64,000 nucleotides of DNA from an uncultured Prevotella sp. (GTDB taxonomy: Bacteria > Bacteroidota > Bacteroidia > Bacteroidales > Bacteroidaceae), in contig CAJJWN010000011.1 in the NCBI GenBank assembly GCA_905196835.1, positions 18,122 to 82,121 on the forward strand, in the 5' to 3' direction. Within the stretch, counting starts at the first letter, position 1, and the number at the start of each line of letters is the position of its first letter. The notes under the pieces were generated by a model. That model had not been told where the DNA came from, made no database searches, and was given only the letters and a program-made list of their open reading frames with translations. Positions 1 to 64,000 of this stretch are shown here, piece after piece. The position numbers and the translations under genes are program-made.

Positions 1-1
1 C

Positions 2-526
2 ATCAGTGTGCTCTTGGCGATTGTGGCTATCTTCCTTTACATACTGTTGCGCTTCCGCAACGTGGCTTTCTCTCTCGGCTCTACCATCGCGCTGGCGTTC
101 GACACGCTGTTCGTGCTCGGTATCTACTCGCTGCTTTGGGGTCTCGTTCCAATGTCGCTCGAGGTCGACCAGACGTTCATCGGAGCAATTCTTACCGTCA
201 TCGGTTACTCAATCAACGACAAGGTGGTCGTGTTCGACCGTATCCGCGAGAACATGGGCTTGTACACAAAGCGTGACCGCTGGACTCTGTTCAACGACTC
301 TTTGAACCAGACGCTCGCGCGTACAATCAACACTGGTACGGCTACGCTGCTCGTCCTCATCATCTGCTTCTTCTTCGCAGGCGAGAGCATCCGCAGCTTC
401 TCGTTGACGATGATACTCGGTATCGTGTTCGGTACGTTCTCGTCAATCTTCATCGCCGCGCCCGTGGCTTATCTCACTCTTGGCCGCAAGGAGAAGAGCA
501 AGGGCCGCGCGGAAGCCGTGAAGTAA
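2..526 (+). CDS. secDF: Protein translocase SecDF, C-terminal (SecF) part, cut by window edge
   Basis: This is the end of the proton-driven SecDF subunit that helps pull secreted proteins through the SecYEG channel. About 174 residues are visible; the reading frame is open to the window edge, so the true start lies upstream. The visible part has the SecF layout: a membrane segment ending in LLRFRN, a second around the first 30-45 residues, the conserved SecF stretch GYSINDKVVVFDRIRE, and two more membrane segments near the C-terminus before a basic tail. In Bacteroidetes secD and secF are usually fused; that fusion cannot be confirmed here. A strong terminator follows at 561-598. Confidence 0.93.
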   Translation: MSVLLAIVAIFLYILLRFRNVAFSLGSTIALAFDTLFVLGIYSLLWGLVPMSLEVDQTFIGAILTVIGYSINDKVVVFDRIRENMGLYTKRDRWTLFNDSLNQTLARTINTGTATLLVLIICFFFAGESIRSFSLTMILGIVFGTFSSIFIAAPVAYLTLGRKEKSKGRAEAVK

Positions 527-560
527 CATTTTGTGTCAAAAATATTTCCGAATATTCATC

Positions 561-598
561 CGGAGGGGAGGGCGTGCAGCCTTCCCCTCCGTTTTTTT
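561..598 (+). terminator. Rho-independent terminator of secDF
   Basis: A 13-bp stem rich in G and C (CGGAGGGGA.. / ..TCCCCTCCG, one G-T pair) closes a short loop and is followed directly by seven T residues. It lies 35 bp after the secDF stop codon. Confidence 0.9.
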
Positions 599-890
599 AT
601 GCCTTTTGCCGTGGCCTGGCGTGCGAAATGTGTTGTATCAGAGGCAGGTGTGTTGCATACCATGCAAACGGGTGGGCGCTTTCATCGTCATTGAGCAAAC
701 TTTACATCATACACGTGTTATCGTGCCGAGATGCAAAATGCGGTTCATCCGCAGTTTTAGGTGTATGGTGTATAGGTGCATATCCCGTCCCCGAAGGGGT
801 AAAACCGCTTCGCGGAAATTAACAATTAACAATGAAAAATTAAACTGTATTGTAAGTACTTGAGGTTTACTCTCGTCCCCGAAGGGGGTG

Positions 891-1071
891 AACTATGCTT
901 AACCGCATGTGGAGCGACCGTAGGGAACGGAACTTGCGGTAAGTCAAAACTAACCCGCCCGTCCTCGGAGAGGGCGAATATCAGCCTGCCGTTCGCCCTC
1001 TTCGAGGACGATGTTATTGGTATATACCTACCGCAAGTTCCGCTTTGCTCCACATGCGGTTAAGCATAGTT
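891..1071. repeat. 181-bp interrupted inverted repeat
   Basis: The outer arms (891-915 and 1047-1071) are a perfect 25-bp inverted repeat. Inside are two further paired segments: GGAACTTGCGGTA with TACCGCAAGTTCC, and a pair built on CGTCCTCG.GAGGGCGAA. The whole can fold into one long hairpin with bulges. It holds no ORF worth calling. It may be a MITE or a structured transcript; no target duplication was recognised. Confidence 0.75.
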
Positions 1072-1131
1072 GGACCTCTTCGAGGCCCTATGTATGTTAT
1101 AACTCATACACCGGAACTCGGGTGAACCACA

Positions 1132-1231
1132 AAAGGCCGCCTTTCACACGCTGAAAGGCGGCCTTTTGCCGTGCGTTTTGCGGCCTTTTGCAGGGCGAAA
1201 GGCCGTGTTTTGCAAGCTGGTTGTCAGCGAG
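1132..1231 (-). repeat. 4x22 element, copy 1 (head on the right)
   Basis: Four 22-nt units start at 1132, 1154, 1176 and 1198; the head at the right end carries TGACAACCA when read on the minus strand. Unit cores 1 and 2 are perfect reverse complements (AAAGGCCGCCTTT and AAAGGCGGCCTTT). It lies between the convergent secDF and flippase genes and touches the flippase stop codon. Confidence 0.85.
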
Positions 1232-2722
1232 CTATTTTTTGTGCAGCTTTTGTTTGATGCGTTCCAGGAGTGATGTGTTCTTTTGAATGGCATATAACGA
1301 TACGGCCATACTTGCAAGGAAGGTCGCAAGTCCGAGCGTTATGCGTAGCGCGGTGGTGGCTGCAAATGTAGCCATGTATGCCGCCGCGCCTATGGAGAAG
1401 TGCAGTATGGAGTAGATGACTGCCTGGCGCGACAGCCTGTAACGGTATCTTATGTGGGCGTAAAGGTATATTACGAGCATGTCGAAGACGTTTGCCAGCA
1501 TCAGTGCGACGCCCGCACCCGTCAGTCCCCAACGGTCGAAGCAGCAGAAGGTGAACACAATCAATGCTGCGGCCGACAATCCTTCTGTCACGAGAAAGGC
1601 CGTCGAGTGGCTTTTTGCGAGCGTTATGTACGTTATCGGCAGCAGTACGGCGCGTGCGTACATGCCGAGTACCGCCGCCTGTGCCATGCCCGTTACGGGC
1701 GTGAACTTGCCGCTGTACAGCAGCGGTATGAGCCAGGGCAGGGCCGCGAGCATGAACGTCAGCATCGGAGCGATGATGAGCAGCGTCACTTCTATTTGCC
1801 TGTTGGCCGCCGTGTTGACGGCCTCGGTGTCGTGGTTGACGGCCGATAGGCGCGGAAAATAGTCGGTCTCCATCGCCGTGAACACCATTCCGGCATATGT
1901 TACGGTGAGTATGTAGCCGGCGTTGTACAAGCCTACGGTGTCAAGTCCGCCCGCCGTGTTGAGGAACGAGCGCACTATCATCTCGGCTCCGCTGCCGAAC
2001 ACGCCCGACATTATGAACGCCAGCCCCAAGCGCACCATGTCTGTTCCCTCGCCAAGAGTGCGCCGCGCGCCGCGCAGCGAGAGCGGATACAGGCGCAGCG
2101 AGAAGCGCGCCGTAACGCCGAGGGCGGCCAGTGCGGTGAGCGTTATTACGGGTATTATGCCGCCGACGCCCATCAGCAGGTATGTGGGTACAGTCACGAC
2201 GAGCGACATTACGACCAGCATCACCTGCGTCTTGGCCAGCTCGCGCAGGCGGCGCGCGCCTTTCAGTATTGCCGTTTCGCCGCCCGTCAGCGCCATCGCG
2301 GCCACGGTAGGCGCGAGTGCCATTACCTGCCATGCGTGTCCTTCGCTGCCGAAGGCGTACCCGGCGAGCAGTGGTGCGGCCCCCATGCACACCGCCGCGC
2401 CTGCCAGGGCGGCCACAATGCTCCACGAGCGGACGGTCTTCACGTATGCCGCTATGCGCCGTTGGTCGCCGCTGTCAAAGATTTCCGACAGGTGCCTTAC
2501 CGCGCTGAACGATATTCCGAGGTTGGTTGCCTGCGACACGAAGTTGACTATTGTGTTCAGCAGCGACGCCAGTCCCATGCCCGCCGGTCCTAGTATGAGG
2601 GCCACGAGCTTGCTGCGCACAAGGCCGATGAGTATGTTCAGGCCTTGCACGCCGCCGAAGATGCCCGTATATTTAAGCACATGGGCGTAGCCGTTCTGCT
2701 TGTTTTCCGCGCTGTCCATCAA
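1232..2722 (-). CDS. Wzx-type O-antigen / polysaccharide flippase
   Basis: This is a 496-residue polytopic membrane protein of the MOP superfamily, most like O-antigen translocases that flip undecaprenyl-linked sugar units across the inner membrane. The N-terminal part (KYTGIFGGVQGLNILIGLVRSKLVALILGP) is typical of Wzx, where the first helix is followed by 'GLxxLLNT'. Twelve to fourteen hydrophobic segments cover the length and the C-terminus is basic (LERIKQKLHKK). No glycosyltransferase genes are adjacent, so its substrate cannot be read from context. Its stop codon abuts a 4x22 element. The start is the first Met of MMDSAENKQ; no clear -7 box was seen. Confidence 0.82.
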   Translation of the reverse strand: MMDSAENKQNGYAHVLKYTGIFGGVQGLNILIGLVRSKLVALILGPAGMGLASLLNTIVNFVSQATNLGISFSAVRHLSEIFDSGDQRRIAAYVKTVRSWSIVAALAGAAVCMGAAPLLAGYAFGSEGHAWQVMALAPTVAAMALTGGETAILKGARRLRELAKTQVMLVVMSLVVTVPTYLLMGVGGIIPVITLTALAALGVTARFSLRLYPLSLRGARRTLGEGTDMVRLGLAFIMSGVFGSGAEMIVRSFLNTAGGLDTVGLYNAGYILTVTYAGMVFTAMETDYFPRLSAVNHDTEAVNTAANRQIEVTLLIIAPMLTFMLAALPWLIPLLYSGKFTPVTGMAQAAVLGMYARAVLLPITYITLAKSHSTAFLVTEGLSAAALIVFTFCCFDRWGLTGAGVALMLANVFDMLVIYLYAHIRYRYRLSRQAVIYSILHFSIGAAAYMATFAATTALRITLGLATFLASMAVSLYAIQKNTSLLERIKQKLHKK

Positions 2723-2841
2723 TGATATAAACGGCGTACGGGTGGTTTTATTACACCGTTTGGCGGCAACTTTCCGCGTCCATAATGTCGTTTAGGCATG
2801 AAAATCATTATACTTTTGTTCTTCGGAAGGCTTTTTTATGC

Positions 2842-2850
2842 TATCTTTGC
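2842..2850 (+). promoter_or_regulatory. Bacteroidetes -7 box for the histidine kinase gene
   Basis: TATCTTTGC fits TAnnTTTG and lies 26 bp before the kinase start. A second possible box, TACTTTTGT, is at 2811-2819. No well-spaced -33 element was found for either. Confidence 0.5.
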
Positions 2851-2876
2851 ATAGTGAACCTAATACTTTATCTTGC

Positions 2877-4631
2877 ATGAAGACATTGAAAACGCTGTTA
2901 TTCTTACTTTCAGTCATGGCCTTTTCTGCTGCATACGGCAGTGAGACGCTTGACGCCTTGCGGCAGAAAGCCGACGCGCTTCACGCCGAGGGAAAGAACG
3001 ATTCGGCCGTAATCGTGGCCGAGAAGGCGCTTGCCGAGGCTGTAAGCCGTGGCGACACTACGGCCATTGTGGGCGTAAACTCGTCGCTCGGGGTGTACCT
3101 CCGCACGATGGGAAAGCTCGACGAAGCCCTTGAACGCTACGGCGAGGCAATGAAGCTGTGCACCACCGAGGCCTACAAGCGCCGCGCCGGGGAAGACGCG
3201 CGGCAGGAAGCGGCCGTGCTGTACCTCAACCTTGCCACCCTGCATGTAGACATGCAGCACAAGGAGCAGGCGGCGTATTACGCGCGGATGTGCGCCGACT
3301 GGGCCGGGCGTTGCGCCGACAAGGAGTTTAAGGCGCAGGTCATGGCGCAGGACGGACTGGTGTTCCTCATGTGCGGCGACAACAAGCAGGCCGCCCGTCT
3401 GCTCTCCGAGGCCTACGGCTATGCCGTTGATGTGAAGCAGTATGACTCGGCCTTGAGCGCCGCGGCATACATGGTGGCCGTGGCCGACCGCCTGAACGAC
3501 AAGGCCGCCGACCGCCTCTGGCGCAGCCGTTGCCGTGAACTTGAGGGCAAGGTCGGCAGCTCGATGTCGCTCATAGCTTATTACCAGATACTCTGCGGCC
3601 TGGAGATGAACCACGAAAACTGGAACGCCGCCATCGCCTTGTTTGACAAAATACTCTCTGTCAAAGGCGTTGACAAGATGCCGTTCGTGGTCTACGACTG
3701 CTACAATAACATGCACGACGCATGGGCGAAGCTAGGCCAGTGGCGCAAGGCTTACGACTGCCTAGGACGCGCCACGGCGTTGAAGGACAGCCTCTTCGAG
3801 GCCGAAAAGGCCGAGAGCCTACGCGACCTGACCGTGAAATACCAGGCCAAGGAGAAGGAGCTTGCCCTCGCCCGTAGTGAAACAACACTCGCCAAGACGC
3901 GCATGTACATTGCCGTGGGCGCGCTGGCGGTGCTCGTCTGCGCCGTGCTGGTGTCGCTTTACGTCCAAGGGCAGCGGCGCAAGCTTAAGGAGAGCGAGGC
4001 GGAGTTCGCCCGGTTGAAGGCCGACACCGACCGCCGTCTTACCCAACGCTACATCGACGGGCTTGAAAGCGAGCGCGGCCGCCTGGCCAAAGAATTGCAC
4101 GACGGCGTGTGCAACGACCTCTACACGGTGCAGCTGCGCATGGCACAGGGGGCGTGCGACATGGCCGAACAGGCCCGCATGATTTCAGCCTGCCGCGACC
4201 AGGTGCGCCGCGTGTCGCACGAGCTTATGCCGCCGGAGTTCAACTATGCCGACATCTGCATGGTAATCGACGACTATCTGCAACGCGCAGGCGAGGCCGC
4301 AGGCTGCGTTGTGTCGTTCACCGCGACGCCCGACGGGGCCGACTGGGACGCCATTCCCGACGCCACAGCCCTTGAGATGTACCGCATTGTGCAGGAAGCC
4401 GTGGGCAACGCCATGAAGCATTCGGGGGCGACGGAGGTTGACGTGTGCCTCGACATGCCCCGTGACGGCCTTACACTGACCGTCACCGACAACGGTACGC
4501 CTGACGGCCGGCCGGGCACAGGCATAGGCCGGCGCACCATGCGGCAGCGCGCCGAGGCCGCCGGTGGCCGTCTTACTATGGAAAGGAAGGATGGAAAAAC
4601 CATAGTTCAATTCATAATTCACAATGCATAA
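2877..4631 (+). CDS. TPR-containing sensor histidine kinase (NarX/DesK type)
   Basis: This is a 584-residue two-component sensor. A signal peptide (residues 1-20, ending AAYG) is followed by a periplasmic domain of TPR-like helices to about residue 320, a membrane helix at about 343-363, a short coiled coil, and a HisKA_3 kinase core. The phospho-acceptor is His408 in KELHDGVCNDLY. The ATPase N-box is EAVGNAMKHSG and the G-box is TDNGTPDG...GTGIG. The start at 2877 was preferred over an in-frame ATG at 2838 because only the former gives a clean signal peptide and follows the -7 box. The last eight codons and the stop lie inside a perfect 49-bp inverted repeat. The LuxR-type regulator downstream is its likely partner. 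Confidence 0.9.
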   Translation: MKTLKTLLFLLSVMAFSAAYGSETLDALRQKADALHAEGKNDSAVIVAEKALAEAVSRGDTTAIVGVNSSLGVYLRTMGKLDEALERYGEAMKLCTTEAYKRRAGEDARQEAAVLYLNLATLHVDMQHKEQAAYYARMCADWAGRCADKEFKAQVMAQDGLVFLMCGDNKQAARLLSEAYGYAVDVKQYDSALSAAAYMVAVADRLNDKAADRLWRSRCRELEGKVGSSMSLIAYYQILCGLEMNHENWNAAIALFDKILSVKGVDKMPFVVYDCYNNMHDAWAKLGQWRKAYDCLGRATALKDSLFEAEKAESLRDLTVKYQAKEKELALARSETTLAKTRMYIAVGALAVLVCAVLVSLYVQGQRRKLKESEAEFARLKADTDRRLTQRYIDGLESERGRLAKELHDGVCNDLYTVQLRMAQGACDMAEQARMISACRDQVRRVSHELMPPEFNYADICMVIDDYLQRAGEAAGCVVSFTATPDGADWDAIPDATALEMYRIVQEAVGNAMKHSGATEVDVCLDMPRDGLTLTVTDNGTPDGRPGTGIGRRTMRQRAEAAGGRLTMERKDGKTIVQFIIHNA

Positions 4632-4754
4632 TTCATAATTGGCTGCGCGTTGTGTTCGGTTGCAAAGCACCACAATTATGAATTGTGCATTGTGAATTAT
4701 GAATTACAACGCGCAGCCAATTATGAATTATGCATTGTGAATTATGAATTGAAC
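4605..4754. repeat. Perfect 49-bp inverted repeat overlapping the kinase gene end
   Basis: Arms 4605-4653 and 4706-4754 are identical as reverse complements over all 49 bp, with a 52-nt loop that itself repeats the AT-rich words AATTATGAATT and CACAAT. The left arm starts at a codon boundary and encodes the last eight residues (VQFIIHNA) and the stop of the histidine kinase. The AATTCATAATTCACAAT words recur near murI and at 55335-55395. Confidence 0.9.
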
Positions 4755-4778
4755 AACGAAAACCACGGATTTCCGTTA

Positions 4779-4809
4779 TTGCGATTATGAATGTATGGTA
4801 TAATTTTGC
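4779..4809 (+). promoter_or_regulatory. Promoter of the response regulator; start codon 4 bp after the -7 box
   Basis: TTG at 4779-4781, a 19-bp spacer, and TAATTTTGC at 4801-4809. Transcription would begin at or very near the ATG at 4814, so the mRNA is probably leaderless or nearly so. Confidence 0.7.
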
Positions 4810-4813
4810 CCCG

Positions 4814-5491
4814 ATGAACGAGGCGCAAAAATATATATTGCAAGACCTGTCTGTGGCCATTGCAGACGACCATGTGCTCATACTCGAAGGTTTTAAGAGC
4901 CTGATGGAGGGTTGCGGCGTGCATAATGTAGAGACATTCAGCCGCGCGGCCGACCTGATACGCATTCTTCCGTCACGGCATTTCGACGTTTACATAATAG
5001 ACATAGGTATGCCCGACATCGACGGCTTCGAGCTTGTAGACAGCATAAGGTGCGCCCATGCCGACGCACGCATCATCGTCAACACCATACACGAGGAGAT
5101 ATGGCTGCTGCGCCGGATGCTCGACAAGGACGTGAACGCCATCATGCTGAAGTCAACCGACTTCATGCAGATGATTGAAGCGATAACGGCTGTGGTAAGC
5201 GGAGAGCAGTATCTGTGCCCCGGACTGAAGAAGAAGCTATCCGGAAGCAAGCGGCGCATGGAGCATCCGTCGGAGCGTGAGATTGAGATACTTAAGGCGT
5301 TGGCCGGCGGGCATACGTCTAAGGAGATTGCGTCGATGCTCTTCATATCGGAGAACACGGTCGAGACGCACCGCAAGAGGCTCTTCGCCAAGCTCGGAGC
5401 GCGCAACATGGCCGACCTGATAGTGCGTGCCGTGGCTCGCGGATACATAAACGCGTCGGAGATAGCGGCCGACGGCGAAACCGTGAAATGA
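4814..5491 (+). CDS. LuxR/NarL-type response regulator
   Basis: This 225-residue regulator has an N-terminal receiver domain and a C-terminal LuxR-type helix-turn-helix. The acidic pair is DD18-19 (VAIADDH), the phospho-acceptor is Asp63 (IIDIGMPD), and the DNA-binding part reads SEREIEILKALAGG...SENTVETHRKRLFAKLG. It follows the histidine kinase by 182 bp and is probably its partner, but it has its own promoter. The start at 4814 was chosen because the -7 box ends at 4809; the earlier ATG at 4787 would lie upstream of the transcription start. Its target genes cannot be read from this window. Confidence 0.9.
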   Translation: MNEAQKYILQDLSVAIADDHVLILEGFKSLMEGCGVHNVETFSRAADLIRILPSRHFDVYIIDIGMPDIDGFELVDSIRCAHADARIIVNTIHEEIWLLRRMLDKDVNAIMLKSTDFMQMIEAITAVVSGEQYLCPGLKKKLSGSKRRMEHPSEREIEILKALAGGHTSKEIASMLFISENTVETHRKRLFAKLGARNMADLIVRAVARGYINASEIAADGETVK

Positions 5492-5519
5492 AACAATACC
5501 GACCGTGGAAACATACCTG

Positions 5520-5555
5520 AAAGGCCGTCCAAACGCACCGTTTGGACGGCCTTTT
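5520..5555. terminator. Hairpin terminator built like two 22-nt units
   Basis: A 13-nt arm starting AAAGGCCGTCC, a 9-nt middle and the exact complementary 13-nt arm, ending in TTTT. The 13+9+13 layout is that of two units of the 4x22 family, with a different core. It should stop transcription after the response regulator. Confidence 0.8.
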
Positions 5556-5589
5556 CACATCGTTTCAACGGCTCTTTCTTGCCGCTTGC

Positions 5590-5705
5590 GTAACATGTTG
5601 GTATTCAGTGCTTTACAAAAGGCCGTCTTTCGCAATGCGAAAGGCGGCCTTTTAGCGTGTGAAAGACGGCCTTTCGGAAGGTGAAAGGCCGCCTTTTGCA
5701 AAACC
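5590..5705 (+). repeat. 4x22 element, copy 2
   Basis: The head starts GTAACATG and contains TTGGTATTCA. Units start at 5618, 5640, 5662 and 5684. Core 1 is the exact complement of core 3 and core 2 of core 4; neighbours pair with one mismatch or G-U. It lies between the response regulator and the peptidase gene, just upstream of the peptidase promoter. Confidence 0.9.
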
Positions 5706-5722
5706 ATTTGCCTTTGGCAAAA

Positions 5723-5755
5723 TTTGCAGGGCTGGCTTGTTTTCATTAATTTTGC
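5723..5755 (+). promoter_or_regulatory. Promoter of the papain-like lipoprotein; start codon 4 bp after the -7 box
   Basis: TTTG at 5723-5726, a 20-bp spacer, and TAATTTTGC at 5747-5755 form a complete Bacteroidetes promoter. The ATG is at 5760, so transcription should start at or next to it. Confidence 0.75.
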
Positions 5756-5759
5756 GGCC

Positions 5760-6770
5760 ATGAAGGCGTTTGTAGTCTCACTTTTGGCGTTTGCTTGCCT
5801 GTGTTCATGCGGCAGGAAGCCGGCCGGCAAGCCGGTGTTCACCGTCGAGGCGATGAACAAGATTACGCCCGTGAAGGACCAGGGGCGGTCGCCGCTGTGC
5901 TGGGTCTACGCCATGCTGGCCGTCATCGAGAGCGACAGGCTCATGCAGGGCGACTCGGTCAACCTTTCTCCGGCCTACACGGCGCGGCGCATCCTTGAGC
6001 GCGAGGCCGGGCGCAGTTACCTTTCGGGCGGCCAAATGGCCGTTGACGCCACGGGCGTGGCTCCCGACTTGCTCGACGCTTTGGAGGAATACGGCGCTAT
6101 GCCTTATGACTCTTACCGTTCCGACTGCAACTATAACGTGCTCTGCCGCAGGCTGGAGAGGCTGGCGCAGGAGGCTGCGGTGCACCGCATAGGCCTGACG
6201 CGGCTGCGCAGCCGCGTGGCCTACATGCTCGACACGGCCGTCAACCCCCTGCCGCGCCGCGTGTGGATGTACAGTGCGGAGTACACTACGCGCGAGTTTG
6301 CGCACAGCGTGTGCCTGCCCGGCGACTATGTGGCGATGACCAGCTACACGCACGAGCCGTTCAATGAGTACGTGCCGCTCGACGTGCCTGCCAACCGCCG
6401 CGGGCACAAGTTCCTCAATGTGCCGCTCGACACGCTCGTAAGCCGTGTCGTCGGCGCCCTGCGCTCGGGGCGCAGTGTGTGCTGGGAGGGCGACATAACG
6501 GGTGACGGCTTCTCGTTCGAGAGCGGCACGGCGAGTCTCACCTCGCCTGATGCAAGGGTGACGCAGGCCGTGCGCCAGCGCACCTTCGAGCGTCTTGAGG
6601 TTACAGACGACCACTGCATGTCCATCATAGGACTGGCGCGCGACGCCTCTGGAGGCCGCTGGTTCATATGCAAAAACTCGTGGGGCACGGGCAATCCTTA
6701 CGGCGGACTGATGTACATGTCGGAGCCGTACTTCAGGCTGAACACCGTAGCCGTGGTGATGAAACATTGA
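5760..6770 (+). CDS. Papain-like (C1 family) cysteine peptidase lipoprotein
   Basis: This is a 336-residue predicted lipoprotein: the N-terminus MKAFVVSLLAFACLCSCG has a lipobox, so it should be anchored outside the inner membrane. The papain-family catalytic set is visible: Gln41 and Cys47 in KDQGRSPLCW, His285 in DDHCMSIIG, and Asn306 in KNSWG. The substrate is unknown; bacterial relatives include bleomycin-hydrolase-like and C1A peptidases. The start is fixed by the signal peptide and lies only 4 bp after a complete promoter, so the mRNA is probably leaderless. It stands alone, with a HAD phosphatase 57 bp downstream. Confidence 0.85.
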   Translation: MKAFVVSLLAFACLCSCGRKPAGKPVFTVEAMNKITPVKDQGRSPLCWVYAMLAVIESDRLMQGDSVNLSPAYTARRILEREAGRSYLSGGQMAVDATGVAPDLLDALEEYGAMPYDSYRSDCNYNVLCRRLERLAQEAAVHRIGLTRLRSRVAYMLDTAVNPLPRRVWMYSAEYTTREFAHSVCLPGDYVAMTSYTHEPFNEYVPLDVPANRRGHKFLNVPLDTLVSRVVGALRSGRSVCWEGDITGDGFSFESGTASLTSPDARVTQAVRQRTFERLEVTDDHCMSIIGLARDASGGRWFICKNSWGTGNPYGGLMYMSEPYFRLNTVAVVMKH

Positions 6771-6827
6771 AGAAGTTAGGGAGCGTTAACTTCTTTAACT
6801 TCTCTAACTTCATAAAACAATAAAACG

Positions 6828-7493
6828 ATGAATGATAATATAAAGGCCGTCATCCTTGACTTTGACGGCACGATAGGCGATACGCGCGGCCTTATAGTGC
6901 GCACCATGCAGCAGACTTTGGCCGAGGTGGGGCTGCCGCAGCGGTCTGACGACGAGTGTGCGGCCATGATTGGCCTGCCGCTGAAGCAGACTTTCACCTG
7001 CCTCATGCCCATGGACGACGCCACGGGCGACCTCTGCGAGACTACGTACCGCCGCATATTCTTTGAGAACAACCGCCCCGGGGCGGTAAGTCCGTTCCCC
7101 GGCGTGTGCGACGTCATCCGCCGTATGCACCGTGCCGGGCTGCTTGTCACCATAGCGAGCAGCCGCTTCCGCGCATCGCTCATGGCCTTTTTGGAGGAGA
7201 TGGAGCTTGTGCCATACGTGCCGTATGTGCTTGGCGCGGGCGACGTAGACCATGCCAAGCCCGCCCCCGACATGGTTCTGAAGACGCTGGCAGACAACGG
7301 CCTGCGCCCGGAAGAGGCCATTGTGGTGGGCGACACGGTGTTCGACATACGCATGGCGCACGCCGCCGGGGTGAAGGCCGTAGGCGTGACGTACGGCAAC
7401 GGGCGGCGCGGAGACCTTGAACGGGAGCGCGCCGAGTGGATAATAGACGGTTTTAGGGAGCTGGATGGGATAGTAGGCATTGGGGATAAGTAA
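6828..7493 (+). CDS. HAD-superfamily phosphatase (phosphoglycolate phosphatase-like)
   Basis: This 221-residue HAD hydrolase has motif I DFDGTIGD (Asp11 nucleophile, Asp13), motif II TIASSR, the lysine region HAKPAPDM and motif IV VVGDTVFDIRMA. A helical cap sits between motifs I and II, as in the Gph/PGMB subgroup. Such enzymes remove phosphate from small metabolites; the substrate cannot be told from sequence alone. It is 57 bp downstream of the peptidase gene and probably shares its transcript. Confidence 0.87.
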   Translation: MNDNIKAVILDFDGTIGDTRGLIVRTMQQTLAEVGLPQRSDDECAAMIGLPLKQTFTCLMPMDDATGDLCETTYRRIFFENNRPGAVSPFPGVCDVIRRMHRAGLLVTIASSRFRASLMAFLEEMELVPYVPYVLGAGDVDHAKPAPDMVLKTLADNGLRPEEAIVVGDTVFDIRMAHAAGVKAVGVTYGNGRRGDLERERAEWIIDGFRELDGIVGIGDK

Positions 7494-7700
7494 AATTGAC
7501 ACTCGTCACAAAACCAACAGATACCCACTGCATAACCACCAGATACCTACCCCAAAGGCACCTGATACCCACCCCAACCCTTCCGAAGGGAGGAAGTTCG
7601 AAATGCCTTTGCCGTTTGGTTCGCCGCCTCGGCGCATTCGGCTTGTCGGGCTTATAAGGCTTATTAGGCCCAATAAGCCTTATAAGAAAAAAGGTGATTG
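7494..7700. repeat. Short tandem repeat and perfect 15-bp hairpin between HAD gene and copy 3
   Basis: Two and a half copies of a 22-nt unit built on CAGATACC lie at about 7518-7580. Part of a CACCCCAACC/GGTTGGGG-type repeat near 7570 is matched by an inverted relative near 7861-7890. A perfect 15-bp hairpin (CTTATAAGGCTTATT, loop of 6) lies at 7651-7686. No gene was seen. Confidence 0.6.
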
Positions 7701-7817
7701 GTAAGTATTTGATAATCAGGTGTTTTGCAAAAGGCGGCCTTTTGGCTTCCAAAACACGGCCTTTTACAAAGCAATAGGCGGCCTTTCGCATTGCGAAAGG
7801 CCGCCTATTATATTTAG
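7701..7817 (+). repeat. 4x22 element, copy 3
   Basis: The head GTAAGTATT-TGATAATCA precedes units at 7730, 7752, 7774 and 7796. Units 3 and 4 have changed together: ATAGGCGGCCTTT pairs perfectly with AAAGGCCGCCTAT. It lies between the convergent HAD and rnc genes. Confidence 0.9.
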
Positions 7818-7928
7818 TATGACTGCAAGCACCATATCCTGAAACACGCAATCAAGCTCTCTCCCTTTGGGAGGGGTGGGGTGGGTGTCAGGTTTTTGAA
7901 TGACGTCAGCCTGTGTTTGGCTTGTTGT

Positions 7929-8969
7929 TTACTCCGCGAAGGCCGCAGCCTCGGCGGCCGCCACGATGTCCTCTTTTGTCATTTTTTCGGAGAAGGCCTT
8001 GATGTCTGACAGGTCAAACTCGTCCTCCTCTTCCTTCTTCTTTCGTCTCTCGCTCTTCGCCGCGCCGGCTTTTACCGTAGCGTCGGTTGCCGCTTCCGTA
8101 TCGTTGAATATCGTTTCGTCGGCTGCTGCGATGATGAAGTCGTCCTTCGTTTCCACGTCAGGCACGGTCTCCACAGGCTCTTCCTCCATCTTGGTGCGCT
8201 CAGTCTTCGCGGCGAACACGGCGTCGATGAACTGCGGTTGGCGTCTCAGGTTCTGCAATGCGGTCTTGCTGGCCGTCTGCTGGCTCTCCTTCTTCGAGTA
8301 GCCGCGCCCCTCGCCGCCCTCTATTCCCTCTATTTTCGCCTTGTAGACGAACATCGGGCTGTTGCTGTTGTCGCGCTGCTGCTCTACCAGTTCGAAGTCA
8401 AGCTTCACCTTGTTCTTCTGGCACCACTCTATGAGTTTGCTCTTGAAGTTTACCTCCTTGTAGGCCACCTTGTCGAGGTTGATTAGCTGCGAGAGTATGC
8501 GTTTCTGCATGAAGCGCATACAAGCGCCGTAGCCGCGGTCCAGGTATATGGCCCCTACGAGGGCTTCGAACGCATTTCCTTCCATGTAGCTGTTATGGGA
8601 GGACATGTGTCCGCTGGACACGATGAGCCGGCCTATGCCTATTTCGTGGGCCAGGCGGTTGAGAGTCTCACGCTGTACAATCTTGCTTCTCGTGGTGGTA
8701 AGGAATCCTTCGCGCTTGCCTTCAAAGTGGCGGAACACTATGTCGCCCACTATGGCGTCGAGAATGGCGTCGCCCAGGAACTCAAGACGCTCGTTGTTGA
8801 CAGGCTTCCCCTTGGCGTTGCGCCTGGAGACGCTGCGGTGCATGAGCGCCTGTTTGTAGAAGTCGATGTTGTGTGGGTAAAATCCGATGATGTCGCGCAG
8901 AGAACAATAAAGCTCCTTTTCCTTGCGGAAAGGGAGCTTTATCTTGTCAATGAAGTTGTCAATCATCAT
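7929..8969 (-). CDS. rnc: Ribonuclease III with long C-terminal tail
   Basis: This endonuclease cuts double-stranded RNA in rRNA maturation and mRNA turnover. The signature NERLEFLGDAILD is at residues 59-71, the second acidic helix EGNAFEALVGAIYLD at about 129-143, and a dsRNA-binding domain covers roughly 165-245. At 346 residues it is some 90-100 longer than a typical RNase III; the extra part is a C-terminal tail rich in Glu, Ala, Asp and Lys (for example RRKKKEEEDEFDLSD), probably disordered. It is the last gene of acpP-fabF-rnc and its start overlaps the fabF end by 11 bp. A second Met (8966) is an equally possible start. Confidence 0.95.
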   Translation of the reverse strand: MMIDNFIDKIKLPFRKEKELYCSLRDIIGFYPHNIDFYKQALMHRSVSRRNAKGKPVNNERLEFLGDAILDAIVGDIVFRHFEGKREGFLTTTRSKIVQRETLNRLAHEIGIGRLIVSSGHMSSHNSYMEGNAFEALVGAIYLDRGYGACMRFMQKRILSQLINLDKVAYKEVNFKSKLIEWCQKNKVKLDFELVEQQRDNSNSPMFVYKAKIEGIEGGEGRGYSKKESQQTASKTALQNLRRQPQFIDAVFAAKTERTKMEEEPVETVPDVETKDDFIIAAADETIFNDTEAATDATVKAGAAKSERRKKKEEEDEFDLSDIKAFSEKMTKEDIVAAAEAAAFAE

Positions 8970-10221
8970 ATTTCTTGAATATGACGCACGCGTTGTGTCC
9001 GCCGAAACCGAACGTATTGCTCATGGCGGCGCGCACTGTGCGCTTCTGTGCCTTGTTGAAAGTGAAGTTCAAGTTATAGTCTATCTCTTCGTCCTTGTCG
9101 TCTTCGTCGTGGTTTATGGTCGGCGGAACGATGTCGTTCTGTACCGACAGCACGCTTACCATGGCCTCCACCGCGCCGGCTGCGCCGAGCAGGTGGCCGG
9201 TCATCGACTTCGTAGAGCTGATGTTCAGCTTGTAAGCCGCGTCTCCGAACACGTCCTTTATGGCCTTTGCCTCGGATATGTCGCCTACGTGTGTCGATGT
9301 GCCGTGGACGTTGATGTAGTCTATGTCTTCAGGTTTCAGGCCTGCGTCGTCGAGAGCCGCCTGCATCACGAGCTTCGCTCCGAGGCCTTCGGGGTGTGAA
9401 GCGGTGATGTGGTATGCGTCGCCGCTTTCACCTTCGCCTACCATTTCGGCGTAGATTTTGGCTCCGCGTGCCTTTGCGTGCTCCAATTCTTCGAGGATAA
9501 GGCATCCTGCGCCTTCCGCCATCACGAAGCCGTCACGGCTTGCGCTGAACGGGCGCGACGCCTTGGCGGGCTCGTCGTTGCGTGTGGAGAGTGCGTGCAT
9601 GGCGTTAAATCCGCCTACGCCGCAGGCGCAGATTGCAGCCTCGGCTCCTCCGCTTACGATGATGTTCGCCTTGCCCAGCCTTATGAGGTTGAACGCGTCG
9701 GCTATGGCGTTGGTAGATGACGCGCACGCGGAGGTCGTGGCATAGTTGGGGCCGTGAAATCCGTACTGGATTGAAATCTGGCCGGCCGCTATGTCGCTAA
9801 TCATCTTCGGTATGAAGAACGGGTTGAACTTGGGGCCGTTCTCCTTGTTCTGTGCGTAGTACGACACTTCGTCCTCGAAGGTCTTTATGCCGCCGATGCC
9901 TACGCCGAAGATTACTCCAATGCGGTTCTTGTCCTCTTTCTCCAGGTCCATGCCGCTGTCCTTGACGGCCTGCGCCGCGCTGACGAGTGCCAGCTGGGTG
10001 TAGCGGTCCATCTTGCGGGCTTCCTTGCGGTCAATCCAGTCGCCTACGTTGAGGCCCTTGACCTCGCAGGCGAACTGTGTCTTGAACTTGGAGCAGTCGA
10101 ACTGTGTAATGGGTGCTGCGCCGCTTACGCCGTCGAGCAGGTTCTTCCATGTCTCCTCGACACTGTTGCCCACCGGCGTAACCGCGCCCAGTCCCGTTAC
10201 TACTACTCTTTTCAATTCCAT
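8959..10221 (-). CDS. fabF: Beta-ketoacyl-ACP synthase II
   Basis: FabF condenses malonyl-ACP with a growing acyl-ACP in fatty acid elongation. The 420-residue protein shows the full catalytic triad: Cys166 in TTSACASST, His306 in NVHGTSTHVGD and His343 in KSMTGHLLGAAG. The length is normal for the family. It lies 19 bp after acpP, which encodes its carrier protein, and overlaps rnc, an order common in Bacteroidetes and many other bacteria. Confidence 0.97.
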   Translation of the reverse strand: MELKRVVVTGLGAVTPVGNSVEETWKNLLDGVSGAAPITQFDCSKFKTQFACEVKGLNVGDWIDRKEARKMDRYTQLALVSAAQAVKDSGMDLEKEDKNRIGVIFGVGIGGIKTFEDEVSYYAQNKENGPKFNPFFIPKMISDIAAGQISIQYGFHGPNYATTSACASSTNAIADAFNLIRLGKANIIVSGGAEAAICACGVGGFNAMHALSTRNDEPAKASRPFSASRDGFVMAEGAGCLILEELEHAKARGAKIYAEMVGEGESGDAYHITASHPEGLGAKLVMQAALDDAGLKPEDIDYINVHGTSTHVGDISEAKAIKDVFGDAAYKLNISSTKSMTGHLLGAAGAVEAMVSVLSVQNDIVPPTINHDEDDKDEEIDYNLNFTFNKAQKRTVRAAMSNTFGFGGHNACVIFKKYDD

Positions 10222-10240
10222 TTATCGCAGTCTGGAATTA

Positions 10241-10477
10241 TTATTTCATGTTAGCCTCGATGTAGCTGATGGCGTCGCCTACTGTGGCGATAGTCTCTGC
10301 CTTGTCGTCAGGAATAGAGATGTTGAACTCCTTTTCGAATTCCATAATCAGCTCTACTGTGTCGAGAGAGTCTGCGCCGAGGTCGTTTGTGAAGCTTGCT
10401 TCGGGCTTTACTTCAGCCTCGTCAACACCAAGTTTCTCTACAATGATAGCTTTTACTTTAGATTCAATTTCTGACAT
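10241..10477 (-). CDS. acpP: Acyl carrier protein
   Basis: This 78-residue acidic protein carries the growing fatty acid on a phosphopantetheine arm at Ser37 in [10 protein letters not shown]. It has the normal ACP length and four-helix pattern. It is the first gene of acpP-fabF-rnc, with a promoter at 10531-10563. Confidence 0.97.
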
Positions 10478-10530
10478 GATTGTAATGTTTTAAAAAAGTT
10501 TGTAATAATAGTCAAATCTCAAAAATCGGT

Positions 10531-10563
10531 GCAAAGGAACGAATTTTTATTTAAGTGTGCAAA
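10531..10563 (-). promoter_or_regulatory. Promoter of acpP-fabF-rnc
   Basis: Read on the minus strand: TTTG (10560-10563), a 20-bp spacer, then TTCCTTTGC (10531-10539), one mismatch from the TAnnTTTG box. It leaves a leader of about 45 nt before the acpP ATG. Confidence 0.6.
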
Positions 10564-10763
10564 TTTTTTCAACAAAAATGTTTCATCTTTTGCACACATC
10601 GGTAACATGTGTGCAATAAAACAGGGGTTTGGATGGCATTCTCCTCATTGCCGGGCGGTAGCCCGTCTGCCGCCCGGTTTATATATTAAATAGGTGTGCG
10701 GACGGCTTAGTGCCATGCCGCGCGCCGCCTCCGCAGGCATGGCTCGTGGTTGTGTGGATTTCA

Positions 10764-10871
10764 AAAGGCGGTCTTTTGCATTCCGAAAGGCGGTCTTTTG
10801 CAATGTAAAAGGCCACCTTTTAGAGGCTAAAAGGCGGCATATTGGAAAGGCGTTGACTGTCAGCGGGTTAC
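10764..10871 (-). repeat. 4x22 element, copy 4 (head on the right)
   Basis: Units start at 10764, 10786, 10808 and 10830; the head, read on the minus strand, is GTAACCCGC-TGACAGTCA. The cores AAAGGCGGTCTTT (twice), AAAGGCCACCTTT and AAAGGCGGCATAT pair only imperfectly here. It lies between tRNA-Arg and the acpP promoter, all read leftward. Confidence 0.88.
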
Positions 10872-10937
10872 AAAGGCGGTGCATGTGCTTTGGCAATCGG
10901 GCTGCAAACGCCTTGCCGGCAAGGCCTTTACGCAATG

Positions 10938-10969
10938 AAAAAGGCGCGCAGACTTGGTGTCTGCGCGCC
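10938..10969 (-). terminator. Rho-independent terminator of tRNA-Arg
   Basis: A perfect 11-bp stem GGCGCGCAGAC with a 5-nt loop, followed on the minus strand by TTTTT. Confidence 0.88.
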
Positions 10970-10986
10970 CTGACGGATGCCCGAAG

Positions 10987-11058
10987 TGGTCTCATCGAGA
11001 ATCGAACTCGAATCTAATCTTTAGGAGAGACTTGTTCTATCCATTGAACTATGAGACC
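10987..11058 (-). tRNA. tRNA-Arg (anticodon CCT)
   Basis: The minus strand folds into a complete cloverleaf: acceptor stem GGTCTCA/TGAGACC, D-arm GTTC..GAAC, anticodon stem AGTCT/AGATT with loop CTCCTAA (anticodon CCT, reading AGG), T-arm TCGAG-TTCGATT-CTCGA, discriminator A. The 3' CCA is not encoded. A strong terminator follows. Confidence 0.95.
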
Positions 11059-11165
11059 AAATCTGCGTGCAAAGGTAATCGGTTTGTGCCGTAAAACCAA
11101 ATAATTTGCAAAAAAACATGTCATCGATTAAACTTTTTGACATTACTTTAATCAGAATAAGTGTT

Positions 11166-13655
11166 ATGAAGAAACTTATCGCTTTTTGGATGTTTTTGTT
11201 GTGCGCAGCCGTATGCCACGCGCAGGGCAGCGCCAAGGGAAAGATAATCGACTCGGCCACCGGGGAGCCGATGGCTTACGTGAACGTGTCCATCTTCAAC
11301 AGTGCGACGCAGAAGTTCGTCACCGGAGCCGTGACCGACGACAAGGGGCAGTTCAACATAAGGCAGCTGGCCTACGGCGACTATACCGTGAAGCTGTCGT
11401 ACATCGGCTACACCGACGTAAGCCGCAAGTTCTCCGTCGGCGAGCAGCACAAGCACGAGAACCTGGGCGACATGCATATGACAGAAGACAGCCAGACGCT
11501 CGAGGAAGTCACGGTGACGGCGCAGCGGCCCGGCATGAGGCTCGAGGTGGACCGCAAGTCGTTCGACGTGTCGCAGGACATCAACAACGCCGGCATGGCC
11601 GCCACCGACGTGCTCGAGAACATACCGTCGGTAGAGGTTGACACCGACGGCAACATATCGCTGCGCGGCAACACCAGCGTGGAGGTGTGGATAAACGGCA
11701 AGGCCAGCGGACTGACCAGCGACAACCGCGCCGAGATACTGCAACAAATACCTTCGGAGAGCATCGACCGCATAGAGGTAATCGACAACCCGTCGGCCAA
11801 GTTCAGCGCGGAGGGCAGCGCGGGAATAATCAACATCGTGCTGAAGAAGAACCGCACGGCCGGCTACTACGGCTCCGTGCAGGCCGGAGGCAACACCAAC
11901 GGCAACGCCAACGTGAGCGGAAACATCAACTTCAACATAGGCCGCTGGGAAGGTTACGCCAACATCGGCTACCGCCACCGCGCCAACGAGGGCGGCTCGT
12001 ACAGCTACCAGGAATACCTGAACACCAACCAGTATCAGACATACACCACCGACAACGACCGCATGGGCAACAACCTATTCGCCCGTGCAGGCCTGACCTA
12101 CAACGCTACGGACAAGGACGCCTTCTCGCTCAACGGCATGACGATGATAGGAAGCCACAGGAACGGAGGCGTGACGCCTTACCGATACGGCACGATAGGC
12201 GCCGAGGCCGACTCGTACATAATGCTGCGCAACTCGTCGGGACACAACGACATGCGCATGATGTACGGCGAGTTCAACTACCGCCACAGCTTCACCGACA
12301 AGCATTTCCTCGACTTTACCGTGGATTATCACAACTGGCGCATGGACCAGGAGAACATATACCAGGACAGCACGACGTACTTCGACGAGCCGCTGCCCAC
12401 GGAATACGACTACCAGTACCGCCCTATGTACAACCGCTCGCACTCATGGGAGGTGAAACTCGACTACGAGAACCCCATAGCCGAAGGCTGGCTGCTGCAA
12501 GCCGGATACCAGGCCAACTTCGACCGCGACAACTCTCCGCAGGAAAGCTACATCGACGAGACTTCGTGGAACGGCGCAAACCAGGTTGAAGACAAGGACT
12601 ATTACAACCGCTTCATGTACAACCAGGACCTGCACGCCATGTATGCCACGGTTACGACGAAGTTCGGCAAGCTCGGCGTAATGGCCGGACTGCGCGGCGA
12701 ATACTGGCGCGTCAACACGTCAAGCTACAACTACGAGCAGGAGCATGACCCCTCGAAGCGCGACAAACCGTTCAAAAAAGACTTCTTCCAGCTGTTCCCC
12801 AGCGTGTTCCTCTCTTACGCGTTCGACGACAGCCAGCAGCTGCAGCTCAACTATACACGCCGCCTGCGCCGTCCGCGCGGACACCAGCTAAACAGCTTCC
12901 GCAACACGCGCGACGCGTCGATGATATCCTTCGGTAACCCGAGGCTTACCCCGGAGTACAGCAACTCGTTCTCGCTGAACTACCTGAAGAAATGGGATGC
13001 AAACTCCGTTCTCGTCAGCGCGTACTACCGTCCGACCGACGACGTGATACAGCGCATCAACTATCAGAGCACCAGCGACAACCAGATGTACTCCACGTAC
13101 ATGAACGTGGCAAGCAGCCTAAGCACCGGCCTCGAGCTCGTAATGAAGAACCAGCTCTTCAAAATACTCAACCTCACCACCACGGCCAACGCCTACTACT
13201 ACAAGCTTAACGGCTTCAAATACGACATTGACGGGCAGACCATCACCGGCGAAGGCGACGACAACTTCACCTGGAACGCGCGTATGCAGGCGTCGCTCAT
13301 GCTGCCTTACGACATATCCGTACAGCTTACGGGCCGCTACCGAGCACGTCAGGTAATCACGCAGGGCTACCGCAAGGCCAACTTCAGCATGAACTTCGGC
13401 GTGCGCAAGACGTTCCTCGACCGCAAACTGACGCTCGCCCTCAACTGCCGCGACATACTCAACACCCGCAAATTCGAGAACTTTACCAGCTCGGACACCT
13501 TCACCCGCCACCAGAAAAACTGGGGAAGCGGCCGCACGCTGAACATGACCCTCACGTACAGCTTCGGCAACATGAAGGCCAAGGCTCCAAAGAAGAAGGT
13601 GAACAACAGTGCCAACATGGGCGGCGAAGACGGCGGAATGGAAAGTATGGAGTAA
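11166..13655 (+). CDS. TonB-dependent outer membrane receptor with N-terminal CarboxypepD_reg-like domain
   Basis: This 829-residue outer membrane protein has a signal peptide (MKKLIAFWMFLLCAAVCHAQ), a carboxypeptidase-regulatory-like beta-sandwich (about 22-105), a TonB-receptor plug (about 120-230, with DVLENIPSVEVDTDGNISLRGN) and a long beta barrel typical of the 'outer membrane beta-barrel family protein' group. Members take up small ligands with energy from TonB, but this group without a SusD partner has no assigned ligand. An in-frame ATG at 11106 exists; 11166 was chosen because it gives the signal peptide. No partner lipoprotein lies next to it. Confidence 0.88.
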   Translation: MKKLIAFWMFLLCAAVCHAQGSAKGKIIDSATGEPMAYVNVSIFNSATQKFVTGAVTDDKGQFNIRQLAYGDYTVKLSYIGYTDVSRKFSVGEQHKHENLGDMHMTEDSQTLEEVTVTAQRPGMRLEVDRKSFDVSQDINNAGMAATDVLENIPSVEVDTDGNISLRGNTSVEVWINGKASGLTSDNRAEILQQIPSESIDRIEVIDNPSAKFSAEGSAGIINIVLKKNRTAGYYGSVQAGGNTNGNANVSGNINFNIGRWEGYANIGYRHRANEGGSYSYQEYLNTNQYQTYTTDNDRMGNNLFARAGLTYNATDKDAFSLNGMTMIGSHRNGGVTPYRYGTIGAEADSYIMLRNSSGHNDMRMMYGEFNYRHSFTDKHFLDFTVDYHNWRMDQENIYQDSTTYFDEPLPTEYDYQYRPMYNRSHSWEVKLDYENPIAEGWLLQAGYQANFDRDNSPQESYIDETSWNGANQVEDKDYYNRFMYNQDLHAMYATVTTKFGKLGVMAGLRGEYWRVNTSSYNYEQEHDPSKRDKPFKKDFFQLFPSVFLSYAFDDSQQLQLNYTRRLRRPRGHQLNSFRNTRDASMISFGNPRLTPEYSNSFSLNYLKKWDANSVLVSAYYRPTDDVIQRINYQSTSDNQMYSTYMNVASSLSTGLELVMKNQLFKILNLTTTANAYYYKLNGFKYDIDGQTITGEGDDNFTWNARMQASLMLPYDISVQLTGRYRARQVITQGYRKANFSMNFGVRKTFLDRKLTLALNCRDILNTRKFENFTSSDTFTRHQKNWGSGRTLNMTLTYSFGNMKAKAPKKKVNNSANMGGEDGGMESME

Positions 13656-13670
13656 ATACTTGGTATAGAA

Positions 13671-13788
13671 GTAGTAAGGAGTAAAGGAGAGAAGGAGTAA
13701 GTAGATTTGCATCGTTATCGTTTAATTGAAAACAAATAACGCAAATCTACTTACTCCTTCTCTCCTTTACTCCTTACTCCTTTACTAC
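13671..13788. repeat. Palindromic repeat, left copy beside the AAA ATPase
   Basis: Near-perfect arms made of GGAGTAA-type words (13671-13710 and 13741-13788) enclose a 30-nt AT-rich loop. The loop is identical to that of the copy at 15078-15187, in the same orientation. Confidence 0.88.
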
Positions 13789-13791
13789 ATT

Positions 13792-14985
13792 TCAATATAA
13801 AAAGCCGAACAACCAAAGTGGAATTTTGTTGCCTATGCCTGTCTCTATGTCGTCTGCCACGACATAGGCATCAGGCAAACCATCTATTTGCTGATACCCT
13901 TTCGAGTGGCCGCCTATCTCGAACGTATGCTTGCCATCTACCAAAAAATCGCTCTGATGCGACACACATACGTTATGACTATCCTTCAACTGGTTGGCGA
14001 AAAACGTCTCACGAACGCAACCTATGTTGGGAACGCCCGGCGCAATGGCATACATCAGATTGGTGTTTTCAAGATACAGCTTGTCGGGTTTTTGCAAACG
14101 GTTAATCCCTTTCGCGTCTTTCGCCATATTGATGGTAAGCCCACTGTCCTCAAGAGCCTTCAGATACTGCAACAAAGAGACACGTGATATGCCTATTCTC
14201 TCGCTCAACTTGTTTATGTTAGGCGTGAAAGGGGCAGACTCCGCAACGGCAAACAACAATTTCTTGACTTTGTTCACATTTGCAATGTCAACACTCCTGA
14301 GCTGCGGCATCTCTATGTCAATGATGAGATTGACAACCTCGTTTATGCGCGAATAATACAACAATGGCTGCTCTTGGTAATAAGGATAATAGCCAGACCT
14401 AAGATATTCGCCGAAAAACTGCAACGGCCTGACGGATGAAACCATGTCCATGGCTATCTGCACATGCTTCTCCAATATGTCATCAAGACTCGTAACGGGC
14501 AGGCAGACGTGCCTGCTGATGTTCAGATACTCACGGAACGACAGCCCCTGCATGTCATAAACTACGGCCCGGCGGCTAAGGTCGGCCCGGGCGTTAAGTA
14601 TTTCAAGCAGCGACGAACCTGTGAAAACAATATGCAACTCGGGAAAATCGTCGTAAATGTTTTTCAGTTCACGCGACCAATCCGGATACCTATGAATTTC
14701 GTCAAGATAAAGAGTCTTGCCGCCATGCTTGTAGAAATTGTCAGCCAAATCATACAGCTTGTGTTCGCTAAACCAAATATTGTCAAGGCTGACATAAAGC
14801 ACTGAGCCGTCCAAAGCGTTGTTCTGCTTGATATGCTGGAGCAGCAACGTGGTCTTGCCTACGCCGCGTGCACCACGCAGACCTATCAGCCTTGCATCCC
14901 ACTCTATCCTGCCGTCAATGCTTCTGACAAACTCTGTGTTTACGGCGGCCAACTTGCGAAGGAATGTCTCAAACAGTTTTTCCAT
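13792..14985 (-). CDS. AAA-family ATPase (AAA_14/DUF4143 type)
   Basis: This 397-residue protein belongs to a widespread group of ATPases of unknown role. It has a Walker A motif (GARGVGKTTLL, about residues 38-48), Walker B TLYLDEIH (Asp95, Glu96), a sensor-like FTGSS, a winged-helix part near 265-300 and a C-terminal nuclease-like DUF4143 region with FLVDGKHTFEIGG. Relatives often occur as single, variably present genes, and this gene looks more AT-rich than its neighbours. It is flanked by two direct copies of one palindromic repeat, which suggests it came or can leave as a unit. It reads toward the TonB receptor gene. Confidence 0.85.
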   Translation of the reverse strand: MEKLFETFLRKLAAVNTEFVRSIDGRIEWDARLIGLRGARGVGKTTLLLQHIKQNNALDGSVLYVSLDNIWFSEHKLYDLADNFYKHGGKTLYLDEIHRYPDWSRELKNIYDDFPELHIVFTGSSLLEILNARADLSRRAVVYDMQGLSFREYLNISRHVCLPVTSLDDILEKHVQIAMDMVSSVRPLQFFGEYLRSGYYPYYQEQPLLYYSRINEVVNLIIDIEMPQLRSVDIANVNKVKKLLFAVAESAPFTPNINKLSERIGISRVSLLQYLKALEDSGLTINMAKDAKGINRLQKPDKLYLENTNLMYAIAPGVPNIGCVRETFFANQLKDSHNVCVSHQSDFLVDGKHTFEIGGHSKGYQQIDGLPDAYVVADDIETGIGNKIPLWLFGFLY

Positions 14986-15077
14986 GCGATGAATGTTTAT
15001 AGGGCTTTACAAAAATAACGTATTTTTGTTTATCCAAATAAACAAAAGCGGACAAATAATGTTAAATTTAGAATTAA

Positions 15078-15187
15078 GTAGTAAGGAGAAAAGAAGTAAA
15101 GGAGTAAGGAGATTTGCATCGTTATCGTTTAATTGAAAACAAATAACGCAAATCTACTTACTCCTTCTCTCCTTACCTCCTTATTAC
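15078..15187. repeat. Palindromic repeat, right copy beside the AAA ATPase
   Basis: Arms 15078-15117 and 15148-15187 pair imperfectly; the 30-nt loop (15118-15147) is identical to that at 13711-13740. Its right end is 13 bp from the metG stop. Confidence 0.88.
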
Positions 15188-15200
15188 TTCACCAAACTTT

Positions 15201-17249
15201 TCAGCACACCTGGCTGCCGGGCTTCACGTCGGTGGATGTTGTTATGACGCTAAGCTGTCCGTCAAAGTCCTCGGCCGAGAGTATCATGCCTTGGCTCTCG
15301 ATGCCCTTCAGGGTGCGCGGAGCGAGGTTGGCGACGAAGCATACGCGGCGGCCTACAAGCTCTTCGGGCTTGTAATACTTGGCGATGCCCGACACTATGG
15401 TGCGGTCCTGGCCGCTGCCGTCGTCGATGGTGAACTTCAACAGCTTGTCGGCCTTCTTCACTTTCTCACACGCCTTGATAAGACCTACACGTATGTCGAT
15501 TTTCTCGAAGTCGTCGAAAGCTATCGTCTGCTTGATGTCCTTGGCCTTGTACTGCGCCTCGGCGTTGGCCTTCTTGGTAGCCTCGAGCTTGTCGAGCTGG
15601 TACTGGATGACGTCGTCCTCGATTTTCTCGAAAAGCAATTCGGGCGCGGCCAACTGGTGTCCGGGCTGCAAGAGGTTGGTGGAGCCGAGCTGGTTCCAGT
15701 CGAACGAGTCGATGTTGAGCATCTTCCTGAGGCGTGCGCTGCTGAAAGGCAGGAACGGCTCGAAGGCTATTGCCAGGTTGGCTACGAGCTGGAGCGATAT
15801 GTTGAGGATGGTTTCTACGCGCGACATGTCGGTCTTTGCCACCTTCCACGGCTCGCAGTCGGCTATGTACTTGTTGCCGATGCGCGCGAGGTTCATGGCC
15901 TCCTTCAACGCTTCACGGAACTTAAAGCCGTCAAGCAGGCGCTCCACGTTGGCCTTTACGTCGTGGAACTCGGCTATGGTCTGGCGGTCGATGTCCTGCA
16001 ATTCGCCGCAGGCGGGCACTACGCCGTCCCAGTATTTCTTTGTCAGTTGCAGCGCACGGTTGACGAAGTTGCCGTATATGCCCACCAGCTCGCTGTTGTT
16101 TCTTTCTTGAAAGTCTTTCCAAGTAAAGTTGTTGTCCTTGGTCTCCGGGGCGTTGGCCGTGAGCACGTAGCGCAGCACGTCCTGCTTGCCGGGCAGCTCT
16201 TCAAGGTACTCGTGCAGCCAAACGGCCCAGTTGCGCGAGGTCGAGATTTTGTCGTTCTCAAGGTTAAGGAACTCGTTTGCAGGCACGTTGTCGGGCAAGA
16301 TGTAGCCTCCGTGGGCCTTGAGCATGGCGGGGAAGATGATGCAGTGGAACACGATGTTGTCCTTGCCGATAAAGTGGACGAGGCGCGTCTCAGGGTCTTT
16401 CCACCACGTTTTCCACGTGTCGGGCAGCAGTTCCTGCGTGTTTGAGATATAGCCTATCGGCGCGTCGAACCACACGTAGAGCACCTTTCCCTCGGCTCCT
16501 TCTACGGGTACGGGTATTCCCCAGTCGAGGTCGCGCGTCATTGCGCGGGGCTGCAGGTCGAGGTCGAGCCACGACTTGCACTGCCCGTACACGTTGGGGC
16601 GCCACTCCTTGTGGCCTTCGAGTATCCATTCCTTGAGCCAGTTTTGGTACTCATTGAGGGGCAGATACCAGTTTTTCGTCTCCTTGAGCACGGGCTTCGA
16701 GCCGCTTATGGCGCTCACGGGGTTGATGAGTTCCGTCGGGTCGAGGTCAGAGCCGCACTTCTCGCACTGGTCGCCGTAGGCCTTCGGGTTGTGGCAGTGG
16801 GGGCACTCGCCCGTGATGTAGCGGTCGGCGAGGAACTGCTTTGCCTCCTCGTCGTAATACTGCATCGACGTTTTCTCCACCAGCTTGCCCTCGTCGTATA
16901 GCTTCTTAAAGAACTCCGAAGCCACACGCGAGTGCGTCTCTGACGTGGTGCGGCTGTAGATGTCGAACGATATGCCGAAGTCGGCAAAGCTCTTCTTTAT
17001 CATCGCGTGGTAGCGGTCAACCACCTGCTGCGGCGTTATGCCCTCCTTCTTGGCGCGGATGGTAATGGGCACGCCGTGCTCGTCGCTTCCGCAGATGAAC
17101 TTAACGTCTTGTTTCTTCAACCTAAGGTAGCGCACGTAGATGTCCGCCGGCACATACACACCGGCCAGGTGGCCTATGTGCACGCCGCCGTTGGCGTAAG
17201 GCAGCGCGGCGGTGACGGTGGTGCGCTTATAATTCTTCTTCTCTTCCAT
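15201..17249 (-). CDS. metG: Methionyl-tRNA synthetase
   Basis: MetG charges tRNA-Met with methionine. The 682-residue protein has the HIGH motif at residues 24-27 ([10 protein letters not shown]), a zinc-binding part with CPHCHNP...CEKCG, a KMSKS-like loop ([10 protein letters not shown]), the anticodon-binding helices and a C-terminal tRNA-binding domain of the EMAP/Trbp111 type ([20 protein letters not shown]). The length is usual for Bacteroidetes MetG. It has a -7 box at 17297-17305 and is divergent from the ECF sigma gene. Confidence 0.97.
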
Positions 17250-17296
17250 AATCGGTTATAATAAGACTAATGGGCCGGATGGGCCTGATATGCGGT

Positions 17297-17305
17297 GCAA
17301 AATTA
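17297..17305 (-). promoter_or_regulatory. -7 box of metG
   Basis: TAATTTTGC on the minus strand, 47 bp before the metG ATG. Confidence 0.55.
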
Positions 17306-17368
17306 CTGAAAAATATCGGATTTACGGCCTGTCGGCATCGTATTTTTGCGCCCGTCGAAGGCCAGCGC

Positions 17369-17496
17369 GTAACATATTGATTGACAACCACTTGCAGACA
17401 GCGTTGCGAAAGGCCGTCTTTCGTCTTCCAAAAGGCCGCCTTTTACGTTGCCAAAGGCCACCTTTTGCAGGCTCAAAGGCCGCCTTCCGCAAAACG
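17369..17496 (+). repeat. 4x22 element, copy 5
   Basis: The head GTAACATAT-TGATTGACA (a weak match) is followed by units at 17409, 17431, 17453 and 17475. All four cores run the same way (AAAGGCCGTCTTT, ..CCGCC.., ..CCACC.., ..CCGCC..) and can pair through their GGCC centres. It lies between the divergent metG and sigma genes; nothing else was seen in this 398-bp gap except the metG -7 box. Confidence 0.88.
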
Positions 17497-17647
17497 GCGG
17501 ACAAACATCGGGAAACGCACCGGCAACAACGCGCCAGGCAGACGTTAATGAAAAATAACACATCGGCGATTTTACTTTACGCCCGGCACGGGGTCATCAA
17601 TACAGAACGTCCGCTAAAAACAAGCCGGATAAAACGCAAGACAAAGA

Positions 17648-18187
17648 ATGACTACAAGCGACAACGACATATTATCCACGGTGAAGGCCGACCCTGAACG
17701 CGGCTTCCGGCTGCTGATGGACAAGTACAAGGAGCCTGTGTACTGGCACATACGCCGACTGGTGACGGCTCACGCCGACGCGCAGGATGCCACGCAGGAG
17801 ACCTTTGTACGGGTGTTCCGCTCGATAGACGGGTTCCGCGGCGACAGCTCTTTCACATCATGGGTGTACCGCATAGCCACGAACGAGGCACTGCGCCTGC
17901 TCTCACGCCGCAACGGACAGCACACGGGGCTTGACACCGAAGCCCCGGCAGCCAAGGCCATAGCGGCCGACGGCTACGTGGACTACTCCGACCTGGAGGC
18001 CGTCAGGTTGCAAAGGGTAATCCTGTCGCTGCCGACGAAGCAGCAGCTGGCATTCAACCTGCGTTACTACGACGAACTGACATATGACGAGATAGCCCGG
18101 ATAACCGACTCTACGGCCGCCGCGGCAAAGGCCAACTACCACGTGGCGAAGGAGAAAATAATAGAATACATGAACAAAAACGACTGA
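17648..18187 (+). CDS. ECF-family RNA polymerase sigma factor
   Basis: This 179-residue sigma-70 factor of the extracytoplasmic-function type has region 2 (FRLLMDKYKEPVYWHIRRL...DAQDATQETFVRVFRSI...SFTSWVYRIATNEALRLLSRR) and region 4 (LPTKQQLAFNLRYYDELTYDEIARI). A 30-residue linker joins them. The second gene, 5 bp downstream, encodes a small membrane protein likely to hold it inactive, and the third a small periplasmic protein. The three form one likely operon for an envelope stress response; the target genes are not visible here. Confidence 0.93.
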   Translation: MTTSDNDILSTVKADPERGFRLLMDKYKEPVYWHIRRLVTAHADAQDATQETFVRVFRSIDGFRGDSSFTSWVYRIATNEALRLLSRRNGQHTGLDTEAPAAKAIAADGYVDYSDLEAVRLQRVILSLPTKQQLAFNLRYYDELTYDEIARITDSTAAAAKANYHVAKEKIIEYMNKND

Positions 18188-18192
18188 AAAAG

Positions 18193-18528
18193 ATGGACAA
18201 CCGATTTGATTTCGACAAGATAGGCAAGCGTATGCCATACACCGTTCCCGACGGATTCTTCGACGAACTGGAACGCAGCGTGCGCAGCGGCATAGCCGCC
18301 AAGCCTGCCGCCGCCCCGAGGCGCAAGGCCCTGATGCGGCACATCATGATGGCCGCGGCGGCCTCCGTGGCCGCAGTAATAGCTTTGCCGCTTGTGCTGA
18401 ACGGACACCACGAGCCCGGCCCTGCCTACACGATGGAGAGCGTGGAGCAGGCCTTTGCCAACCTTAACAGCGAAGACCAGGCATATATGCTCGAAATATA
18501 CAGCGAAGACATATTCATCAACCAATAA
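18193..18528 (+). CDS. Small membrane protein, probable anti-sigma factor
   Basis: This 111-residue protein has a cytoplasmic N-terminal half (MDNRFDFDKIGKRMPYTVPDGFF), one membrane helix at about residues 50-68 and a short outer tail. The TVPDGFFDELE stretch is common in small proteins beside ECF sigma genes in Bacteroidales. Its role as anti-sigma factor is inferred from position (5 bp after the sigma gene) and topology; no zinc-type anti-sigma motif is present. Confidence 0.75.
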   Translation: MDNRFDFDKIGKRMPYTVPDGFFDELERSVRSGIAAKPAAAPRRKALMRHIMMAAAASVAAVIALPLVLNGHHEPGPAYTMESVEQAFANLNSEDQAYMLEIYSEDIFINQ

Positions 18529-18540
18529 ATTATACGGATT

Positions 18541-18999
18541 ATGAAAACAAGAAGCATCATCAAAGCGCTGTTCCTTACCGTCATTATGGCGGCGTTCTGC
18601 GGAACAGCCTACGCACAGAAAAGTGACAAGCAACGTATGTCGCGCGAGCAGCTGGCCGAAGTGCAGGCGCGCCACATAGCGCAGCAGCTGGCCTTCGACG
18701 ACGAGACCACCGCAAAATTCGTTGACACATACAGCCGCTGCCAGAAGGAAATATGGACGCTCGCGCCGCTGAAAAAGGGCGTTAGGGGCGCGGCAAAGAC
18801 CGACACCGAGACGGAAGAAGCCATAGAAAGCCGCTTCGAACGCAGCCAGAAACTGCTCGACATAAGGAAGAAGTATTACAAGGAGTACAGCGAATTCCTT
18901 ACACCCAAGCAAATCCAGCGTGTCTACTCGCTTGAGAAAAGCATGATGGGCCGCCTCGGCAAGAAGGCCGGAAGACGCAGGCCCGCACACAGGAGATAA
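18541..18999 (+). CDS. Small periplasmic protein with Spy/CpxP-like LTxxQ motif
   Basis: This 152-residue secreted protein has a signal peptide ending AYAQ, a highly charged helical body and a LTPKQIQRVYSLEKSMM stretch resembling the LTxxQ motif of Spy and CpxP. It ends in a very basic tail (KKAGRRRPAHRR). In Bacteroidales such proteins are common third genes after an ECF sigma and its partner. A role as envelope stress sensor or chaperone is inferred. Its last codons form the first copy of a 17-bp direct repeat that recurs 240 bp downstream. Confidence 0.7.
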   Translation: MKTRSIIKALFLTVIMAAFCGTAYAQKSDKQRMSREQLAEVQARHIAQQLAFDDETTAKFVDTYSRCQKEIWTLAPLKKGVRGAAKTDTETEEAIESRFERSQKLLDIRKKYYKEYSEFLTPKQIQRVYSLEKSMMGRLGKKAGRRRPAHRR

Positions 19000-19242
19000 C
19001 GTGGGTTCGGTGTAAGATGCATCGGCAATCATCCAACTTCAAGCTGTCGGTTGGTATTTGTCATTCCGCGCTCCGACGCGGAATCCATTACGCAAACATG
19101 GAAAAACAGATTGTTTACACTGGATTCCGCGTCGGAGCGCGGAATGACAATTACCAACTGACTGTTCGGACCGAAAAAACAAGTAGCTGTACCATTGTTT
19201 GAAGGGTTATTCCTTATGCCGAACTCACACAGGAGATAACGT
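18986..19242. mobile_element. 223-bp MITE-like insertion between 17-bp direct repeats
   Basis: CACACAGGAGATAACGT occurs at 18986-19002 and again at 19226-19242. Between them, segments near both ends form an inverted pair (GTTCGGTGTAAG at the left, CTTATGCCGAAC at the right), and the centre is an inverted repeat (19059-19149) built on TTGTCATTCCGCGCTCCG with arms of about 37 bp. No ORF of note is inside. The layout is that of a non-autonomous element with an unusually long target duplication, or a local duplication. Confidence 0.6.
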
Positions 19243-19253
19243 TCAACCATGCA

Positions 19254-19288
19254 AAAGGCCGTATTCCATATTGCGGAATACGGCCTTT
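19254..19288. terminator. Bidirectional hairpin, two-unit relative of the 4x22 family
   Basis: AAAGGCCGTATTC, a 9-nt middle and GAATACGGCCTTT: a perfect 13-bp stem followed by T residues on both strands. It lies between the convergent Spy-like gene and murI and should stop transcription from both sides. Confidence 0.8.
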
Positions 19289-19343
19289 TGCATGGCATGT
19301 GCCAATGTATTGCTCCATTGCAGGCAAGCTTCCGCTTGGCTGC

Positions 19344-20180
19344 TTAGCCTAAGGTGATGGTCTCCACATCGACATCCTCATGAAGGAAGAGGCGAGCCGA
19401 CTCGCGGAACTTGTCCTTGTTCTCGGTAGTAAGATAATGGCACGCGGCGTGCTTTGTGCACGCGGCATCCATCTCGGGATGGCGCGCAAGGTACGACTTA
19501 AGGCTGGCCGCCACGTATTCGCCCTGCGGTATGATGCGCACTCCGCGCGGCGTATATTTCAGGATTTTGTCGAGCAGCAGCGGATAGTGAGTGCATCCGA
19601 GTATGACGGAGTCAATCTCGGGGTCGCGGAACATGAGGGTGTCTATGCGCTTTTTTACGAAATAGTCGGCGCCGGGCGTGTCGTACTCGTTGTTCTCAAT
19701 GAGCGGCACCCACAACGGGCAGGCCACTCCGGTAACCTTTATGTCGGGCCAGAGCTTGTTTATTTCGAGCACGTAGCTCTCGCTCTTGATTGTTCCCTCG
19801 GTGGCGAGCACGCCTACGTGGCGTGTCCGCGTGATGTTGCCTATACATTCTGCCGTGGGACGGATAACGCCGAGCACGCGGCGGTCGGGGTCAAGCTGCG
19901 GCAGGTCGTTCTGCTGGATGGTGCGCAGAGCCTTGGCCGACGCCGTGTTGCAGGCCAGGATGACGAGATGGCAGCCCATGGAAAAGAGCTTTATCACGGC
20001 TTCGCGCGTGAACTGGTACACCACGTCGAACGAGCGCGGCCCGTAAGGCGCACGCGCGTTGTCGCCAAGGTACAGGTAGTCGTACTGCGGCAGCACGCTG
20101 CGCATCTGGTGAAGGATGGTGAGTCCGCCATAGCCGGAGTCGAATACTCCGATAGGGCCTTTTTCTAATTCACAATTCAT
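19344..20180 (-). CDS. murI: Glutamate racemase
   Basis: MurI makes D-glutamate for peptidoglycan. The 278-residue protein has the two catalytic cysteines, Cys77 in LACNTASA and Cys196 in LGCTHYPLL, and the N-terminal IGVFDSGYGG motif. It ends the envelope cluster led by DUF6089-uppS-bamA-skp. The only plausible ATG lies inside an AT-rich repeat, so the first residues (MNCEL) are repeat-derived; the next Met is at residue 26, inside the conserved fold. Confidence 0.95.
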   Translation of the reverse strand: MNCELEKGPIGVFDSGYGGLTILHQMRSVLPQYDYLYLGDNARAPYGPRSFDVVYQFTREAVIKLFSMGCHLVILACNTASAKALRTIQQNDLPQLDPDRRVLGVIRPTAECIGNITRTRHVGVLATEGTIKSESYVLEINKLWPDIKVTGVACPLWVPLIENNEYDTPGADYFVKKRIDTLMFRDPEIDSVILGCTHYPLLLDKILKYTPRGVRIIPQGEYVAASLKSYLARHPEMDAACTKHAACHYLTTENKDKFRESARLFLHEDVDVETITLG

Positions 20181-20320
20181 AATTCACAATTCATAATTGC
20201 CTTGCGGTGAACTCTTAATTCTTAATTCTTAGTTCTTAATTCTTAATTCACTTGGCGTAGCCTGATTATGAACCGAAGGTCAGCGTCAAGCTAATTGTGA
20301 ATTATGAATTATGAATTAAA
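20163..20320. repeat. AT-rich inverted repeat joining murI and skp genes
   Basis: Copies of the words AATTCATAATTCACAATT run out from the murI start, and their complement runs into the skp end, with CTTAATTCTTAATT copies between. The left part supplies the murI ATG and first codons; the right part supplies the last codons (IHNS) and stop of the skp gene. Confidence 0.8.
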
Positions 20321-20811
20321 TAGTCAATGACTTCCGCCGTAATGTTCTCACCACAGGCAGGATTGACGAACGGCAGGGCGTCGCCGTCGGTGTTCAGGAT
20401 GAAAGCGTAGCCACGCTCGGTGCCTATGCGTTGCAGCAATGAGGCGAGTTTGCTTTTAAGCGGCGCGTACATGTCGGCCTCAGCCTGCTTGAGCAGCCGG
20501 TCGGCCTCCGCCTTGAAAGCCACTCCTTTTTCAAGAAGTTCTTGCAATTCGGCCTGCCGCTTGCGCAGTATCGGTGTGGCAAGTTCTTTCTGGCCTTCAA
20601 GGAAATATTGGTATTTCTCGTTAAATTCCTCTTCCGAGCGTTTTGTTTCGTCTGCATATTGCGCCCTGAGCGATTCCAGGTTTTTCTGCATCACGGCATA
20701 GTCGGGCATGGCCTTGATAGCCTCCGAATAGCTTAAATACCCGAACTTCATCTGTGCGGCGGCCGCCAATGGCAGCAGCGTAAGGATAATCAGGAAAACA
20801 GTCTTACGCAT
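20302..20811 (-). CDS. OmpH/Skp-family periplasmic chaperone (third of three)
   Basis: This 169-residue protein has a signal peptide (MRKTVFLIILTLLPLAAAAQ), a short beta strand region (MKFGYLSYSEAIKAMPDY) and a long charged coiled coil, the pattern of Skp/OmpH, which holds unfolded outer membrane proteins in the periplasm. The start at 20811 gives the signal peptide; an upstream in-frame extension was rejected. Its C-terminus lies in an AT-rich repeat. It is the most diverged of three tandem skp-like genes between bamA and murI. Confidence 0.87.
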   Translation of the reverse strand: MRKTVFLIILTLLPLAAAAQMKFGYLSYSEAIKAMPDYAVMQKNLESLRAQYADETKRSEEEFNEKYQYFLEGQKELATPILRKRQAELQELLEKGVAFKAEADRLLKQAEADMYAPLKSKLASLLQRIGTERGYAFILNTDGDALPFVNPACGENITAEVIDYLIHNS

Positions 20812-20865
20812 GGTAAACGTTTTTTTATGGGTTATGCCAACACCCCTGAAACGGTTAGGGGCACT

Positions 20866-20938
20866 ATGTAAATAAAAGCAATCAACGGGCAGACAAGCAG
20901 ACAAGGCAAATATCCTTGTCACTTGTCTGCCCGTTGAT
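20866..20938 (-). terminator. Hairpin terminator between two skp-like genes
   Basis: Arms ATCAACGGGCAGACAAG (20881-20897) and its complement (20922-20938), 17 bp perfect, followed on the minus strand by TGCTTTTATTT. The GACAAG words recur at 54030-54068 and 60825-60920. Confidence 0.7.
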
Positions 20939-20957
20939 TATCCGCCAGGATGGCGCT

Positions 20958-21467
20958 TTACTTTATCTTGTTCATTTCAGCCTTCACGTCGGCGGTTACG
21001 TCCTTGCTCAACGTGTCGCTGATGTAAGGTATTCCGCTTGATACGTCCATGATGTAAACATATCCGCCGTTCTTGCCCACGTTCCTGATGGCAGTGATGA
21101 CCTTGTCCATGATGGGCTGCATCTTCTCCTGCTGGGCCTTCTGAAGAGCCTGCTGGTTGTCCTGGTAGGCCTGCTGGTACTTCTGCATGAGCTGGTTGAG
21201 GGCTGCCTCGGCCTCGGCTTTCGCCGTAGCGTTCATTGTGCTTTGGTTCTTTTCGTACTCGTCTCCCTTGCGCTGGATTTCGTCCTGCATGGCTTTCATG
21301 TCGTTCTCATACTGCTTTGACTGTGCTTCAAGCTCGCCGCGGGCCTTGATGAACTCGGGAAGCTCCTGCATTATTGCCTGTGCGTTAACGTGTCCGAACT
21401 TCGGAGCTGTCTGTGCGAATGCCGCGAAAGGCACGCACATGAGTAACATTAAAACTAATTTTTTCAT
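20958..21467 (-). CDS. OmpH/Skp-family periplasmic chaperone (second of three)
   Basis: This 169-residue protein starts with a signal peptide (MKKLVLMLLMCVPFAAFAQ), then APKFGHVNAQAIMQELPEF and a Gln- and Lys-rich coiled coil, ending with GGYVYIMDVSSGIPYIS as in other Skp proteins. It should work with BamA, encoded upstream in the same direction. A -7 box 38-46 bp before its start suggests it also has its own promoter. Confidence 0.92.
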   Translation of the reverse strand: MKKLVLMLLMCVPFAAFAQTAPKFGHVNAQAIMQELPEFIKARGELEAQSKQYENDMKAMQDEIQRKGDEYEKNQSTMNATAKAEAEAALNQLMQKYQQAYQDNQQALQKAQQEKMQPIMDKVITAIRNVGKNGGYVYIMDVSSGIPYISDTLSKDVTADVKAEMNKIK

Positions 21468-21504
21468 TTCTGTTTAATCTCTATTTTTTGTTTTTATTCT
21501 TGGT

Positions 21505-21513
21505 GCAAATATA
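21505..21513 (-). promoter_or_regulatory. -7 box of the second skp-like gene
   Basis: TATATTTGC on the minus strand, with a TTG 18 bp upstream (21532-21534), in the 94-bp gap between two skp-like genes. Confidence 0.5.
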
Positions 21514-21561
21514 TGAAAATCTTATACAACACAACCATTTAACAGACGAAAGATGCCGTTT

Positions 21562-22074
21562 TTAGTCTGAATAGCCTAATTTTGACAACACTTCGTTGCT
21601 GATGTCGATGCGCGGTGAGGCGAAGATGATGCCCGTGTCTGACGCGCGGTCGAGCACAAGAGAATAGCCACGCAGGTCGCAGATGTCCTTCACGGCGTTG
21701 TAAATCTCCTCCTGTATTGGCGTCATTAGGCTGGTGCGCTTTTTGAAAAGTTCGCCGTCAGGACCGAAATACTTGCGCTTAAGCTCGGCCGCCTGTTTCT
21801 CCTTGTCGTTGATTTCCTGTTGGCGCGCCTGCTTCTGCTCCTGCGATAAGAACACTACTTCGTTCTGATAGTTCTTGTACATGGTAGAAGCTTCGGTGTT
21901 GAGCGCGTCAACCTCAGCCTGCCACTTCTTTGCAACCTGGTTAAGTTGCTCGTCGGCACGCTCGTAAGCCGGTATGTTCTTCAGTATATACTCCATGTCG
22001 ATAAGCGCGAACTTCTGCGCATTGGCGGCCACAGCCACAATGGCGAACATTGCCGCAAACAATATTCTTCTCAT
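21562..22074 (-). CDS. OmpH/Skp-family periplasmic chaperone (first of three)
   Basis: This 170-residue protein has a signal peptide (MRRILFAAMFAIVAVAANAQ), the start of the mature fold KFALIDMEYILKNIPAYE, and a long coiled coil to about residue 130 before LRGYSLVLDRASDTGIIFASP. It follows bamA by 112 bp on the same strand and should act in outer membrane protein assembly. Confidence 0.92.
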   Translation of the reverse strand: MRRILFAAMFAIVAVAANAQKFALIDMEYILKNIPAYERADEQLNQVAKKWQAEVDALNTEASTMYKNYQNEVVFLSQEQKQARQQEINDKEKQAAELKRKYFGPDGELFKKRTSLMTPIQEEIYNAVKDICDLRGYSLVLDRASDTGIIFASPRIDISNEVLSKLGYSD

Positions 22075-22186
22075 TATAAGTTCTCCTTTCTTTAATATTT
22101 ATTGTGTGTCTGGGAGTCCTGCGAGAACTGGGAGACCTGCGGTATAAGCATGTTTTCTTAACTCCTAATTCTTAACTCTTCACTCC

Positions 22187-24829
22187 TTAGAATTCCTGTC
22201 CGAGGATGAAGTGGAACTGGCTGCCGCCCTTTTGGCCGAACACGGTGTCGAAACCGTAAGCCCAGTCGATACCCATGAGGCCGACCATCGGGAGGAAGAT
22301 GCGCACGCCCAGACCGGCGGAACGCTTCATGTCGAACGGGTTGAACTTCTTGGGGTCGTTCCATGCGTTACCCGCCTCGAGGAAGCCAAGGCCGTAAATG
22401 GTTGTGTTGCCAAGCAGGAACGGATAGCGCAACTCGAGTGTGAAGCGGTCGTAAGCATAACCCTCATAACCGTAAGGGGTAAGGCTACCGTTGTCGTAAC
22501 CGCGCAGTCCGATGGTTTCCTCGGCGTAACCGGTAGAGTATCCGCTCATGCCGTCGCCACCCATGTAGTATGTCTCGAACGGCGACTTCTTGTATTTGTT
22601 ATAAGAACCGAGTATACCGAACTCTACGCGCGTCATCAGCACGAAACACTTGGCACCGTTAGTCAGTGCGGTATATGTCTTTGAACGGAACTTCCACTTG
22701 TAGTATTCAATCCAGCTGTATTTCTCCTTCTGTGCGGCCGTTGCGCGCTCTGAATAATAGTTGCCGTTGGCAGCCTCGGCGTTGTATATGTCTGTAAGTC
22801 CCTTGTAATCCTTACCGTCCCAAAGCGACCAAGGCGGGGTGATGGTGATAGATGTCATGAACTCCGAGCCACGGCGTGGGAACAGCTGGTTGTCTGTAGA
22901 CACACGCGAGAGCGTTATGCCGAGGTTGAGGTTGTTGCAGTTACCGTTACGTATGATGAAATACTGCCAGTTCTTGAGCATATAACGCTGATAAGCCAGC
23001 TCGACGGACAGCTGGAAGTAGTCGTCAGGCCAACGCAGACGCTTGCCCCAGCCTACCGAGACTCCGAACAACTGTACATACTTGTCAGGGTCATAATAGT
23101 TTTCATAACTGTTGCTCCAGCTGTTGCCATAGCCGTAGAGGTAGTTATAATAATTGTTCATGTACCCGTAGTTGTAGTAGTTGCTTGACACGTCGGTCTG
23201 TTTGGAAAAGTATGCTCCTACGGTGAACTGGATAGGACGCTTGCCGCCGAACCAGTTGGTTGAGTAAGACGCGTTGTACGACTGGTAGTATGTACCGTTG
23301 GTCTGCGCTCCGATGGACAGCACCTCACCGTCACCTACAGGCAGGATGCCGCGGTGTTCCTTGTTCTTGTTGAACAGGTTGGCCATTGAGAAGTTGTTGA
23401 GCTTCAAGCCGATGCGCGCTATAACGCCCGTCTGTCCCCAACCGAGCGAGAACTCGATTTGGTCGTTCGACTTCTGCACGAGCGGCCAGTTGATGTCAAC
23501 CGTTCCTTCCTCGTAGTTAGGCTGCACGTCTGGAGCTACCTGTTCTGGGTCGAAGTGACCCATTGAAGCGATTTCACGCGCCGAACGCTCCAAGGCTTCC
23601 TTCGAGAAGAGGTCGCCCGGCTTCGTCCTGAGCTCGCGGCGCACGACGTTCTCATACAGCCTCGTGTTGCCGCTTATGCGCACATGGCTGATATGGGCCT
23701 GCGTCCCCTCCATTATTCGCATCTCAAGGTCTATGGAGTCGCCGACGATGTTGACCTCGGTAGGTTGCAGGTTGTAGAACAGGTAACCGCTGTTCCAATA
23801 CTGGTTGCCTACGGCATCCTCGTCTTCCGACAGGCGCTTGTTCATGTACTTCTGGTTGTACACGTCGCCCTTCTGCATTCCGAGCAGGCGGCCGAGATAG
23901 TCGCTTGAGAACACCGTATTGCCCACCCACGTAATGTTGCGGATGTAGTATTTCTTTCCCTCGTCTACTTCTATGAATATGTTTACGTGCTTGTCATCGA
24001 CGTTCCACACGCTGTCACGTACAATAACTGCATCGCGGTAACCCAGCTCGTTGTACTTGTCTATGAGGTTCTTCTTGTCCTCCTCATAACGTTCAGGCGT
24101 GTATTTCTTTGACTTGAGGAATGACGACAGCTTGCCGGCCTCGTGTATTTTCTTGAAAGCGCCTTTCTTGAAAAGCCCTCCCTTGATTTTCGAGTCGCTA
24201 AGGTTCTTGTTGCCTTCGATGATGATTTGGCGCACCTTCATCTTCTCTTTCTTGTCGATGATGACGTCAAGGATGACCTGGTTCTTGTTAACGACGTCCT
24301 CGCGCTGCATTATGTTGATGTCGGCATTCTTATAACCCTTGTCCTCAAAGTAATTCTTGGCCAACAGCTTGGCGCGGTCAATCATGTTGGGGGTTATCTG
24401 GCTGCCCTTAAGAAGGCCGAGTTTGCTCTCCAAATCCTCCCTTTCCGACTTCTTTACACCGACATAATTGATTGTTGAAACACGTGGACGCAAAGCCAGA
24501 TAGAAGTGAAGGTAGATTTTTTCGCCTACGATAGAGTCAACAGCCACCTGCGCCTTGGAGAACAGACCATGCCGCCAGTAACGCTTCACGGCGTCGGTAA
24601 GGTCGGAACCGGGCACCTGTATCGCTTGTCCTATCGATAATCCGGATATGCCCGTAAGCATGTAGTCCTCATAACCTTCCACTCCGGAAACGGCGATGCC
24701 GCCGATTACTCCCGAGCGTGGTATTCCGGCGTATGATATGTCAGGATTGACTATTTTCTCCTGCGCCGACACACCGGTACAAAATACCAGCGTGACGAGC
24801 AGCATGATAAATCCCTTGATTCTGTCCAT
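22187..24829 (-). CDS. bamA: Outer membrane assembly factor BamA
   Basis: BamA inserts beta-barrel proteins into the outer membrane. The 880-residue protein has a signal peptide (MDRIKGFIMLLVTLVFCTGVSAQ), a run of POTRA domains (to about residue 460, including the GNTVFSSDYLGRLLG and ISGNTRLYE parts) and a C-terminal Omp85 barrel ending in the usual aromatic residue (FHFILGQEF). The start at 24829 gives the signal peptide and avoids the overlap with uppS that upstream Mets would cause. The barrel has a Tyr/Asn-rich insert (YYNYGYMNNYYNYLYGYGN), probably a surface loop. uppS is 22 bp upstream and three skp-like genes are downstream. Confidence 0.95.
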   Translation of the reverse strand: MDRIKGFIMLLVTLVFCTGVSAQEKIVNPDISYAGIPRSGVIGGIAVSGVEGYEDYMLTGISGLSIGQAIQVPGSDLTDAVKRYWRHGLFSKAQVAVDSIVGEKIYLHFYLALRPRVSTINYVGVKKSEREDLESKLGLLKGSQITPNMIDRAKLLAKNYFEDKGYKNADINIMQREDVVNKNQVILDVIIDKKEKMKVRQIIIEGNKNLSDSKIKGGLFKKGAFKKIHEAGKLSSFLKSKKYTPERYEEDKKNLIDKYNELGYRDAVIVRDSVWNVDDKHVNIFIEVDEGKKYYIRNITWVGNTVFSSDYLGRLLGMQKGDVYNQKYMNKRLSEDEDAVGNQYWNSGYLFYNLQPTEVNIVGDSIDLEMRIMEGTQAHISHVRISGNTRLYENVVRRELRTKPGDLFSKEALERSAREIASMGHFDPEQVAPDVQPNYEEGTVDINWPLVQKSNDQIEFSLGWGQTGVIARIGLKLNNFSMANLFNKNKEHRGILPVGDGEVLSIGAQTNGTYYQSYNASYSTNWFGGKRPIQFTVGAYFSKQTDVSSNYYNYGYMNNYYNYLYGYGNSWSNSYENYYDPDKYVQLFGVSVGWGKRLRWPDDYFQLSVELAYQRYMLKNWQYFIIRNGNCNNLNLGITLSRVSTDNQLFPRRGSEFMTSITITPPWSLWDGKDYKGLTDIYNAEAANGNYYSERATAAQKEKYSWIEYYKWKFRSKTYTALTNGAKCFVLMTRVEFGILGSYNKYKKSPFETYYMGGDGMSGYSTGYAEETIGLRGYDNGSLTPYGYEGYAYDRFTLELRYPFLLGNTTIYGLGFLEAGNAWNDPKKFNPFDMKRSAGLGVRIFLPMVGLMGIDWAYGFDTVFGQKGGSQFHFILGQEF

Positions 24830-24851
24830 CTTGTCTGTCTGTTGTCTTGAA

Positions 24852-25592
24852 TTAATCATTGTTTTCCACTTGTGCTTCTGTTTTGCCGAAGCGCCGCTGC
24901 CTGCTTTGGTAACTTGCAATCGCTTTATGCAGGCAAGTTTCGTCAAAGTCAGGCCAATATGTGTCGCAAAAGTAAAGTTCGGAATATGCTATCTGCCAAA
25001 GCAGGTAATTGGAGATGCGCACCTCTCCGCCGGTACGGATGAGCAGGTCAGGGTCGGGCATGAAGTTAGTTTGCAGGTGTGTGCTTACCGTGTCTTCGCT
25101 TATCTCGTCAATGTCCAGCTTTCCTGATGCCACATCGGAAGCAATGCTTTTCACCGCATTGGTGATTTCCCACTTTGACGAATAGCTTAATGCCACGACC
25201 ATAGTCATGGCCGTGTTGCCCTTTGTGTGCTCCATGGTTTCCTGCAACTTGGCCTGCACTTCGGCCGGAAGCCTGCCCATGTCGCCTATTACGCGGAAAC
25301 GCACATTGTTCTTCATGAAAATCTCGTCCTCGAGAGACGTTAATACAAGTCCCATCAAGGCGGCCACCTCGTCGGCCGGCCGGTTCCAGTTTTCGGTCGA
25401 GAACGTATATAAAGTAAGGTATTCCACCCCCAGCCTTGTACATTCTGACGTAATCCTGCGCACCGAGTCAACTCCGGCCTGATGGCCGTAGCTGCGTTCC
25501 TTGCCGCGTTCCGTCGCCCAGCGGCCGTTGCCGTCCATTATTATGGCGATGTGGCGCGGTATGCGTTTCATGTCTATTGTCGTTTCAGTCAT
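24852..25592 (-). CDS. uppS: Isoprenyl transferase (undecaprenyl diphosphate synthase)
   Basis: UppS makes the C55 lipid carrier for cell-wall and polysaccharide synthesis. The 246-residue protein has the catalytic Asp20 in [21 protein letters not shown], and the C-terminal [15 protein letters not shown] and [10 protein letters not shown] regions. It overlaps the DUF6089 gene by 8 bp and is 22 bp before bamA, so all are probably cotranscribed. The internal Met8 ([10 protein letters not shown]) is another possible start. Confidence 0.96.
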
Positions 25593-26265
25593 CCTTGTTG
25601 CATATTTTGCATTTTGGCATGAAGCTGTAAGTCAATGTAAGTTTCAGCATCGAGTAGCAGTCAGTGTTCTTGAACAAGCCTGCGCTTTCGATGCCGTAAG
25701 GGTCTTCCACTCCGTCCAGTTTGTCGCTGAGAGAGAAGTGCATCGCCCATTCCAAGCCGAGGTTTAGCCTCCTGCCTATCTTGTATTTCACGCCGACTCC
25801 CACCGGGACATTGGCCGTGAACACGCTTTCATCTCCTGCATCGGCGTATGTTGCGCCAATGCCCATGAACACAAACGGGGTAAGCCTCTTGGCTCCTCTG
25901 TATTCGCGACCTGTACCGTATGGCCAGAAGTTGTACTCGAACGTAAGCCCGAGGTCCATCATCGTGTTGCTGAACTCCACAGGGTTGTCGTGCAATTCAG
26001 GGTACCATGTTTTTACATCGGCCGAACTTCCTTTTAGCTTGCCGTATGAGAAATCGAGCTTCACGCCCATATACGGATTGAACACACGCCTCACTATCAG
26101 CGAAGCCGACGGCTGCATGTTCTTCACTATGCTGCCGTTGAAGTCTCCCTGATAGCTTACCACGCCTGCTCCCACGCCTATTTCCATCTTATACTCGTAC
26201 TCGTCTTGCGCGTTTGCGGCAAGCGGGGCAAGTAGTAAAAGGGTCAAGAGCAGGACTTTGTTCAT
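25585..26265 (-). CDS. DUF6089 outer membrane beta-barrel protein
   Basis: This 226-residue secreted protein has a signal peptide ([20 protein letters not shown]) and alternating strands of an eight-stranded barrel, with [16 protein letters not shown] near the start and [18 protein letters not shown] later. A short cysteine pair (CKICNKDD) ends it. In other Bacteroidales a DUF6089 gene commonly lies just before uppS and bamA, as here, which suggests a link to envelope assembly, but no function is known. Confidence 0.85.
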
Positions 26266-26295
26266 TGCTTATGTACAGTAACTCCTTAATTCCTG

Positions 26296-27783
26296 TTATT
26301 CGGTGAACGAGGTCTGCTCTTCTTTCCAGCCGAGCCTGTTGAGCCTTCCGCGCCATACTTCGCCCGTACCTCCGCACACAACCCATATGTAGTTGTCGTC
26401 GTCAACAGTCATGGCGAACACGTCTTTGTCTCCGTTGTTAAAGTCAGCAGGCAGGTATATCTTGTCAGTGGCGTGCCACGTTATACCGTTGTCCTCGCTG
26501 ATGTAGAACGTCGAGAATGCCTTTGCCTTGCTCTGCCCAAGTCCGCGTCCGCCAAGGGCTAAGAGCTTGCCGTCGTAAACCACCACGCATAGGTTTGACA
26601 GTCGCGGCAGACGGTAGCCGTTGTCCTCGCTGTACATTGTCCACGAATGGTTGCGTGGGTTTTCGGAATATTCTTCTATCTTGCCCAACACTGTGGCTAC
26701 GGAGTCATTTTTTGACTCTTCAGGGTTTCCTATCATTACGATGCGTTCTGCATCGGCGTTGGTGGCAAGTGGCAGAATGGCGTAGCTTATATTTTCAGAT
26801 GGCAATATTACGTCGTTTGACATGGCGTCAGCTGTCCACTCATGTCCGTGCCACCACCACATTATTTTATCATCTTCAGTTGTCGCATACAGACTGTCCC
26901 TGCCTGCGGCTACAATTTGATTTATGTCCGTAGCCGATTGATTTATGTCCGTAGCCGATATGATATTATTCCATTTTGTGCCGTAAGCCGAGCAGACAAC
27001 TTTACCGTTGGATAGCGTGTATAAACAGCCATCCTTGACAATGATGCTTTTGTAGGCATTGTTATCGCCCAACGGTTGCTTCTCCAACCAGTCAGTTCCG
27101 TCCACGGGCATAGCCCACACTGACGTGTTGCTGCCCGTTGCTCCAAATACGAACAAAGAGTCTTTGCTCTCTTTTTTGTCTTTGTCTTTGTATTTTTTGA
27201 CAACTACAACCCTCATGCCAGACATGTTGATGAACGCGCTGTTTTTTCCCATGTACTGCCAGTTTACAGTATCTCCCTCTTCCTTATGAACATTCAGGCT
27301 GACTTCATAAGAACGATAACTCATGCCATCATTGGCATAGACCCTCAAATCCTTCAGTTTCGAGAAGTCTATCGAATCATTGCTGCTATAAACAGCCAAA
27401 GAGTCTTCGCCTTCGGCATTTTCATATCCCAAGACTATGACACCTCCATTCTTGCTGTTTATCGCGCATACTACATGCGTCGTGTCGCATCCCGTAGGAA
27501 GAGAATCCGGGTTGTATATTTTCTTCTTCTGCTGGTCTATATAAAAATCGTAGGCGCTTTCATCCACGTTTTCCACATATATGCTGTCTGCCGGATTCCC
27601 GTCCTCGTCTTTCTCGGTCGTTGACTTGGTAACCATGTACCTGTTGATTGTCGACAATGAGAACGACGTTATCGCAGTGTCGCTGTAATAAACATAATCG
27701 CTGTAATCGTCACTTTCCAGGCATGATGCCATCAACAGCATCACCGAGAAAAGGACGGCGAAAGGCCTGATAATCCTTCTCAT
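26296..27783 (-). CDS. DUF6242 lipoprotein with beta-propeller-like repeats
   Basis: This 495-residue protein has a lipoprotein signal (FSVMLLMASCLES), a beta domain with an Ig-like start (TAITSFSLSTINRYMVTK) and a later part with repeated strands that resembles a Kelch- or sialidase-like propeller (for example LCVVVYDGKLLALGGRGLGQ and STFYISEDNGITWHATDK). The function is unknown; the family is restricted to Bacteroidales. The start at 27783 gives the lipobox. A 21-bp exact tandem duplication (26919-26960) doubles the heptad SATDINQ. It has its own -7 box and a terminator-bounded upstream side, so it is a single transcript. Confidence 0.85.
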   Translation of the reverse strand: MRRIIRPFAVLFSVMLLMASCLESDDYSDYVYYSDTAITSFSLSTINRYMVTKSTTEKDEDGNPADSIYVENVDESAYDFYIDQQKKKIYNPDSLPTGCDTTHVVCAINSKNGGVIVLGYENAEGEDSLAVYSSNDSIDFSKLKDLRVYANDGMSYRSYEVSLNVHKEEGDTVNWQYMGKNSAFINMSGMRVVVVKKYKDKDKKESKDSLFVFGATGSNTSVWAMPVDGTDWLEKQPLGDNNAYKSIIVKDGCLYTLSNGKVVCSAYGTKWNNIISATDINQSATDINQIVAAGRDSLYATTEDDKIMWWWHGHEWTADAMSNDVILPSENISYAILPLATNADAERIVMIGNPEESKNDSVATVLGKIEEYSENPRNHSWTMYSEDNGYRLPRLSNLCVVVYDGKLLALGGRGLGQSKAKAFSTFYISEDNGITWHATDKIYLPADFNNGDKDVFAMTVDDDNYIWVVCGGTGEVWRGRLNRLGWKEEQTSFTE

Positions 27784-27809
27784 TCTTTCTATATTATTTA
27801 TTTTTAGCT

Positions 27810-27818
27810 GCAAATTTA
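27810..27818 (-). promoter_or_regulatory. -7 box of the DUF6242 gene
   Basis: TAAATTTGC on the minus strand, 26 bp before the ATG; no clear -33 element. Confidence 0.5.
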
Positions 27819-27950
27819 ATCAGAATTCCTTAAATAGAACGCCTTTTGCTACCTTTATTATTTAAAATGGCCGGAATTTGGTCTTTTTTATATACATAAA
27901 AGGAATTTTTAAATGCTTTTTCATTTCATCGGTGGAGCATACAATCGGGC

Positions 27951-27990
27951 ATAAAAGAAAGCCCTTGCTCCGGTTGTCAGGAGCAAGGGC
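27951..27990 (-). terminator. Rho-independent terminator of pckA
   Basis: A perfect 11-bp stem GCCCTTGCTCC/GGAGCAAGGGC with an 8-nt loop, followed on the minus strand by TTTCTTTTAT. Confidence 0.88.
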
Positions 27991-28029
27991 TTACCTTATT
28001 ATAATCTGATTAACCTTTCAAAAGCCTTA

Positions 28030-29643
28030 TTAGAGCTTCGGGCCTGCTGCTACGAGAGCCTTGCCGGCCTCGTTGCTCTCATACTTCTTGAAGTTCTTGA
28101 TGAAGCGTCCTGCGAGGTCCTTCGCCTTCTCTTCCCACTGTGCTGCGTCAGCGTAAGTGTCGCGCGGGTCGAGGATGTTCGGGTCTACGCCTTCGAGCTG
28201 TGTCGGAACAACAAAGTTGAAGTAAGGAATTGTCTTCGTAGGAGCAGCGTCGATAGAGTGGTTCAGGATAGCGTCAATGATGCCGCGTGTGTCGCGGATA
28301 GAGATACGCTTGCCTGTTCCGTTCCAGCCTGTGTTCACCAGGTAAGCCTTTGCGCCGCTCTTCTCCATCTTCTTAACCAGCTCCTCAGCGTACTTTGTAG
28401 GATGCAGCTCGAGGAATGCCTGGCCGAAGCAAGCCGAGAAGGTAGGAGTGGGCTCGGTTATGCCGCGCTCTGTACCTGCGAGCTTAGCCGTGAAGCCGGA
28501 GAGGAAGTAGTATTTTGTCTGCTCCGGGTCGAGGATTGACACGGGAGGAAGCACTCCGAACGCGTCAGCCGACAGGAAGATAACCTGCTTTGCAGCGGGT
28601 GCGTGGCTGATGGGCTTAACGATGTTGTTGATGTGGTAAATCGGGTAAGACACGCGGGTGTTCTCGGTTGTGCTCTTGTCGTTGAAGTCGATTTTTCCGT
28701 CAGCGGCAACAGTAACGTTCTCCAAGAGGGCGTCGCGCTTGATGGCGTTGTAGATGTCGGGCTCGCTCTCCTTGTCGAGGTTGATGACCTTAGCGTAGCA
28801 TCCGCCCTCGAAGTTGAACACGCCGTTGTCGTCCCATCCGTGCTCGTCGTCGCCGATGAGGAGACGCTTCGGGTCGGTAGACAGGGTTGTCTTGCCGGTG
28901 CCTGACAGGCCGAAGAAGATAGCAGTGTTCTCGCCGTTCATGTCGCAGTTTGCAGAGCAGTGCATTGAAGCGATGCCCTTGAGAGGCAAAAAGTAGTTCA
29001 TCATTGAGAACATGCCCTTCTTCATCTCGCCGCCGTACCATGTATTGATGATAACCTGCTCCTTTGAAGTAACGTTGAACACTACCGCTGTCTCAGAGTT
29101 GAGGCCCAGTTCCTTCCAGTTCTCAACCTTTGCCTTTGACGCGTTGTAAACAACGAAGTCAGGCTCGAAGCTCTCCAGCTCCTCTTCCGTAGGACGGATA
29201 AACATGTTCTTTACGAAGTGTGCCTGCCATGCTACTTCCATGATGAAGCGCACTGCCATGCGTGTGTCCTTGTTGGCGCCGCAGAAGCCGTCGATGACGT
29301 AAAGCTTCTTGCCGGAGAGTTCCTTCTGCGCTATTTCCTTAACGGCTGCCCAAGCCTCCTTTGAAGCGGGCTTGTTGTCGTTCTTATATTCCTCTGAAGT
29401 CCACCATACGGTGTCCTTTGATGTCTCGTCCATTACGATGAACTTGTCCTTGGGCGAACGTCCGGTGTAAACACCTGTCATAACGTTGACCGCGCCAAGC
29501 TCGGTCACCTGGCCTTTGTCAAAACCTGTGAGGTCGCTCTTTGTCTCTTCCTCGAACAATGTCTCGTAAGAAGGATTGTAAAGAACTTCGGTCGTGCCTG
29601 TGATACCGTACTTCTCTAAAACTGACTTATCAAACTTTGCCAT
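28030..29643 (-). CDS. pckA: Phosphoenolpyruvate carboxykinase (ATP)
   Basis: PckA interconverts oxaloacetate and phosphoenolpyruvate with ATP/ADP. In Bacteroidales it mostly runs toward oxaloacetate in the succinate branch of fermentation. The 537-residue protein has the kinase P-loop [15 protein letters not shown], the metal-binding GDDEHGWDD and the [12 protein letters not shown] region of ATP-type enzymes. It is a single gene with a complete promoter (29702-29732) and a strong terminator, and is divergent from upp. Confidence 0.97.
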
Positions 29644-29701
29644 TTTAATGAAATATTAGAAAGTGAATATTTGTTCCTGAACCGTGTTTCTTAAATCGCC
29701 T

Positions 29702-29732
29702 GCAAATTTAGTAAAAAATCGGCATTGTGCAA
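29702..29732 (-). promoter_or_regulatory. Promoter of pckA
   Basis: On the minus strand: TTG (29730-29732), a 19-bp spacer and TAAATTTGC (29702-29710), giving a leader of about 50 nt. Confidence 0.7.
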
Positions 29733-29824
29733 TCGGCTGATAGTGTAAAAATTACCGCCTTAAAACGTTTTTAGGTTAAAGTATTGAAAAATTAAACACC
29801 ATGAACTGCTTTTGCAACTTACAC

Positions 29825-29857
29825 TTTGCAAAAGACGGGAAATATTTTTACTTTTGC
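29825..29857 (+). promoter_or_regulatory. Promoter of upp
   Basis: TTTG (29825-29828), a 20-bp spacer and TACTTTTGC (29849-29857), a full match to the Bacteroidetes consensus, 28 bp before the upp ATG. Confidence 0.8.
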
Positions 29858-29885
29858 AGATAATAAAGCAGTAGTATAAATACCC

Positions 29886-30545
29886 ATGCAGATAATAGAC
29901 CTTAGCAAAGAGAACTCCATCATCGGGCAGTACATGGCCGAGGTGAGGGACAAGGACTACCAGCAGAACCGCCTGCTCTTCCGTAACAACATCATGCGCA
30001 TAGGCGAGATGATGGCCTACGAAATAAGCAAGACGCTTGATTATGAGACGCGCGACGTCGAGACGCCTCTCGGCACGGCGCGCGTCAATGTGCCTGCCGA
30101 CAGGGTGGTGCTGGCTACCATCTTCCGCGCCGGACTGCCCTTCCACGCGGGCTTCCTCAACGTGTTCGACCACGCTGGCAACGCCTTCGTGAGCGCATAC
30201 CGCGAGTACACGGACAACGAACACACGCAGGTGGGCATACACGTTGAGTATCTTGCCACGCCGAGCGTCGAGGGCAAGACGCTCATTATAGTTGACCCGA
30301 TGCTGGCAACGGGCGGCTCCATGGAGCTGGGCTACAAGGCTTTCCTCACCCGCGGCACGCCAAAGCGCATCCATGTGGCCTGCGTCATAGCTTCGCCCGA
30401 CGGCATAGAGCACGTCAAACGCACGTTCCCCGACGACAAGACCACCGTGTGGTGCGCCGCCATCGACCCCGGCATGAACGAGCACAAGTACATAGTGCCG
30501 GGCTTCGGAGACGCCGGTGACTTGTGCTACGGCGACAAAGTGTAA
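29886..30545 (+). CDS. upp: Uracil phosphoribosyltransferase
   Basis: Upp salvages uracil by joining it to PRPP to give UMP. The 219-residue protein carries the PRPP-binding motif IIVDPMLATGGSM and the uracil-site end PGFGDAGDLCYG. It is transcribed alone from a full promoter and is followed by a 4x22 element. Confidence 0.95.
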   Translation: MQIIDLSKENSIIGQYMAEVRDKDYQQNRLLFRNNIMRIGEMMAYEISKTLDYETRDVETPLGTARVNVPADRVVLATIFRAGLPFHAGFLNVFDHAGNAFVSAYREYTDNEHTQVGIHVEYLATPSVEGKTLIIVDPMLATGGSMELGYKAFLTRGTPKRIHVACVIASPDGIEHVKRTFPDDKTTVWCAAIDPGMNEHKYIVPGFGDAGDLCYGDKV

Positions 30546-30549
30546 GTGA

Positions 30550-30657
30550 AAAGGCCGTCTTTCAGGCGGCAAAAGGCCGTCAATCGGAAGGTAAAATGCC
30601 GTCTTTCGCAGTGCGAAAGGCGGCATTTTGCAAAACAGTTGATTATCAAAGCGTTGC
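30550..30657 (-). repeat. 4x22 element, copy 6 (head on the right)
   Basis: Units start at 30550, 30572, 30594 and 30616; the head, read on the minus strand, holds TGATAATCA. Units 3 and 4 pair with a shared change away from the usual core (AAATGCCGTCTTT with AAAGGCGGCATTT, one G-U). It lies between the convergent upp and esterase genes. Confidence 0.9.
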
Positions 30658-30685
30658 GCACCGGTGCACAACAGTTGCGCCATGG

Positions 30686-32095
30686 CTATTTATCGTCCCA
30701 ATCGTCAGTCCTGAACGACGATGCAGGCAGGCCCGCCATGCTGAACAGAGTGCAGTCGGTATAGTCCTTGAAGGCGAACCTTACGGCCACGGGATGCTCC
30801 ACTTTGTCGCTCCATACCACCACCTTCTTTACGTCGCGGTCAATCTTGGCATTGGCCGGATGGAACACTCTGTCGTCCCCGGCAACCTCGAATCCCTTTA
30901 TGTCCTGACGGTAAGATGTGAGTCCGCGGCCGGTGTTCTTGAACGTTACGGTAACCTCCTTGCCGTTGACGGCCATCTCCTTGTACAGCGGTCCGCTGAC
31001 GGGAAAACCCTTCATGCCGTAAGTAAGGCCCAGCGCAAGGTAGGCGAAGCGGTCGCCCACCTGCTCTTTCTTCATCGGGTGGATGGTGTTGGGATAGCCT
31101 ACGTCGGTGAGAATGGCCATGCCCGAGTTGGGGATGAGGTCGAGACACTTGGTCTGCGCCTCGCGCAGGTAGGCCGAGTTGCGGCCTATGCCTTCGCCCC
31201 TACCATATTTATATGGGGCTATTTGCGCGTAGTAGAAAGGGAAGTCGCCCCGTCCCCACTTGTCCCTCCAGTCCTTTACCATGGCCGGCAGCAGCTTCGT
31301 GTACAGCTTGGGATAGTCAACGTTGGCCTCGCCCTGGTACCATAGGCAGCCGCGTATGCCGTAGCCTACTATCGGAGCCATCATGCCGTTGTACAGTATG
31401 CACTCGTTCTGCACCTCCTCCATGTCCTTGAATGGCGCCACACCCTCCGCGCTCATCCACGCTTCTACGCGCGAGCCGCCGTAGCTGGAGTGGATAATGC
31501 CCACCGGCACGCCGAGCACTTGGCGTATTTTGCGGGCGAAGAAGTAGGCCGCCGCTGAGAAGTGGGGCGTCGTTTCAGACGACGCGTGACGCCATTGCCC
31601 GGTGCAGTCGGCCAGCGGCTTGGAGTCCATCTTCTTGCCTACGTTGAACATGCGCAGGCCGTTGTCGGCCGATGTCACCACCGCGTCGAGCGCGCCTATT
31701 ACCGGGTCGTTGTAGCCTCCGTTGATTGTCATGTCCATGTTTGACTGCCCTGAGCACAGCCATACCTCGCCTATCATCACGTCGCTGATGCGCTCCGTCT
31801 GGCCGTCGCTTACCTCTATATAATAAGGGCCGCCGTATGCCGGGGTTTCGACGGCTGTCTTCCACCGTCCTTCGGCGTCCACCGTGGCGGCGTATTCCTT
31901 GCCGTTCCACGATGTCTTCACCGTCACATTGCCGTTCTTCTTGTCGCTTTCGCCCCATATCGGAGCCTTGCCGCCCTGCTGCATCACCATTCCGTCGGAG
32001 AACAGCGCGGGCAGCTTTACCTTTGCCGAAGCGTCACCGCACATGCCTGCAAAGCCTGCCAGGCACGCTGCGGCAATAACATTGAAAAGTCTCAT
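30686..32095 (-). CDS. Sialate O-acetylesterase (SASA domain)
   Basis: This 469-residue secreted esterase (signal peptide ending GDASA) removes acetyl groups from sialic acids or other acetylated sugars. The GDSL-like serine motif is WLCSGQSNMDM and the catalytic His is in YPNTIHPMKKEQVGDRFAYLALG; VGIIHSSYGGSRVEAWMS is the middle block of the family. It lies 20 bp after the GH71/99-like gene, so the two form an operon that probably trims host or plant glycans. The signal peptide has a Cys (GMCGD), so a lipoprotein form is possible. Confidence 0.87.
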   Translation of the reverse strand: MRLFNVIAAACLAGFAGMCGDASAKVKLPALFSDGMVMQQGGKAPIWGESDKKNGNVTVKTSWNGKEYAATVDAEGRWKTAVETPAYGGPYYIEVSDGQTERISDVMIGEVWLCSGQSNMDMTINGGYNDPVIGALDAVVTSADNGLRMFNVGKKMDSKPLADCTGQWRHASSETTPHFSAAAYFFARKIRQVLGVPVGIIHSSYGGSRVEAWMSAEGVAPFKDMEEVQNECILYNGMMAPIVGYGIRGCLWYQGEANVDYPKLYTKLLPAMVKDWRDKWGRGDFPFYYAQIAPYKYGRGEGIGRNSAYLREAQTKCLDLIPNSGMAILTDVGYPNTIHPMKKEQVGDRFAYLALGLTYGMKGFPVSGPLYKEMAVNGKEVTVTFKNTGRGLTSYRQDIKGFEVAGDDRVFHPANAKIDRDVKKVVVWSDKVEHPVAVRFAFKDYTDCTLFSMAGLPASSFRTDDWDDK

Positions 32096-32115
32096 GTTGG
32101 ATATTGTTTATCGGG

Positions 32116-33429
32116 TTAGTGTCGTTTCGTCTCCGCCATGTTCCTTGCTGGCATGTCGAGGCTTAGCGGTGCCTCCTTGCGCAGCATCCTGGCGGCCTCG
32201 CCCGTGAGCCAGAGGTAGTGGTCGGAGGGGCGGCCGTCCATGTCGATGAACTTGGCCTTGCCGCTCACGGGCGGGTTGTCGGTGCACTTGAAGATGGCCG
32301 TACCCTCGTCTACTTCGTCAAACATGGCTACGTATATCATCTCCGCGCCAGCGAGCATGGCCGTTGACAGCTGCTGCCAGTAGAAGCGGCCGCCCTGCCG
32401 GGGGATGCTGCCTACGGGCTTTACGTCGTCCGGAAACTCCCTCTTGCTTAGGTTGTGCCAGCTGAAGCCGGGCGTAACGGCTGGCACGTAGGCCACGCCG
32501 TTGTCCTTGCACCAGCGCATGTCGCCTATTATGAGGTCTCGGTAGCGGTCCATGTCGTTGTGCAGCAGTGGCGAGAAACGCTGTATGGTCCAAGGTAACA
32601 CGATGTCGGCCTGGCGGATGAGCGTGTGCAGGTAAGGGTCGTGCACGCAGTCGGCTTCGAGCGTGCGCCAGAACGTCGGCACGCCCAGCATAACCGCGCA
32701 GCCGCCATAGTCGGGGTCGTTCTTGAGGAAGTCGATGAGCCGCTCCAGCCCGATGTCGCGTATGTTGTACGGCCGGTCGGGGAAGCCTACGCCCCATATT
32801 GCCACCACGGGCTTGCCTTGGTGGTGCAGGTAGGTGTTGTGTCCGTCGGGATTGGTGACGCGAAGCTCATCCACCAGCCTTTTCCAGTCGGCTATTACGG
32901 AGGAGCAGTCCTCGCCGTCGCCACGCAGTCCGGACAGGTCGTACATCACGGCTATGGCTCTGTCATACTTGCGTGCGGCCTCAAGCGCATAGCCGAGTAT
33001 CTTGTCCGGCGCGCCGCCTTTGCCCGACGGACGGGTATAGTCGAAGAAACGCTGCATGAAAACGCCGTCCAAGCCGTACTCGGCCATCCACTTGAAGTGC
33101 AGGTCTACGGTAGACTTGTCGGCTGAACTGAACACGTATGCCGTACTGCCGTCGGCGTGGCGGAACGCCGTCTCGTATGTCTTTTCGTATTCGCTCACGT
33201 CGGGCCAGGCGTCTATGGTGCAGTGGTCTTCGTCAAACTCCTTGCCTACGCCGTAGTGGCCGAAGCCTTGGCCGGTGCCGTCCTCCGGCCCGCGGAACCA
33301 TCCCTGGTAGCCGGCCATGATGAGGCCTTTGTATTCCGGGTATGCGGTCTGCCGCGCGTGCTTCGTGGCGGCCTGCGAACAGATACCCGTAGAGAGGCAT
33401 ACCGCCGCGATGATTGTCTTTATCTTCAT
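32116..33429 (-). CDS. Glycoside hydrolase family 71/99-like secreted protein
   Basis: This 437-residue secreted protein has a signal peptide (MKIKTIIAAVCLSTGICSQA) and a (beta/alpha)8-type fold like GH71/GH99 proteins, which act on alpha-linked glycans such as mannan. Visible blocks are LIMAGYQGWFRGPEDG, HFKWMAEYGLDGVFMQRF, PVVAIWGVGFPDRPY and MIYVAMFDEVDEGTAIFK. The catalytic residues were not assigned with confidence. The start at 33429 gives the signal peptide; a longer frame upstream was rejected. It is the first gene of a two-gene unit with the sialate esterase and has a -7 box at 33497-33505. Confidence 0.72.
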   Translation of the reverse strand: MKIKTIIAAVCLSTGICSQAATKHARQTAYPEYKGLIMAGYQGWFRGPEDGTGQGFGHYGVGKEFDEDHCTIDAWPDVSEYEKTYETAFRHADGSTAYVFSSADKSTVDLHFKWMAEYGLDGVFMQRFFDYTRPSGKGGAPDKILGYALEAARKYDRAIAVMYDLSGLRGDGEDCSSVIADWKRLVDELRVTNPDGHNTYLHHQGKPVVAIWGVGFPDRPYNIRDIGLERLIDFLKNDPDYGGCAVMLGVPTFWRTLEADCVHDPYLHTLIRQADIVLPWTIQRFSPLLHNDMDRYRDLIIGDMRWCKDNGVAYVPAVTPGFSWHNLSKREFPDDVKPVGSIPRQGGRFYWQQLSTAMLAGAEMIYVAMFDEVDEGTAIFKCTDNPPVSGKAKFIDMDGRPSDHYLWLTGEAARMLRKEAPLSLDMPARNMAETKRH

Positions 33430-33496
33430 TTCCTTTTTAGTGTTACTTATCGGTTGTTTTTCATGAAACGCCGCTGCCGTCGGCGGCTTACGGAGC

Positions 33497-33505
33497 ACAA
33501 AAGTA
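33497..33505 (-). promoter_or_regulatory. -7 box of the GH71/99-esterase operon
   Basis: TACTTTTGT on the minus strand, about 68 bp before the ATG; no clear -33 element. Confidence 0.45.
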
Positions 33506-33632
33506 CGCTTTGGCGATAAAAAACCGATAAAATAACGGATAACCGGCGATTAAAAAACGCTTAAATTCATGTGGCCGTTTAATTTTACCGTTACGGTCTG
33601 TTGCGCGGCGGCCTGTTACCAATGAAAATGTG

Positions 33633-33740
33633 GAAGGTGGCCTTTGGCATTGTAAAAGGCCATGAATTGCACGCTAAAAGGCCGCCTTTTGCAAGCTAAA
33701 AGACGGCCTTTTGTAAGTAGTTGAAAATCAAGGTAATTGA
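33633..33740 (-). repeat. 4x22 element, copy 7 (head on the right)
   Basis: Units start at 33633, 33655, 33677 and 33699; the head, read on the minus strand, contains TTACC-TTGATTTTCA. Units 3 and 4 pair with one G-U. It lies between ispG and the GH71/99-like gene, both on the minus strand, and runs into the inverted repeat at 33735. Confidence 0.88.
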
Positions 33741-33839
33741 GAATTGAGAGTTGAGAATGGAGAATTATGATTACCCCTACCGGCTTTCAAACGTCAAAAG
33801 TAATCATAATTCTCCATTCTCAACTCTCAATTCTCAATT
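33735..33839. repeat. Perfect 40-bp inverted repeat overlapping the ispG end
   Basis: Arms 33735-33774 and 33800-33839, built of TTGAGAA-type words, match over all 40 bp around a 25-nt loop. The right arm's last six bases are the final codon and stop of ispG. Confidence 0.9.
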
Positions 33840-35693
33840 GGAAGCGTCGTTGATTAGCCTAAGCAGACGCTCCACGGCCTCCTCTTCGGGTACGTTCTTC
33901 TCCACGCACTGCTTGCCCTTGTACAGCGATATGCGGCCGCGGCCTGCACCTACGTAGCCGTAGTCGGCGTCGGCCATCTCGCCCGGACCGTTCACTATGC
34001 AGCCCATGATGCCTATTTTCAGTCCCTTCATGCCCGCCGTCGCCTCCTTGATGCGCGCTATGGTTGAGCGCAGGTCGTACAGTGTGCGGCCGCATCCGGG
34101 GCAACTTATGTACTCCGTCTTCGACGTTCTTAGGCGCGCGGCCTGGAGTATGCCGAAGGCGGTGGCCGTTATGTCGCCGGGCGCGATCGTGCCGTCGTTC
34201 ATCAGCCAGAGGCCGTCCGTCAGTCCGTCGAACATCAGCGCGCCCATGTCGGCGGCAGCCTCCAGCTGGAAGTCACCCTTCTCCTCCTGCGGGTGGCTGT
34301 ACATCTGGCAGAACACTACGGGGTTCTGCACTCCGGCCGACATCATCTCGTGCACCAGAGCGCGCTGCTCCCCGAGGCGGTTCTTGTGGTTCGACATGCT
34401 CACCGCCACCACTTCGGGGTGCGCCTTGAGGCAGGGTATGTATTCGTCGGTGTTCACTCCGTATGGCAATACGAGGAACTTCACCTCCGCCTTGACCTGC
34501 GCTATGAGCGGAACGGCGTTGTACGGGAATATGGGATATACGTCCTTGGTGTCATGAAGAGCAGCGTACACGCCGAAGTCAACGATGTAACGCTGGCCGG
34601 GGATGCGCTTTTCGGGCAGCCGCTGGCCGGTATATACGTAGTCGGGCACGATGTCCTCGCCCGCGCTTAGCCGCGAGGGGTAGCCCCCGTCGAGCATCGA
34701 CGCTATGACAACGGGCACGTTCTCTCCGCCGATGTTGCCCACCGGCGCCGTCTTCCGCCGCTCCGGGCGCAGCCAGTCGAAGCCCGGAGCCTCGCTGCCG
34801 GGTATGGGCGTATGGCCTGCACGGCGCGTGATGTAGTCTACAAGGTGGCGCGCTACGGGTATTTCGGCCTCCGGCTCCTCGCTAAGCGATACGCGCACGG
34901 TGTCGCCCAGTCCGTCGGCCAGCAGCGCGCCGATGCCCACCGCGCTCTTTATCCGGCCGTCTTCGCCCTCTCCGGCCTCGGTCACTCCGAGGTGCAGCGG
35001 ATAGCTCATGCCCTCGCGTTCCATCTCGCTTACCAGCAAGCGGACCGAGCGCACCATCACAACCGTGTTGCTCGCCTTGATTGAAATGACAACGTCGTCA
35101 AAGCGTTCGCGCCTGCAAATGCGCAGGAACTCCATGCAGCTCTCAACTATTCCCTCGGGAGTGTCGCCGTAACGCGACATTATCCTGTCTGACAGCGAGC
35201 CGTGGTTGACGCCTATGCGCAGGGCCGTGTGGTGTTCCTTGCATATATTTAATAAAGGTATAAAGCGCTCCTCGAGCCGTTTCAGTTCGTCGGCATACTC
35301 TTCGTCGGTATATTCCAGGTGCTTGAATGTGCGCGCCGGGTCGATGTAGTTGCCGGGGTTTATGCGCACCTTCTCGGCGTACAACGCGGCCACTTCGGCC
35401 ACATGGGGGTTGAAGTGTACGTCGGCCACGAGCGGAGTCATGTACCCGTCGGCCCTCAACCGCGCGTTGATGTCGCGCAGGTTCTCGGCTTCGCGCACGC
35501 CTTGTGTCGTCAGGCGCACGTACTCTCCGCCTGCATCGATTATGCGTTCGGCCTGCGCCACGCTCGCCTCGGTGTCGGTGGTGGGCGTGGTAGTCATCGA
35601 CTGCACGCGTATGGGCCACCCGCCGCCCATCGGCGTGCCGCCAATCTGCACCTCGGAAGCCGCGCGGCGGCGGTAATTGAACAAGTCAATCAT
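33834..35693 (-). CDS. ispG: 4-hydroxy-3-methylbut-2-enyl-diphosphate synthase, long form
   Basis: IspG (GcpE) makes HMBPP in the MEP isoprenoid pathway using an iron-sulfur cluster. The 619-residue protein is the long form found in Bacteroidetes and plants, with an extra domain between the TIM barrel (NYRRRAASEVQIGG...) and the cluster-binding domain. The cluster cysteines are in SCPGCGRTLYDL and GCIVNGPGEMADADYG. The start at 35693 was chosen because the upstream frame only translates an AT-rich repeat. Its last codon and stop lie in a perfect inverted repeat. ispD, of the same pathway, is at 60139. Confidence 0.95.
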   Translation of the reverse strand: MIDLFNYRRRAASEVQIGGTPMGGGWPIRVQSMTTTPTTDTEASVAQAERIIDAGGEYVRLTTQGVREAENLRDINARLRADGYMTPLVADVHFNPHVAEVAALYAEKVRINPGNYIDPARTFKHLEYTDEEYADELKRLEERFIPLLNICKEHHTALRIGVNHGSLSDRIMSRYGDTPEGIVESCMEFLRICRRERFDDVVISIKASNTVVMVRSVRLLVSEMEREGMSYPLHLGVTEAGEGEDGRIKSAVGIGALLADGLGDTVRVSLSEEPEAEIPVARHLVDYITRRAGHTPIPGSEAPGFDWLRPERRKTAPVGNIGGENVPVVIASMLDGGYPSRLSAGEDIVPDYVYTGQRLPEKRIPGQRYIVDFGVYAALHDTKDVYPIFPYNAVPLIAQVKAEVKFLVLPYGVNTDEYIPCLKAHPEVVAVSMSNHKNRLGEQRALVHEMMSAGVQNPVVFCQMYSHPQEEKGDFQLEAAADMGALMFDGLTDGLWLMNDGTIAPGDITATAFGILQAARLRTSKTEYISCPGCGRTLYDLRSTIARIKEATAGMKGLKIGIMGCIVNGPGEMADADYGYVGAGRGRISLYKGKQCVEKNVPEEEAVERLLRLINDASN

Positions 35694-35842
35694 ACTAAAA
35701 TGAATAATGAAAAATGAACAATGAATAATAAAGAAATGAATCAAGAACAATGAATAATGAAAAAAATGAATAATGAACAATGAAAAAGAACCGTAAATCC
35801 GCAGGCTCATTATTCATTGCTCATTATTCATTTTTCATTCAA
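35694..35842. repeat. AT-rich imperfect inverted repeat between purE and ispG
   Basis: Words of the type ATGAATAATGAAAAATGAAC repeat after the purE stop, and their complement (ATTATTCATTTTTCATT) follows near 35810-35840. Similar words recur at 56780-56815 and 63270-63305. Confidence 0.7.
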
Positions 35843-36349
35843 TCAATTAGTCTTATACTCATACTTGACCTCGGCCAGCTCCTTGTTGGCCTTCTCTATT
35901 TTCGCTCCCAGGCCGGCCTTATAGTCGGCAAGGCGCGCCGCTACGGTGTCGTCGGCCAGGGCAAGCATCTCCACCGCGAGTATGGCGGCGTTCATTGCGC
36001 CGTTCACTCCGACCGTTGCCACGGGTATTCCCGGCGGCATCTGTATGATGCTTAGCATCGCGTCGAGGCCGTCGAGCATACCTTTGATTGGCACGCCGAT
36101 GACGGGCAGCGTGGTCGATGCTGCTATTACGCCGGGCAGTGCGGCTGCCATGCCGGCTCCGGCGATGATTACCTTGATGCCGCGAGCCTTCGCCTGCTTG
36201 GCAAACTGCTCCACTGCGTCGGGCGTGCGGTGTGCAGACAGGGCGTTTACTTCGAACGGAACGTGCATGTCGTCAAGGAACTTGCACGCCTTTTCCATTA
36301 CGGGCAGGTCGCTTGTGCTGCCCATGATGATGCTTACTAATGGTGTCAT
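35843..36349 (-). CDS. purE: 5-(carboxyamino)imidazole ribonucleotide mutase
   Basis: PurE catalyses the N5-CAIR to CAIR step of purine synthesis. The 168-residue protein has the substrate motif [16 protein letters not shown] and the class I stretch [29 protein letters not shown] and [12 protein letters not shown]. It lies upstream of ispG on the same strand, an association seen in other Bacteroidales. Confidence 0.96.
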
Positions 36350-36488
36350 AATATCTTGTTTTTTGATTATTGCCTTGTTTTCGATAGGCCAAATGGGCCA
36401 GATGAGCCTGATACGCCGCGGCGCATTGGGCCTATTAGGCTAATTTGGACCATCCTCCTATTAGGCTAATTTGGCCTGTCCGGCCCAT

Positions 36489-37106
36489 TTATAGCACCAA
36501 TACCGACACGAAGGCGCAACCAGTGCCTACGAGAAAGCCGAGCGTTATTTCGTGAAGTGAGTGCTGGCGCAGTATCATGCGGCTGGTGCCTACCAGTCCG
36601 GCGAGCACCAGTACAACGCAGAGCCACCACACGGGATTGAACCCGAAGATGGCTGCGAAGGCCATGAGCGCACCCGCCACGCCGCCGATTGCGGCCATAT
36701 GGGTGGACACTTTGACGAAAAGGTTGACTATGGCGCATACCACCTGGATTACAAGTGCGGCCATGAGGATGCTCCCCATGAAGTGAGGCACGTGCGCGGC
36801 GGCCATGATGTAGTAGCAAAGCAGGTAGGAGACGATTGATATTACGTAAGGTATTACGCGGCGTTCCTTGCTCGCAATTTGGAATAGCGACCACCCTTGG
36901 TAGCGGCGGTACAGGCGTATGAGGAGCGACGGCAGGGCTACGGTGAACACCCAGAACGTCGCAACGAGGAACAACTTATATGCCCAGGGCAGCAAGCTGA
37001 GGTAAGTGAACGTAAGCAGTACGGCCAGCCCCACCAGCGGAAGGTAGAACGGGGTGAATATTACGCTAAGCGCCTTGGCCGCGAAGATTATCTGTTTCTC
37101 TCTCAT
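36489..37106 (-). CDS. PAP2-like integral membrane protein
   Basis: This 205-residue protein has about six membrane segments and a C-terminal pattern (STHMAAIGG and GTSRMILRQHSLHEITLGFLVGTGCAF) that matches motifs 2 and 3 of PAP2 phosphatases (SxxH and SRxxxxxHxxxD-like). The motif-1 lysine-arginine pair is not clear, so activity is uncertain; relatives dephosphorylate lipid phosphates such as undecaprenyl diphosphate. Its start overlaps the rpoN stop by 4 bp (ATGA), so the two are cotranscribed. Confidence 0.75.
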   Translation of the reverse strand: MREKQIIFAAKALSVIFTPFYLPLVGLAVLLTFTYLSLLPWAYKLFLVATFWVFTVALPSLLIRLYRRYQGWSLFQIASKERRVIPYVISIVSYLLCYYIMAAAHVPHFMGSILMAALVIQVVCAIVNLFVKVSTHMAAIGGVAGALMAFAAIFGFNPVWWLCVVLVLAGLVGTSRMILRQHSLHEITLGFLVGTGCAFVSVLVL

Positions 37107-38611
37107 TTTTTCCTAAGCCGGGCTATGGGGATGCCCATCTGTTCACGGTACTTTGCTATTGTGCGGCGCGCCACGGGGTATCCGCCGGCCTTCATCATGG
37201 CCGTTATGGCGTCGTCGCTAAGCGGACTGGCTTTGTCTTCCTTGTCTATTATATCCTTGAGGGCGGCCTTTATGCGGCGGGTTGACATCTCTTCACCGCC
37301 GTCGGTCTTCACGCTGTCGCTGAAGAAGTGGCGCAGGCGGAACGTGCCCCAGCGTGTCTGGGCGTACTTCATGTTGCTTACGCGCGACACGGTGGATATG
37401 TCGAGGCCGGTCTTTTCGGCCACGTCTTTGAGTATCATGGGCTTCAGGTCGCTCTCGTCGCCGTCCTGGAAGTAGCGTTTCTGTATGTCGATGATGGCCT
37501 TCATGGTGACGTACAGGGTGTGCTGCCGCTGCTTCACGGCGTCGATGAAGCCGCGTGCGCGCTCCACTTTCTCCTTTGCGTAGAGCAGGGCTTCCTTCTC
37601 CTGCCGGTTCATCTTGCCCTTGCTGCCGCGGTAAGCGTCAACCATCGAGGCGAACGATGGCGATATGTACAGCTCGGGCACGTTGCCGCCGTTGATGGTG
37701 AAGGTAACGGTGCCGTCGTCGGCGGTGTCAACTATGAAGTCGGGAGTGATTTGGCGCGCCCCCCGTCCTTCGGTTTCGCCGAGGGCGGAGCCGGGCTTCG
37801 GGTTGAGCCTTAGCAGTTCGGCGTGCACCTTGTCGGCGGTATCGTCGTCGTAGCCGAGCTGCGCCTTGATTTTGTCCCACCGCTTGTTCATGAATTCGTC
37901 GAAGCATTTTGTCACCACGTCCTCCATCCGTTGCCTTAGCGGAGAGGCCGGCTTGCGCCTTATTTGCAGCAGGAGACACTCGCGCAGGTCGCGCGCGCCG
38001 ATGCCGGCGGGGTCGAACGTCTGCAGCGTGTGCAGCACTTCGTCTATTTCCTTTTCGCTTGCATCGACGTTGTGGTATATCGCCAATTCGTCACTCAGTG
38101 TGCCGGTGTCCTTGCGCAGCAGGCCGTCGTCGTCGAGCGAGCCGATGATGTATTCCATTATTTCGCGCTGCTTGGGGGTTAGCTCCACGTCAACCATCTG
38201 CTCTTTGAGCCTGTCGTAGAACGACACCGTGTCGCCGTAGGTCATCTCCTCGTAGTCAGCCGTCTGGCGGTCGGCCGACTGCTGCGTCACGGCTTCGGGC
38301 ATCTCGTCGTCCATGCCGATGCCGGCCAGGGCGTCGTCGAGCGCCGACTCGCGTTCCTCGCGCTCCGAAGCGGCGTCAAAGTCCTCCTCCGCCGTGTCGT
38401 CGCCTCCGCCGTCGTGCGCCTCATCGTGCACGGGTTCGTCGCCCTCGCCGCGGCTTTCAAGGGCCGGGTTGTCGTCAAGTTCGGCCGTGACGCTCTGCTC
38501 AAGCTCGGTCAAAGGCATCTCGAGCAGCTTCACTACGAGCATCTGCTGCTGCGTGAGCCGCTGCGCCTGCACCTGCTTTTGCGCCTGTGTCTGTATGAGC
38601 TTCTGTACCAT
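37103..38611 (-). CDS. rpoN: RNA polymerase sigma-54 factor
   Basis: RpoN directs transcription from -24/-12 promoters with help from AAA+ activators. The 502-residue protein has the Gln-rich region I (MVQKLIQTQAQKQVQAQRLTQQQ...), an acidic region II (about residues 50-115), the core-binding part, the helix-turn-helix and the RpoN box ARRTIAKYREQMGIP. No activator gene with a GAFTGA motif lies in the window. A PAP2-like gene overlaps its end by 4 bp. Confidence 0.96.
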   Translation of the reverse strand: MVQKLIQTQAQKQVQAQRLTQQQMLVVKLLEMPLTELEQSVTAELDDNPALESRGEGDEPVHDEAHDGGGDDTAEEDFDAASEREERESALDDALAGIGMDDEMPEAVTQQSADRQTADYEEMTYGDTVSFYDRLKEQMVDVELTPKQREIMEYIIGSLDDDGLLRKDTGTLSDELAIYHNVDASEKEIDEVLHTLQTFDPAGIGARDLRECLLLQIRRKPASPLRQRMEDVVTKCFDEFMNKRWDKIKAQLGYDDDTADKVHAELLRLNPKPGSALGETEGRGARQITPDFIVDTADDGTVTFTINGGNVPELYISPSFASMVDAYRGSKGKMNRQEKEALLYAKEKVERARGFIDAVKQRQHTLYVTMKAIIDIQKRYFQDGDESDLKPMILKDVAEKTGLDISTVSRVSNMKYAQTRWGTFRLRHFFSDSVKTDGGEEMSTRRIKAALKDIIDKEDKASPLSDDAITAMMKAGGYPVARRTIAKYREQMGIPIARLRKK

Positions 38612-38641
38612 AGGGCAGCTGTGAAATATCTACTTAACGGT

Positions 38642-38650
38642 GCAAAATTA
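38642..38650 (-). promoter_or_regulatory. -7 box of rpoN
   Basis: TAATTTTGC on the minus strand, 30 bp before the ATG; no well-spaced -33 element. Confidence 0.5.
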
Positions 38651-38768
38651 ATATTTTTCCGGGAAGATAGGAAGGAATGGGGCATATTTTTGACAGCCTT
38701 TTTCGGTGCGGCGCGGTGCGTGTGGCAGGGCGTAGCATGGCTGTTTTGCCGATGCCCGGCAGCCGTTT

Positions 38769-38886
38769 GCTAACACGCTGATTATCAACGGCTTTCCAAT
38801 ATGCCGTCTTTTACATTGCAAAAGGTGGCCTTTTAGCGTGCGATTGACGGCCTTTTGCATCGCGATTTGCCGCCTTTCGCGCAACC
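38769..38886 (+). repeat. 4x22 element, copy 8
   Basis: The head GCTAACACGC-TGATTATCA leads to units at 38799, 38821, 38843 and 38865. Cores are strongly varied (ATATGCCGTCTTT, AAAGGTGGCCTTT, ATTGACGGCCTTT, ATTTGCCGCCTTT). It lies between divergent rpoN and the TonB receptor, just upstream of the receptor promoter. Confidence 0.88.
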
Positions 38887-38909
38887 GTCAAAATACCTAC
38901 TTTTGGCGA

Positions 38910-38941
38910 TTGCGGGTTTTCGGCCGTGTGCCTACCTTTGC
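38910..38941 (+). promoter_or_regulatory. Promoter of the iron-region TonB receptor
   Basis: TTG (38910-38912), a 20-bp spacer and TACCTTTGC (38933-38941), 32 bp before the ATG. No Fur box was recognised. Confidence 0.7.
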
Positions 38942-38973
38942 AGCGCAATTCCAAAGACAACATAATACTCATC

Positions 38974-41124
38974 ATGTTTAAGGTAAAAAGATTGAAGACA
39001 ACGCTGCTGGCTACGCTGTTAGCCGCCGCTATGCCCGTTTGTGCACAGCGCGACACTATCCACCTGGCCGAGGTCACGGTGGTGTCAAGCGGCGTAAGCC
39101 GCGTAAAGAACTCGGCATACAACGCCGTGGCCGTTGACACGCGCGACATGCTCAACACGACGAAGACGCTCGGCGAGGCCCTCGCCAAGGCTCCCGGACT
39201 GAAGCTGCGCGAGAGCGGCGGGGTAGGCTCTGACATGAACCTGATGCTCGACGGCTTCAGCGGCAAGCACGTAAAGGTGTTCATCGACGGTGTGCCGCAG
39301 GAGGGAGTAGGCTCCTCGTTCGGGCTGAACAACATCCCGGTGAACTTCGCCGAGCGCATAGAAGTATATAAAGGTGTCGTCCCCGTGGGCTTTGGCACTG
39401 ACGCAATAGGCGGCGTAATCAACATTGTCACCGGGAAGAAACGCCGCCGCTGGTTCGTCGATGCGGCGTATTCTTACGGCTCGTTCAATACGCACAAGTC
39501 GCACGTAAACTTCGGACAGACGTTCAAGAACGGTTTTACCTACGAGGTAAACGCCTTCCAAAACTATTCGGACAACGACTACTGCGTGGACGCCCCGGTG
39601 TTCGACTTCGCCACGAACAGCCTTGACACGAAGACACTGCACCGCGTGCGCCGCTTCAACGACACGTACCACAGCGAGGCGGTGGTGGCAAAGCTCGGCT
39701 TCACAGGCAAGCCGTGGGCCGACCGCCTGATGCTCGGCTTTACGTATTCACACATGTACAAGGACATACAGACGGGCGTAAGGCAGAAGACTGTGTACGG
39801 ACAGAAGCACCGATACGGCCACTCCCTGATGCCGTCCGTTGAATACTCCAAGCGCAACCTCTTCCTGAAAGGCCTCAGCATCGTGGCTACGGCCAACTAC
39901 AACCGTAACTCGACGACCAACGTAGACACCGCCACCTACCGTTACAACTGGCTCGGCGAAAGACAGAAAAAGAGCGACCCCGGCGAGCAGTCGTACCAAT
40001 ACATGCGCTCCGTGAACAACAACTGGAACGCCACCGTGACCCTTAACTACCGCATTGCCTACGGTCACACGCTGACGCTGAACAACGTGTTCAACGCCTT
40101 CAGCCGCGACAACACCTCTTTATTATATAACACCGAGACCACAGAGCCCATCGGCAAGCGCACAAGGAAGAACATCGCGGGCCTCTTGTACCGCCTGATG
40201 CCGACGGAACGGTGGAACTTGTCCGTCTTCGGAAAGTATTACGGCCTGTACGTTTCAGGTCCTGTCGCTACGGACGAGAACTCTACCGACTTCGTTCGCC
40301 GCTCCCGTTCGCTCGACTCTTGGGGCTTCGGCGCAGCCGGAACGTACTACATCCTGCCCGGCCTTCAGGCCAAGCTGTCTTACGAAAAGGCCTACCGCCT
40401 GCCCACAATAGAGGAGATGTTCGGCGACGAAGACCTCGAGACGGGCAGCGTGATGCTGCGTCCGGAGAGCAGCCACAACGTCAACGTGAACCTTAGTTGG
40501 CAGAAGACGCTCGGCCAACACTCACTATACGCCGAGGCCGGCTTCATCTACCGCGACACGCGCGACTACATCCAGCGCTCCATCGCCGAGCTAAGCGGCA
40601 ACCGCGAGGGTGCGTTCTACGAGAACTACGGTCGCGTGAAGACCACCGGCTACAACCTTTCCGTGCGCTACAACCTCGGCCGATGGCTTAGCGTAGGCGG
40701 CAACTTCACCCGCATGGACGTGCGTGACAACGAGCCGATGATGGTGGGCAGCACGTCAGTCGAGAATCCCGTCTACGGCTCGCGTATGCCGAACGTGCCC
40801 TATCAGTTCGCCGACAGCGACGTCAACCTGTACTGGCACGGCCTCGGCGGAGACGAAAACGTGCTCTCGCTTACCTACGACAACCAGTATCTGCACAGCT
40901 TCTGCTACTACTCCGACGGCGTGCAGGTGTCTAACTTGTCCGACTATATGGTGCCTACGCAGTTTTCGCACAATCTCACTCTGGCCTACAGCATCGCCGG
41001 AGGACGGTACAACGTCTCCTTGGAGTGCCGCAACTTCACCGACGAGAAGCTTTACGACAATTTCAGTTTGCAGAAAGCCGGGCGTGCGTTCTACGCCAAA
41101 GTCAGGGTAAACCTTGGAAAGTGA
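38974..41124 (+). CDS. TonB-dependent receptor, siderophore/haem type
   Basis: This 716-residue outer membrane receptor has a signal peptide (MFKVKRLKTTLLATLLAAAMPVCAQ), no carboxypeptidase-like domain, a plug that begins directly with DTIHLAEVTVVSSGVSRVKNS and a C-terminal barrel ending YAKVRVNLGK. The layout is that of CirA/FepA-like receptors for siderophores, haem or cobalamin. The DUF4374 lipoprotein and PepSY protein downstream favour iron or haem as cargo; this is inferred. The start at 38974 gives the signal peptide. Confidence 0.9.
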   Translation: MFKVKRLKTTLLATLLAAAMPVCAQRDTIHLAEVTVVSSGVSRVKNSAYNAVAVDTRDMLNTTKTLGEALAKAPGLKLRESGGVGSDMNLMLDGFSGKHVKVFIDGVPQEGVGSSFGLNNIPVNFAERIEVYKGVVPVGFGTDAIGGVINIVTGKKRRRWFVDAAYSYGSFNTHKSHVNFGQTFKNGFTYEVNAFQNYSDNDYCVDAPVFDFATNSLDTKTLHRVRRFNDTYHSEAVVAKLGFTGKPWADRLMLGFTYSHMYKDIQTGVRQKTVYGQKHRYGHSLMPSVEYSKRNLFLKGLSIVATANYNRNSTTNVDTATYRYNWLGERQKKSDPGEQSYQYMRSVNNNWNATVTLNYRIAYGHTLTLNNVFNAFSRDNTSLLYNTETTEPIGKRTRKNIAGLLYRLMPTERWNLSVFGKYYGLYVSGPVATDENSTDFVRRSRSLDSWGFGAAGTYYILPGLQAKLSYEKAYRLPTIEEMFGDEDLETGSVMLRPESSHNVNVNLSWQKTLGQHSLYAEAGFIYRDTRDYIQRSIAELSGNREGAFYENYGRVKTTGYNLSVRYNLGRWLSVGGNFTRMDVRDNEPMMVGSTSVENPVYGSRMPNVPYQFADSDVNLYWHGLGGDENVLSLTYDNQYLHSFCYYSDGVQVSNLSDYMVPTQFSHNLTLAYSIAGGRYNVSLECRNFTDEKLYDNFSLQKAGRAFYAKVRVNLGK

Positions 41125-41227
41125 AGAATTAAGAGTTAAGAATGAAGAATTAAATGCCTTGTTCCCATTTGGTTCATTTGGCTCATTCGCCACATTTGTA
41201 TAATATAAATCATCAAACGATAAAGCA

Positions 41228-42661
41228 ATGAATAAATCATGTTTCTTTGCCGGACTGCTCGCCATTGCGGCTTCCGGCGTGTCCTTTACGTCATGTTCCG
41301 ACGACGATAACGGCGGCGGAGGCGGCGCAGGTGGCGCCCTCTCGCAGCCTTACGTCATAACAGGCACCACGTCAGGCTCTGGCTCTACGGCCAACATTCT
41401 TACCACTACGGACAAGCTCGAAGGCGAAATCACGCTTGGCGGACTTGCCAACGACGGTGCTACTTACTGGGTGTTCCACTCCGGCAAGTACCTTTACGCC
41501 CTGAATTACCAGGACGGCGAGGACGGCACTACCTACTCTTACGTGCGCAATCAGTCAACGGGCAACCTTGAGCGCAGGGCTATGGAGTATTTTGTTACGC
41601 GCTTCACGAGCTACGGAACGTATGATGATGAAATCATAACAACGTCGAGCGGCGTGGGCAATCCTGCCTGGGCAGACCCTGTTACGGGGTATATTCCTTA
41701 CGTGTTGAAGGTGTCTCACCTTGACGTTGACGACGAGACGTTTTACTCTAACACCACAACCGACGGCGGAAGCGAGGCCGTCGTGGCCGACGATGCTTAC
41801 GTGTGCGAGGACTATCTGGGCACGGGCGAGTACGTAACGCTGGCCGGAATAGAGCAGGTAGGCCGCAAAATATATTCCGCGGCGATACCGATGGGTCTGT
41901 CGCAGTACGGCTGCCAGCAGTTCACCGACGCCGAAAGGACGCAGTACAAGTACGTCCGCCCGGGCTATGAGGACCTTGTCAAGACCGAGGACGGCGGCTC
42001 TAACAGCAGCGCTTACAAGAAAGGCGAGCTGCAATGGACGCAGTGGCCCGACGAGTGTTGGGTCGCAATATTCTCCGACAAGACGCTTACGGGCAAGAAA
42101 CTCATCAAGACCGACCGCATAAGCTACGCCTGCGGACGCATGAAGTCGCAGTATTACCAGATGCTCTGGGCTACCGACGACGGCCGGTATGTGTACGTCA
42201 TCTCGCCCAGCTACGCCAAGACGATGGCCGACGCGCGGCAACAGACCACGCTGCCTGCCGGAGTTGTGCGCATAGACACGCAGACAGAGCAGTTTGACGA
42301 CTATTACTGCAACCTCGAACAGCTGTCGCCCAACGGTCTTCAGCGCAGCTGGTACATGGGCGGCGACAGCTTCCTGTTCCTCATGTACGACGCCCCCATA
42401 ACCTCGTCGACCAAGACTGCCAACCGCCTTGCCGTGTTCAACGCCGGCACGAAGACGCTGACCGAGGTGACAGGACTGCCCACTGACGTGACAGGTTTCG
42501 GCAAAGCGCCTTACTTCGAGAACGGTTTTGCCTACGTTTCGGTGAACACCGGCAGCGGCTATCCGGCCGTTTACCGCATCGACCCGGCATCGGGCACGGC
42601 CATGAAGACGCTCACCGTCAACATGGCTACCACCCTTACCGGCATCGGAAGGATAGATTAA
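41228..42661 (+). CDS. DUF4374 lipoprotein
   Basis: This 477-residue lipoprotein (lipobox SFTSCSDDD, then a Gly-rich linker) belongs to DUF4374, a Bacteroidetes family with a propeller-like fold. The end of the chain shows the repeated pattern [19 protein letters not shown] and [16 protein letters not shown]. Such proteins often sit between a TonB receptor and a PepSY membrane protein, as here, and are thought to help bind iron complexes at the cell surface. It follows the receptor by 103 bp and precedes the PepSY gene by 67 bp. Confidence 0.87.
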
Positions 42662-42664
42662 GGC

Positions 42665-42733
42665 ATGTGGTTGTACGGTTTTGAGGTTATGGGGTCATAC
42701 GGTTTTACGGTTATAAGGTTGTAAGGTCATGGG
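42665..42733. repeat. Repeat of GGTTNTACGG-type words, copy 1
   Basis: Words like GGTTTTGAGGTTATGGGGT and TACGGTTTTACGGTTATAAGG fill the gap before the PepSY gene; a close relative lies at 60063-60120. The final word overlaps the PepSY ATG (GGTCATGGGATTAT), so the start codon is part of the repeat. Confidence 0.75.
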
Positions 42734-43841
42734 ATTATTACGCAAAATCCATCTTTGGCTGTCGGTGCCTTTCGGCTTAATCATCACCCTCGTGTGCTTC
42801 TCGGGAGCCATGCTCGTGTTCGAGAAGGAGCTGACACGGCTGTTTGGCGATAATACATATAAGGTGGAGAGAGCCGTGGGCGAGTCTCTGCCGATGAGCG
42901 TCATTGTAGAGAATGTTGCGCCTACGCTGCCCCGGGGCGTGCGCATAACGGGCGTTACGGTAAGCCATGACCCCGAAGAGGCGTACCGTGTGAACCTGTC
43001 GAAGCCGAAACATGCAGCGGTGACGGTAGACCAGTACACGGGCGAAGTCATCGGGTGGCAGGAGCGCACGGCGTTTTTCTCCACCATGTTCAGGCTCCAC
43101 CGCTGGCTGCTCGACAGCGCGCGGCCCGAAGGAAGACCGGCTTGGGGAAAGCTCGTTGTGGGCGTATCGACGCTGATGTTCGTCGTGGCGTTGCTCTCGG
43201 GCGTGGCCCTGTGGTGGCCTAAGACGCGCCGCGCGCTGCGCGAGAGCCTGAAGGTGGCGGTGCACAAGGGGCGCGTCCGCCTGTGGCGCAGCCTCCATGT
43301 GGCCGGAGGTATGTATGCCCTGGTGCTGCTATTGGCCATGGCCTTGACGGGGCTTACGTGGTCGTTCCAGTGGTACAACAGGGCGGTCTACGCCGCCTTC
43401 GGCATCGACGCGCCGCAGCGCAAGGGCGGACACGGCAGCGGAAGCAAGCCTGCGGCTACGCTTGACGCCTCCGCATGGCAGACGGTGTACAATCGCCTGC
43501 GTGCAGACAATCCCGAAGCACGCTCCATAACCGTGTCGGACGGCACGGCATCCGTATCGCACGGCGGCTTCGGCAACACCCGTGCGGCCGACCGCTACAC
43601 GTTCGACACCGCCACGGGGTGCATCACCTCCGCCACACCATACGCCGACGCAGCCCCCTCGGGCAAGCTGCGCGGCTGGCTCTACTCCGTGCATACGGGC
43701 ACGTTCGGTGGACTGCCGACGCGCATCCTCTGGTTCTTGGCTTCGCTCTTCGGCGCGAGCCTGCCCATTACGGGCTATTGGCTGTGGCTGCGCAGGCTGC
43801 GGAAGAAGCGGAACAAGGCAGCCGCCGTGAGCGCGGCTTGA
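42729..43841 (+). CDS. PepSY-associated TM protein (PiuB-like, possible ferric/siderophore reductase)
   Basis: This 370-residue inner membrane protein has four main membrane segments: IHLWLSVPFGLIITLVCFSGAMLVF, about 137-160, about 190-212 and a C-terminal helix before the basic tail. Between them are periplasmic PepSY-type parts with the RLHRWLLD motif and HVAGGMYALVLLLAMALTGLTWSFQWYN. Conserved His residues near the helix ends could bind haem, as in PiuB-like proteins thought to reduce ferric siderophores. It is the third gene after the TonB receptor and DUF4374. Its start codon overlaps an intergenic repeat. Confidence 0.85.
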   Translation: MGLLRKIHLWLSVPFGLIITLVCFSGAMLVFEKELTRLFGDNTYKVERAVGESLPMSVIVENVAPTLPRGVRITGVTVSHDPEEAYRVNLSKPKHAAVTVDQYTGEVIGWQERTAFFSTMFRLHRWLLDSARPEGRPAWGKLVVGVSTLMFVVALLSGVALWWPKTRRALRESLKVAVHKGRVRLWRSLHVAGGMYALVLLLAMALTGLTWSFQWYNRAVYAAFGIDAPQRKGGHGSGSKPAATLDASAWQTVYNRLRADNPEARSITVSDGTASVSHGGFGNTRAADRYTFDTATGCITSATPYADAAPSGKLRGWLYSVHTGTFGGLPTRILWFLASLFGASLPITGYWLWLRRLRKKRNKAAAVSAA

Positions 43842-43857
43842 AGCTGTTTTAATTTAG

Positions 43858-44014
43858 TTAGACATAAGAATACATCCTTTGTAGGGACATAATTCATTAT
43901 GTCCGCACGTTCTGAAAGAACGTTTTTCATTTGCTGCGCTTGGGTAATACGCCTCTTCGCGGCGTGCGGACATAATGAATTATGTCCCTATAAAGGATGT
44001 ATTCTTAAGTCTAA
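43858..44014. mobile_element. Hairpin-rich MITE, copy 1
   Basis: Long terminal inverted repeats (from TTAGAC.. through CCTTTGTAGGGACATAATTC..) enclose two small hairpins: ACGTTCT-GAA-AGAACGT followed by TTTTT, and a CGCC..GGCG hairpin. It carries the longest matched outer arms of the five copies (43858-43863 pairs with 44009-44014). No ORF. Confidence 0.85.
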
Positions 44015-44071
44015 TTCACGTAGTTATTCATACATCGGCATGTAAAATGATATATGACGGACAAACTCCCT

Positions 44072-44215
44072 TTGTTCCGCCGGATTTGCAATCCGGCGGT
44101 TCCTAAGTGCGGATTTGCAATCCGCACATACCCATACATTTACCTCATGGCAGTGTGGTTTGAGCGGATTGCAAATCCTTATATTAGTTTTCGGCGGATT
44201 GCAAATCCGCCAAAA
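44072..44215. repeat. GGATTTGCAATCC hairpin repeat
   Basis: Four copies of the palindrome core (GGATTTGCAATCC or its close form) lie within 145 bp, two in each orientation: CCGCCGGATTTGCAATCCGG, GCGGATTTGCAATCCGC, then GCGGATTGCAAATCC and GGCGGATTGCAAATCCGCC. The outer pair makes a larger inverted repeat. The start of the same element lies at 63975-64000. The rest of 43842-44729 holds copy 1 of the MITE, 4x22 copy 9 and the porin promoter. Confidence 0.8.
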
Positions 44216-44299
44216 CACATTACCTACAGCATGACTTGCAGCAGGACATAAACGGAATAACCTTCAATATCCATCCAACAGATTTGCGGATAAACCGTA

Positions 44300-44409
44300 A
44301 GAGGTGGCCTTTCACGTTGCGAAAGGCCACCTTTTGCATTGTAAAAGGCCGTCTTTTGCAAGCTAAAAGACGGCCTTTTGGAAACCCCTTGACTGCCAGC
44401 CGTTTACAA
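44300..44409 (-). repeat. 4x22 element, copy 9 (head on the right)
   Basis: Units start at 44300, 44322, 44344 and 44366; the head, read on the minus strand, is GTAAACGGC-TGGCAGTCA. Units 1 and 2 pair through GGTGGCC/GGCCACC, and units 3 and 4 pair perfectly through GGCCGTC/GACGGCC: two different stem sequences in one element. Confidence 0.92.
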
Positions 44410-44657
44410 AGCCCGCGCAAGCCGCCGCGCCAGGCGGCACAAGAGGCGGCGTAACTACAAGTAGGTATGCCTGCCGCATCACCGTTTTTAGGTACGCCAA
44501 GGCCGTCGGCCGGATGCCTGGTAACGTTTATAGGAAAAACAGAACACTTTGCTTTACGTTTCGACCAAGCGGCAACGGCATTCCGCATGGCGGCATCCCC
44601 ATTTGTCGGCATTGCCGAAACACACGCCGATACATGGTTTTTACCGATTTTTAAGTA

Positions 44658-44689
44658 TTGCTAACATTTTCTGATTGATGTACTTTTGC
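44658..44689 (+). promoter_or_regulatory. Promoter of the porin gene
   Basis: TTG (44658-44660), a 20-bp spacer and TACTTTTGC (44681-44689), 40 bp before the ATG. Confidence 0.75.
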
Positions 44690-44729
44690 ATCGGAAATCA
44701 TTACCGCAAACAAACCATAAAACGACAAT

Positions 44730-46037
44730 ATGAACAGTTTAAAGACAATGTTTTCAATGTGCGCGCTGGCCTTCTGCCTCGCCACGACTACGGCGCGGGC
44801 GCAGGTTTCGGCGGCCGACAGCGTGTATGAGCACGCCAAGGGCAACCGCCTTAGCATAGGTGGCTACGGCGAAATAGCCTATTCGCGCAACTTTTACAGT
44901 GACAACCCGTTCCGTTACGCCAACCCGTCGTATTACAAGAACGACCCTTCGCACGGGCGGTTTGACATTCCCCACGCCGTGCTTTACGTAGGCTACGACT
45001 TCGGCAAGGGCTGGAGCGTGGGCATGGAGCTTGAGTTCGAGCACGGCGGCAGCGGCGGAGCAATAGAGAAGGAAGCCGAGGAAGGCGGCGAATGGGAGGC
45101 CGAGACCGAGAAGGGAGGCGAGGTAGAGCTGGAGCAGTTCTGGGTGCAGAAGTCGTTTGCAGACTGGGCCAACATACGCTTCGGCCACATCGTGGTGCCC
45201 TTCGGACTTACCAACGCCCACCACGAGCCGCTCAACTTCTTCACCGTCTACCGTCCCGAGGGCGAGCGAACAATAATTCCAAGCACGTGGCACCAGACGG
45301 GCATCTCGTTCTTCGGCCGCTCGGGCGACTTCCGTTACGAGCTTCAGTTCACCGGAGGGCTTGACGCCATGTTCTTCGACCGCACCTACTGGATAGGCAA
45401 GGGAGCGCAAAGCCCGTGGGAGTTCGAGGTCGCCAACAAGTTCGGCGTGCTCGCACGCATCGACAACTACGCCGTGCCCGGCCTGCGCATAGGCCTCAGC
45501 GGCTACTACGGCAAGACGATGCACAACACGTTTCCGCACGACCTCGAGACCGACGGCAACCGATACAAGGACATTGAGGGCAACCTTTACCTCGGCTCCA
45601 TCGACTTCACGTACAACGCGCACAACTGGATTGCGCGCGGATATGCCGACTACGGCTACGTGAGCGACGCACAGGCAATCAGCGCAATCAAGGCAAACCA
45701 GTCGTCGGGCACGTCGCCTTACCGCAAGACCGCATTCGGCTCGCACGCCGTTGCGGTGAGCGTCGAGGCCGGCTACGACGTGTTCTCGCAGTTCCATAAG
45801 CTGCGCCGCACGGGGCAGAAGCTCTACGTCTTCGGCCACTACGAGTATTACGACTCTTACGTGAACAACGTTACCAACACCTATACCAACAAGAACATAG
45901 TTGCCGCCGGCGTAAACTATTACCCCGTTCCGCAAATAGCCGTCAAGGCGGAGTACAACCACCGCTTCCTCAAGAGCGGCTACAACGACGAGCCTGCGCT
46001 CAACATCGGAGTGGCATACGAGGGCTTTTTCATGTAA
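44730..46037 (+). CDS. OprP/OprO-like outer membrane porin
   Basis: This 435-residue protein has a signal peptide ending TTARAQ, then GGYGEIAYSRNFYSDNPFRY and a 16-strand-type barrel with GHIVVPFGLTNAHHEPLNFFTVYRPEGE, typical of the phosphate-selective porin group (OprP/OprO), ending in GVAYEGFFM. An acidic insert (GGAIEKEAEEGGEWEAETEKGGEVELE) about residues 110-136 could bind cations. Its place just before imelysin and a di-haem protein suggests it passes iron or another metal, not phosphate; this is inferred. Confidence 0.75.
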   Translation: MNSLKTMFSMCALAFCLATTTARAQVSAADSVYEHAKGNRLSIGGYGEIAYSRNFYSDNPFRYANPSYYKNDPSHGRFDIPHAVLYVGYDFGKGWSVGMELEFEHGGSGGAIEKEAEEGGEWEAETEKGGEVELEQFWVQKSFADWANIRFGHIVVPFGLTNAHHEPLNFFTVYRPEGERTIIPSTWHQTGISFFGRSGDFRYELQFTGGLDAMFFDRTYWIGKGAQSPWEFEVANKFGVLARIDNYAVPGLRIGLSGYYGKTMHNTFPHDLETDGNRYKDIEGNLYLGSIDFTYNAHNWIARGYADYGYVSDAQAISAIKANQSSGTSPYRKTAFGSHAVAVSVEAGYDVFSQFHKLRRTGQKLYVFGHYEYYDSYVNNVTNTYTNKNIVAAGVNYYPVPQIAVKAEYNHRFLKSGYNDEPALNIGVAYEGFFM

Positions 46038-46064
46038 ATATATTGCACTTTTAAATATGGACAG

Positions 46065-46185
46065 CCTTTGTAGGGACATAATTCATTATGTCCGCACGTT
46101 CTGAAAGAACGTTTTTACTGTGCTGCTCTTATGTAATACGCCTCTTCGCGGCGTGCGGACATAATGAATTATGTCCCTACAAAGG
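46065..46185. mobile_element. Hairpin-rich MITE, copy 2
   Basis: Inverted ends CCTTTGTAGGGACATAATTC.. enclose the ACGTTCT..AGAACGT and CGCC..GGCG hairpins in the same order as copy 1. It lies between the porin and imelysin genes, leaving about 40 bp for the imelysin start signals. Confidence 0.85.
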
Positions 46186-46226
46186 GTGTGTAAACTTAGT
46201 ATTCAAACCAGATTAAACGATAGTAT

Positions 46227-47552
46227 ATGAAAAGAATGGCAAACTTTTGGGCTGCGCTCTGCATCGGGGCGCTTGCCATGACGTCGCTCTCTGCGTGCAG
46301 CGACGACGACGCTCCCGGCCTCGGGGGCGACAAGGAGAACCCCGTAATAGGCAACCGCTGGAGCGGAATACAGGCCGAAATGTGGGAAGTTGCAAACCAG
46401 TACATCAACCAAGTGGTGTATCCTACGTACAAGAACCTCGCCGCCAGTGCCGACGTTCTTTATGAAGAGGCCGTAAGCGTGCAGCAGAAGCACGGCGCGG
46501 GCACACTTACCGACGCCGACGTTGAGGCCGCCTGCGATGCCTTCAAGGCGGCACGCGAGTATTGGGAGAAGAGCGAAGCCTTCCTCTACGGCGCGGCGAC
46601 AGACTTCAACATTGACCCGCACATGGACTCGTGGCCGCTCGACCAGGGGCAGATGGCCGACTTCATGTCTAACTCTACGATGGTCGCCGGACTGTACAGC
46701 GACGACCCGATAGCCTTCGTCAACCGTAATAACGCCAACTTCGATACGGCTCTCGGCTTCCACGGACTTGAGTTCGTGCTCTTCCGTAACGGTGCTCCGC
46801 GCCCCGCGTCGGTGTTCGACGGCGTTGAAGACCACGAGAGTTTTGCTGGCAAACCAACCGTGCAGTGCAAGGACGAGCTGGCCTTTCTCGTGGCCGTTGC
46901 AGGCGATGTGCGCGACAACTGCTATCGTCTTGAGGTGGCATGGCTCGGCCTTCAGGCCAACACCGCTCACATTGCGCGTGTCAAGGAGCTTGGTGTGAAG
47001 ACCCATGCGCTCGACGACAACGGCTATTATTACGGTGCCGACATGCTCCTTGCAGGCACTGACGGCAGCTCGTATGCCTCCATCACCGCCGCGCTTGTCA
47101 CCCTCGTGGGCGCTTCGGGCTGTGGAAACATAGCCAACGAGGTGGCAAGCCAGAAGATAGGACAGGCTTACCGCGTGGCTACGGGGCAGCCTTCTCTCGA
47201 CCCGAACGAGCCTGACGCAATCGACTACATCGAGTCGCCGTATAGCAAGAGGTCGTACATCGACTACCGCGACAACATATACAGCATCAAGAACAGCCTT
47301 TACGGCAACATCGACCAGAGTGCTCCTGCGGCCAAGTCGGTAATGACTTTCCTCAAAGACAACGGCTACAGCGGTGTCAACGACTTGCAGTCGGCACTTG
47401 ACAACGCCATTGCCAAGCTTACCACATGCGTCGAGAGTGGCGTTGCCTTCGTAGACAATCCGGGCGCACAACAGGCCGGAGACGCGATGCAGGCTGTCGA
47501 TGCGCTCAACGGACAGCTTGAGGCTGCGGCGCAGTGGATAGAGAAACAATAA
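46227..47552 (+). CDS. Imelysin-family lipoprotein (M75/IrpA-like)
   Basis: This 441-residue lipoprotein (lipobox SLSACSDDD) belongs to the imelysin family, helical periplasmic or surface proteins linked to iron uptake (EfeO, IrpA). It has the family GxHxxE motif (GFHGLEFVLF, His179 and Glu182), which binds metal in related proteins, and the second half has repeated helical bundles. In several bacteria imelysin genes lie with a di-haem peroxidase-like gene, as here, where the di-haem gene follows by 147 bp. It is probably cotranscribed with the porin or di-haem gene. Confidence 0.9.
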   Translation: MKRMANFWAALCIGALAMTSLSACSDDDAPGLGGDKENPVIGNRWSGIQAEMWEVANQYINQVVYPTYKNLAASADVLYEEAVSVQQKHGAGTLTDADVEAACDAFKAAREYWEKSEAFLYGAATDFNIDPHMDSWPLDQGQMADFMSNSTMVAGLYSDDPIAFVNRNNANFDTALGFHGLEFVLFRNGAPRPASVFDGVEDHESFAGKPTVQCKDELAFLVAVAGDVRDNCYRLEVAWLGLQANTAHIARVKELGVKTHALDDNGYYYGADMLLAGTDGSSYASITAALVTLVGASGCGNIANEVASQKIGQAYRVATGQPSLDPNEPDAIDYIESPYSKRSYIDYRDNIYSIKNSLYGNIDQSAPAAKSVMTFLKDNGYSGVNDLQSALDNAIAKLTTCVESGVAFVDNPGAQQAGDAMQAVDALNGQLEAAAQWIEKQ

Positions 47553-47568
47553 CCGGGCATAAGCCTGC

Positions 47569-47642
47569 CATACAGGCATAGCCATGCAGCCGTGCGCATT
47601 GTGGCGTGTTATTATACCGCGCCAATATGCGCATGGCTGTAA
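47569..47642. repeat. Imperfect hairpin between imelysin and di-haem genes
   Basis: TACAGGCATAGCCATGCAGC.. and ..GCGCATGGCTGTA pair with gaps over about 22 bp. It may be a terminator or a processing site; there is no strong T run. Confidence 0.4.
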
Positions 47643-47699
47643 GGCTTTTCAGCTTAGACGGGAAAAGATGATACAGAAACATTAATAAAAAACAGTAAA

Positions 47700-49421
47700 A
47701 TGAAGAACATTTTTTATCCTTTCATCATGGCTTCGGCTGTTTTCGCGCTGTCTGCTTGCAACGACGAAGACGTAAGGAGGCTGAGCGTTGAGACCGACGC
47801 CAACTATGTCGGCACGGCGCAGGGCAACTTCACGGCCGAAGAATGGTATCCCGGCGGAAAACTGGGAACTACCGAGAACGTCTACGCCGGTTGCTACGAG
47901 GACGAGACTCCGGCAACCGAGGCGCAGGGACTGATGGACGAATTCAACGAGGGTGAGCAGATTTTCGAGCGCAGCGTCACGGTAAGTACGCCGCCGTTCA
48001 AGGGACTTGGCCCGGCCAGCACGCGCCGTTCGTGCCTTGACTGCCACCCGAGCTACGGCCACGGCAAGCGCTTCGACACGTACACCACTGCTTACGGCAA
48101 CGGTAACGGCTACCTGCTCGTAATCTATCATCCCAACTCTCCCGGCTCCAACGACGGCCCGTATATCAGCGAGGTGACCGCAATGCCGCAGACGCAGGCT
48201 ACAAGTCCCTTCCTGCCTCCTATCGACGAGAGCCAAATCCAGATGCGTTGGGAGAAGGTTACGGCCATGGAGAGCGGCCTGCCGATGCAGTTTCCCGACG
48301 GCGAAAAGTACGAGTTGATTTACCCGGAGCTTAGCATTCCGCAGTCGGCGTTCAACACTTCGCCGAAGCCGGAGAACATCGAGATACGCCTGGAATCGAC
48401 CATCGGCATAATAGGCACAGGTCTCTTGGACGCCATAGAGGAAGATGACATACGCAAGCAGTACGCCTCTACGGCGGCGTATTACAAGGAGAAGGGCTTG
48501 GACGTATCAGAGTATGTCAACCCAAGCTATTGGGACGCGGCTGCAAACGACTTCGCCGCAGGGGCGTGGTACACCACGTTCGGCAGCGCAGGACGCATGG
48601 CCGACGGCTCGCCCGGCGCTTCAAGGATGGTCAAGAGGTTCACTTACGCCCTGACGCGCGCCACGCTTCAGGACGGCCCCGGTGCCAACGCGGTGTGGAA
48701 CATTACAAACGTGAGCCGCCCCGACCGCCCGAAACTCTATACAACCGATGCCTGGGCGAAGGCCATGTCGGAAAATCCTGACGTGCTCGCAGCCATCAAG
48801 GCCGACCCTACATCGCCTTACTACGCCGACACGGAGGAGGGTATTGCGGAGCGTGTGTTCAACCTTTTAAGCCCGAATACCAACCAGTTTGACAACCAGT
48901 GGTACAACTTCGAGCCGGACATGACCACCGACCAGTTCTACGCGCTCATGGTATGGCACCGCGGCCTGTCAATACCGCGCGCCCGCAACCTGAACGACCC
49001 CGACGTGCAGCGCGGCAAGGAGCTGTTTATGGAGATGGGTTGCGCCTCGTGCCACCGCCCGTCATGGAAGACCGGCGACGACAACTACTGGACGCCCGAG
49101 TGCATAGCCGACCGTCCGCTGCCGCGCTACCAGAACCAGACTATATGGCCGTACAGCGACATGATGCAGCACAAGCTCTACATGAAGAACGACATTCACG
49201 GCTCGTGGTGCCGCACTACGCCGCTCTGGGGGCGCGGACTATCGCGCGTGAACACCGGCGCGGAGGACCGCCTGCACGACTGCCGCGCGCGCAACGAGGT
49301 AGAGGCCGTGATGTGGCACGCGTACAGCAAGCAGAGCCACGCCTACGAGTCGGCGGAGAAATTCTACAATCTGCCGAAGAAAGACAGGGACGCCGTGGTG
49401 AAGTTCTTGCAGTCGATATAA
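47700..49421 (+). CDS. Di-haem oxidoreductase lipoprotein (DHOR/DUF1111 type)
   Basis: This 573-residue lipoprotein (lipobox ALSACNDED) has two c-type haem motifs, CLDCH at residues 112-116 and CASCH at 448-452, the layout of the di-haem oxidoreductase (putative peroxidase) group found beside imelysin genes. Other family parts are PPFKGLGPASTRRSC and VMWHAYSKQSHAYESAEKFYNLPKKDRDAVVKFLQSI. It needs cytochrome c assembly; the ResB-CcsA gene that follows supplies it. Its role in iron handling is inferred from context. Confidence 0.87.
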   Translation: MKNIFYPFIMASAVFALSACNDEDVRRLSVETDANYVGTAQGNFTAEEWYPGGKLGTTENVYAGCYEDETPATEAQGLMDEFNEGEQIFERSVTVSTPPFKGLGPASTRRSCLDCHPSYGHGKRFDTYTTAYGNGNGYLLVIYHPNSPGSNDGPYISEVTAMPQTQATSPFLPPIDESQIQMRWEKVTAMESGLPMQFPDGEKYELIYPELSIPQSAFNTSPKPENIEIRLESTIGIIGTGLLDAIEEDDIRKQYASTAAYYKEKGLDVSEYVNPSYWDAAANDFAAGAWYTTFGSAGRMADGSPGASRMVKRFTYALTRATLQDGPGANAVWNITNVSRPDRPKLYTTDAWAKAMSENPDVLAAIKADPTSPYYADTEEGIAERVFNLLSPNTNQFDNQWYNFEPDMTTDQFYALMVWHRGLSIPRARNLNDPDVQRGKELFMEMGCASCHRPSWKTGDDNYWTPECIADRPLPRYQNQTIWPYSDMMQHKLYMKNDIHGSWCRTTPLWGRGLSRVNTGAEDRLHDCRARNEVEAVMWHAYSKQSHAYESAEKFYNLPKKDRDAVVKFLQSI

Positions 49422-49658
49422 TGGAAGGGATTGGCCTGATAAGCCCGATAGGCAAAGATTAAGCATAAGCCTAATGAGCCTAATAAGCCCGATTAGCCGG
49501 ATGCGCCGCTGCGGCACACGGGCTGCGTATTAGGCTAATCAGGCTCATTGGGCTTATCCTCAGCCTGCTTTGTTGAGCTAATCAGGCCCATTGGGCTTAT
49601 CCCCGGCCTTCTTTGTTCGGCTAATCGGGCTCATTGGGCCAATCCTTTTTATCCAATG
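49422..49658. repeat. Tandem 43-bp repeats and GGCTAATC-type inverted repeat
   Basis: Three copies of a 43-bp unit start GCTAATCAGGCTCATTGGGC at 49534, 49577 and 49620 (the last is partial). Their complement appears upstream at about 49465-49500 (AAGCCTAATGAGCCTAATAAGC). Similar words occur at 36390-36480, 7640-7690 and 17263-17290. No gene was seen between the di-haem and ResB-CcsA genes. Confidence 0.75.
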
Positions 49659-49776
49659 CCTAACTGCCTGATAATCAGGCATCTTTCAAAAGGCCGTCTT
49701 TTAGGCTCTAAAAGACGGCCTTTTAGCCTGCAAAACATGGCCTTTTGCAATGCGAAAGGCCGTCAATTACAAAACA
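49659..49776 (+). repeat. 4x22 element, copy 10
   Basis: The head CCTAACTGCC-TGATAATCA leads to units at 49689, 49711, 49733 and 49755. Units 1 and 2 pair perfectly over 13 bp (GGCCGTC/GACGGCC). It lies 15 bp before the ResB-CcsA start codon. Confidence 0.92.
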
Positions 49777-49791
49777 AGGAATATTTAGCGG

Positions 49792-52098
49792 ATGTTGAAG
49801 AGAATAGTTTTCACCTTATATGTATTGGTAATTGTCACCATGGCCGCCGCCACTTTCATCGAGAAAAGCCGCGGCACTGATTTCGTGCATACGGCCGTTT
49901 ACGGTTCGTGGTGGTTCACGGCGTTGTGGGCTTTGCTGGCCGTCGCCGCCGTGGTGTACATAGTGCGCCGCCGCGTGCGCCGTCTTTCCACGCTCGCCCT
50001 GCACCTTGCGCTGCTGCTAATATTGGCCGGCGCGTTGCTCACGCACGTCTCGGCGTGGCGCGGCAGGGTGCACTTGAGGAGCGGACTGGCCGTTGACACT
50101 TACTATAAACTTGACAGGAAGGGCAACGTAAGCGAGGAGAAGATGCCCTTCACGATGCGCCTCGACACGTTCATCGTAAGCTATCACGAGGGCACGCAGG
50201 CCGAGGCCGACTACACGTCGCGCTTCACCGTGAGCGGCGAAGGCCGCGAGGTGCAGGCCGAGGTGTCGATGAACAAAATCTATGAGCACGGCTCGCTGCG
50301 CTTCTATCAGGCTTCTTACGACCGTGACGGGCTGGGTAGCGTGCTCGCGGTGAACTGCGACCCGTGGGGCATACCAGTCACTTACGCAGGTTACGCGCTG
50401 CTGTTCGCCGCGCTCGTGTGGATGCTCTTCGACCCGAAAGGCCGCTTCCGCCGACTGCTGCGCAGTCCTCTTTTGCAGAAAGGCGCGCTCTGTGCCGTGC
50501 TCTTTGCATGTTTTTCCGTAAACGCAAAGGCGTTGAACGCGCTGCCACGGGAGACCGCCGACAAGTTCGGAAGGCTCTTCATGGTGTACAACGGGCGCGT
50601 GTGCCCTGTGCAGACGTTCGCCGTTGACTTTACCAAAAAGCTGACCGGAGCGTCTTCCTATAAGGATTTTACGGCCGAGCAGGTGCTCACCGGCTTCATA
50701 TTCTACGGCGACGAGTGGAGCGCCGAGCCGCTGCTCAAGGTGAAAAACGGGGCTTTGCGCGACGCGCTCCAGCTGCCCGCGCGGTGCACGGTCAACACTT
50801 TCTTCAACCCGTTGATGGGCGGCTACATCCTCGGCCCTTACGTCCGCGAGTATTACCAGGGGCAAACGGACAAGCTGCACAGGCAGGCCGCAGAGGTGGA
50901 CGACCGCTTGATGATGCTCATGCAGCTGCGCCGCGGAGGACTGCTCAGGGTCTTTCCCGTTACGCGCGGCGGCCGGACGCAGTGGTACGCGCCGACAGAC
51001 AATATCGCAGACACGCTCGTAGGCGACGCGGAGCGTGCCTACATAGCCAACGTTTTCTCGCTGCTCAACGAGGAAGTACATGCCGGGCGCACGGCCAACG
51101 TTGACCTGATACTCGGTAAGATACTTGCATATCAGGAGAAAAACGCAGGCTCTTCGCTGCCTTCGGACGCGCAGGTGAAGGCCGAGAGGGCGCTCAACGC
51201 CGTACCGTTCGCCACGATTTTGTTTATGGTCAACCTTGCGCTGGGCATAATATTCATTATTTTATTGACAGCCCCACCTACCCTCAAAGGAAGCCCCACC
51301 TACCCTCCCCAAGGGGAGGAACTGGTTACCAAAGCCGTAAAGAACACAAATTTCAAGGCAAACTTCACGTTCCTCCCCTTGGGGAGGGTAGGAGGGGCTG
51401 CTCTTTCCCTGCTGTCTTTCATTGCCCTTACGCTGTGTCTCGCCTTGCGATGGGTGGCCTCGGGGCGCGTGCCAATGGGCAACGGCTACGAGACGATGCT
51501 GCTGCTGGCATGGCTCGTGATGCTCGTTGCGCTTGCCGTAGTGCGCCGTTTCCGTATCGCCTTGCCGTTCGGCCTGCTGCTGTCGGGCTTCTTCCTCTTG
51601 GTGTCACACATCAGTTCGATGGACCCGCAAATCTCACATCTCATGCCGGTGCTCAACTCTCCGCTGCTTTCCCTGCACGTTTCGGTCATCATGGCGGCCT
51701 TCGCGCTGCTCTCGCTCACGTTCCTCTGCGCCGTCACGGCATTGCTGTTGCGCCTCTTCCGTGGGCGTAACGCCACGGGACTGGCCGACCAGACCGGGCG
51801 GCTTGCGCTGCTTTCGCGCCTCATGCTCTATCCCGCGCTCGCGCTGCTCGGCATCGGAATATTCGTCGGCGCTGTCTGGGCAAACGTTTCCTGGGGAGCT
51901 TACTGGAACTGGGACGCCAAGGAAGTGTGGGGGTTAATCACATTGATGGTCTACGCCGTGGCGGCGCACGACGCGTCGTTGCCCTTCCTCCGCCGTCCGT
52001 TAGGCTACCATGCGTTCATGGCCTTGGCGTTTCTCACCATCGTGATGACATACTTCGGCGTGAACTATTACCTCGGCGGGATGCACTCGTATGCGTGA
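49792..52098 (+). CDS. ResB-CcsA fusion, cytochrome c haem lyase
   Basis: This 768-residue membrane protein attaches haem to c-type cytochromes (System II). The N-terminal half is ResB-like (MLKRIVFTLYVLVIVTMAAATFIEKS, a periplasmic beta domain, then a helix at about 200). The C-terminal half is CcsA-like, with six helices and the haem-handling motif WGAYWNWDAKEVWG at residues 701-714. It probably serves the di-haem protein encoded just upstream. Residues about 493-537 (TAPPTLKGSPTYPPQ...FTFLPLGRVGGA) are encoded by a palindromic repeat inserted in frame between the two halves. Confidence 0.93.
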   Translation: MLKRIVFTLYVLVIVTMAAATFIEKSRGTDFVHTAVYGSWWFTALWALLAVAAVVYIVRRRVRRLSTLALHLALLLILAGALLTHVSAWRGRVHLRSGLAVDTYYKLDRKGNVSEEKMPFTMRLDTFIVSYHEGTQAEADYTSRFTVSGEGREVQAEVSMNKIYEHGSLRFYQASYDRDGLGSVLAVNCDPWGIPVTYAGYALLFAALVWMLFDPKGRFRRLLRSPLLQKGALCAVLFACFSVNAKALNALPRETADKFGRLFMVYNGRVCPVQTFAVDFTKKLTGASSYKDFTAEQVLTGFIFYGDEWSAEPLLKVKNGALRDALQLPARCTVNTFFNPLMGGYILGPYVREYYQGQTDKLHRQAAEVDDRLMMLMQLRRGGLLRVFPVTRGGRTQWYAPTDNIADTLVGDAERAYIANVFSLLNEEVHAGRTANVDLILGKILAYQEKNAGSSLPSDAQVKAERALNAVPFATILFMVNLALGIIFIILLTAPPTLKGSPTYPPQGEELVTKAVKNTNFKANFTFLPLGRVGGAALSLLSFIALTLCLALRWVASGRVPMGNGYETMLLLAWLVMLVALAVVRRFRIALPFGLLLSGFFLLVSHISSMDPQISHLMPVLNSPLLSLHVSVIMAAFALLSLTFLCAVTALLLRLFRGRNATGLADQTGRLALLSRLMLYPALALLGIGIFVGAVWANVSWGAYWNWDAKEVWGLITLMVYAVAAHDASLPFLRRPLGYHAFMALAFLTIVMTYFGVNYYLGGMHSYA
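51271..51400. repeat. Palindromic repeat inserted in frame within the ResB-CcsA gene
   Basis: Arms 51292-51322 and 51369-51399 (built on AGCCCCACCTACCCTCCCC) match at 30 of 31 positions around a 46-nt loop. The first 15 bases also occur once more just upstream (51271-51285). The words resemble intergenic repeats at about 7570 and 7861-7890. Translation stays open through the whole insert, which lies in a loop between membrane segments. Confidence 0.85.
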
Positions 52099-52128
52099 TT
52101 TTAGCGATAGTCTGGTATAAGAATACAT

Positions 52129-52249
52129 CCTTTGTAGGGACATAATTCATTATGTCCGTACGCCACGGAGGGGCGTTTTTACAACGCGCAGCAAATGAAA
52201 TACGTTTCTGCGAAACGTGCGGACATAATAAATTATGCCCCTACAAAGG
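52129..52249. mobile_element. Hairpin-rich MITE, copy 3 (diverged)
   Basis: The ends CCTTTGTAGGGACATAATTC.. and ..CCCTACAAAGG match the family; the inner hairpins have changed sequence but not layout (GTACGCC..GGGGCG then TTTTT, and ACGTTTC..GAAACGT). One arm has lost perfect pairing (ATAATAAATTATGCCCC). Confidence 0.82.
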
Positions 52250-52288
52250 ATGTGGCGTTTAATAAGTCATAACCAGTCTTTTGTCGTT

Positions 52289-52418
52289 TTGTAACTTATT
52301 GACAATCAACGGCTTATATATGACGCTGCAAAAGGCCGTCTTTCGCATTGCGAAAGACGGCCTTTTAGCTCGCGATTGACGGCCTTTTACAAGGCGAAAG
52401 ACCGTCAATTGCAAAATG
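52289..52418 (+). repeat. 4x22 element, copy 11
   Basis: The head TTGTAACTTAT-TGACAATCA leads to units at 52331, 52353, 52375 and 52397. Units 1 and 2 pair perfectly; units 3 and 4 pair through ATTGACGG/CCGTCAAT with one mismatch. It lies between convergent ResB-CcsA and recX and ends 8 bp from the recX stop. With MITE copy 3 it fills this 328-bp gap. Confidence 0.92.
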
Positions 52419-52426
52419 TATGTGCG

Positions 52427-52882
52427 TCAACGCATGGCCGCCTTAGATTCTTCCACGCTGAAACCGCGGCCTGCGGCGAAGCGCATCAGCTTCATCTCAA
52501 GCTCATACGGGTTGTCGGCCTTGATGCTTTTTGCCTTCGCTTGCAGCATGGGGCGTAGTATTTCGACGTATTCCGACGGGTCAACCTCGTCAAGGGCGGC
52601 GGCTATTGCGTCGTCGGGAATGCGCTTCATGTAGAGCGCCTGCTCTATTTTGCGCCTTCCCCACTTGGCATACCGCACCTTGTCGTGCACGAAGGCGCGG
52701 GCGTAACGGTCGTCGTCGATGTAGCGTTCATCAGCCAAACGCCCGATGACACGCTGCTGCACGTCGTCCGGCACCTGCCATGTGCGCATCTTCGCGGCCA
52801 TCTCCTGACGGCAGTGCTCGGCCCTGGCGCAGAGCGCGGAGAGGCGATAGAAAAGCTGTTCTTCGGTCAATTCTTTTTTCAT
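52427..52882 (-). CDS. recX: Regulatory protein RecX
   Basis: RecX limits RecA activity. The 151-residue protein has the three-helix repeats of the family, with RLADERYIDDDRYARAFVHDKVRYAKWGRRKIEQALYMKRIPDDAI in the middle. The start at 52882 was chosen because the upstream frame translates a GGGAGAGC-type repeat. It lies 80 bp after prmC on the same strand; recA is not in the window. Confidence 0.9.
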   Translation of the reverse strand: MKKELTEEQLFYRLSALCARAEHCRQEMAAKMRTWQVPDDVQQRVIGRLADERYIDDDRYARAFVHDKVRYAKWGRRKIEQALYMKRIPDDAIAAALDEVDPSEYVEILRPMLQAKAKSIKADNPYELEMKLMRFAAGRGFSVEESKAAMR

Positions 52883-52962
52883 TGGTGGTATTTTGATGGG
52901 TGGACTGGGAGTGCTGGGAGGACGGAGAGAGCTGGGACGGGGTGAAAAAGGTAATAAATTCT

Positions 52963-53820
52963 TCACTCTTCCCTCTTCACTCTTCCCTTAATAACCGCCT
53001 TCATCATTCTCTTCTTGCCGTACATGTCGTCGATTACGGTCACTTCCGCGAAGCCCGTTTGCCGCGCCATGTCGGCCGTCAGGTCGGCGTACAGGGGGTT
53101 AAGCTCAAAGTACAGCGCGCCGCCGGGGCGCAGGGTGGAGTGCGCGTAGCGCGTGATTGCGTTGTAGAAGAGCAGCGGCTCTTCGTCAGGAACGAACAAG
53201 GCGGAGTGCGGCTCATGGTCGAGCACGTTGGCGGCCATGTCCTTTTTCTCCTTATTACATATATAGGGAGGATTTGATACGATGACGTCCCACTGCTCGC
53301 CCGTCGGCTGCAAGGCCAGCGCGTCGCGGCGTTCAAGCGTCACGTCTGCGTCGAGCCGCCGCGCGTTGGCCTGCGCTACGGCGAGCGCATCGTCAGAGAT
53401 GTCACACGCGGTGACGCGGCTTTGCGGCATGTCGAGCGCAATGGTTACGGCTATGCAGCCGCTGCCCGTGCCAATGTCGAGCACCTTTGCATCCTTCTTT
53501 TCTTTCCATTCTGACGCTACGAGGGCGCAAAGCTCCTCAGTCTCGGGCCTCGGTATGAGTACGCCGGGGCGCACAAAGAACCACCGGCCGCCAAATTCGG
53601 CGCGGCCTACGACGTACTGCACCGGCTCGCCTTGCAGCAGACGGCTGAACAGGCGGTAGAGTTCGGCCTGCTTCTCGGCCACCATATCCTCCACCGCACC
53701 ACACATAACGTCGGCCTTCGACAGTCCGAAGTACACGTCGAGCACGTAGTCCGTCACGGCGCGCGCCTCCCCTTTGCCGTAAAGCGGCACGAGGCTGTGC
53801 CACAGTTCGCGGTAAGTCAT
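52963..53820 (-). CDS. prmC: Peptide chain release factor N5-glutamine methyltransferase
   Basis: PrmC methylates the GGQ glutamine of release factors. The 285-residue protein has an N-terminal helical domain and a Rossmann methyltransferase fold with the SAM motif VLDIGTGSGCIAVTIAL and the catalytic SNPPYI. The start MTYRELWHSL at 53820 overlaps the stop of the RHH gene (ATGA), so the two are translated together; a longer upstream frame was rejected. Confidence 0.94.
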   Translation of the reverse strand: MTYRELWHSLVPLYGKGEARAVTDYVLDVYFGLSKADVMCGAVEDMVAEKQAELYRLFSRLLQGEPVQYVVGRAEFGGRWFFVRPGVLIPRPETEELCALVASEWKEKKDAKVLDIGTGSGCIAVTIALDMPQSRVTACDISDDALAVAQANARRLDADVTLERRDALALQPTGEQWDVIVSNPPYICNKEKKDMAANVLDHEPHSALFVPDEEPLLFYNAITRYAHSTLRPGGALYFELNPLYADLTADMARQTGFAEVTVIDDMYGKKRMMKAVIKGRVKREE

Positions 53821-54020
53821 TGGCCGTCCTCCTTTCCGCCGTCCTCCGCAGGGCGGCGTTTCTTCGGCATCCGGCCATGCTTCCGCAAGGCTTCCGCTAT
53901 GAGCCATTGCAGCTGTCCGTTGACTGAACGGAACTCGTCGGCCGCCCATTTCTCCACGGCGGCCATCATGTCCTCGTCCATGCGCAGGATGAAGCTCTTT
54001 TGTTTATTCTCCTTTTTCAT
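53817..54020 (-). CDS. Arc-like ribbon-helix-helix DNA-binding protein
   Basis: This 67-residue basic protein has the Arc-type ribbon-helix-helix pattern: KQKSFILRMDEDMMAAVEKWAADEFRSVNGQLQWLIAEALRKHGR, with a beta strand (SFILRM) followed by two helices, then a basic tail. It probably binds DNA as a dimer. It lies directly before prmC and after two small membrane protein genes. In other Bacteroidales a similar small protein lies near an SPFH gene, as it does here. Confidence 0.8.
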   Translation of the reverse strand: MKKENKQKSFILRMDEDMMAAVEKWAADEFRSVNGQLQWLIAEALRKHGRMPKKRRPAEDGGKEDGQ

Positions 54021-54066
54021 TTCAAAAGCAGACAAGTTGACAAGTTACGGGTGACAAGCAGGCAAG

Positions 54067-54609
54067 TCATACATGCGTTGCATTGTCGTTATTCTTAGTC
54101 AGCGACCGGCGGTATTCGGGCGAACGGTAATACTGGTAGAACGTGATGTACTGGCGCATGACCCCGAATGTGCACACAATCAGCCATATGAACCAGCCGC
54201 GCAGCCAGTCTGCAAAGTCCTTGGTGAATGCGTCGTAGCCTTCGAACACGAGTTCGCCTATCGTCCATCCGATTGTGACCGCCACGAAACTTATAGCAAG
54301 TCCTGTTGCGATGAACCGCCACTTGCTCCTCAACCACAGGCGGTGATACCAACCCCCCCGCGGCCCCCCCCGCTTCAACGGCTTGCGGCGGAACTTGACG
54401 TAATAGATTCCAAAGGCGAAGCCGCCGCCAAGAAACAGTGCCGGCATCCATATAAACACAGGGTCGGATGGCCCCTTGATTATGCCAGCGACGATGAATA
54501 TCAGGGCGAACACTGTGCCTATGCCGATGACAAGCCAGCCCTCCAGCACAGGACTGCACGTGTATTCCACAACGTTTACCCTGCTTGCGTATCTTTTGAG
54601 AAATCCCAT
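54067..54609 (-). CDS. Small four-helix membrane protein, related to the gene at 54808
   Basis: This 180-residue protein has about four membrane segments (near 25-45, 50-68, 97-118 and 135-155), a FRRKPLKRGG stretch between helices 2 and 3, and ends YQYYRSPEYRRSLTK. The protein at 54808-55329 shares the layout, the FRRKP stretch and the YYRS ending, so the two are probably old duplicates. The function is unknown. Two C runs of 7 and 8 (54353-54359 and 54364-54371) lie in the coding strand region for GGPRGG and could slip. Confidence 0.7.
   Translation of the reverse strand: MGFLKRYASRVNVVEYTCSPVLEGWLVIGIGTVFALIFIVAGIIKGPSDPVFIWMPALFLGGGFAFGIYYVKFRRKPLKRGGPRGGWYHRLWLRSKWRFIATGLAISFVAVTIGWTIGELVFEGYDAFTKDFADWLRGWFIWLIVCTFGVMRQYITFYQYYRSPEYRRSLTKNNDNATHV
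54353..54371. repeat. Paired homopolymer C tracts inside a membrane protein gene
   Basis: Seven C, then GCGG, then eight C. Read as G runs on the coding strand they encode GGPRGG. Loss or gain of one base would truncate the protein. Confidence 0.85.
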
Positions 54610-54646
54610 GTCGAGTTGTGTTATTATGAGTTACGTATGAAAGCAC

Positions 54647-54767
54647 CCTTTGTAGGGACATAATTCATTATGTCCGCACGTTCTGAAAGAACGTTTTTCA
54701 TTTACTGCGCTTTGATAATACGCCTCTTCGCGGCGTGCGGACATAATGAATTATGTCCCTACAAAGG
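54647..54767. mobile_element. Hairpin-rich MITE, copy 4
   Basis: Ends and inner hairpins match copies 1 and 2 in the same orientation. Just outside the right end is CTTATGCCGAACTCAC (about 54776-54792), which also occurs at 19213-19228 beside the insertion there. It separates the two related membrane protein genes. Confidence 0.87.
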
Positions 54768-54807
54768 ATGTTTTCTTATGCCGAACTCACGTCGTTTTAA
54801 TGTCTTT

Positions 54808-55329
54808 TCAATACCAGTCGATGTATTCGCGTGTGTTTTCCTGCGAGCGGTAGTAGCCTTGCAGGTCGATGTACGTTGTCAGGACATCAAACACAAACAT
54901 CATCAAGAGCCATGAATAGGCAACCATGTCATAAGCCCATTCGTTGAAATCCAGTGCCTTGAATCCGCTGTCAAGCAGTTCCAGGAACGTCAGCAACGCA
55001 GGGTAGCCAACAACTGCGGCAGCCAGCGCGCCAACGAGCCACAGCTTTCCGTAGCGCATGTAGAGGCGGTGCGAGAGCGTGCCGAGCACAACGTTATTCT
55101 CGAACGGCTTGCGCCTGAACAGCCACAGGTATGCGTAGCGTATTACGATTGCGCCGAGAATTACTACGGTAAGCCACGTTCCCCACCTGTCCCACGCGCC
55201 GGTAAGCTCGGCGTTGAGCACGTGCAGGGCGAGCAACGGTACGCCCGTGAATACGTAGACCATGCCTACGCGCCGTGGCGAGGTCTTGTAATAAGCCAGT
55301 TTGCGTTGTTTTCTTTTTATTCCGAACAT
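54808..55329 (-). CDS. Small four-helix membrane protein, related to the gene at 54067
   Basis: This 173-residue protein has a basic N-terminus (MFGIKRKQRKLAYYKTSPRR), four membrane segments (near 24-40, 51-70, 95-112 and 135-155), the FRRKPFENN stretch and the ending GYYRSQENTREYIDWY. It resembles the gene at 54067 in layout and in these motifs. No function is known. A MITE lies between the two. Confidence 0.7.
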   Translation of the reverse strand: MFGIKRKQRKLAYYKTSPRRVGMVYVFTGVPLLALHVLNAELTGAWDRWGTWLTVVILGAIVIRYAYLWLFRRKPFENNVVLGTLSHRLYMRYGKLWLVGALAAAVVGYPALLTFLELLDSGFKALDFNEWAYDMVAYSWLLMMFVFDVLTTYIDLQGYYRSQENTREYIDWY

Positions 55330-55411
55330 GTTGTTTCAATTCATAATGCACAATTAGCTTAAGCTGACTTTCAGTTCATAATGCATAATCAGGCATACGC
55401 CGTAAGGAGTG

Positions 55412-55541
55412 TTGTAAGTATTTGAGTTTCAGATGTTTACCAGTTGTCTTGCAAAAGGCCGTCTTTTAGCCTCTAAAAGGTGGCCTTTCAGGCTGTAAAA
55501 GGCCACCTTTTGCAGGGCTGTTTGCCGTCTTTTAGAGAGTG
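55412..55541 (+). repeat. 4x22 element, copy 12
   Basis: The head TTGTAAGTATT-TGAGTTTCA leads to units at 55454, 55476, 55498 and 55520. Here units 2 and 3 pair perfectly (GGTGGCC/GGCCACC) rather than 1 with 2. The rest of the 345-bp gap holds CTGGGAG-type words (55543-55590, also at 52905 and 63328) and TTAATTCTTAA words. Confidence 0.9.
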
Positions 55542-55674
55542 GGCTGGGAGCACTGGGATGACTGGGAGAGCTGGGATGGATAGGAAACGGTAATTTATCA
55601 TACGCTATTTTTACTCTTCACTTTCCCTTTGTGCCGTCACTTTCTTAATTCTTAACTCTTAATTCTTAATTGAA

Positions 55675-56652
55675 TTACTGGTATATTGTGCCCGTGTTGA
55701 TTACCGGCTGCGCCGTGTCGTCGCCGCAGAGCACTACGAGGAGGTTGCTTACCATGGCCGCCTTCTTCTCCTCGTCAAGCTCTACTACGGCCTCGGCGGA
55801 GAGCTTGTCGAGAGCCATCTTTACCATAGAGACCGCTCCCTCGACGATTTTCTCGCGTGCGGCGATGATTGCCGTGGCCTGTTGGCGGCGCAGCATGACG
55901 GCCGCAATCTCGGGCGCATAGGCCAAATAGTTGATGCGTGCCTCGATAACCTCGATGCCGGCCATGGCCAGACGCTCGTCGATTTTGGCCTCAAGCTCCT
56001 TGTTTATCTCGTCGCTGCCGTCGCGCAGGGTCAGCTCCTGGCCCTCCATCTCGCCGTCGTCGTAGGCGTACTGGCCTGCCACCTGGCGCAGGGCGGCCTC
56101 CGACTGTATGCGCACAAACTTCTCAAAGGCGTTCATTATGTTGGCCGTCTTAGCCCCGGCAGCCGCCGCGTCTGTGGCCGCCTTCGACTCCGCCATGGTC
56201 TGCGAGTCGATTTCAAACATCGCCTTGTACGTGTCCTTCAGTTTCCACACGAGCACCATGCCTATCATTACGGGGTTGCCCGTCTTGTCGTTCACCTTGA
56301 TGGGCTCCGCGTCGAGGTTGCGTGCGCGCAGCGACAGCTTCTTCGCCGTGAGGAAAGGGTTGACCCAATAATAGCCCGCACGGGTGAATGTGCCGCGGTA
56401 TTTGCCGAAGAACATCATCACGCGGGCCTCGCCCGGCTCTACGAGCAAGAAGCCGCAACTGACGAAAAGGTTGGCGAACACAAGCACGCCGCCGCCCGTT
56501 CCGGCCGCAGCCGCGGCGTTGCCGCCGAGCGATGTGCAGGCCAGCACGATGAGGCCGATGCCGATGACATAGACAAGTAGGTTGAAGATGAGCATGGCAA
56601 TGCCGTTGAGCGTCTTGCCTGCGAATGCGAATTCCTGGTTTTCCATAATCAT
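55675..56652 (-). CDS. SPFH/band 7 domain membrane protein
   Basis: This 325-residue protein has two membrane helices at the N-terminus (about 15-35 and 42-65), then a stomatin/prohibitin-type SPFH domain (VEPGEARVMMFFGKYRGTFTRAGYYWVNPF and NLDAEPIKVNDKTGNPVMIGMVLVWKLKDT) and a coiled coil (INKELEAKIDERLAMAGIEVIEARINYLAYAPEIAAVMLRRQQA). Such proteins organise membrane microdomains or protease complexes. A -7 box lies at 56696-56704. It is divergent from ribD. Confidence 0.9.
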   Translation of the reverse strand: MIMENQEFAFAGKTLNGIAMLIFNLLVYVIGIGLIVLACTSLGGNAAAAAGTGGGVLVFANLFVSCGFLLVEPGEARVMMFFGKYRGTFTRAGYYWVNPFLTAKKLSLRARNLDAEPIKVNDKTGNPVMIGMVLVWKLKDTYKAMFEIDSQTMAESKAATDAAAAGAKTANIMNAFEKFVRIQSEAALRQVAGQYAYDDGEMEGQELTLRDGSDEINKELEAKIDERLAMAGIEVIEARINYLAYAPEIAAVMLRRQQATAIIAAREKIVEGAVSMVKMALDKLSAEAVVELDEEKKAAMVSNLLVVLCGDDTAQPVINTGTIYQ

Positions 56653-56695
56653 TTTATGTTTTGATTTATAGTCTTTATGATATTATTTTGATATT

Positions 56696-56704
56696 GCAAA
56701 GATA
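56696..56704 (-). promoter_or_regulatory. -7 box of the SPFH gene
   Basis: TATCTTTGC on the minus strand, 43 bp before the ATG. Confidence 0.5.
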
Positions 56705-56814
56705 ATGACAAATGGCATACGTTGTTCTGTCTGCCACCTTGTTTTGTGAAAATTTAACGCTTCCAGTCTGCATTAAAATTATTCATTGTTCATTATTCAT
56801 TATTCATTATTCAT

Positions 56815-56823
56815 TAATTTTGC
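56815..56823 (+). promoter_or_regulatory. -7 box of ribD, 3 bp before the start codon
   Basis: TAATTTTGC ends at 56823 and the ribD ATG is at 56827, so any transcript from it would be leaderless. The upstream part is an ATTCATT repeat; a good -33 element was not found. Confidence 0.5.
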
Positions 56824-56826
56824 ATT

Positions 56827-57807
56827 ATGGAACAGCTTGAACAGGACATATTTTACATGCGCCGCTGCCTACAGCTGGCGGCGAACGGACTGCTCTTGGC
56901 GCGCCCCAACCCTATGGTGGGCGCGGTAATCGTGGCCGAAGACGGGCGCATAATAGGTGAAGGCTACCACGTAAGGTGCGGCCAGGGGCACGCCGAGGTC
57001 AACGCCTTCGCGTCGGTAAAGCCCAGGGACGAACGGCTGCTGCCGTCGGCTACGATGTATGTCAGCCTCGAACCGTGCTCGCACTATGGCCGCACGCCGC
57101 CTTGCGCCGACCTTATAATAAAGAAAGGAGTGAGGAGGGTGGTAGTAGGATGTATCGACCCGTTCGCCAAAGTGCAGGGACGGGGCGTGCAGAAGCTGCG
57201 CGACGCTGGCATAGAGGTTACCGTCGGCGTGCTGGAACGTGGGTGTCTGGAGCTGAACAAGCGTTTCATCATGTTCAACCGCAGGCAAAGGCCGTACGTG
57301 TTGCTCAAATGGTGCCGCTCGGCCGACGGCTTCATCGACGACCATTTCAAGCCTGTGATGCTCTCTACGCTGTTCACGCAGATGCTCTCGCACAAGCTCC
57401 GCGCCGAGTATGACGCAATACTCGTTGGCCGGGTGACGGCGGAGCGCGATGCGCCGCGCCTGAACGTGCGCCACTGGAGCGGCCCTGACCCGATGCGAAT
57501 AGTCATCGACCGCAACCGTCCGTTCGACCCTTCGGCAGACTTCTCGCAACCAGTCATCCCCCAGCTCTTCACCTATTTATATAATAAAGGCGTGCAGAGC
57601 CTCATTGTGGAGGGTGGTGCGGAGACCCACCGGCGTTTCCTTGAAAACCCTGAATGGTGGGACGAAATACGCGAAGAGGTGTCGCCGCGCACGGTGGGAG
57701 GCGGCACGCGCACGCCTCAGTTGCCGCCGGGAGTTGCCGCGCAGGTTGCCGTTGACAGGTATGACGGCAATGAAATAAGGTGGTATGTGAATACGCTTAC
57801 TGTATAG
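56827..57807 (+). CDS. ribD: Riboflavin biosynthesis bifunctional deaminase/reductase
   Basis: RibD carries out two early steps of riboflavin synthesis, deamination then NADPH reduction. The 326-residue protein has the deaminase zinc site, His55 and Glu57 in HAEVNAF with Cys84 and Cys93 in EPCSHYGRTPPCADL, and a reductase domain from about residue 155. The first residues MEQLEQDIFYMRRCLQLAANG match the normal family start. No FMN riboswitch fits upstream, since the -7 box is 3 bp from the ATG. Confidence 0.95.
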   Translation: MEQLEQDIFYMRRCLQLAANGLLLARPNPMVGAVIVAEDGRIIGEGYHVRCGQGHAEVNAFASVKPRDERLLPSATMYVSLEPCSHYGRTPPCADLIIKKGVRRVVVGCIDPFAKVQGRGVQKLRDAGIEVTVGVLERGCLELNKRFIMFNRRQRPYVLLKWCRSADGFIDDHFKPVMLSTLFTQMLSHKLRAEYDAILVGRVTAERDAPRLNVRHWSGPDPMRIVIDRNRPFDPSADFSQPVIPQLFTYLYNKGVQSLIVEGGAETHRRFLENPEWWDEIREEVSPRTVGGGTRTPQLPPGVAAQVAVDRYDGNEIRWYVNTLTV

Positions 57808-57823
57808 ATAATGTAAGCTTACA

Positions 57824-57944
57824 CCTTTGTAGGGACATAATTCATTATGTCCGTACGCCGCGAAGAGGCGTATTACCTAAGCGAAGCACAATAAAAACGT
57901 TCTTTCAGAACGTGCGGACATAATGAATTATGTCCCTACAAAGG
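57824..57944. mobile_element. Hairpin-rich MITE, copy 5 (inverted)
   Basis: Same ends as the other copies, but the two inner hairpins are in reverse order (CGCC..GGCG first, ACGTTCT..AGAACGT last, preceded by AAAAA). It lies between convergent ribD and recG. Confidence 0.87.
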
Positions 57945-57961
57945 GTGGTTGATTATTATTT

Positions 57962-60061
57962 CTACGAAATCGCGCCGAAGTAAACGTTGTTTTTGCGCAG
58001 CGCGTCGAGCCTGCGCCACAGCACGGAATACTCGTTCTTTTGGCACAACGGGTCGTTGTCGATGATTTTCTGCGCCTCATCACGCGCCAGCTGGATTAGC
58101 TGTCCGTCCTTCGCAATGTTGGCTAATTTCAGGTCGAGGGCCATTCCGCTCTGCTGCGTTCCTTCCAAGTCACCCGGTCCGCGCAGCTTAAGGTCGGCCT
58201 CGGCGATGCGGAAACCGTCGTTCGTGGCGCACATTATGTCGATGCGTTTGCGCGTCTCCTCGGTCAGCTTGCGCTTCGTCACGAGTATGCAGAACGACTG
58301 TTCGGCTCCTCGTCCGACGCGTCCGCGCAGCTGGTGGAGCTGCGAAAGGCCGAAGCGTTCGGCGTTGAGTATCACCATGATGGATGCGTTCGGCACGTTC
58401 ACTCCCACCTCGATGACTGTCGTTGCGACGAGCATCTGCGTCTCGCCGCTGACAAATCGGCGCATCTCCTCTTCCTTTTCGGCCGGCTTCATGCGGCCAT
58501 GCACCTTGCCGAGCCTGAACTCCGGGAACGCTTCGCGCAGCTGCTCGTAGCCCTCTTCGAGGTTTTTCAGGTCTATTTTCTCGCTCTCCTTGATTAGCGG
58601 AAACACGATATAAGCCTGCCGTCCGGCGTTCAACTGGCGGCGTATTCCGGCGTAGAGGCTTGTCGTCTGGTCGTCGTATTTGTGCAAAGTCTCCACCGGT
58701 TTGCGTCCCGGAGGCAGCTCGTCGATTACGCTTACGTCGAGGTCGCCGTATATGGTCATGGCCAGCGTGCGCGGAATGGGCGTGGCCGTCATCACCAAGA
58801 CGTGCGGAGGATTGCCGCTCTTGTTCCACAGTTTCGCCCTCTGCACAACCCCGAAGCGGTGCTGTTCGTCGATTACCACGAAGCCGAGACGCGCGAACTG
58901 CACGCTGTCTTCTATTACTGCGTGCGTCCCTACGAGTATGTTCACGCTGCCGTCGGCCAGTCCTTCGAGCACGTCGCGCCGCCGCTTGCCCTTCACCATG
59001 CCCGTAAGCAGCTCCACGCGGATGTTCATGCCGTGCAGGAACGACGTTATTGTGCTAAGGTGTTGCTCTGCAAGTATTTCCGTGGGAGCCATGATGCAGG
59101 CCTGGAAGCCGTTGTCTAAGGCTATGAGCATTGACATGAGGGCCACCAAAGTCTTGCCGCTGCCCACGTCGCCCTGCAACAGGCGGTTCATCTGCCGGCC
59201 TGAACGCATGTCTTCCCATATCTCCCTTATTACGCGCTCTTGCGCCTTGGTGAGTGTGAAAGACAGGTTGTTGAAGTAAAAGTCGTTGAATGTTTTTCTT
59301 ACTTTGTTGAACACATAACCGCGGTATTTGCGCTTTCGGTCGCTCGTGTAGCGCAGTATGTTGAGTTGGACGTAAAAAAGTTCCTCGAACTTAAGCCGGT
59401 AGTCTGCCTGCGTTATGTCGTCGTTCCTCTTCGGACAGTGCTTCTTCCGGAAGGCGTCGTCTCGCGAGATGAGTTTCAGCGGCTGCGTGATGAATGGCGG
59501 AAGGGTCTCGGGCAGCGGCTCCTTCATGTTCTCGAGCAGTGTCTTGATTAGTTTTTCAACGGCCCGCGAGTTCATTCCGGCCTTCTTCATCTTGTCCGTC
59601 GTGACGTAATAAGGCTGCAAACCCATTTGTGAAAGTTGCAGTTCGGCGGCCGGGTCGATGTCGGGATGGGCGAACTGGAAGCGTCCGCCATATACTGTCG
59701 GCTTGCCGAATATGATGTAAGGCACGCCCGTCTTGTACTGCGACAGCATGTATTTCGCCCCCGAGAACCACACGATGTCGGCTACGCCGGTGCCGTCAGA
59801 CACGTGGGCAACGAGCCTTGTGCGGTGCGGCCCGTTGTCAAACGTCTCGAAACTAAGTATTTTCGCCTTGATTTGTACGAACGTAGTGTTGGCTGAAAGT
59901 TCGCTTATGCGGTATACGCGGCTGCGGTCTGCGTACTTGTAAGGATAGTATTCCAGAAGGTCTTTGTATGTCTTGATGCCCAATTCCTTTTCAAGCAGGG
60001 CCTTTCGTCGCGGCCCCACTCCGGGCAGAAACTGTATGTCTTGGTCGAGGATGTCGAGCAT
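57962..60061 (-). CDS. recG: ATP-dependent DNA helicase RecG
   Basis: RecG remodels stalled replication forks and Holliday junctions. The 699-residue protein has an N-terminal wedge/OB domain (PYIIFGKPTVYGGRFQFAHPDI), helicase motif I GDVGSGKTLVALMS, motif II DEQHRFGV (DEQH), MTATPIPRTLAMT and motif VI QLRGRVGRG. The length is normal. It is followed on the minus strand by MITE copy 5 and preceded by a GGTTNTACGG-type repeat; ispD lies upstream on the same strand, an order common in Bacteroidales. Confidence 0.97.
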   Translation of the reverse strand: MLDILDQDIQFLPGVGPRRKALLEKELGIKTYKDLLEYYPYKYADRSRVYRISELSANTTFVQIKAKILSFETFDNGPHRTRLVAHVSDGTGVADIVWFSGAKYMLSQYKTGVPYIIFGKPTVYGGRFQFAHPDIDPAAELQLSQMGLQPYYVTTDKMKKAGMNSRAVEKLIKTLLENMKEPLPETLPPFITQPLKLISRDDAFRKKHCPKRNDDITQADYRLKFEELFYVQLNILRYTSDRKRKYRGYVFNKVRKTFNDFYFNNLSFTLTKAQERVIREIWEDMRSGRQMNRLLQGDVGSGKTLVALMSMLIALDNGFQACIMAPTEILAEQHLSTITSFLHGMNIRVELLTGMVKGKRRRDVLEGLADGSVNILVGTHAVIEDSVQFARLGFVVIDEQHRFGVVQRAKLWNKSGNPPHVLVMTATPIPRTLAMTIYGDLDVSVIDELPPGRKPVETLHKYDDQTTSLYAGIRRQLNAGRQAYIVFPLIKESEKIDLKNLEEGYEQLREAFPEFRLGKVHGRMKPAEKEEEMRRFVSGETQMLVATTVIEVGVNVPNASIMVILNAERFGLSQLHQLRGRVGRGAEQSFCILVTKRKLTEETRKRIDIMCATNDGFRIAEADLKLRGPGDLEGTQQSGMALDLKLANIAKDGQLIQLARDEAQKIIDNDPLCQKNEYSVLWRRLDALRKNNVYFGAIS

Positions 60062-60062
60062 T

Positions 60063-60120
60063 GACCTTTCAGGTTGTAGGGTTTTGCGGTTTTAAGGTTA
60101 TGGGGTTATGCGGTATTACG
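60063..60120. repeat. Repeat of GGTTNTACGG-type words, copy 2
   Basis: GGTTTTGCGGTTTTAAGG, GGTTATGGGGTTATGCGG and similar words fill the gap between recG and ispD. They closely match those at 42665-42733. Confidence 0.75.
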
Positions 60121-60138
60121 GCGCGTTTCTTACGGCTG

Positions 60139-60804
60139 TCAGGCAAGAATGCGCGCCATGCGGAGGTCGAACGGCGTGGTGATTTTTATGTTTTCGCGGT
60201 TTCCTTCGATAAGGGTTATCTTCTGTCCGATGTTGTCCACGACCGAAGCGTCGTCCGTAAAGCTGTCTTGGTAAGGCTGTGTGTAGGCGCGTTTGAGCAG
60301 CTGTATGTCGAATGTCTGCGGTGTCTGCACCAGCCGGTAGCTGTCTCTCGGTACAGGTGCGGGCTTGCCGTTGTCGTCGATGTGGATTAATGTCTCTACA
60401 ACCGGGATTACAGGAACAACCGCCTTGGCCGTGCGCGCTGTCTCGTAGCAGTTTCTGATGACCTCGACCGACGGGAAGGGGCGGACTCCGTCGTGTATTC
60501 CAACAACGCCTTCTGTGTCGTCAGGTATCATGCTTAGTCCGTTTTTGACCGATTGGAAGCGTGTCTCGCCGCCGTCAGCAACGGTATATGCCGTAGTGAA
60601 ACGGTGTTTCTTGCACAGCTCGTACCAGTATTCGTGCTGCTCTTTGGGCAGTACGAGTATTATTTCAAGGTCGTGGCTGTATTCCCTGAAGCGCTTGATT
60701 GTCTGCATTAGTACGGGCAATCCGTTGAGGGGAAGAAACTGCTTGGGTATGCTTGCGCCCATCCTGGTGCCCTTGCCTCCGGCCACTATGATTGCGTAAT
60801 CCAT
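60139..60804 (-). CDS. ispD: 2-C-methyl-D-erythritol 4-phosphate cytidylyltransferase
   Basis: IspD joins CTP to MEP in the isoprenoid pathway. The 221-residue protein has the nucleotide-binding start IIVAGGKGTRMGASIPKQFLPL, GIHDGVRPF and the later DDASVVDNIGQKI. It lies upstream of recG on the same strand. Confidence 0.95.
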   Translation of the reverse strand: MDYAIIVAGGKGTRMGASIPKQFLPLNGLPVLMQTIKRFREYSHDLEIILVLPKEQHEYWYELCKKHRFTTAYTVADGGETRFQSVKNGLSMIPDDTEGVVGIHDGVRPFPSVEVIRNCYETARTAKAVVPVIPVVETLIHIDDNGKPAPVPRDSYRLVQTPQTFDIQLLKRAYTQPYQDSFTDDASVVDNIGQKITLIEGNRENIKITTPFDLRMARILA

Positions 60805-60922
60805 GTAGTGTTAGTTTTTCAGTTGACAATGACGAGCTGACAAGTGACTGGCAACAAGCTGACAAGCAGGCAAGTGTACGCGTTTGCTTGTCTGCTTGTG
60901 CCTTGTCTGCTCGTCTGCTGTT

Positions 60923-61483
60923 TCAAAGCATGAGGTGTTTGTACATCATTCCTTCGGCCACCTGGTCGGCGGTCTGCCTGTCGGTGAGCGCCGCGAGCAG
61001 CGTGTAAGCGTAGGGCAGGGCGGCCGCCGGGCCTTCGCCGGTGGTAATGTTGCCGTCAACGGTGCACAGCTCGTGGGTGTATTCCGCGCCTTCAAGGTAT
61101 TTCTCGAAGCCCGGATAGCATGTGGCGCGGCGGTCTTGCAGCAGGCCGATGCCGCCAAGTACCATCGGCGCGGCGCATATCGCGCCAATCATCTTGCCGC
61201 GTGCGTTCTGTTCCATGATGGCTTTCTTTACGCCGTTGTGCGCGTTGAGGTTGGTCGCTCCGGGCAGTCCGCCGGGCAGCATTATGAGGTCGGCGTCGCT
61301 AAGGTCGGCGTCTTCGATGAGCATGTCGGCCTTTATGCTTACGCCGTGTGCGCTCTCCACGTAGAGGTCTCCCGTTATGCTGACGGTCTTGAAATCGATG
61401 CCTGCGCGGCGCATTATATCTAATGGTATAAGGGCTTCAATGTCTTCGAAGCCCGTTGCAAGGAATTCATAAACTTTAGCCAT
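60923..61483 (-). CDS. DJ-1/PfpI family protein (YajL-like)
   Basis: This 186-residue protein has the DJ-1 fold: Glu16 (GFEDIEAL) and the reactive Cys103 in GAICAAPMVLGG, with GGLPGATNL. Members act as glyoxalases, chaperones or peroxide sensors; the exact role cannot be told here. It lies between pdxJ and ispD on the minus strand, with a GACAAG-type repeat (60825-60920) before ispD. Confidence 0.9.
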   Translation of the reverse strand: MAKVYEFLATGFEDIEALIPLDIMRRAGIDFKTVSITGDLYVESAHGVSIKADMLIEDADLSDADLIMLPGGLPGATNLNAHNGVKKAIMEQNARGKMIGAICAAPMVLGGIGLLQDRRATCYPGFEKYLEGAEYTHELCTVDGNITTGEGPAAALPYAYTLLAALTDRQTADQVAEGMMYKHLML

Positions 61484-61514
61484 GGTAAATAAGGTTTTAT
61501 TTGGTTTTCAACTG

Positions 61515-62228
61515 TTATTCAAGACATTTCAGGTAAGCCTGTATTGTGGCGTGAAGCCCCATGTATAGTGCGTCGCAGATGAGTGCGTGCCCTATGCTTA
61601 CTTCGTCAGTCCAAGGTATGTTCTGGTGGAAGTAGTGCAGGTTCGCGAGGCTAAGGTCGTGCCCGGCGTTGAGGCCGAGGCCTGCTTCGCGAGCCGCTTT
61701 TGCCGCTTCGATGAATGGCTTTATGGCCTCTTCGCGGCATGAGTGGTAGCCGGCGGCGTAAGGCTCGGTGTACAGCTCCACCCTGTCTGCACCGCATTCT
61801 TTGGCTGCAACGACCATTTCAGGGTCGGCATCGACGAACACCGATGTCCTTATGCCTGCCTCCCTGAAGCGTCCTATGATGTCGGTGAGCAGCGTGCGGT
61901 TGGCCTTCGTGTCCCATCCGTGGTTGCTCGTTATCTGGTCTTCTGCATCGGGTACGAGCGTCACCTGCGTGGGGCGCACCTCCAGCACAAGCCCGGTGAA
62001 CCTGTCAATCGGGTTGCCCTCGATGTTCATCTCGGTCTTTACGAGCGGCCTTATGGCCCTTACGTCGCTGTAGCGGATGTGCCTTTCGTCGGGGCGTGGG
62101 TGTACGGTAATGCCTTGCGCGCCAAACTTCTCGCAGTCGATGGCCGTCTGCATTACGTCGGGATTGTTGCCTCCGCGCGCGTTGCGTATGGTTGCCACCT
62201 TGTTGATGTTAACGCTTAATTTCGTCAT
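61515..62228 (-). CDS. pdxJ: Pyridoxine 5'-phosphate synthase
   Basis: PdxJ makes pyridoxine phosphate, a vitamin B6 form, from DXP and amino-acetone phosphate. The 237-residue TIM barrel starts MTKLSVNINKVATIRNARGGNNPDV and has GITVHPRPDERHI, NIEGNP and LNAGHDLSL. The promoter at 62304-62333 overlaps that of nadK, read the other way. Confidence 0.96.
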   Translation of the reverse strand: MTKLSVNINKVATIRNARGGNNPDVMQTAIDCEKFGAQGITVHPRPDERHIRYSDVRAIRPLVKTEMNIEGNPIDRFTGLVLEVRPTQVTLVPDAEDQITSNHGWDTKANRTLLTDIIGRFREAGIRTSVFVDADPEMVVAAKECGADRVELYTEPYAAGYHSCREEAIKPFIEAAKAAREAGLGLNAGHDLSLANLHYFHQNIPWTDEVSIGHALICDALYMGLHATIQAYLKCLE

Positions 62229-62277
62229 TTTTTACACTTTTATCGGCCTTGCGGCGCGTTTTGTTCGGCAAAATGCG

Positions 62278-62286
62278 TATTTTTGC
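62278..62286 (+). promoter_or_regulatory. -7 box of nadK
   Basis: TATTTTTGC about 87 bp before the nadK ATG; no well-spaced -33 element. Confidence 0.4.
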
Positions 62287-62303
62287 CGTGGTTTTATTCA
62301 TCT

Positions 62304-62333
62304 GCAAAGTTACAAAATGTTTGGCATTTCCAA
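62304..62333 (-). promoter_or_regulatory. Promoter of pdxJ
   Basis: On the minus strand: TTG (62331-62333), an 18-bp spacer and TAACTTTGC (62304-62312). It lies within the leader of nadK, so the divergent transcripts would overlap. Confidence 0.6.
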
Positions 62334-62372
62334 GCATGGCACGTTAAAAAAGAAATTTAAAAGCTCAAATTT

Positions 62373-63269
62373 ATGGCATCACGCAAATTGAAATTCGCGC
62401 TGTTCGGCAACATATACCAAAGCCGCAAGTCGGCCAACATACAGAAAATAATGTCATGCCTCGCAGCGCACGGCGCCGAGGTGTGCTTTGAAAGGCAGTT
62501 CCACGACTTCCTCGTTGCTACGGGCAAGGTGGGCGGCGGTGCCGCCGAGGTGTTTGACGACGGCGACTTCACGGCCGACTTCGTCATCTCCATGGGCGGC
62601 GACGGAACGCTGCTGCGCGCGGCCTCGCACGTAGGCGGCAAGGGCATACCCGTGCTCGGCGTGAACATGGGCCGCCTGGGCTTCCTCGCCGACGTGTCGC
62701 CTGACGAAATAGAGACGGCCATCGACGCACTCTACCGTGGCCTTTACTCCATTGAGGAACACACCGCGCTCACCGTAGAGGCCGACGGCAAGCCGCTGCA
62801 AGGCCCGTGCCACGCGCTCAACGACATAGCCGTGCTCAAGCGCGACAACGCCTCGATGATAACCATACACGCCAAGGTGGGCGGCGAATACCTTGTAACC
62901 TACCAGGCCGACGGCCTCATCGTCTCAACGCCAACCGGCTCCACGGCCTACTCACTGTCTAACGGAGGCCCCATAATCGTGCCGCGCACGGGCACGGTAT
63001 GCCTCACCCCGGTGGCCCCCCACAGCCTTAACATACGCCCCGTGGTGCTGCCCGACGACATGGCAATCGAGCTTTCGGTGGAGAGCCGCAGCCATAACTT
63101 CCTCATAGCCGTTGACGGACAGTCGGAAAAATGCGGCGAAGACACGCGCCTCACCATACGCAAGGCACCCTACACGGTGAAAATCGTGAAGCGCAGCGGC
63201 CGCAGCTACTTCTCCACTCTGCGCGAGAAGATGATGTGGGGAGCCGACATGAGGGAAGGGAAAAATTAA
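62373..63269 (+). CDS. nadK: NAD kinase
   Basis: NadK phosphorylates NAD to NADP. The 298-residue protein has the GGDGT motif at 75-79 (FVISMGGDGTLLRAAS), the NDIAV stretch (ALNDIAVLKRDNAS) and the GSTAYSLSNGGPI motif. In other Bacteroidales nadK commonly lies close to pdxJ and to the DUF6089-uppS-bamA cluster; here it is 36 kb from the latter. Confidence 0.96.
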   Translation: MASRKLKFALFGNIYQSRKSANIQKIMSCLAAHGAEVCFERQFHDFLVATGKVGGGAAEVFDDGDFTADFVISMGGDGTLLRAASHVGGKGIPVLGVNMGRLGFLADVSPDEIETAIDALYRGLYSIEEHTALTVEADGKPLQGPCHALNDIAVLKRDNASMITIHAKVGGEYLVTYQADGLIVSTPTGSTAYSLSNGGPIIVPRTGTVCLTPVAPHSLNIRPVVLPDDMAIELSVESRSHNFLIAVDGQSEKCGEDTRLTIRKAPYTVKIVKRSGRSYFSTLREKMMWGADMREGKN

Positions 63270-63392
63270 AAATGAACAATTAAGAATTAAAAATGAACAA
63301 TGAAAAATCAATTTCTTTGTCCCAATATTCCCAGCCCTCCCAGTTCTCCCAGCCATCCCATTAAACCGATTCACTTAATAATAAATAATGTT

Positions 63393-63914
63393 ATGACAAC
63401 CAAACGCATCATCATTTCAGTTTTGCTGACCCTTGTTTGCGCCTTTCCCGCGCTGGCGCAGGACGCTGACTCGCTTTACGCCAAAGACCTGCTGCAGCCC
63501 GGCACGCAGGCTCCCGACTTCACACTGGCCGCCCCCGACGGCACGCGCCACAGCCTCTCGTCAATGCGCGGCAGCTATGTAGTGCTCGACTTCTGGGCGT
63601 CGTGGTGCCCCGACTGCCGCAAGGACATACCCGCAATGAAGCAACTGCACGCCGAGTACGGACAGACCGTCAGGTTCGTAAGCGTCTCCTTCGACGACAA
63701 GCGTGACAACTGGACGGCCTGCATCAACTCCAACGGCATGGACTGGCTGCACCTTAGCGAGCTGAAAAAGTGGAAACAGACCGAGATTTCGCGCCTGTAC
63801 AACATCAAGTGGATACCCGCAATGTACATCATCGACCGCCAGGGACAGATAATATTGTCAACCGTAATGGTGGAGAAGCTCGCCGCAAAGCTCAAGGAAC
63901 TGCATGAGCTGTAA
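63393..63914 (+). CDS. TlpA-family thioredoxin-like periplasmic protein
   Basis: This 173-residue secreted protein has a signal peptide ending ALAQ, then a TlpA/AhpC-like thioredoxin fold with the redox motif WCPDC (Cys72, Cys75) in DFWASWCPDCRKDIP and the cis-proline stretch WIPAMYIIDRQG. It probably reduces disulfides in the cell envelope. The start at 63393 gives the signal peptide; the upstream frame translates repeats. Confidence 0.88.
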   Translation: MTTKRIIISVLLTLVCAFPALAQDADSLYAKDLLQPGTQAPDFTLAAPDGTRHSLSSMRGSYVVLDFWASWCPDCRKDIPAMKQLHAEYGQTVRFVSVSFDDKRDNWTACINSNGMDWLHLSELKKWKQTEISRLYNIKWIPAMYIIDRQGQIILSTVMVEKLAAKLKELHEL

Positions 63915-63946
63915 GCCAGACGTTACACGTATTGTTCACAAAAGGG

Positions 63947-64000
63947 GTTCATCCGCAGTTCAGGTGTAAGCATACTTGTTCCGCCGGATTTGCAATCCGG
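63947..64000. repeat. Start of a GGATTTGCAATCC hairpin repeat, cut by window end
   Basis: GGTTCATCCGCAGTTCAGG (also near 741 in a close form) is followed by TTGTTCCGCCGGATTTGCAA, which matches 44075-44094. The rest lies beyond the window. Confidence 0.65.

Follow-up and report, generated by a model that had tools for sequence, protein, structure and literature searches.

The DNA analysed here, a 64,000-nucleotide stretch from an uncultured Prevotella sp. (the window), contains twelve copies of an intergenic element that is defined by geometry: four repeat units are preferred, the units follow one another at an exact 22-bp step, the head moves by 11 bp, and partner units change together. High-copy intergenic repeats are usually defined by common letters. 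We propose, with a probability of roughly 0.45, that the element is a chromosomal architectural site which would act as double-stranded DNA, analogous to BIME-2, and would be read by a putative protein.

Twelve copies of the element in the window

All 12 copies reported by an earlier, sequence-only reading of this DNA were found at their sites in the window, and they occur in both orientations as it had claimed: 7 are in the + orientation, their head to the left, and 5 in the reverse (-). Its further claims, that the copies lie only between genes and that convergent, divergent and tandem gaps are all represented, agreed with the called genes. Convergent gaps hold e1132 (1123..1240, -), e7701 (7701..7817, +), e30550 (30544..30659, -) and e52289 (52290..52418, +), and divergent gaps hold e10764 (10758..10873, -), e17369 (17368..17495, +) and e38769 (38770..38886, +). 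The remaining copies, e5590 (5589..5705, +), e33633 (33627..33738, -), e44300 (44294..44409, -), e49659 (49659..49775, +) and e55412 (55414..55541, +), are in tandem gaps. Reading by eye bore out four 22-nt units in every copy, preceded in e17369, e52289 and e55412 by 11 extra nt after the head. The head as first described stood for most window copies and failed for two, e33633, which is without GTAAC, and e1132, whose degraded head, TGACAACCA, has no GTAAC and touches the end of the next called gene. A scan of the window for cores, allowing up to 2 mismatches, found 3 or 4 per copy, the drift of some units accounting for the shortfall. Outside the copies it returned four isolated cores and a pair of cores at 19254/19276; the pair is a stand-alone hairpin and was rejected as a copy of the element.

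Anatomy and helical spacing of the element

In a profile of 58 copies picked by a head-plus-unit pattern, so that the columns set by the pattern owe their conservation to the selection, conservation begins abruptly at GTAAC (-28 from unit 1) and fades at about +87, and the flanks outside the element are near random. The head consensus, GTAAC-N3-yTGAywrTCAr-N4-yTTnC, is a dyad of roughly 27 bp in which GTAAC stands 8 nt ahead of the small dyad of the head and 28 nt ahead of unit 1. The two consensus ends, GTAAC... and a weakly conserved ...TTGnAAAAC, are not inverted repeats. The unit core had been described as built on GGCC, and this was not borne out: GGTTACC, GACGGTC and others are present at an orthologous site, and other genomes have different cores in place of the GGCC core. 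A unit count of invariably four likewise failed as an absolute rule and stood as a strong preference, with four units in 129 of 150 distinct copies, three in 9, five in 9, and one, two and six units in 1 copy each. At least six copies are true five-unit copies by eye (in L003, L010, L011, L017, L051 and L052), and three five-unit copies were left out of model R1. The sequence GGTTCATCCGCA, shared after unit 4 in genome G002, was rejected as a tail of the element; it belongs to the end of a different element, one with inverted repeats, that has inserted there.

Of 426 unit-to-unit steps measured, lengths of 12-33 nt being allowed, 425 were 22 nt. A head could be scored in 135 of the 150 copies, and in these the distance from the head centre to unit 1 was 14 (16 copies), 15 (89), 24 (1) or 26 (29), and was thus 14-15 or 26 in 134 of 135. 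At the e49659 locus this distance, read by eye, is 15 in the window and in G002-G005 and 26 in G007-G009; species therefore differ by one 11-nt head-array step at an orthologous locus. The power of AT content at 11 bp was 2.60 in the elements, compared with 0.27 in shuffled sequences and 0.32 in other intergenic DNA. Of 11 arrays examined in other genomes, 10 likewise had elevated power at this period, and the G316 array had no significant 11-bp power. At 22 bp the power was barely raised (0.33 vs 0.25), and the AT/GC period is corrected to 11 bp, half a unit. The predicted bend, computed from wedge values, had a median of 58 degrees in the elements, 34 in shuffled, 38 in intergenic and 30 in coding sequences; it is modest and overlaps that of other intergenic DNA (90% points 77 and 72 degrees). 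The 22-nt steps, the head distances and the 11-bp periodicity together support phased binding on one face of the DNA, as the sequence-only reading had suggested.

Covariation of inverted partner units

Units 1/2 and units 3/4 covary as inverted partners. Pairing was analysed in 129 four-unit copies, six of which came from more distant genomes and were pooled as one group in the within-genome shuffle and in the identity calculation. Perfect pairing of the 13-nt cores, with G-U allowed, was found in 76 of 129 copies for units 1/2 and in 12 of 129 for units 3/4; the units 3/4 of e7701 form a perfect inverted pair. At e49659, five different core pairs remain complementary in 8 of 9 genomes, the ninth being G006, which has no visible head at this locus and lacks complementarity between units 1/2. 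In the window copy e55412 it is units 2/3, rather than 1/2, that are complementary. Pairing of units 1/4 with 2/3 gave no covariation above shuffles, inverted matching of units 1/3 showed a small excess (z 3.5, or 1.2 when shuffled within genome), and palindromes inside single units were in small excess only (47 double-change cells vs 37). Non-Watson-Crick cells had no strand bias beyond composition, with GU:AC at 109:79 and 154:163 observed vs 139:109 and 175:185 in shuffles. The GU and AC deficits against shuffles were rejected as decisive evidence, and only the raw GU:AC ratio was used, because fixed column totals force equal deficits.

Persistence across species and genomic distribution

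From species to species the copies stay in the gap that they occupy, while most of the flanking sequence has diverged. The gap of e49659 is occupied in 8 of 8 other genomes compared and that of e55412 in 6 of 6, in the opposite orientation in G008. G002 has a copy in the same gap as e17369 and at the places corresponding to e7701 and e33633, with identity at paralogue level in each case, and the e44300 gap holds a copy in G002 (same orientation) and in G009 (opposite). The e52289 copy is present in G002 and G006 and absent in G003, G005, G007 and G008, at a site where other repeats have disrupted the flanks. Relative to G002 the window shows a 28-kb inversion that ends at e10764 and e38769, which have opposite orientations. 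Copies within one genome have a mean identity of 67.6% over 88 nt, with a maximum of 92%.

The expectation of several hundred copies per genome was supported by both match counts and density. Nine related Prevotellaceae genomes gave at least 150 matches each (150-156 among the matches listed, with one doubled place visible among those of G001). The density, taken from 53 copies in regions that were selected for synteny and in some cases surround known copies, was about one copy per 5-6 kb, which extrapolates to about 450-520 copies. Among the 150 distinct copies, 131 were placed relative to genes, 78 in tandem, 35 in divergent and 18 in convergent gaps, leaving 18 at locus edges and 1 inside a called gene (a partial 47-bit match). 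In tandem gaps the copies lie at a median of 67 bp from the upstream stop vs 170 bp from the next start. A copy adjoins 254 of 522 called genes. A recurrent flanking gene family as partner was rejected, since the 14 flanking families with the most members beside copies appear to be same-locus orthologues or tandem paralogues.

The same frame, filled with different cores, occurs in other genomes of the family. Scanning 399 genomes with an exact three-unit frame gave 21 positives, the centre genome among them, compared with 3 of 399 for the reversed control, and strict TGANNNTCA was nearby at only 3 of the 21 frame loci listed. G065 and G101 gave zero with the three-unit frame, yet a related family was found there by model R1. 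Arrays from other genomes had a good head in 12 of 27 rows (10 of 24 distinct loci), at distances of 14, 15, 25, 26 or 37, and the 15 rows without a good head had scattered best distances. Unit counts in these 27 rows, 3 of which repeat the same loci, were five in 12, four in 11, three in 3 and six in 1 at a lenient threshold; a strict four is therefore unsupported in other genomes. Viral contigs searched with one strict pattern, which itself matches only 5 of 12 window copies, gave 0 stretches, and plasmids searched with a single copy as query gave no match.

Comparison with known repeats and binding sites

No described family matched in the searches made, which covered Rfam and the accessible parts of the openly licensed literature, in agreement with what the sequence-only reading had supposed. 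Neither a description of the element nor a possible reader of it was found in those parts of the literature. As for RNA families, Rfam gives only a tRNA in the window, and e49659 has four weak Rfam matches that are far below gathering. Neither of the outcomes named in advance against the sequence-only reading, a freely varying unit number without the head or a match to a known family, was found.

REP tag types are GTAG or CGTC (PMC3733652), 697 REPs are annotated in E. coli (PMC12306157), and BIME-2 is enriched in gyrase cleavage sites (PMC6379681). The element resembles BIME-2 and REP in its many intergenic copies and its palindromes. Unlike them, it has no GTAG (or CGTC) tag at the palindrome foot, where the head starts GTAAC; its step is exactly 22 bp, its dyad head stands at a helical distance, its core letters drift freely and it has no consistent Y1_Tnp partner. 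PF01797 (Y1_Tnp) was found in 4 of 9 high-copy genomes and was absent from G002, G004, G005, G008 and G009, where a gene may have been missed because the high-copy genomes are MAGs or drafts. The proposed REP element with a TnpA_REP partner is thus disfavoured by this absence in 5 of 9, and linkage was rejected on finding PF01797 in 7 of 21 genomes tested, unrelated to element presence.

BrickBuilt, a MITE of Porphyromonas gingivalis, is described as 19 elements, 84 to 991 nt long, with 1 to 22.8 copies of a 23-nt repeat and terminal inverted repeats like ISPg1/ISPg9 (PMC4596501). It is similar in having tandem repeats of near length, a leader and a placement described as always intergenic (PMC4596501). 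Terminal inverted repeats, the mark of a MITE, are absent from the consensus ends of the present element, as are the 23-nt bricks, the variable number and an end like GAGACCTTTGCA; BrickBuilt is excluded because of the nearly uniform 22-nt steps (425/426), the four units (129/150) and the lack of such ends. BOX elements of Streptococcus pneumoniae are modular, with an internal repeated module of variable number, and resemble the element in this modular build; we know of no helical phasing in them. They occur in clusters with other repeats, where elements have inserted into each other (PMC10969869).

E. coli gyrase sites are described as 130 bp long with a 10.75-bp GC periodicity, their motif having a 36-bp centre between two 47-bp periodic arms (PMC6379681). 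The element is like a strong gyrase site (Mu SGS, E. coli consensus) in its length of about 115-130 bp and its roughly 11-bp AT/GC phasing, but in contrast to the symmetric arms of that motif it has a dyad head and one long arm, with 88 bp phased. Lrp/AsnC proteins, considered as a phyletic marker, do not discriminate because they are present in nearly all genomes either way (15 of 15 genomes with the element, 14 of 15 without it).

A proposed phased double-stranded DNA site and its alternatives

After the head dyad come eight half-units of 11 bp, along which tetramers rich in A/T take turns with G/C-rich stretches in helix phase. Two half-units make up one 22-nt unit, and units 1/2 and 3/4 are two further dyads. 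The dyad centres are 33 or 44 bp apart from the head to the first and 44 bp from the first to the second, and since these are multiples of 11 bp the three centres face the same side. Most likely, a putative oligomeric bending or wrapping protein reads phased deformability and symmetry, not exact letters. We infer two candidate readers, DNA gyrase and a nucleoid protein having some four DNA-binding dimers, either of which might act in a BIME-2-like way, with DNA pinned or bent in long intergenic gaps. The natural copies of one locus across species act as mutants, and they argue for a reader of double-stranded DNA.

A transcriptional role, which the sequence-only reading had raised as a bidirectional terminator, is conceivable and leaves the strict spacing and the head without an account; we regard it as unlikely. 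The element would then be a bidirectional intrinsic terminator or transcription insulator in which two RNA hairpins (AAAAGGC...GCCTTTT), one from units 1/2 and one from units 3/4, stop transcription from either side. The inverted covariation of these units and the complementary core pairs of e49659 would fit such hairpins, as would the nearness of tandem-gap copies to the upstream stop, and terminator-like hairpins occur on at least one strand in 43 of 53 copies and on both strands in 31 of 53; action on two strands likewise predicts no GU/AC bias. However, divergent gaps hold 35 of the 131 placed copies, and own terminators of the genes are equally rare with and without a copy, both at convergent ends (2/20 and 2/20) and at tandem ends (2/32 with a copy, 3/62 without). 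An RNA hairpin loop also needs no fixed 7-nt linker and gives no reason for an 11-nt head step, so that the exact 22-nt steps favour a reading as DNA.

Discrete boundaries, unrelated flanks and very many copies could also come from a remnant or slow mobile element of the MITE or REP kind, its fixed plan dictated by a putative transposase. The e52289 site, occupied in 2 of 6 other genomes, the opposite orientations within the same gap in some species and two G300 copies 5 kb apart that are mostly alike by eye point the same way, but we think this improbable. Identity within a genome is low, orthologous gaps are still occupied, PF01797 is missing from five of the nine genomes, and head and tail are not inverted repeats; the copies appear old and mostly stay in place, none was found in the viral contigs or plasmids searched, and the flanking families look like orthologues or paralogues of the same locus. 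It is very unlikely that the element is recognised as folded DNA, a cruciform or a pair of single-strand hairpins, by a nuclease, recombinase or HUH enzyme. Such recognition would suit the concentration of inverted covariation in units 1/2 and 3/4 and the 28-kb inversion between oppositely oriented copies, but perfect core pairing is incomplete in units 1/2 and rare in units 3/4, the helical head spacing is not predicted, and the inversion ends may merely avoid genes.

If a double-stranded DNA site is right, the element would offer a way to test how the chromosome is organised in the Prevotella group, for which the accessible parts of the literature searched describe no comparable site, and would be a natural equivalent of the signals that position gyrase or nucleosomes. 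A more specific version, which we regard as rather unlikely, is that the element positions a wrapped protein-DNA particle and that a putative oligomer with four DNA-binding dimers sets the unit number. Helical phase and symmetry would then be selected while letters drift, and most long gaps between genes would be marked by one of about 500 particles. A bending model does not demand that units 1/2 be complementary letter by letter, and this complementarity could arise through quasi-palindrome correction during replication.

Copy number and boundaries of the 4x22 element

All twelve copies of the 4x22 element that the sequence-only reading had placed in the window (e1132 to e55412, named by start position) were found there in either orientation, each with a head and four 22-nt units, although the head was degraded in e1132 and e33633, and exactly 11 extra nucleotides separated head and unit 1 in 17369, 52289 and 55412. 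Scanning one genome per species with a pattern yielded 53 stretches, spread over nine genomes whose records all bear the titles Prevotella, Prevotellaceae or Marseilla massiliensis. R1, a model built from the sequences of 56 copies, had at least 150 matches in each of these nine genomes, where a single copy can match on both strands (one such double place was visible among the matches listed for G001). Density was 12 copies per 64 kb in the window and 14 copies scoring 40 bits or more in the 83.4-kb syntenic contig of G002, an uncultured Prevotella MAG and, of the nine genomes, the one most closely related to the window (aligned blocks 74-95% identical). Together with further syntenic regions, some of them fetched around already known copies, this came to 53 copies in 286.7 kb, or one per 5.4 kb. 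Extrapolation gives about 450-520 copies in a 2.7-Mb genome, which, like the R1 matches, agrees with the earlier estimate of several hundred.

In a profile of 58 copies, information begins at GTAAC (-28) and fades past about +87, with near random columns beyond; the copies were picked by a head-plus-unit pattern whose fixed columns are conserved by choice, while GTAAC, units 2-4 and the tail lie outside that pattern. An automatic count in 150 distinct copies scoring 40 bits or more assigned four units to 129, three to 9, five to 9, and one, two and six units to one copy each. By eye, several "three" rows held a drifted fourth unit and several "five" rows a spurious leading one, and genuine five-unit copies exist. 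The count of four, previously taken as fixed, is thus strongly preferred but not a law.

Helical spacing

With the next start left free over 12-33 nt, the unit-to-unit step was 22 in 425 of 426 cases and 21 in one, as measured with unit profiles trained on the 4x22 family. The distance from head centre to unit 1 was 14 (n=16), 15 (89), 24 (1) or 26 (29) in the 135 of 150 copies with a scorable head, i.e. one passing the 99% background level of a profile from strict copies at scanned distances of about 14 to 77. Power of AT content at 11 bp was about tenfold that of shuffles (2.60 vs 0.27) and at 22 bp scarcely exceeded it (0.33 vs 0.25), indicating that the true period is the half-unit. Dyad centres lie at -15 (head), 18 (units 1/2) and 62 (units 3/4), so that head distances and 22-nt steps separate them by 33 and 44 bp, or by 44 bp twice in the class with the longer head distance. 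The median bend predicted by a dinucleotide wedge model was 58 degrees, while shuffled sequence gave 34 and other intergenic DNA 38.

Inverted pairing of units

The four-unit plan proposed earlier held, but the near-palindromic units are not four equivalent direct repeats, units 1/2 and 3/4 covarying as inverted partners. In 129 four-unit copies, the excess of inverted Watson-Crick matching reached z 9.5 for units 1/2 and 5.4 for units 3/4 (6.8 and 4.9 with within-genome shuffling), compared to at most 2.6 (1.2 within genome) for the remaining four pairs and at most 2.3 for direct identity between units; units 1/3 reached 3.5 once G-U was counted. With G-U allowed, the 13-nt core was perfectly paired in 76 of 129 copies for units 1/2 (50.4 +- 3.2 shuffled) and in 12 of 129 for units 3/4 (4.6 shuffled). 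In an alignment of 56 copies, the two-hairpin structure had 128 double-changed cells, compared to 93 in shuffles and at most 33 in slid versions, while an alternative fold of the four units showed no excess (60 vs 66 shuffled).

Kinship among copies could inflate these statistics, but the orthologous series of e49659 shows separate changes. Its core pair, read by eye, is GGCCGTC/GACGGCC in the window, G002 and G009, GGCCGCC/GGCGGCC in G003, GGTTACC/GGTAACC in G004 and G005, GGCCACC/GGTGGCC in G007 and GACGGTC/GACCGTC in G008, and is not complementary in G006. In e55412 the complementary units are 2/3 rather than 1/2, so the choice of partner varies between loci. This covariation would fit selection for symmetry as well as correction of palindromes during replication.

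Placement and positional history

Based on genes called by a codon-based script written for this analysis, the 150 copies comprised 78 in tandem, 35 in divergent and 18 in convergent gaps, 18 at locus edges and 1 within a called gene. Of the tandem-gap copies, 37 had the head pointing upstream and 41 downstream. A copy was present in 38 of the 49 gaps of at least 300 bp across the 286.7 kb, compared to 14 of 144 shorter ones, the copy itself lengthening its gap.

The e49659 gap had a match in all eight other genomes from which it was retrieved (G002-G009), that in G006 being weak (34 bits) with no visible head. Its junction from tail to next gene was alignable and of equal length in the window, G003, G004 and G005, and two bases longer in G008; head distance was 15 in the window and G002-G005, and 26 in G007, G008 and G009. 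The gap of e55412 was occupied in 6/6 genomes retrieved (reversed in G008; left flanking gene only 30-35% identical), that of e44300 in 2/2 (reversed in G009) and that of e17369 in 1/1, while that of e52289 held a copy in G002 and G006 and was empty in G003, G005, G007 and G008.

Six of seven window copies with a same-place G002 counterpart were more identical to it than were both 60-nt flanks, e17369 barely so (0.66 vs 0.64); in e52289 element and flanks were all conserved. Identities of e7701 (0.71), e17369 (0.66) and e33633 (0.67) were not above those of ordinary paralogues, leaving their common descent with the G002 copies putative. Same-genome paralogues averaged 67.6% identity with a maximum of 92%, which does not point to a recent burst. 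Relative to the window, G002 carries an inversion of 28 kb (window about 10764-38691), whose two ends lie at copies of opposite orientation, e10764 and e38769.

Possible function

Linkers of fixed length and head distances that change by one helical turn are difficult to account for in an RNA, whereas they would be expected if a protein bound one face of the DNA double helix. We tentatively propose, at a probability of about 0.45, that the element would be a wrapped or bent DNA site for a putative protein reader. E. coli gyrase sites are described as spanning 130 bp with a GC period of 10.75 bp, a phasing of the same kind, and BIME-2 as enriched in gyrase cleavage sites (PMC6379681). Among prokaryotic proteins, RemA is reported to bind repetitive DNA of poor conservation (PMC8481266), a bacterial histone to wrap DNA as tetramers (PMC12701072) and Sa-Lrp to form octamers (PMC3584215). 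That the element is instead a terminator seems less likely but keeps some weight, as 43 of 53 copies have a terminator-like look on some strand and copies lie nearer upstream stops. Raw GU:AC counts of 109:79 and 154:163 are near composition and so give no sign of RNA from a single strand only.

Identification as BrickBuilt, REP or MITE was rejected, as some defining features of each were lacking, and no description of the 4x22 element was found in the open-licence literature searched. The dispersed intergenic palindromic repeat is a known kind; what is new is the geometric definition combined with letter drift.

Related arrays and neighbouring repeats

R1 matched in 15 of 151 genomes of G009's family, centre genome included, with at least 24 matches each in G065 and G101, whose copies have a GTAA...TTAC-like head, other unit cores and often a drifted fifth unit. 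Three exact AAAG-N5-CTTT frames at 22 nt occurred in 21 of 399 family genomes (control 3/399) and, at order level, in 3 of 393 genomes, two of them already among those of the family. Among 27 rows from other genomes of the family, representing 24 distinct loci in G300, G308, G370, G117, G215 and G145, a good head was present in 12 (10 loci; distance 14, 15, 25, 26 or 37) and missing in 15. Of 11 arrays tested from other genomes, 10 showed significant 11-bp phasing.

AAAGC-N3-GCTTT arrays at 22 nt with different flanks and without the strict TGANNNTCA head, at L136, L137 and L141 (G361, G393 and G266), may form a parallel family. L134 (G207) holds 22-nt repeats in perfect head-to-tail tandem (AAAGGTATACTTTAGTGCCATT), unlike the diverged four-unit element.

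A separate inverted-repeat element, with GGTTCATCCGCA and TGCGGATGAACC as its ends and in many cases nested with a repeat of the palindrome GTCATTCCGCGCTCCGACGCGGAATCC, was repeatedly inserted directly after unit 4 of G002 4x22 copies; it was noted at G002 loci L004, L006, L020, L025, L033, L037, L043 and L073 and in the window near 743 and 63947. Another dispersed repeat, roughly 150 bp long, lies at window 52102-52254 and 54628-54793 (matched on opposite strands); G001, G003, G006 and others contain many matches to it, at up to 91-94% identity. Identity to G002 is 94.6% over window 46201-49559, and identity to G003 is 89.5% over 44636-49587 but only 75% in the genes that follow; recent transfer or unusual conservation is possible. 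Stand-alone hairpins AAAGGCCGT...ACGGCCTTTT at 5510-5560 and 19248-19301 have outer letters in common with 4x22 units and are apparently ordinary terminators. A MITE-like palindrome with inverted repeat TGTCATTCCGCGCTCCGACGCGGAATCC...GGATTCCGCGTCGGAGCGCGGAATGACA lies at 19050-19160 and is also found in G002.
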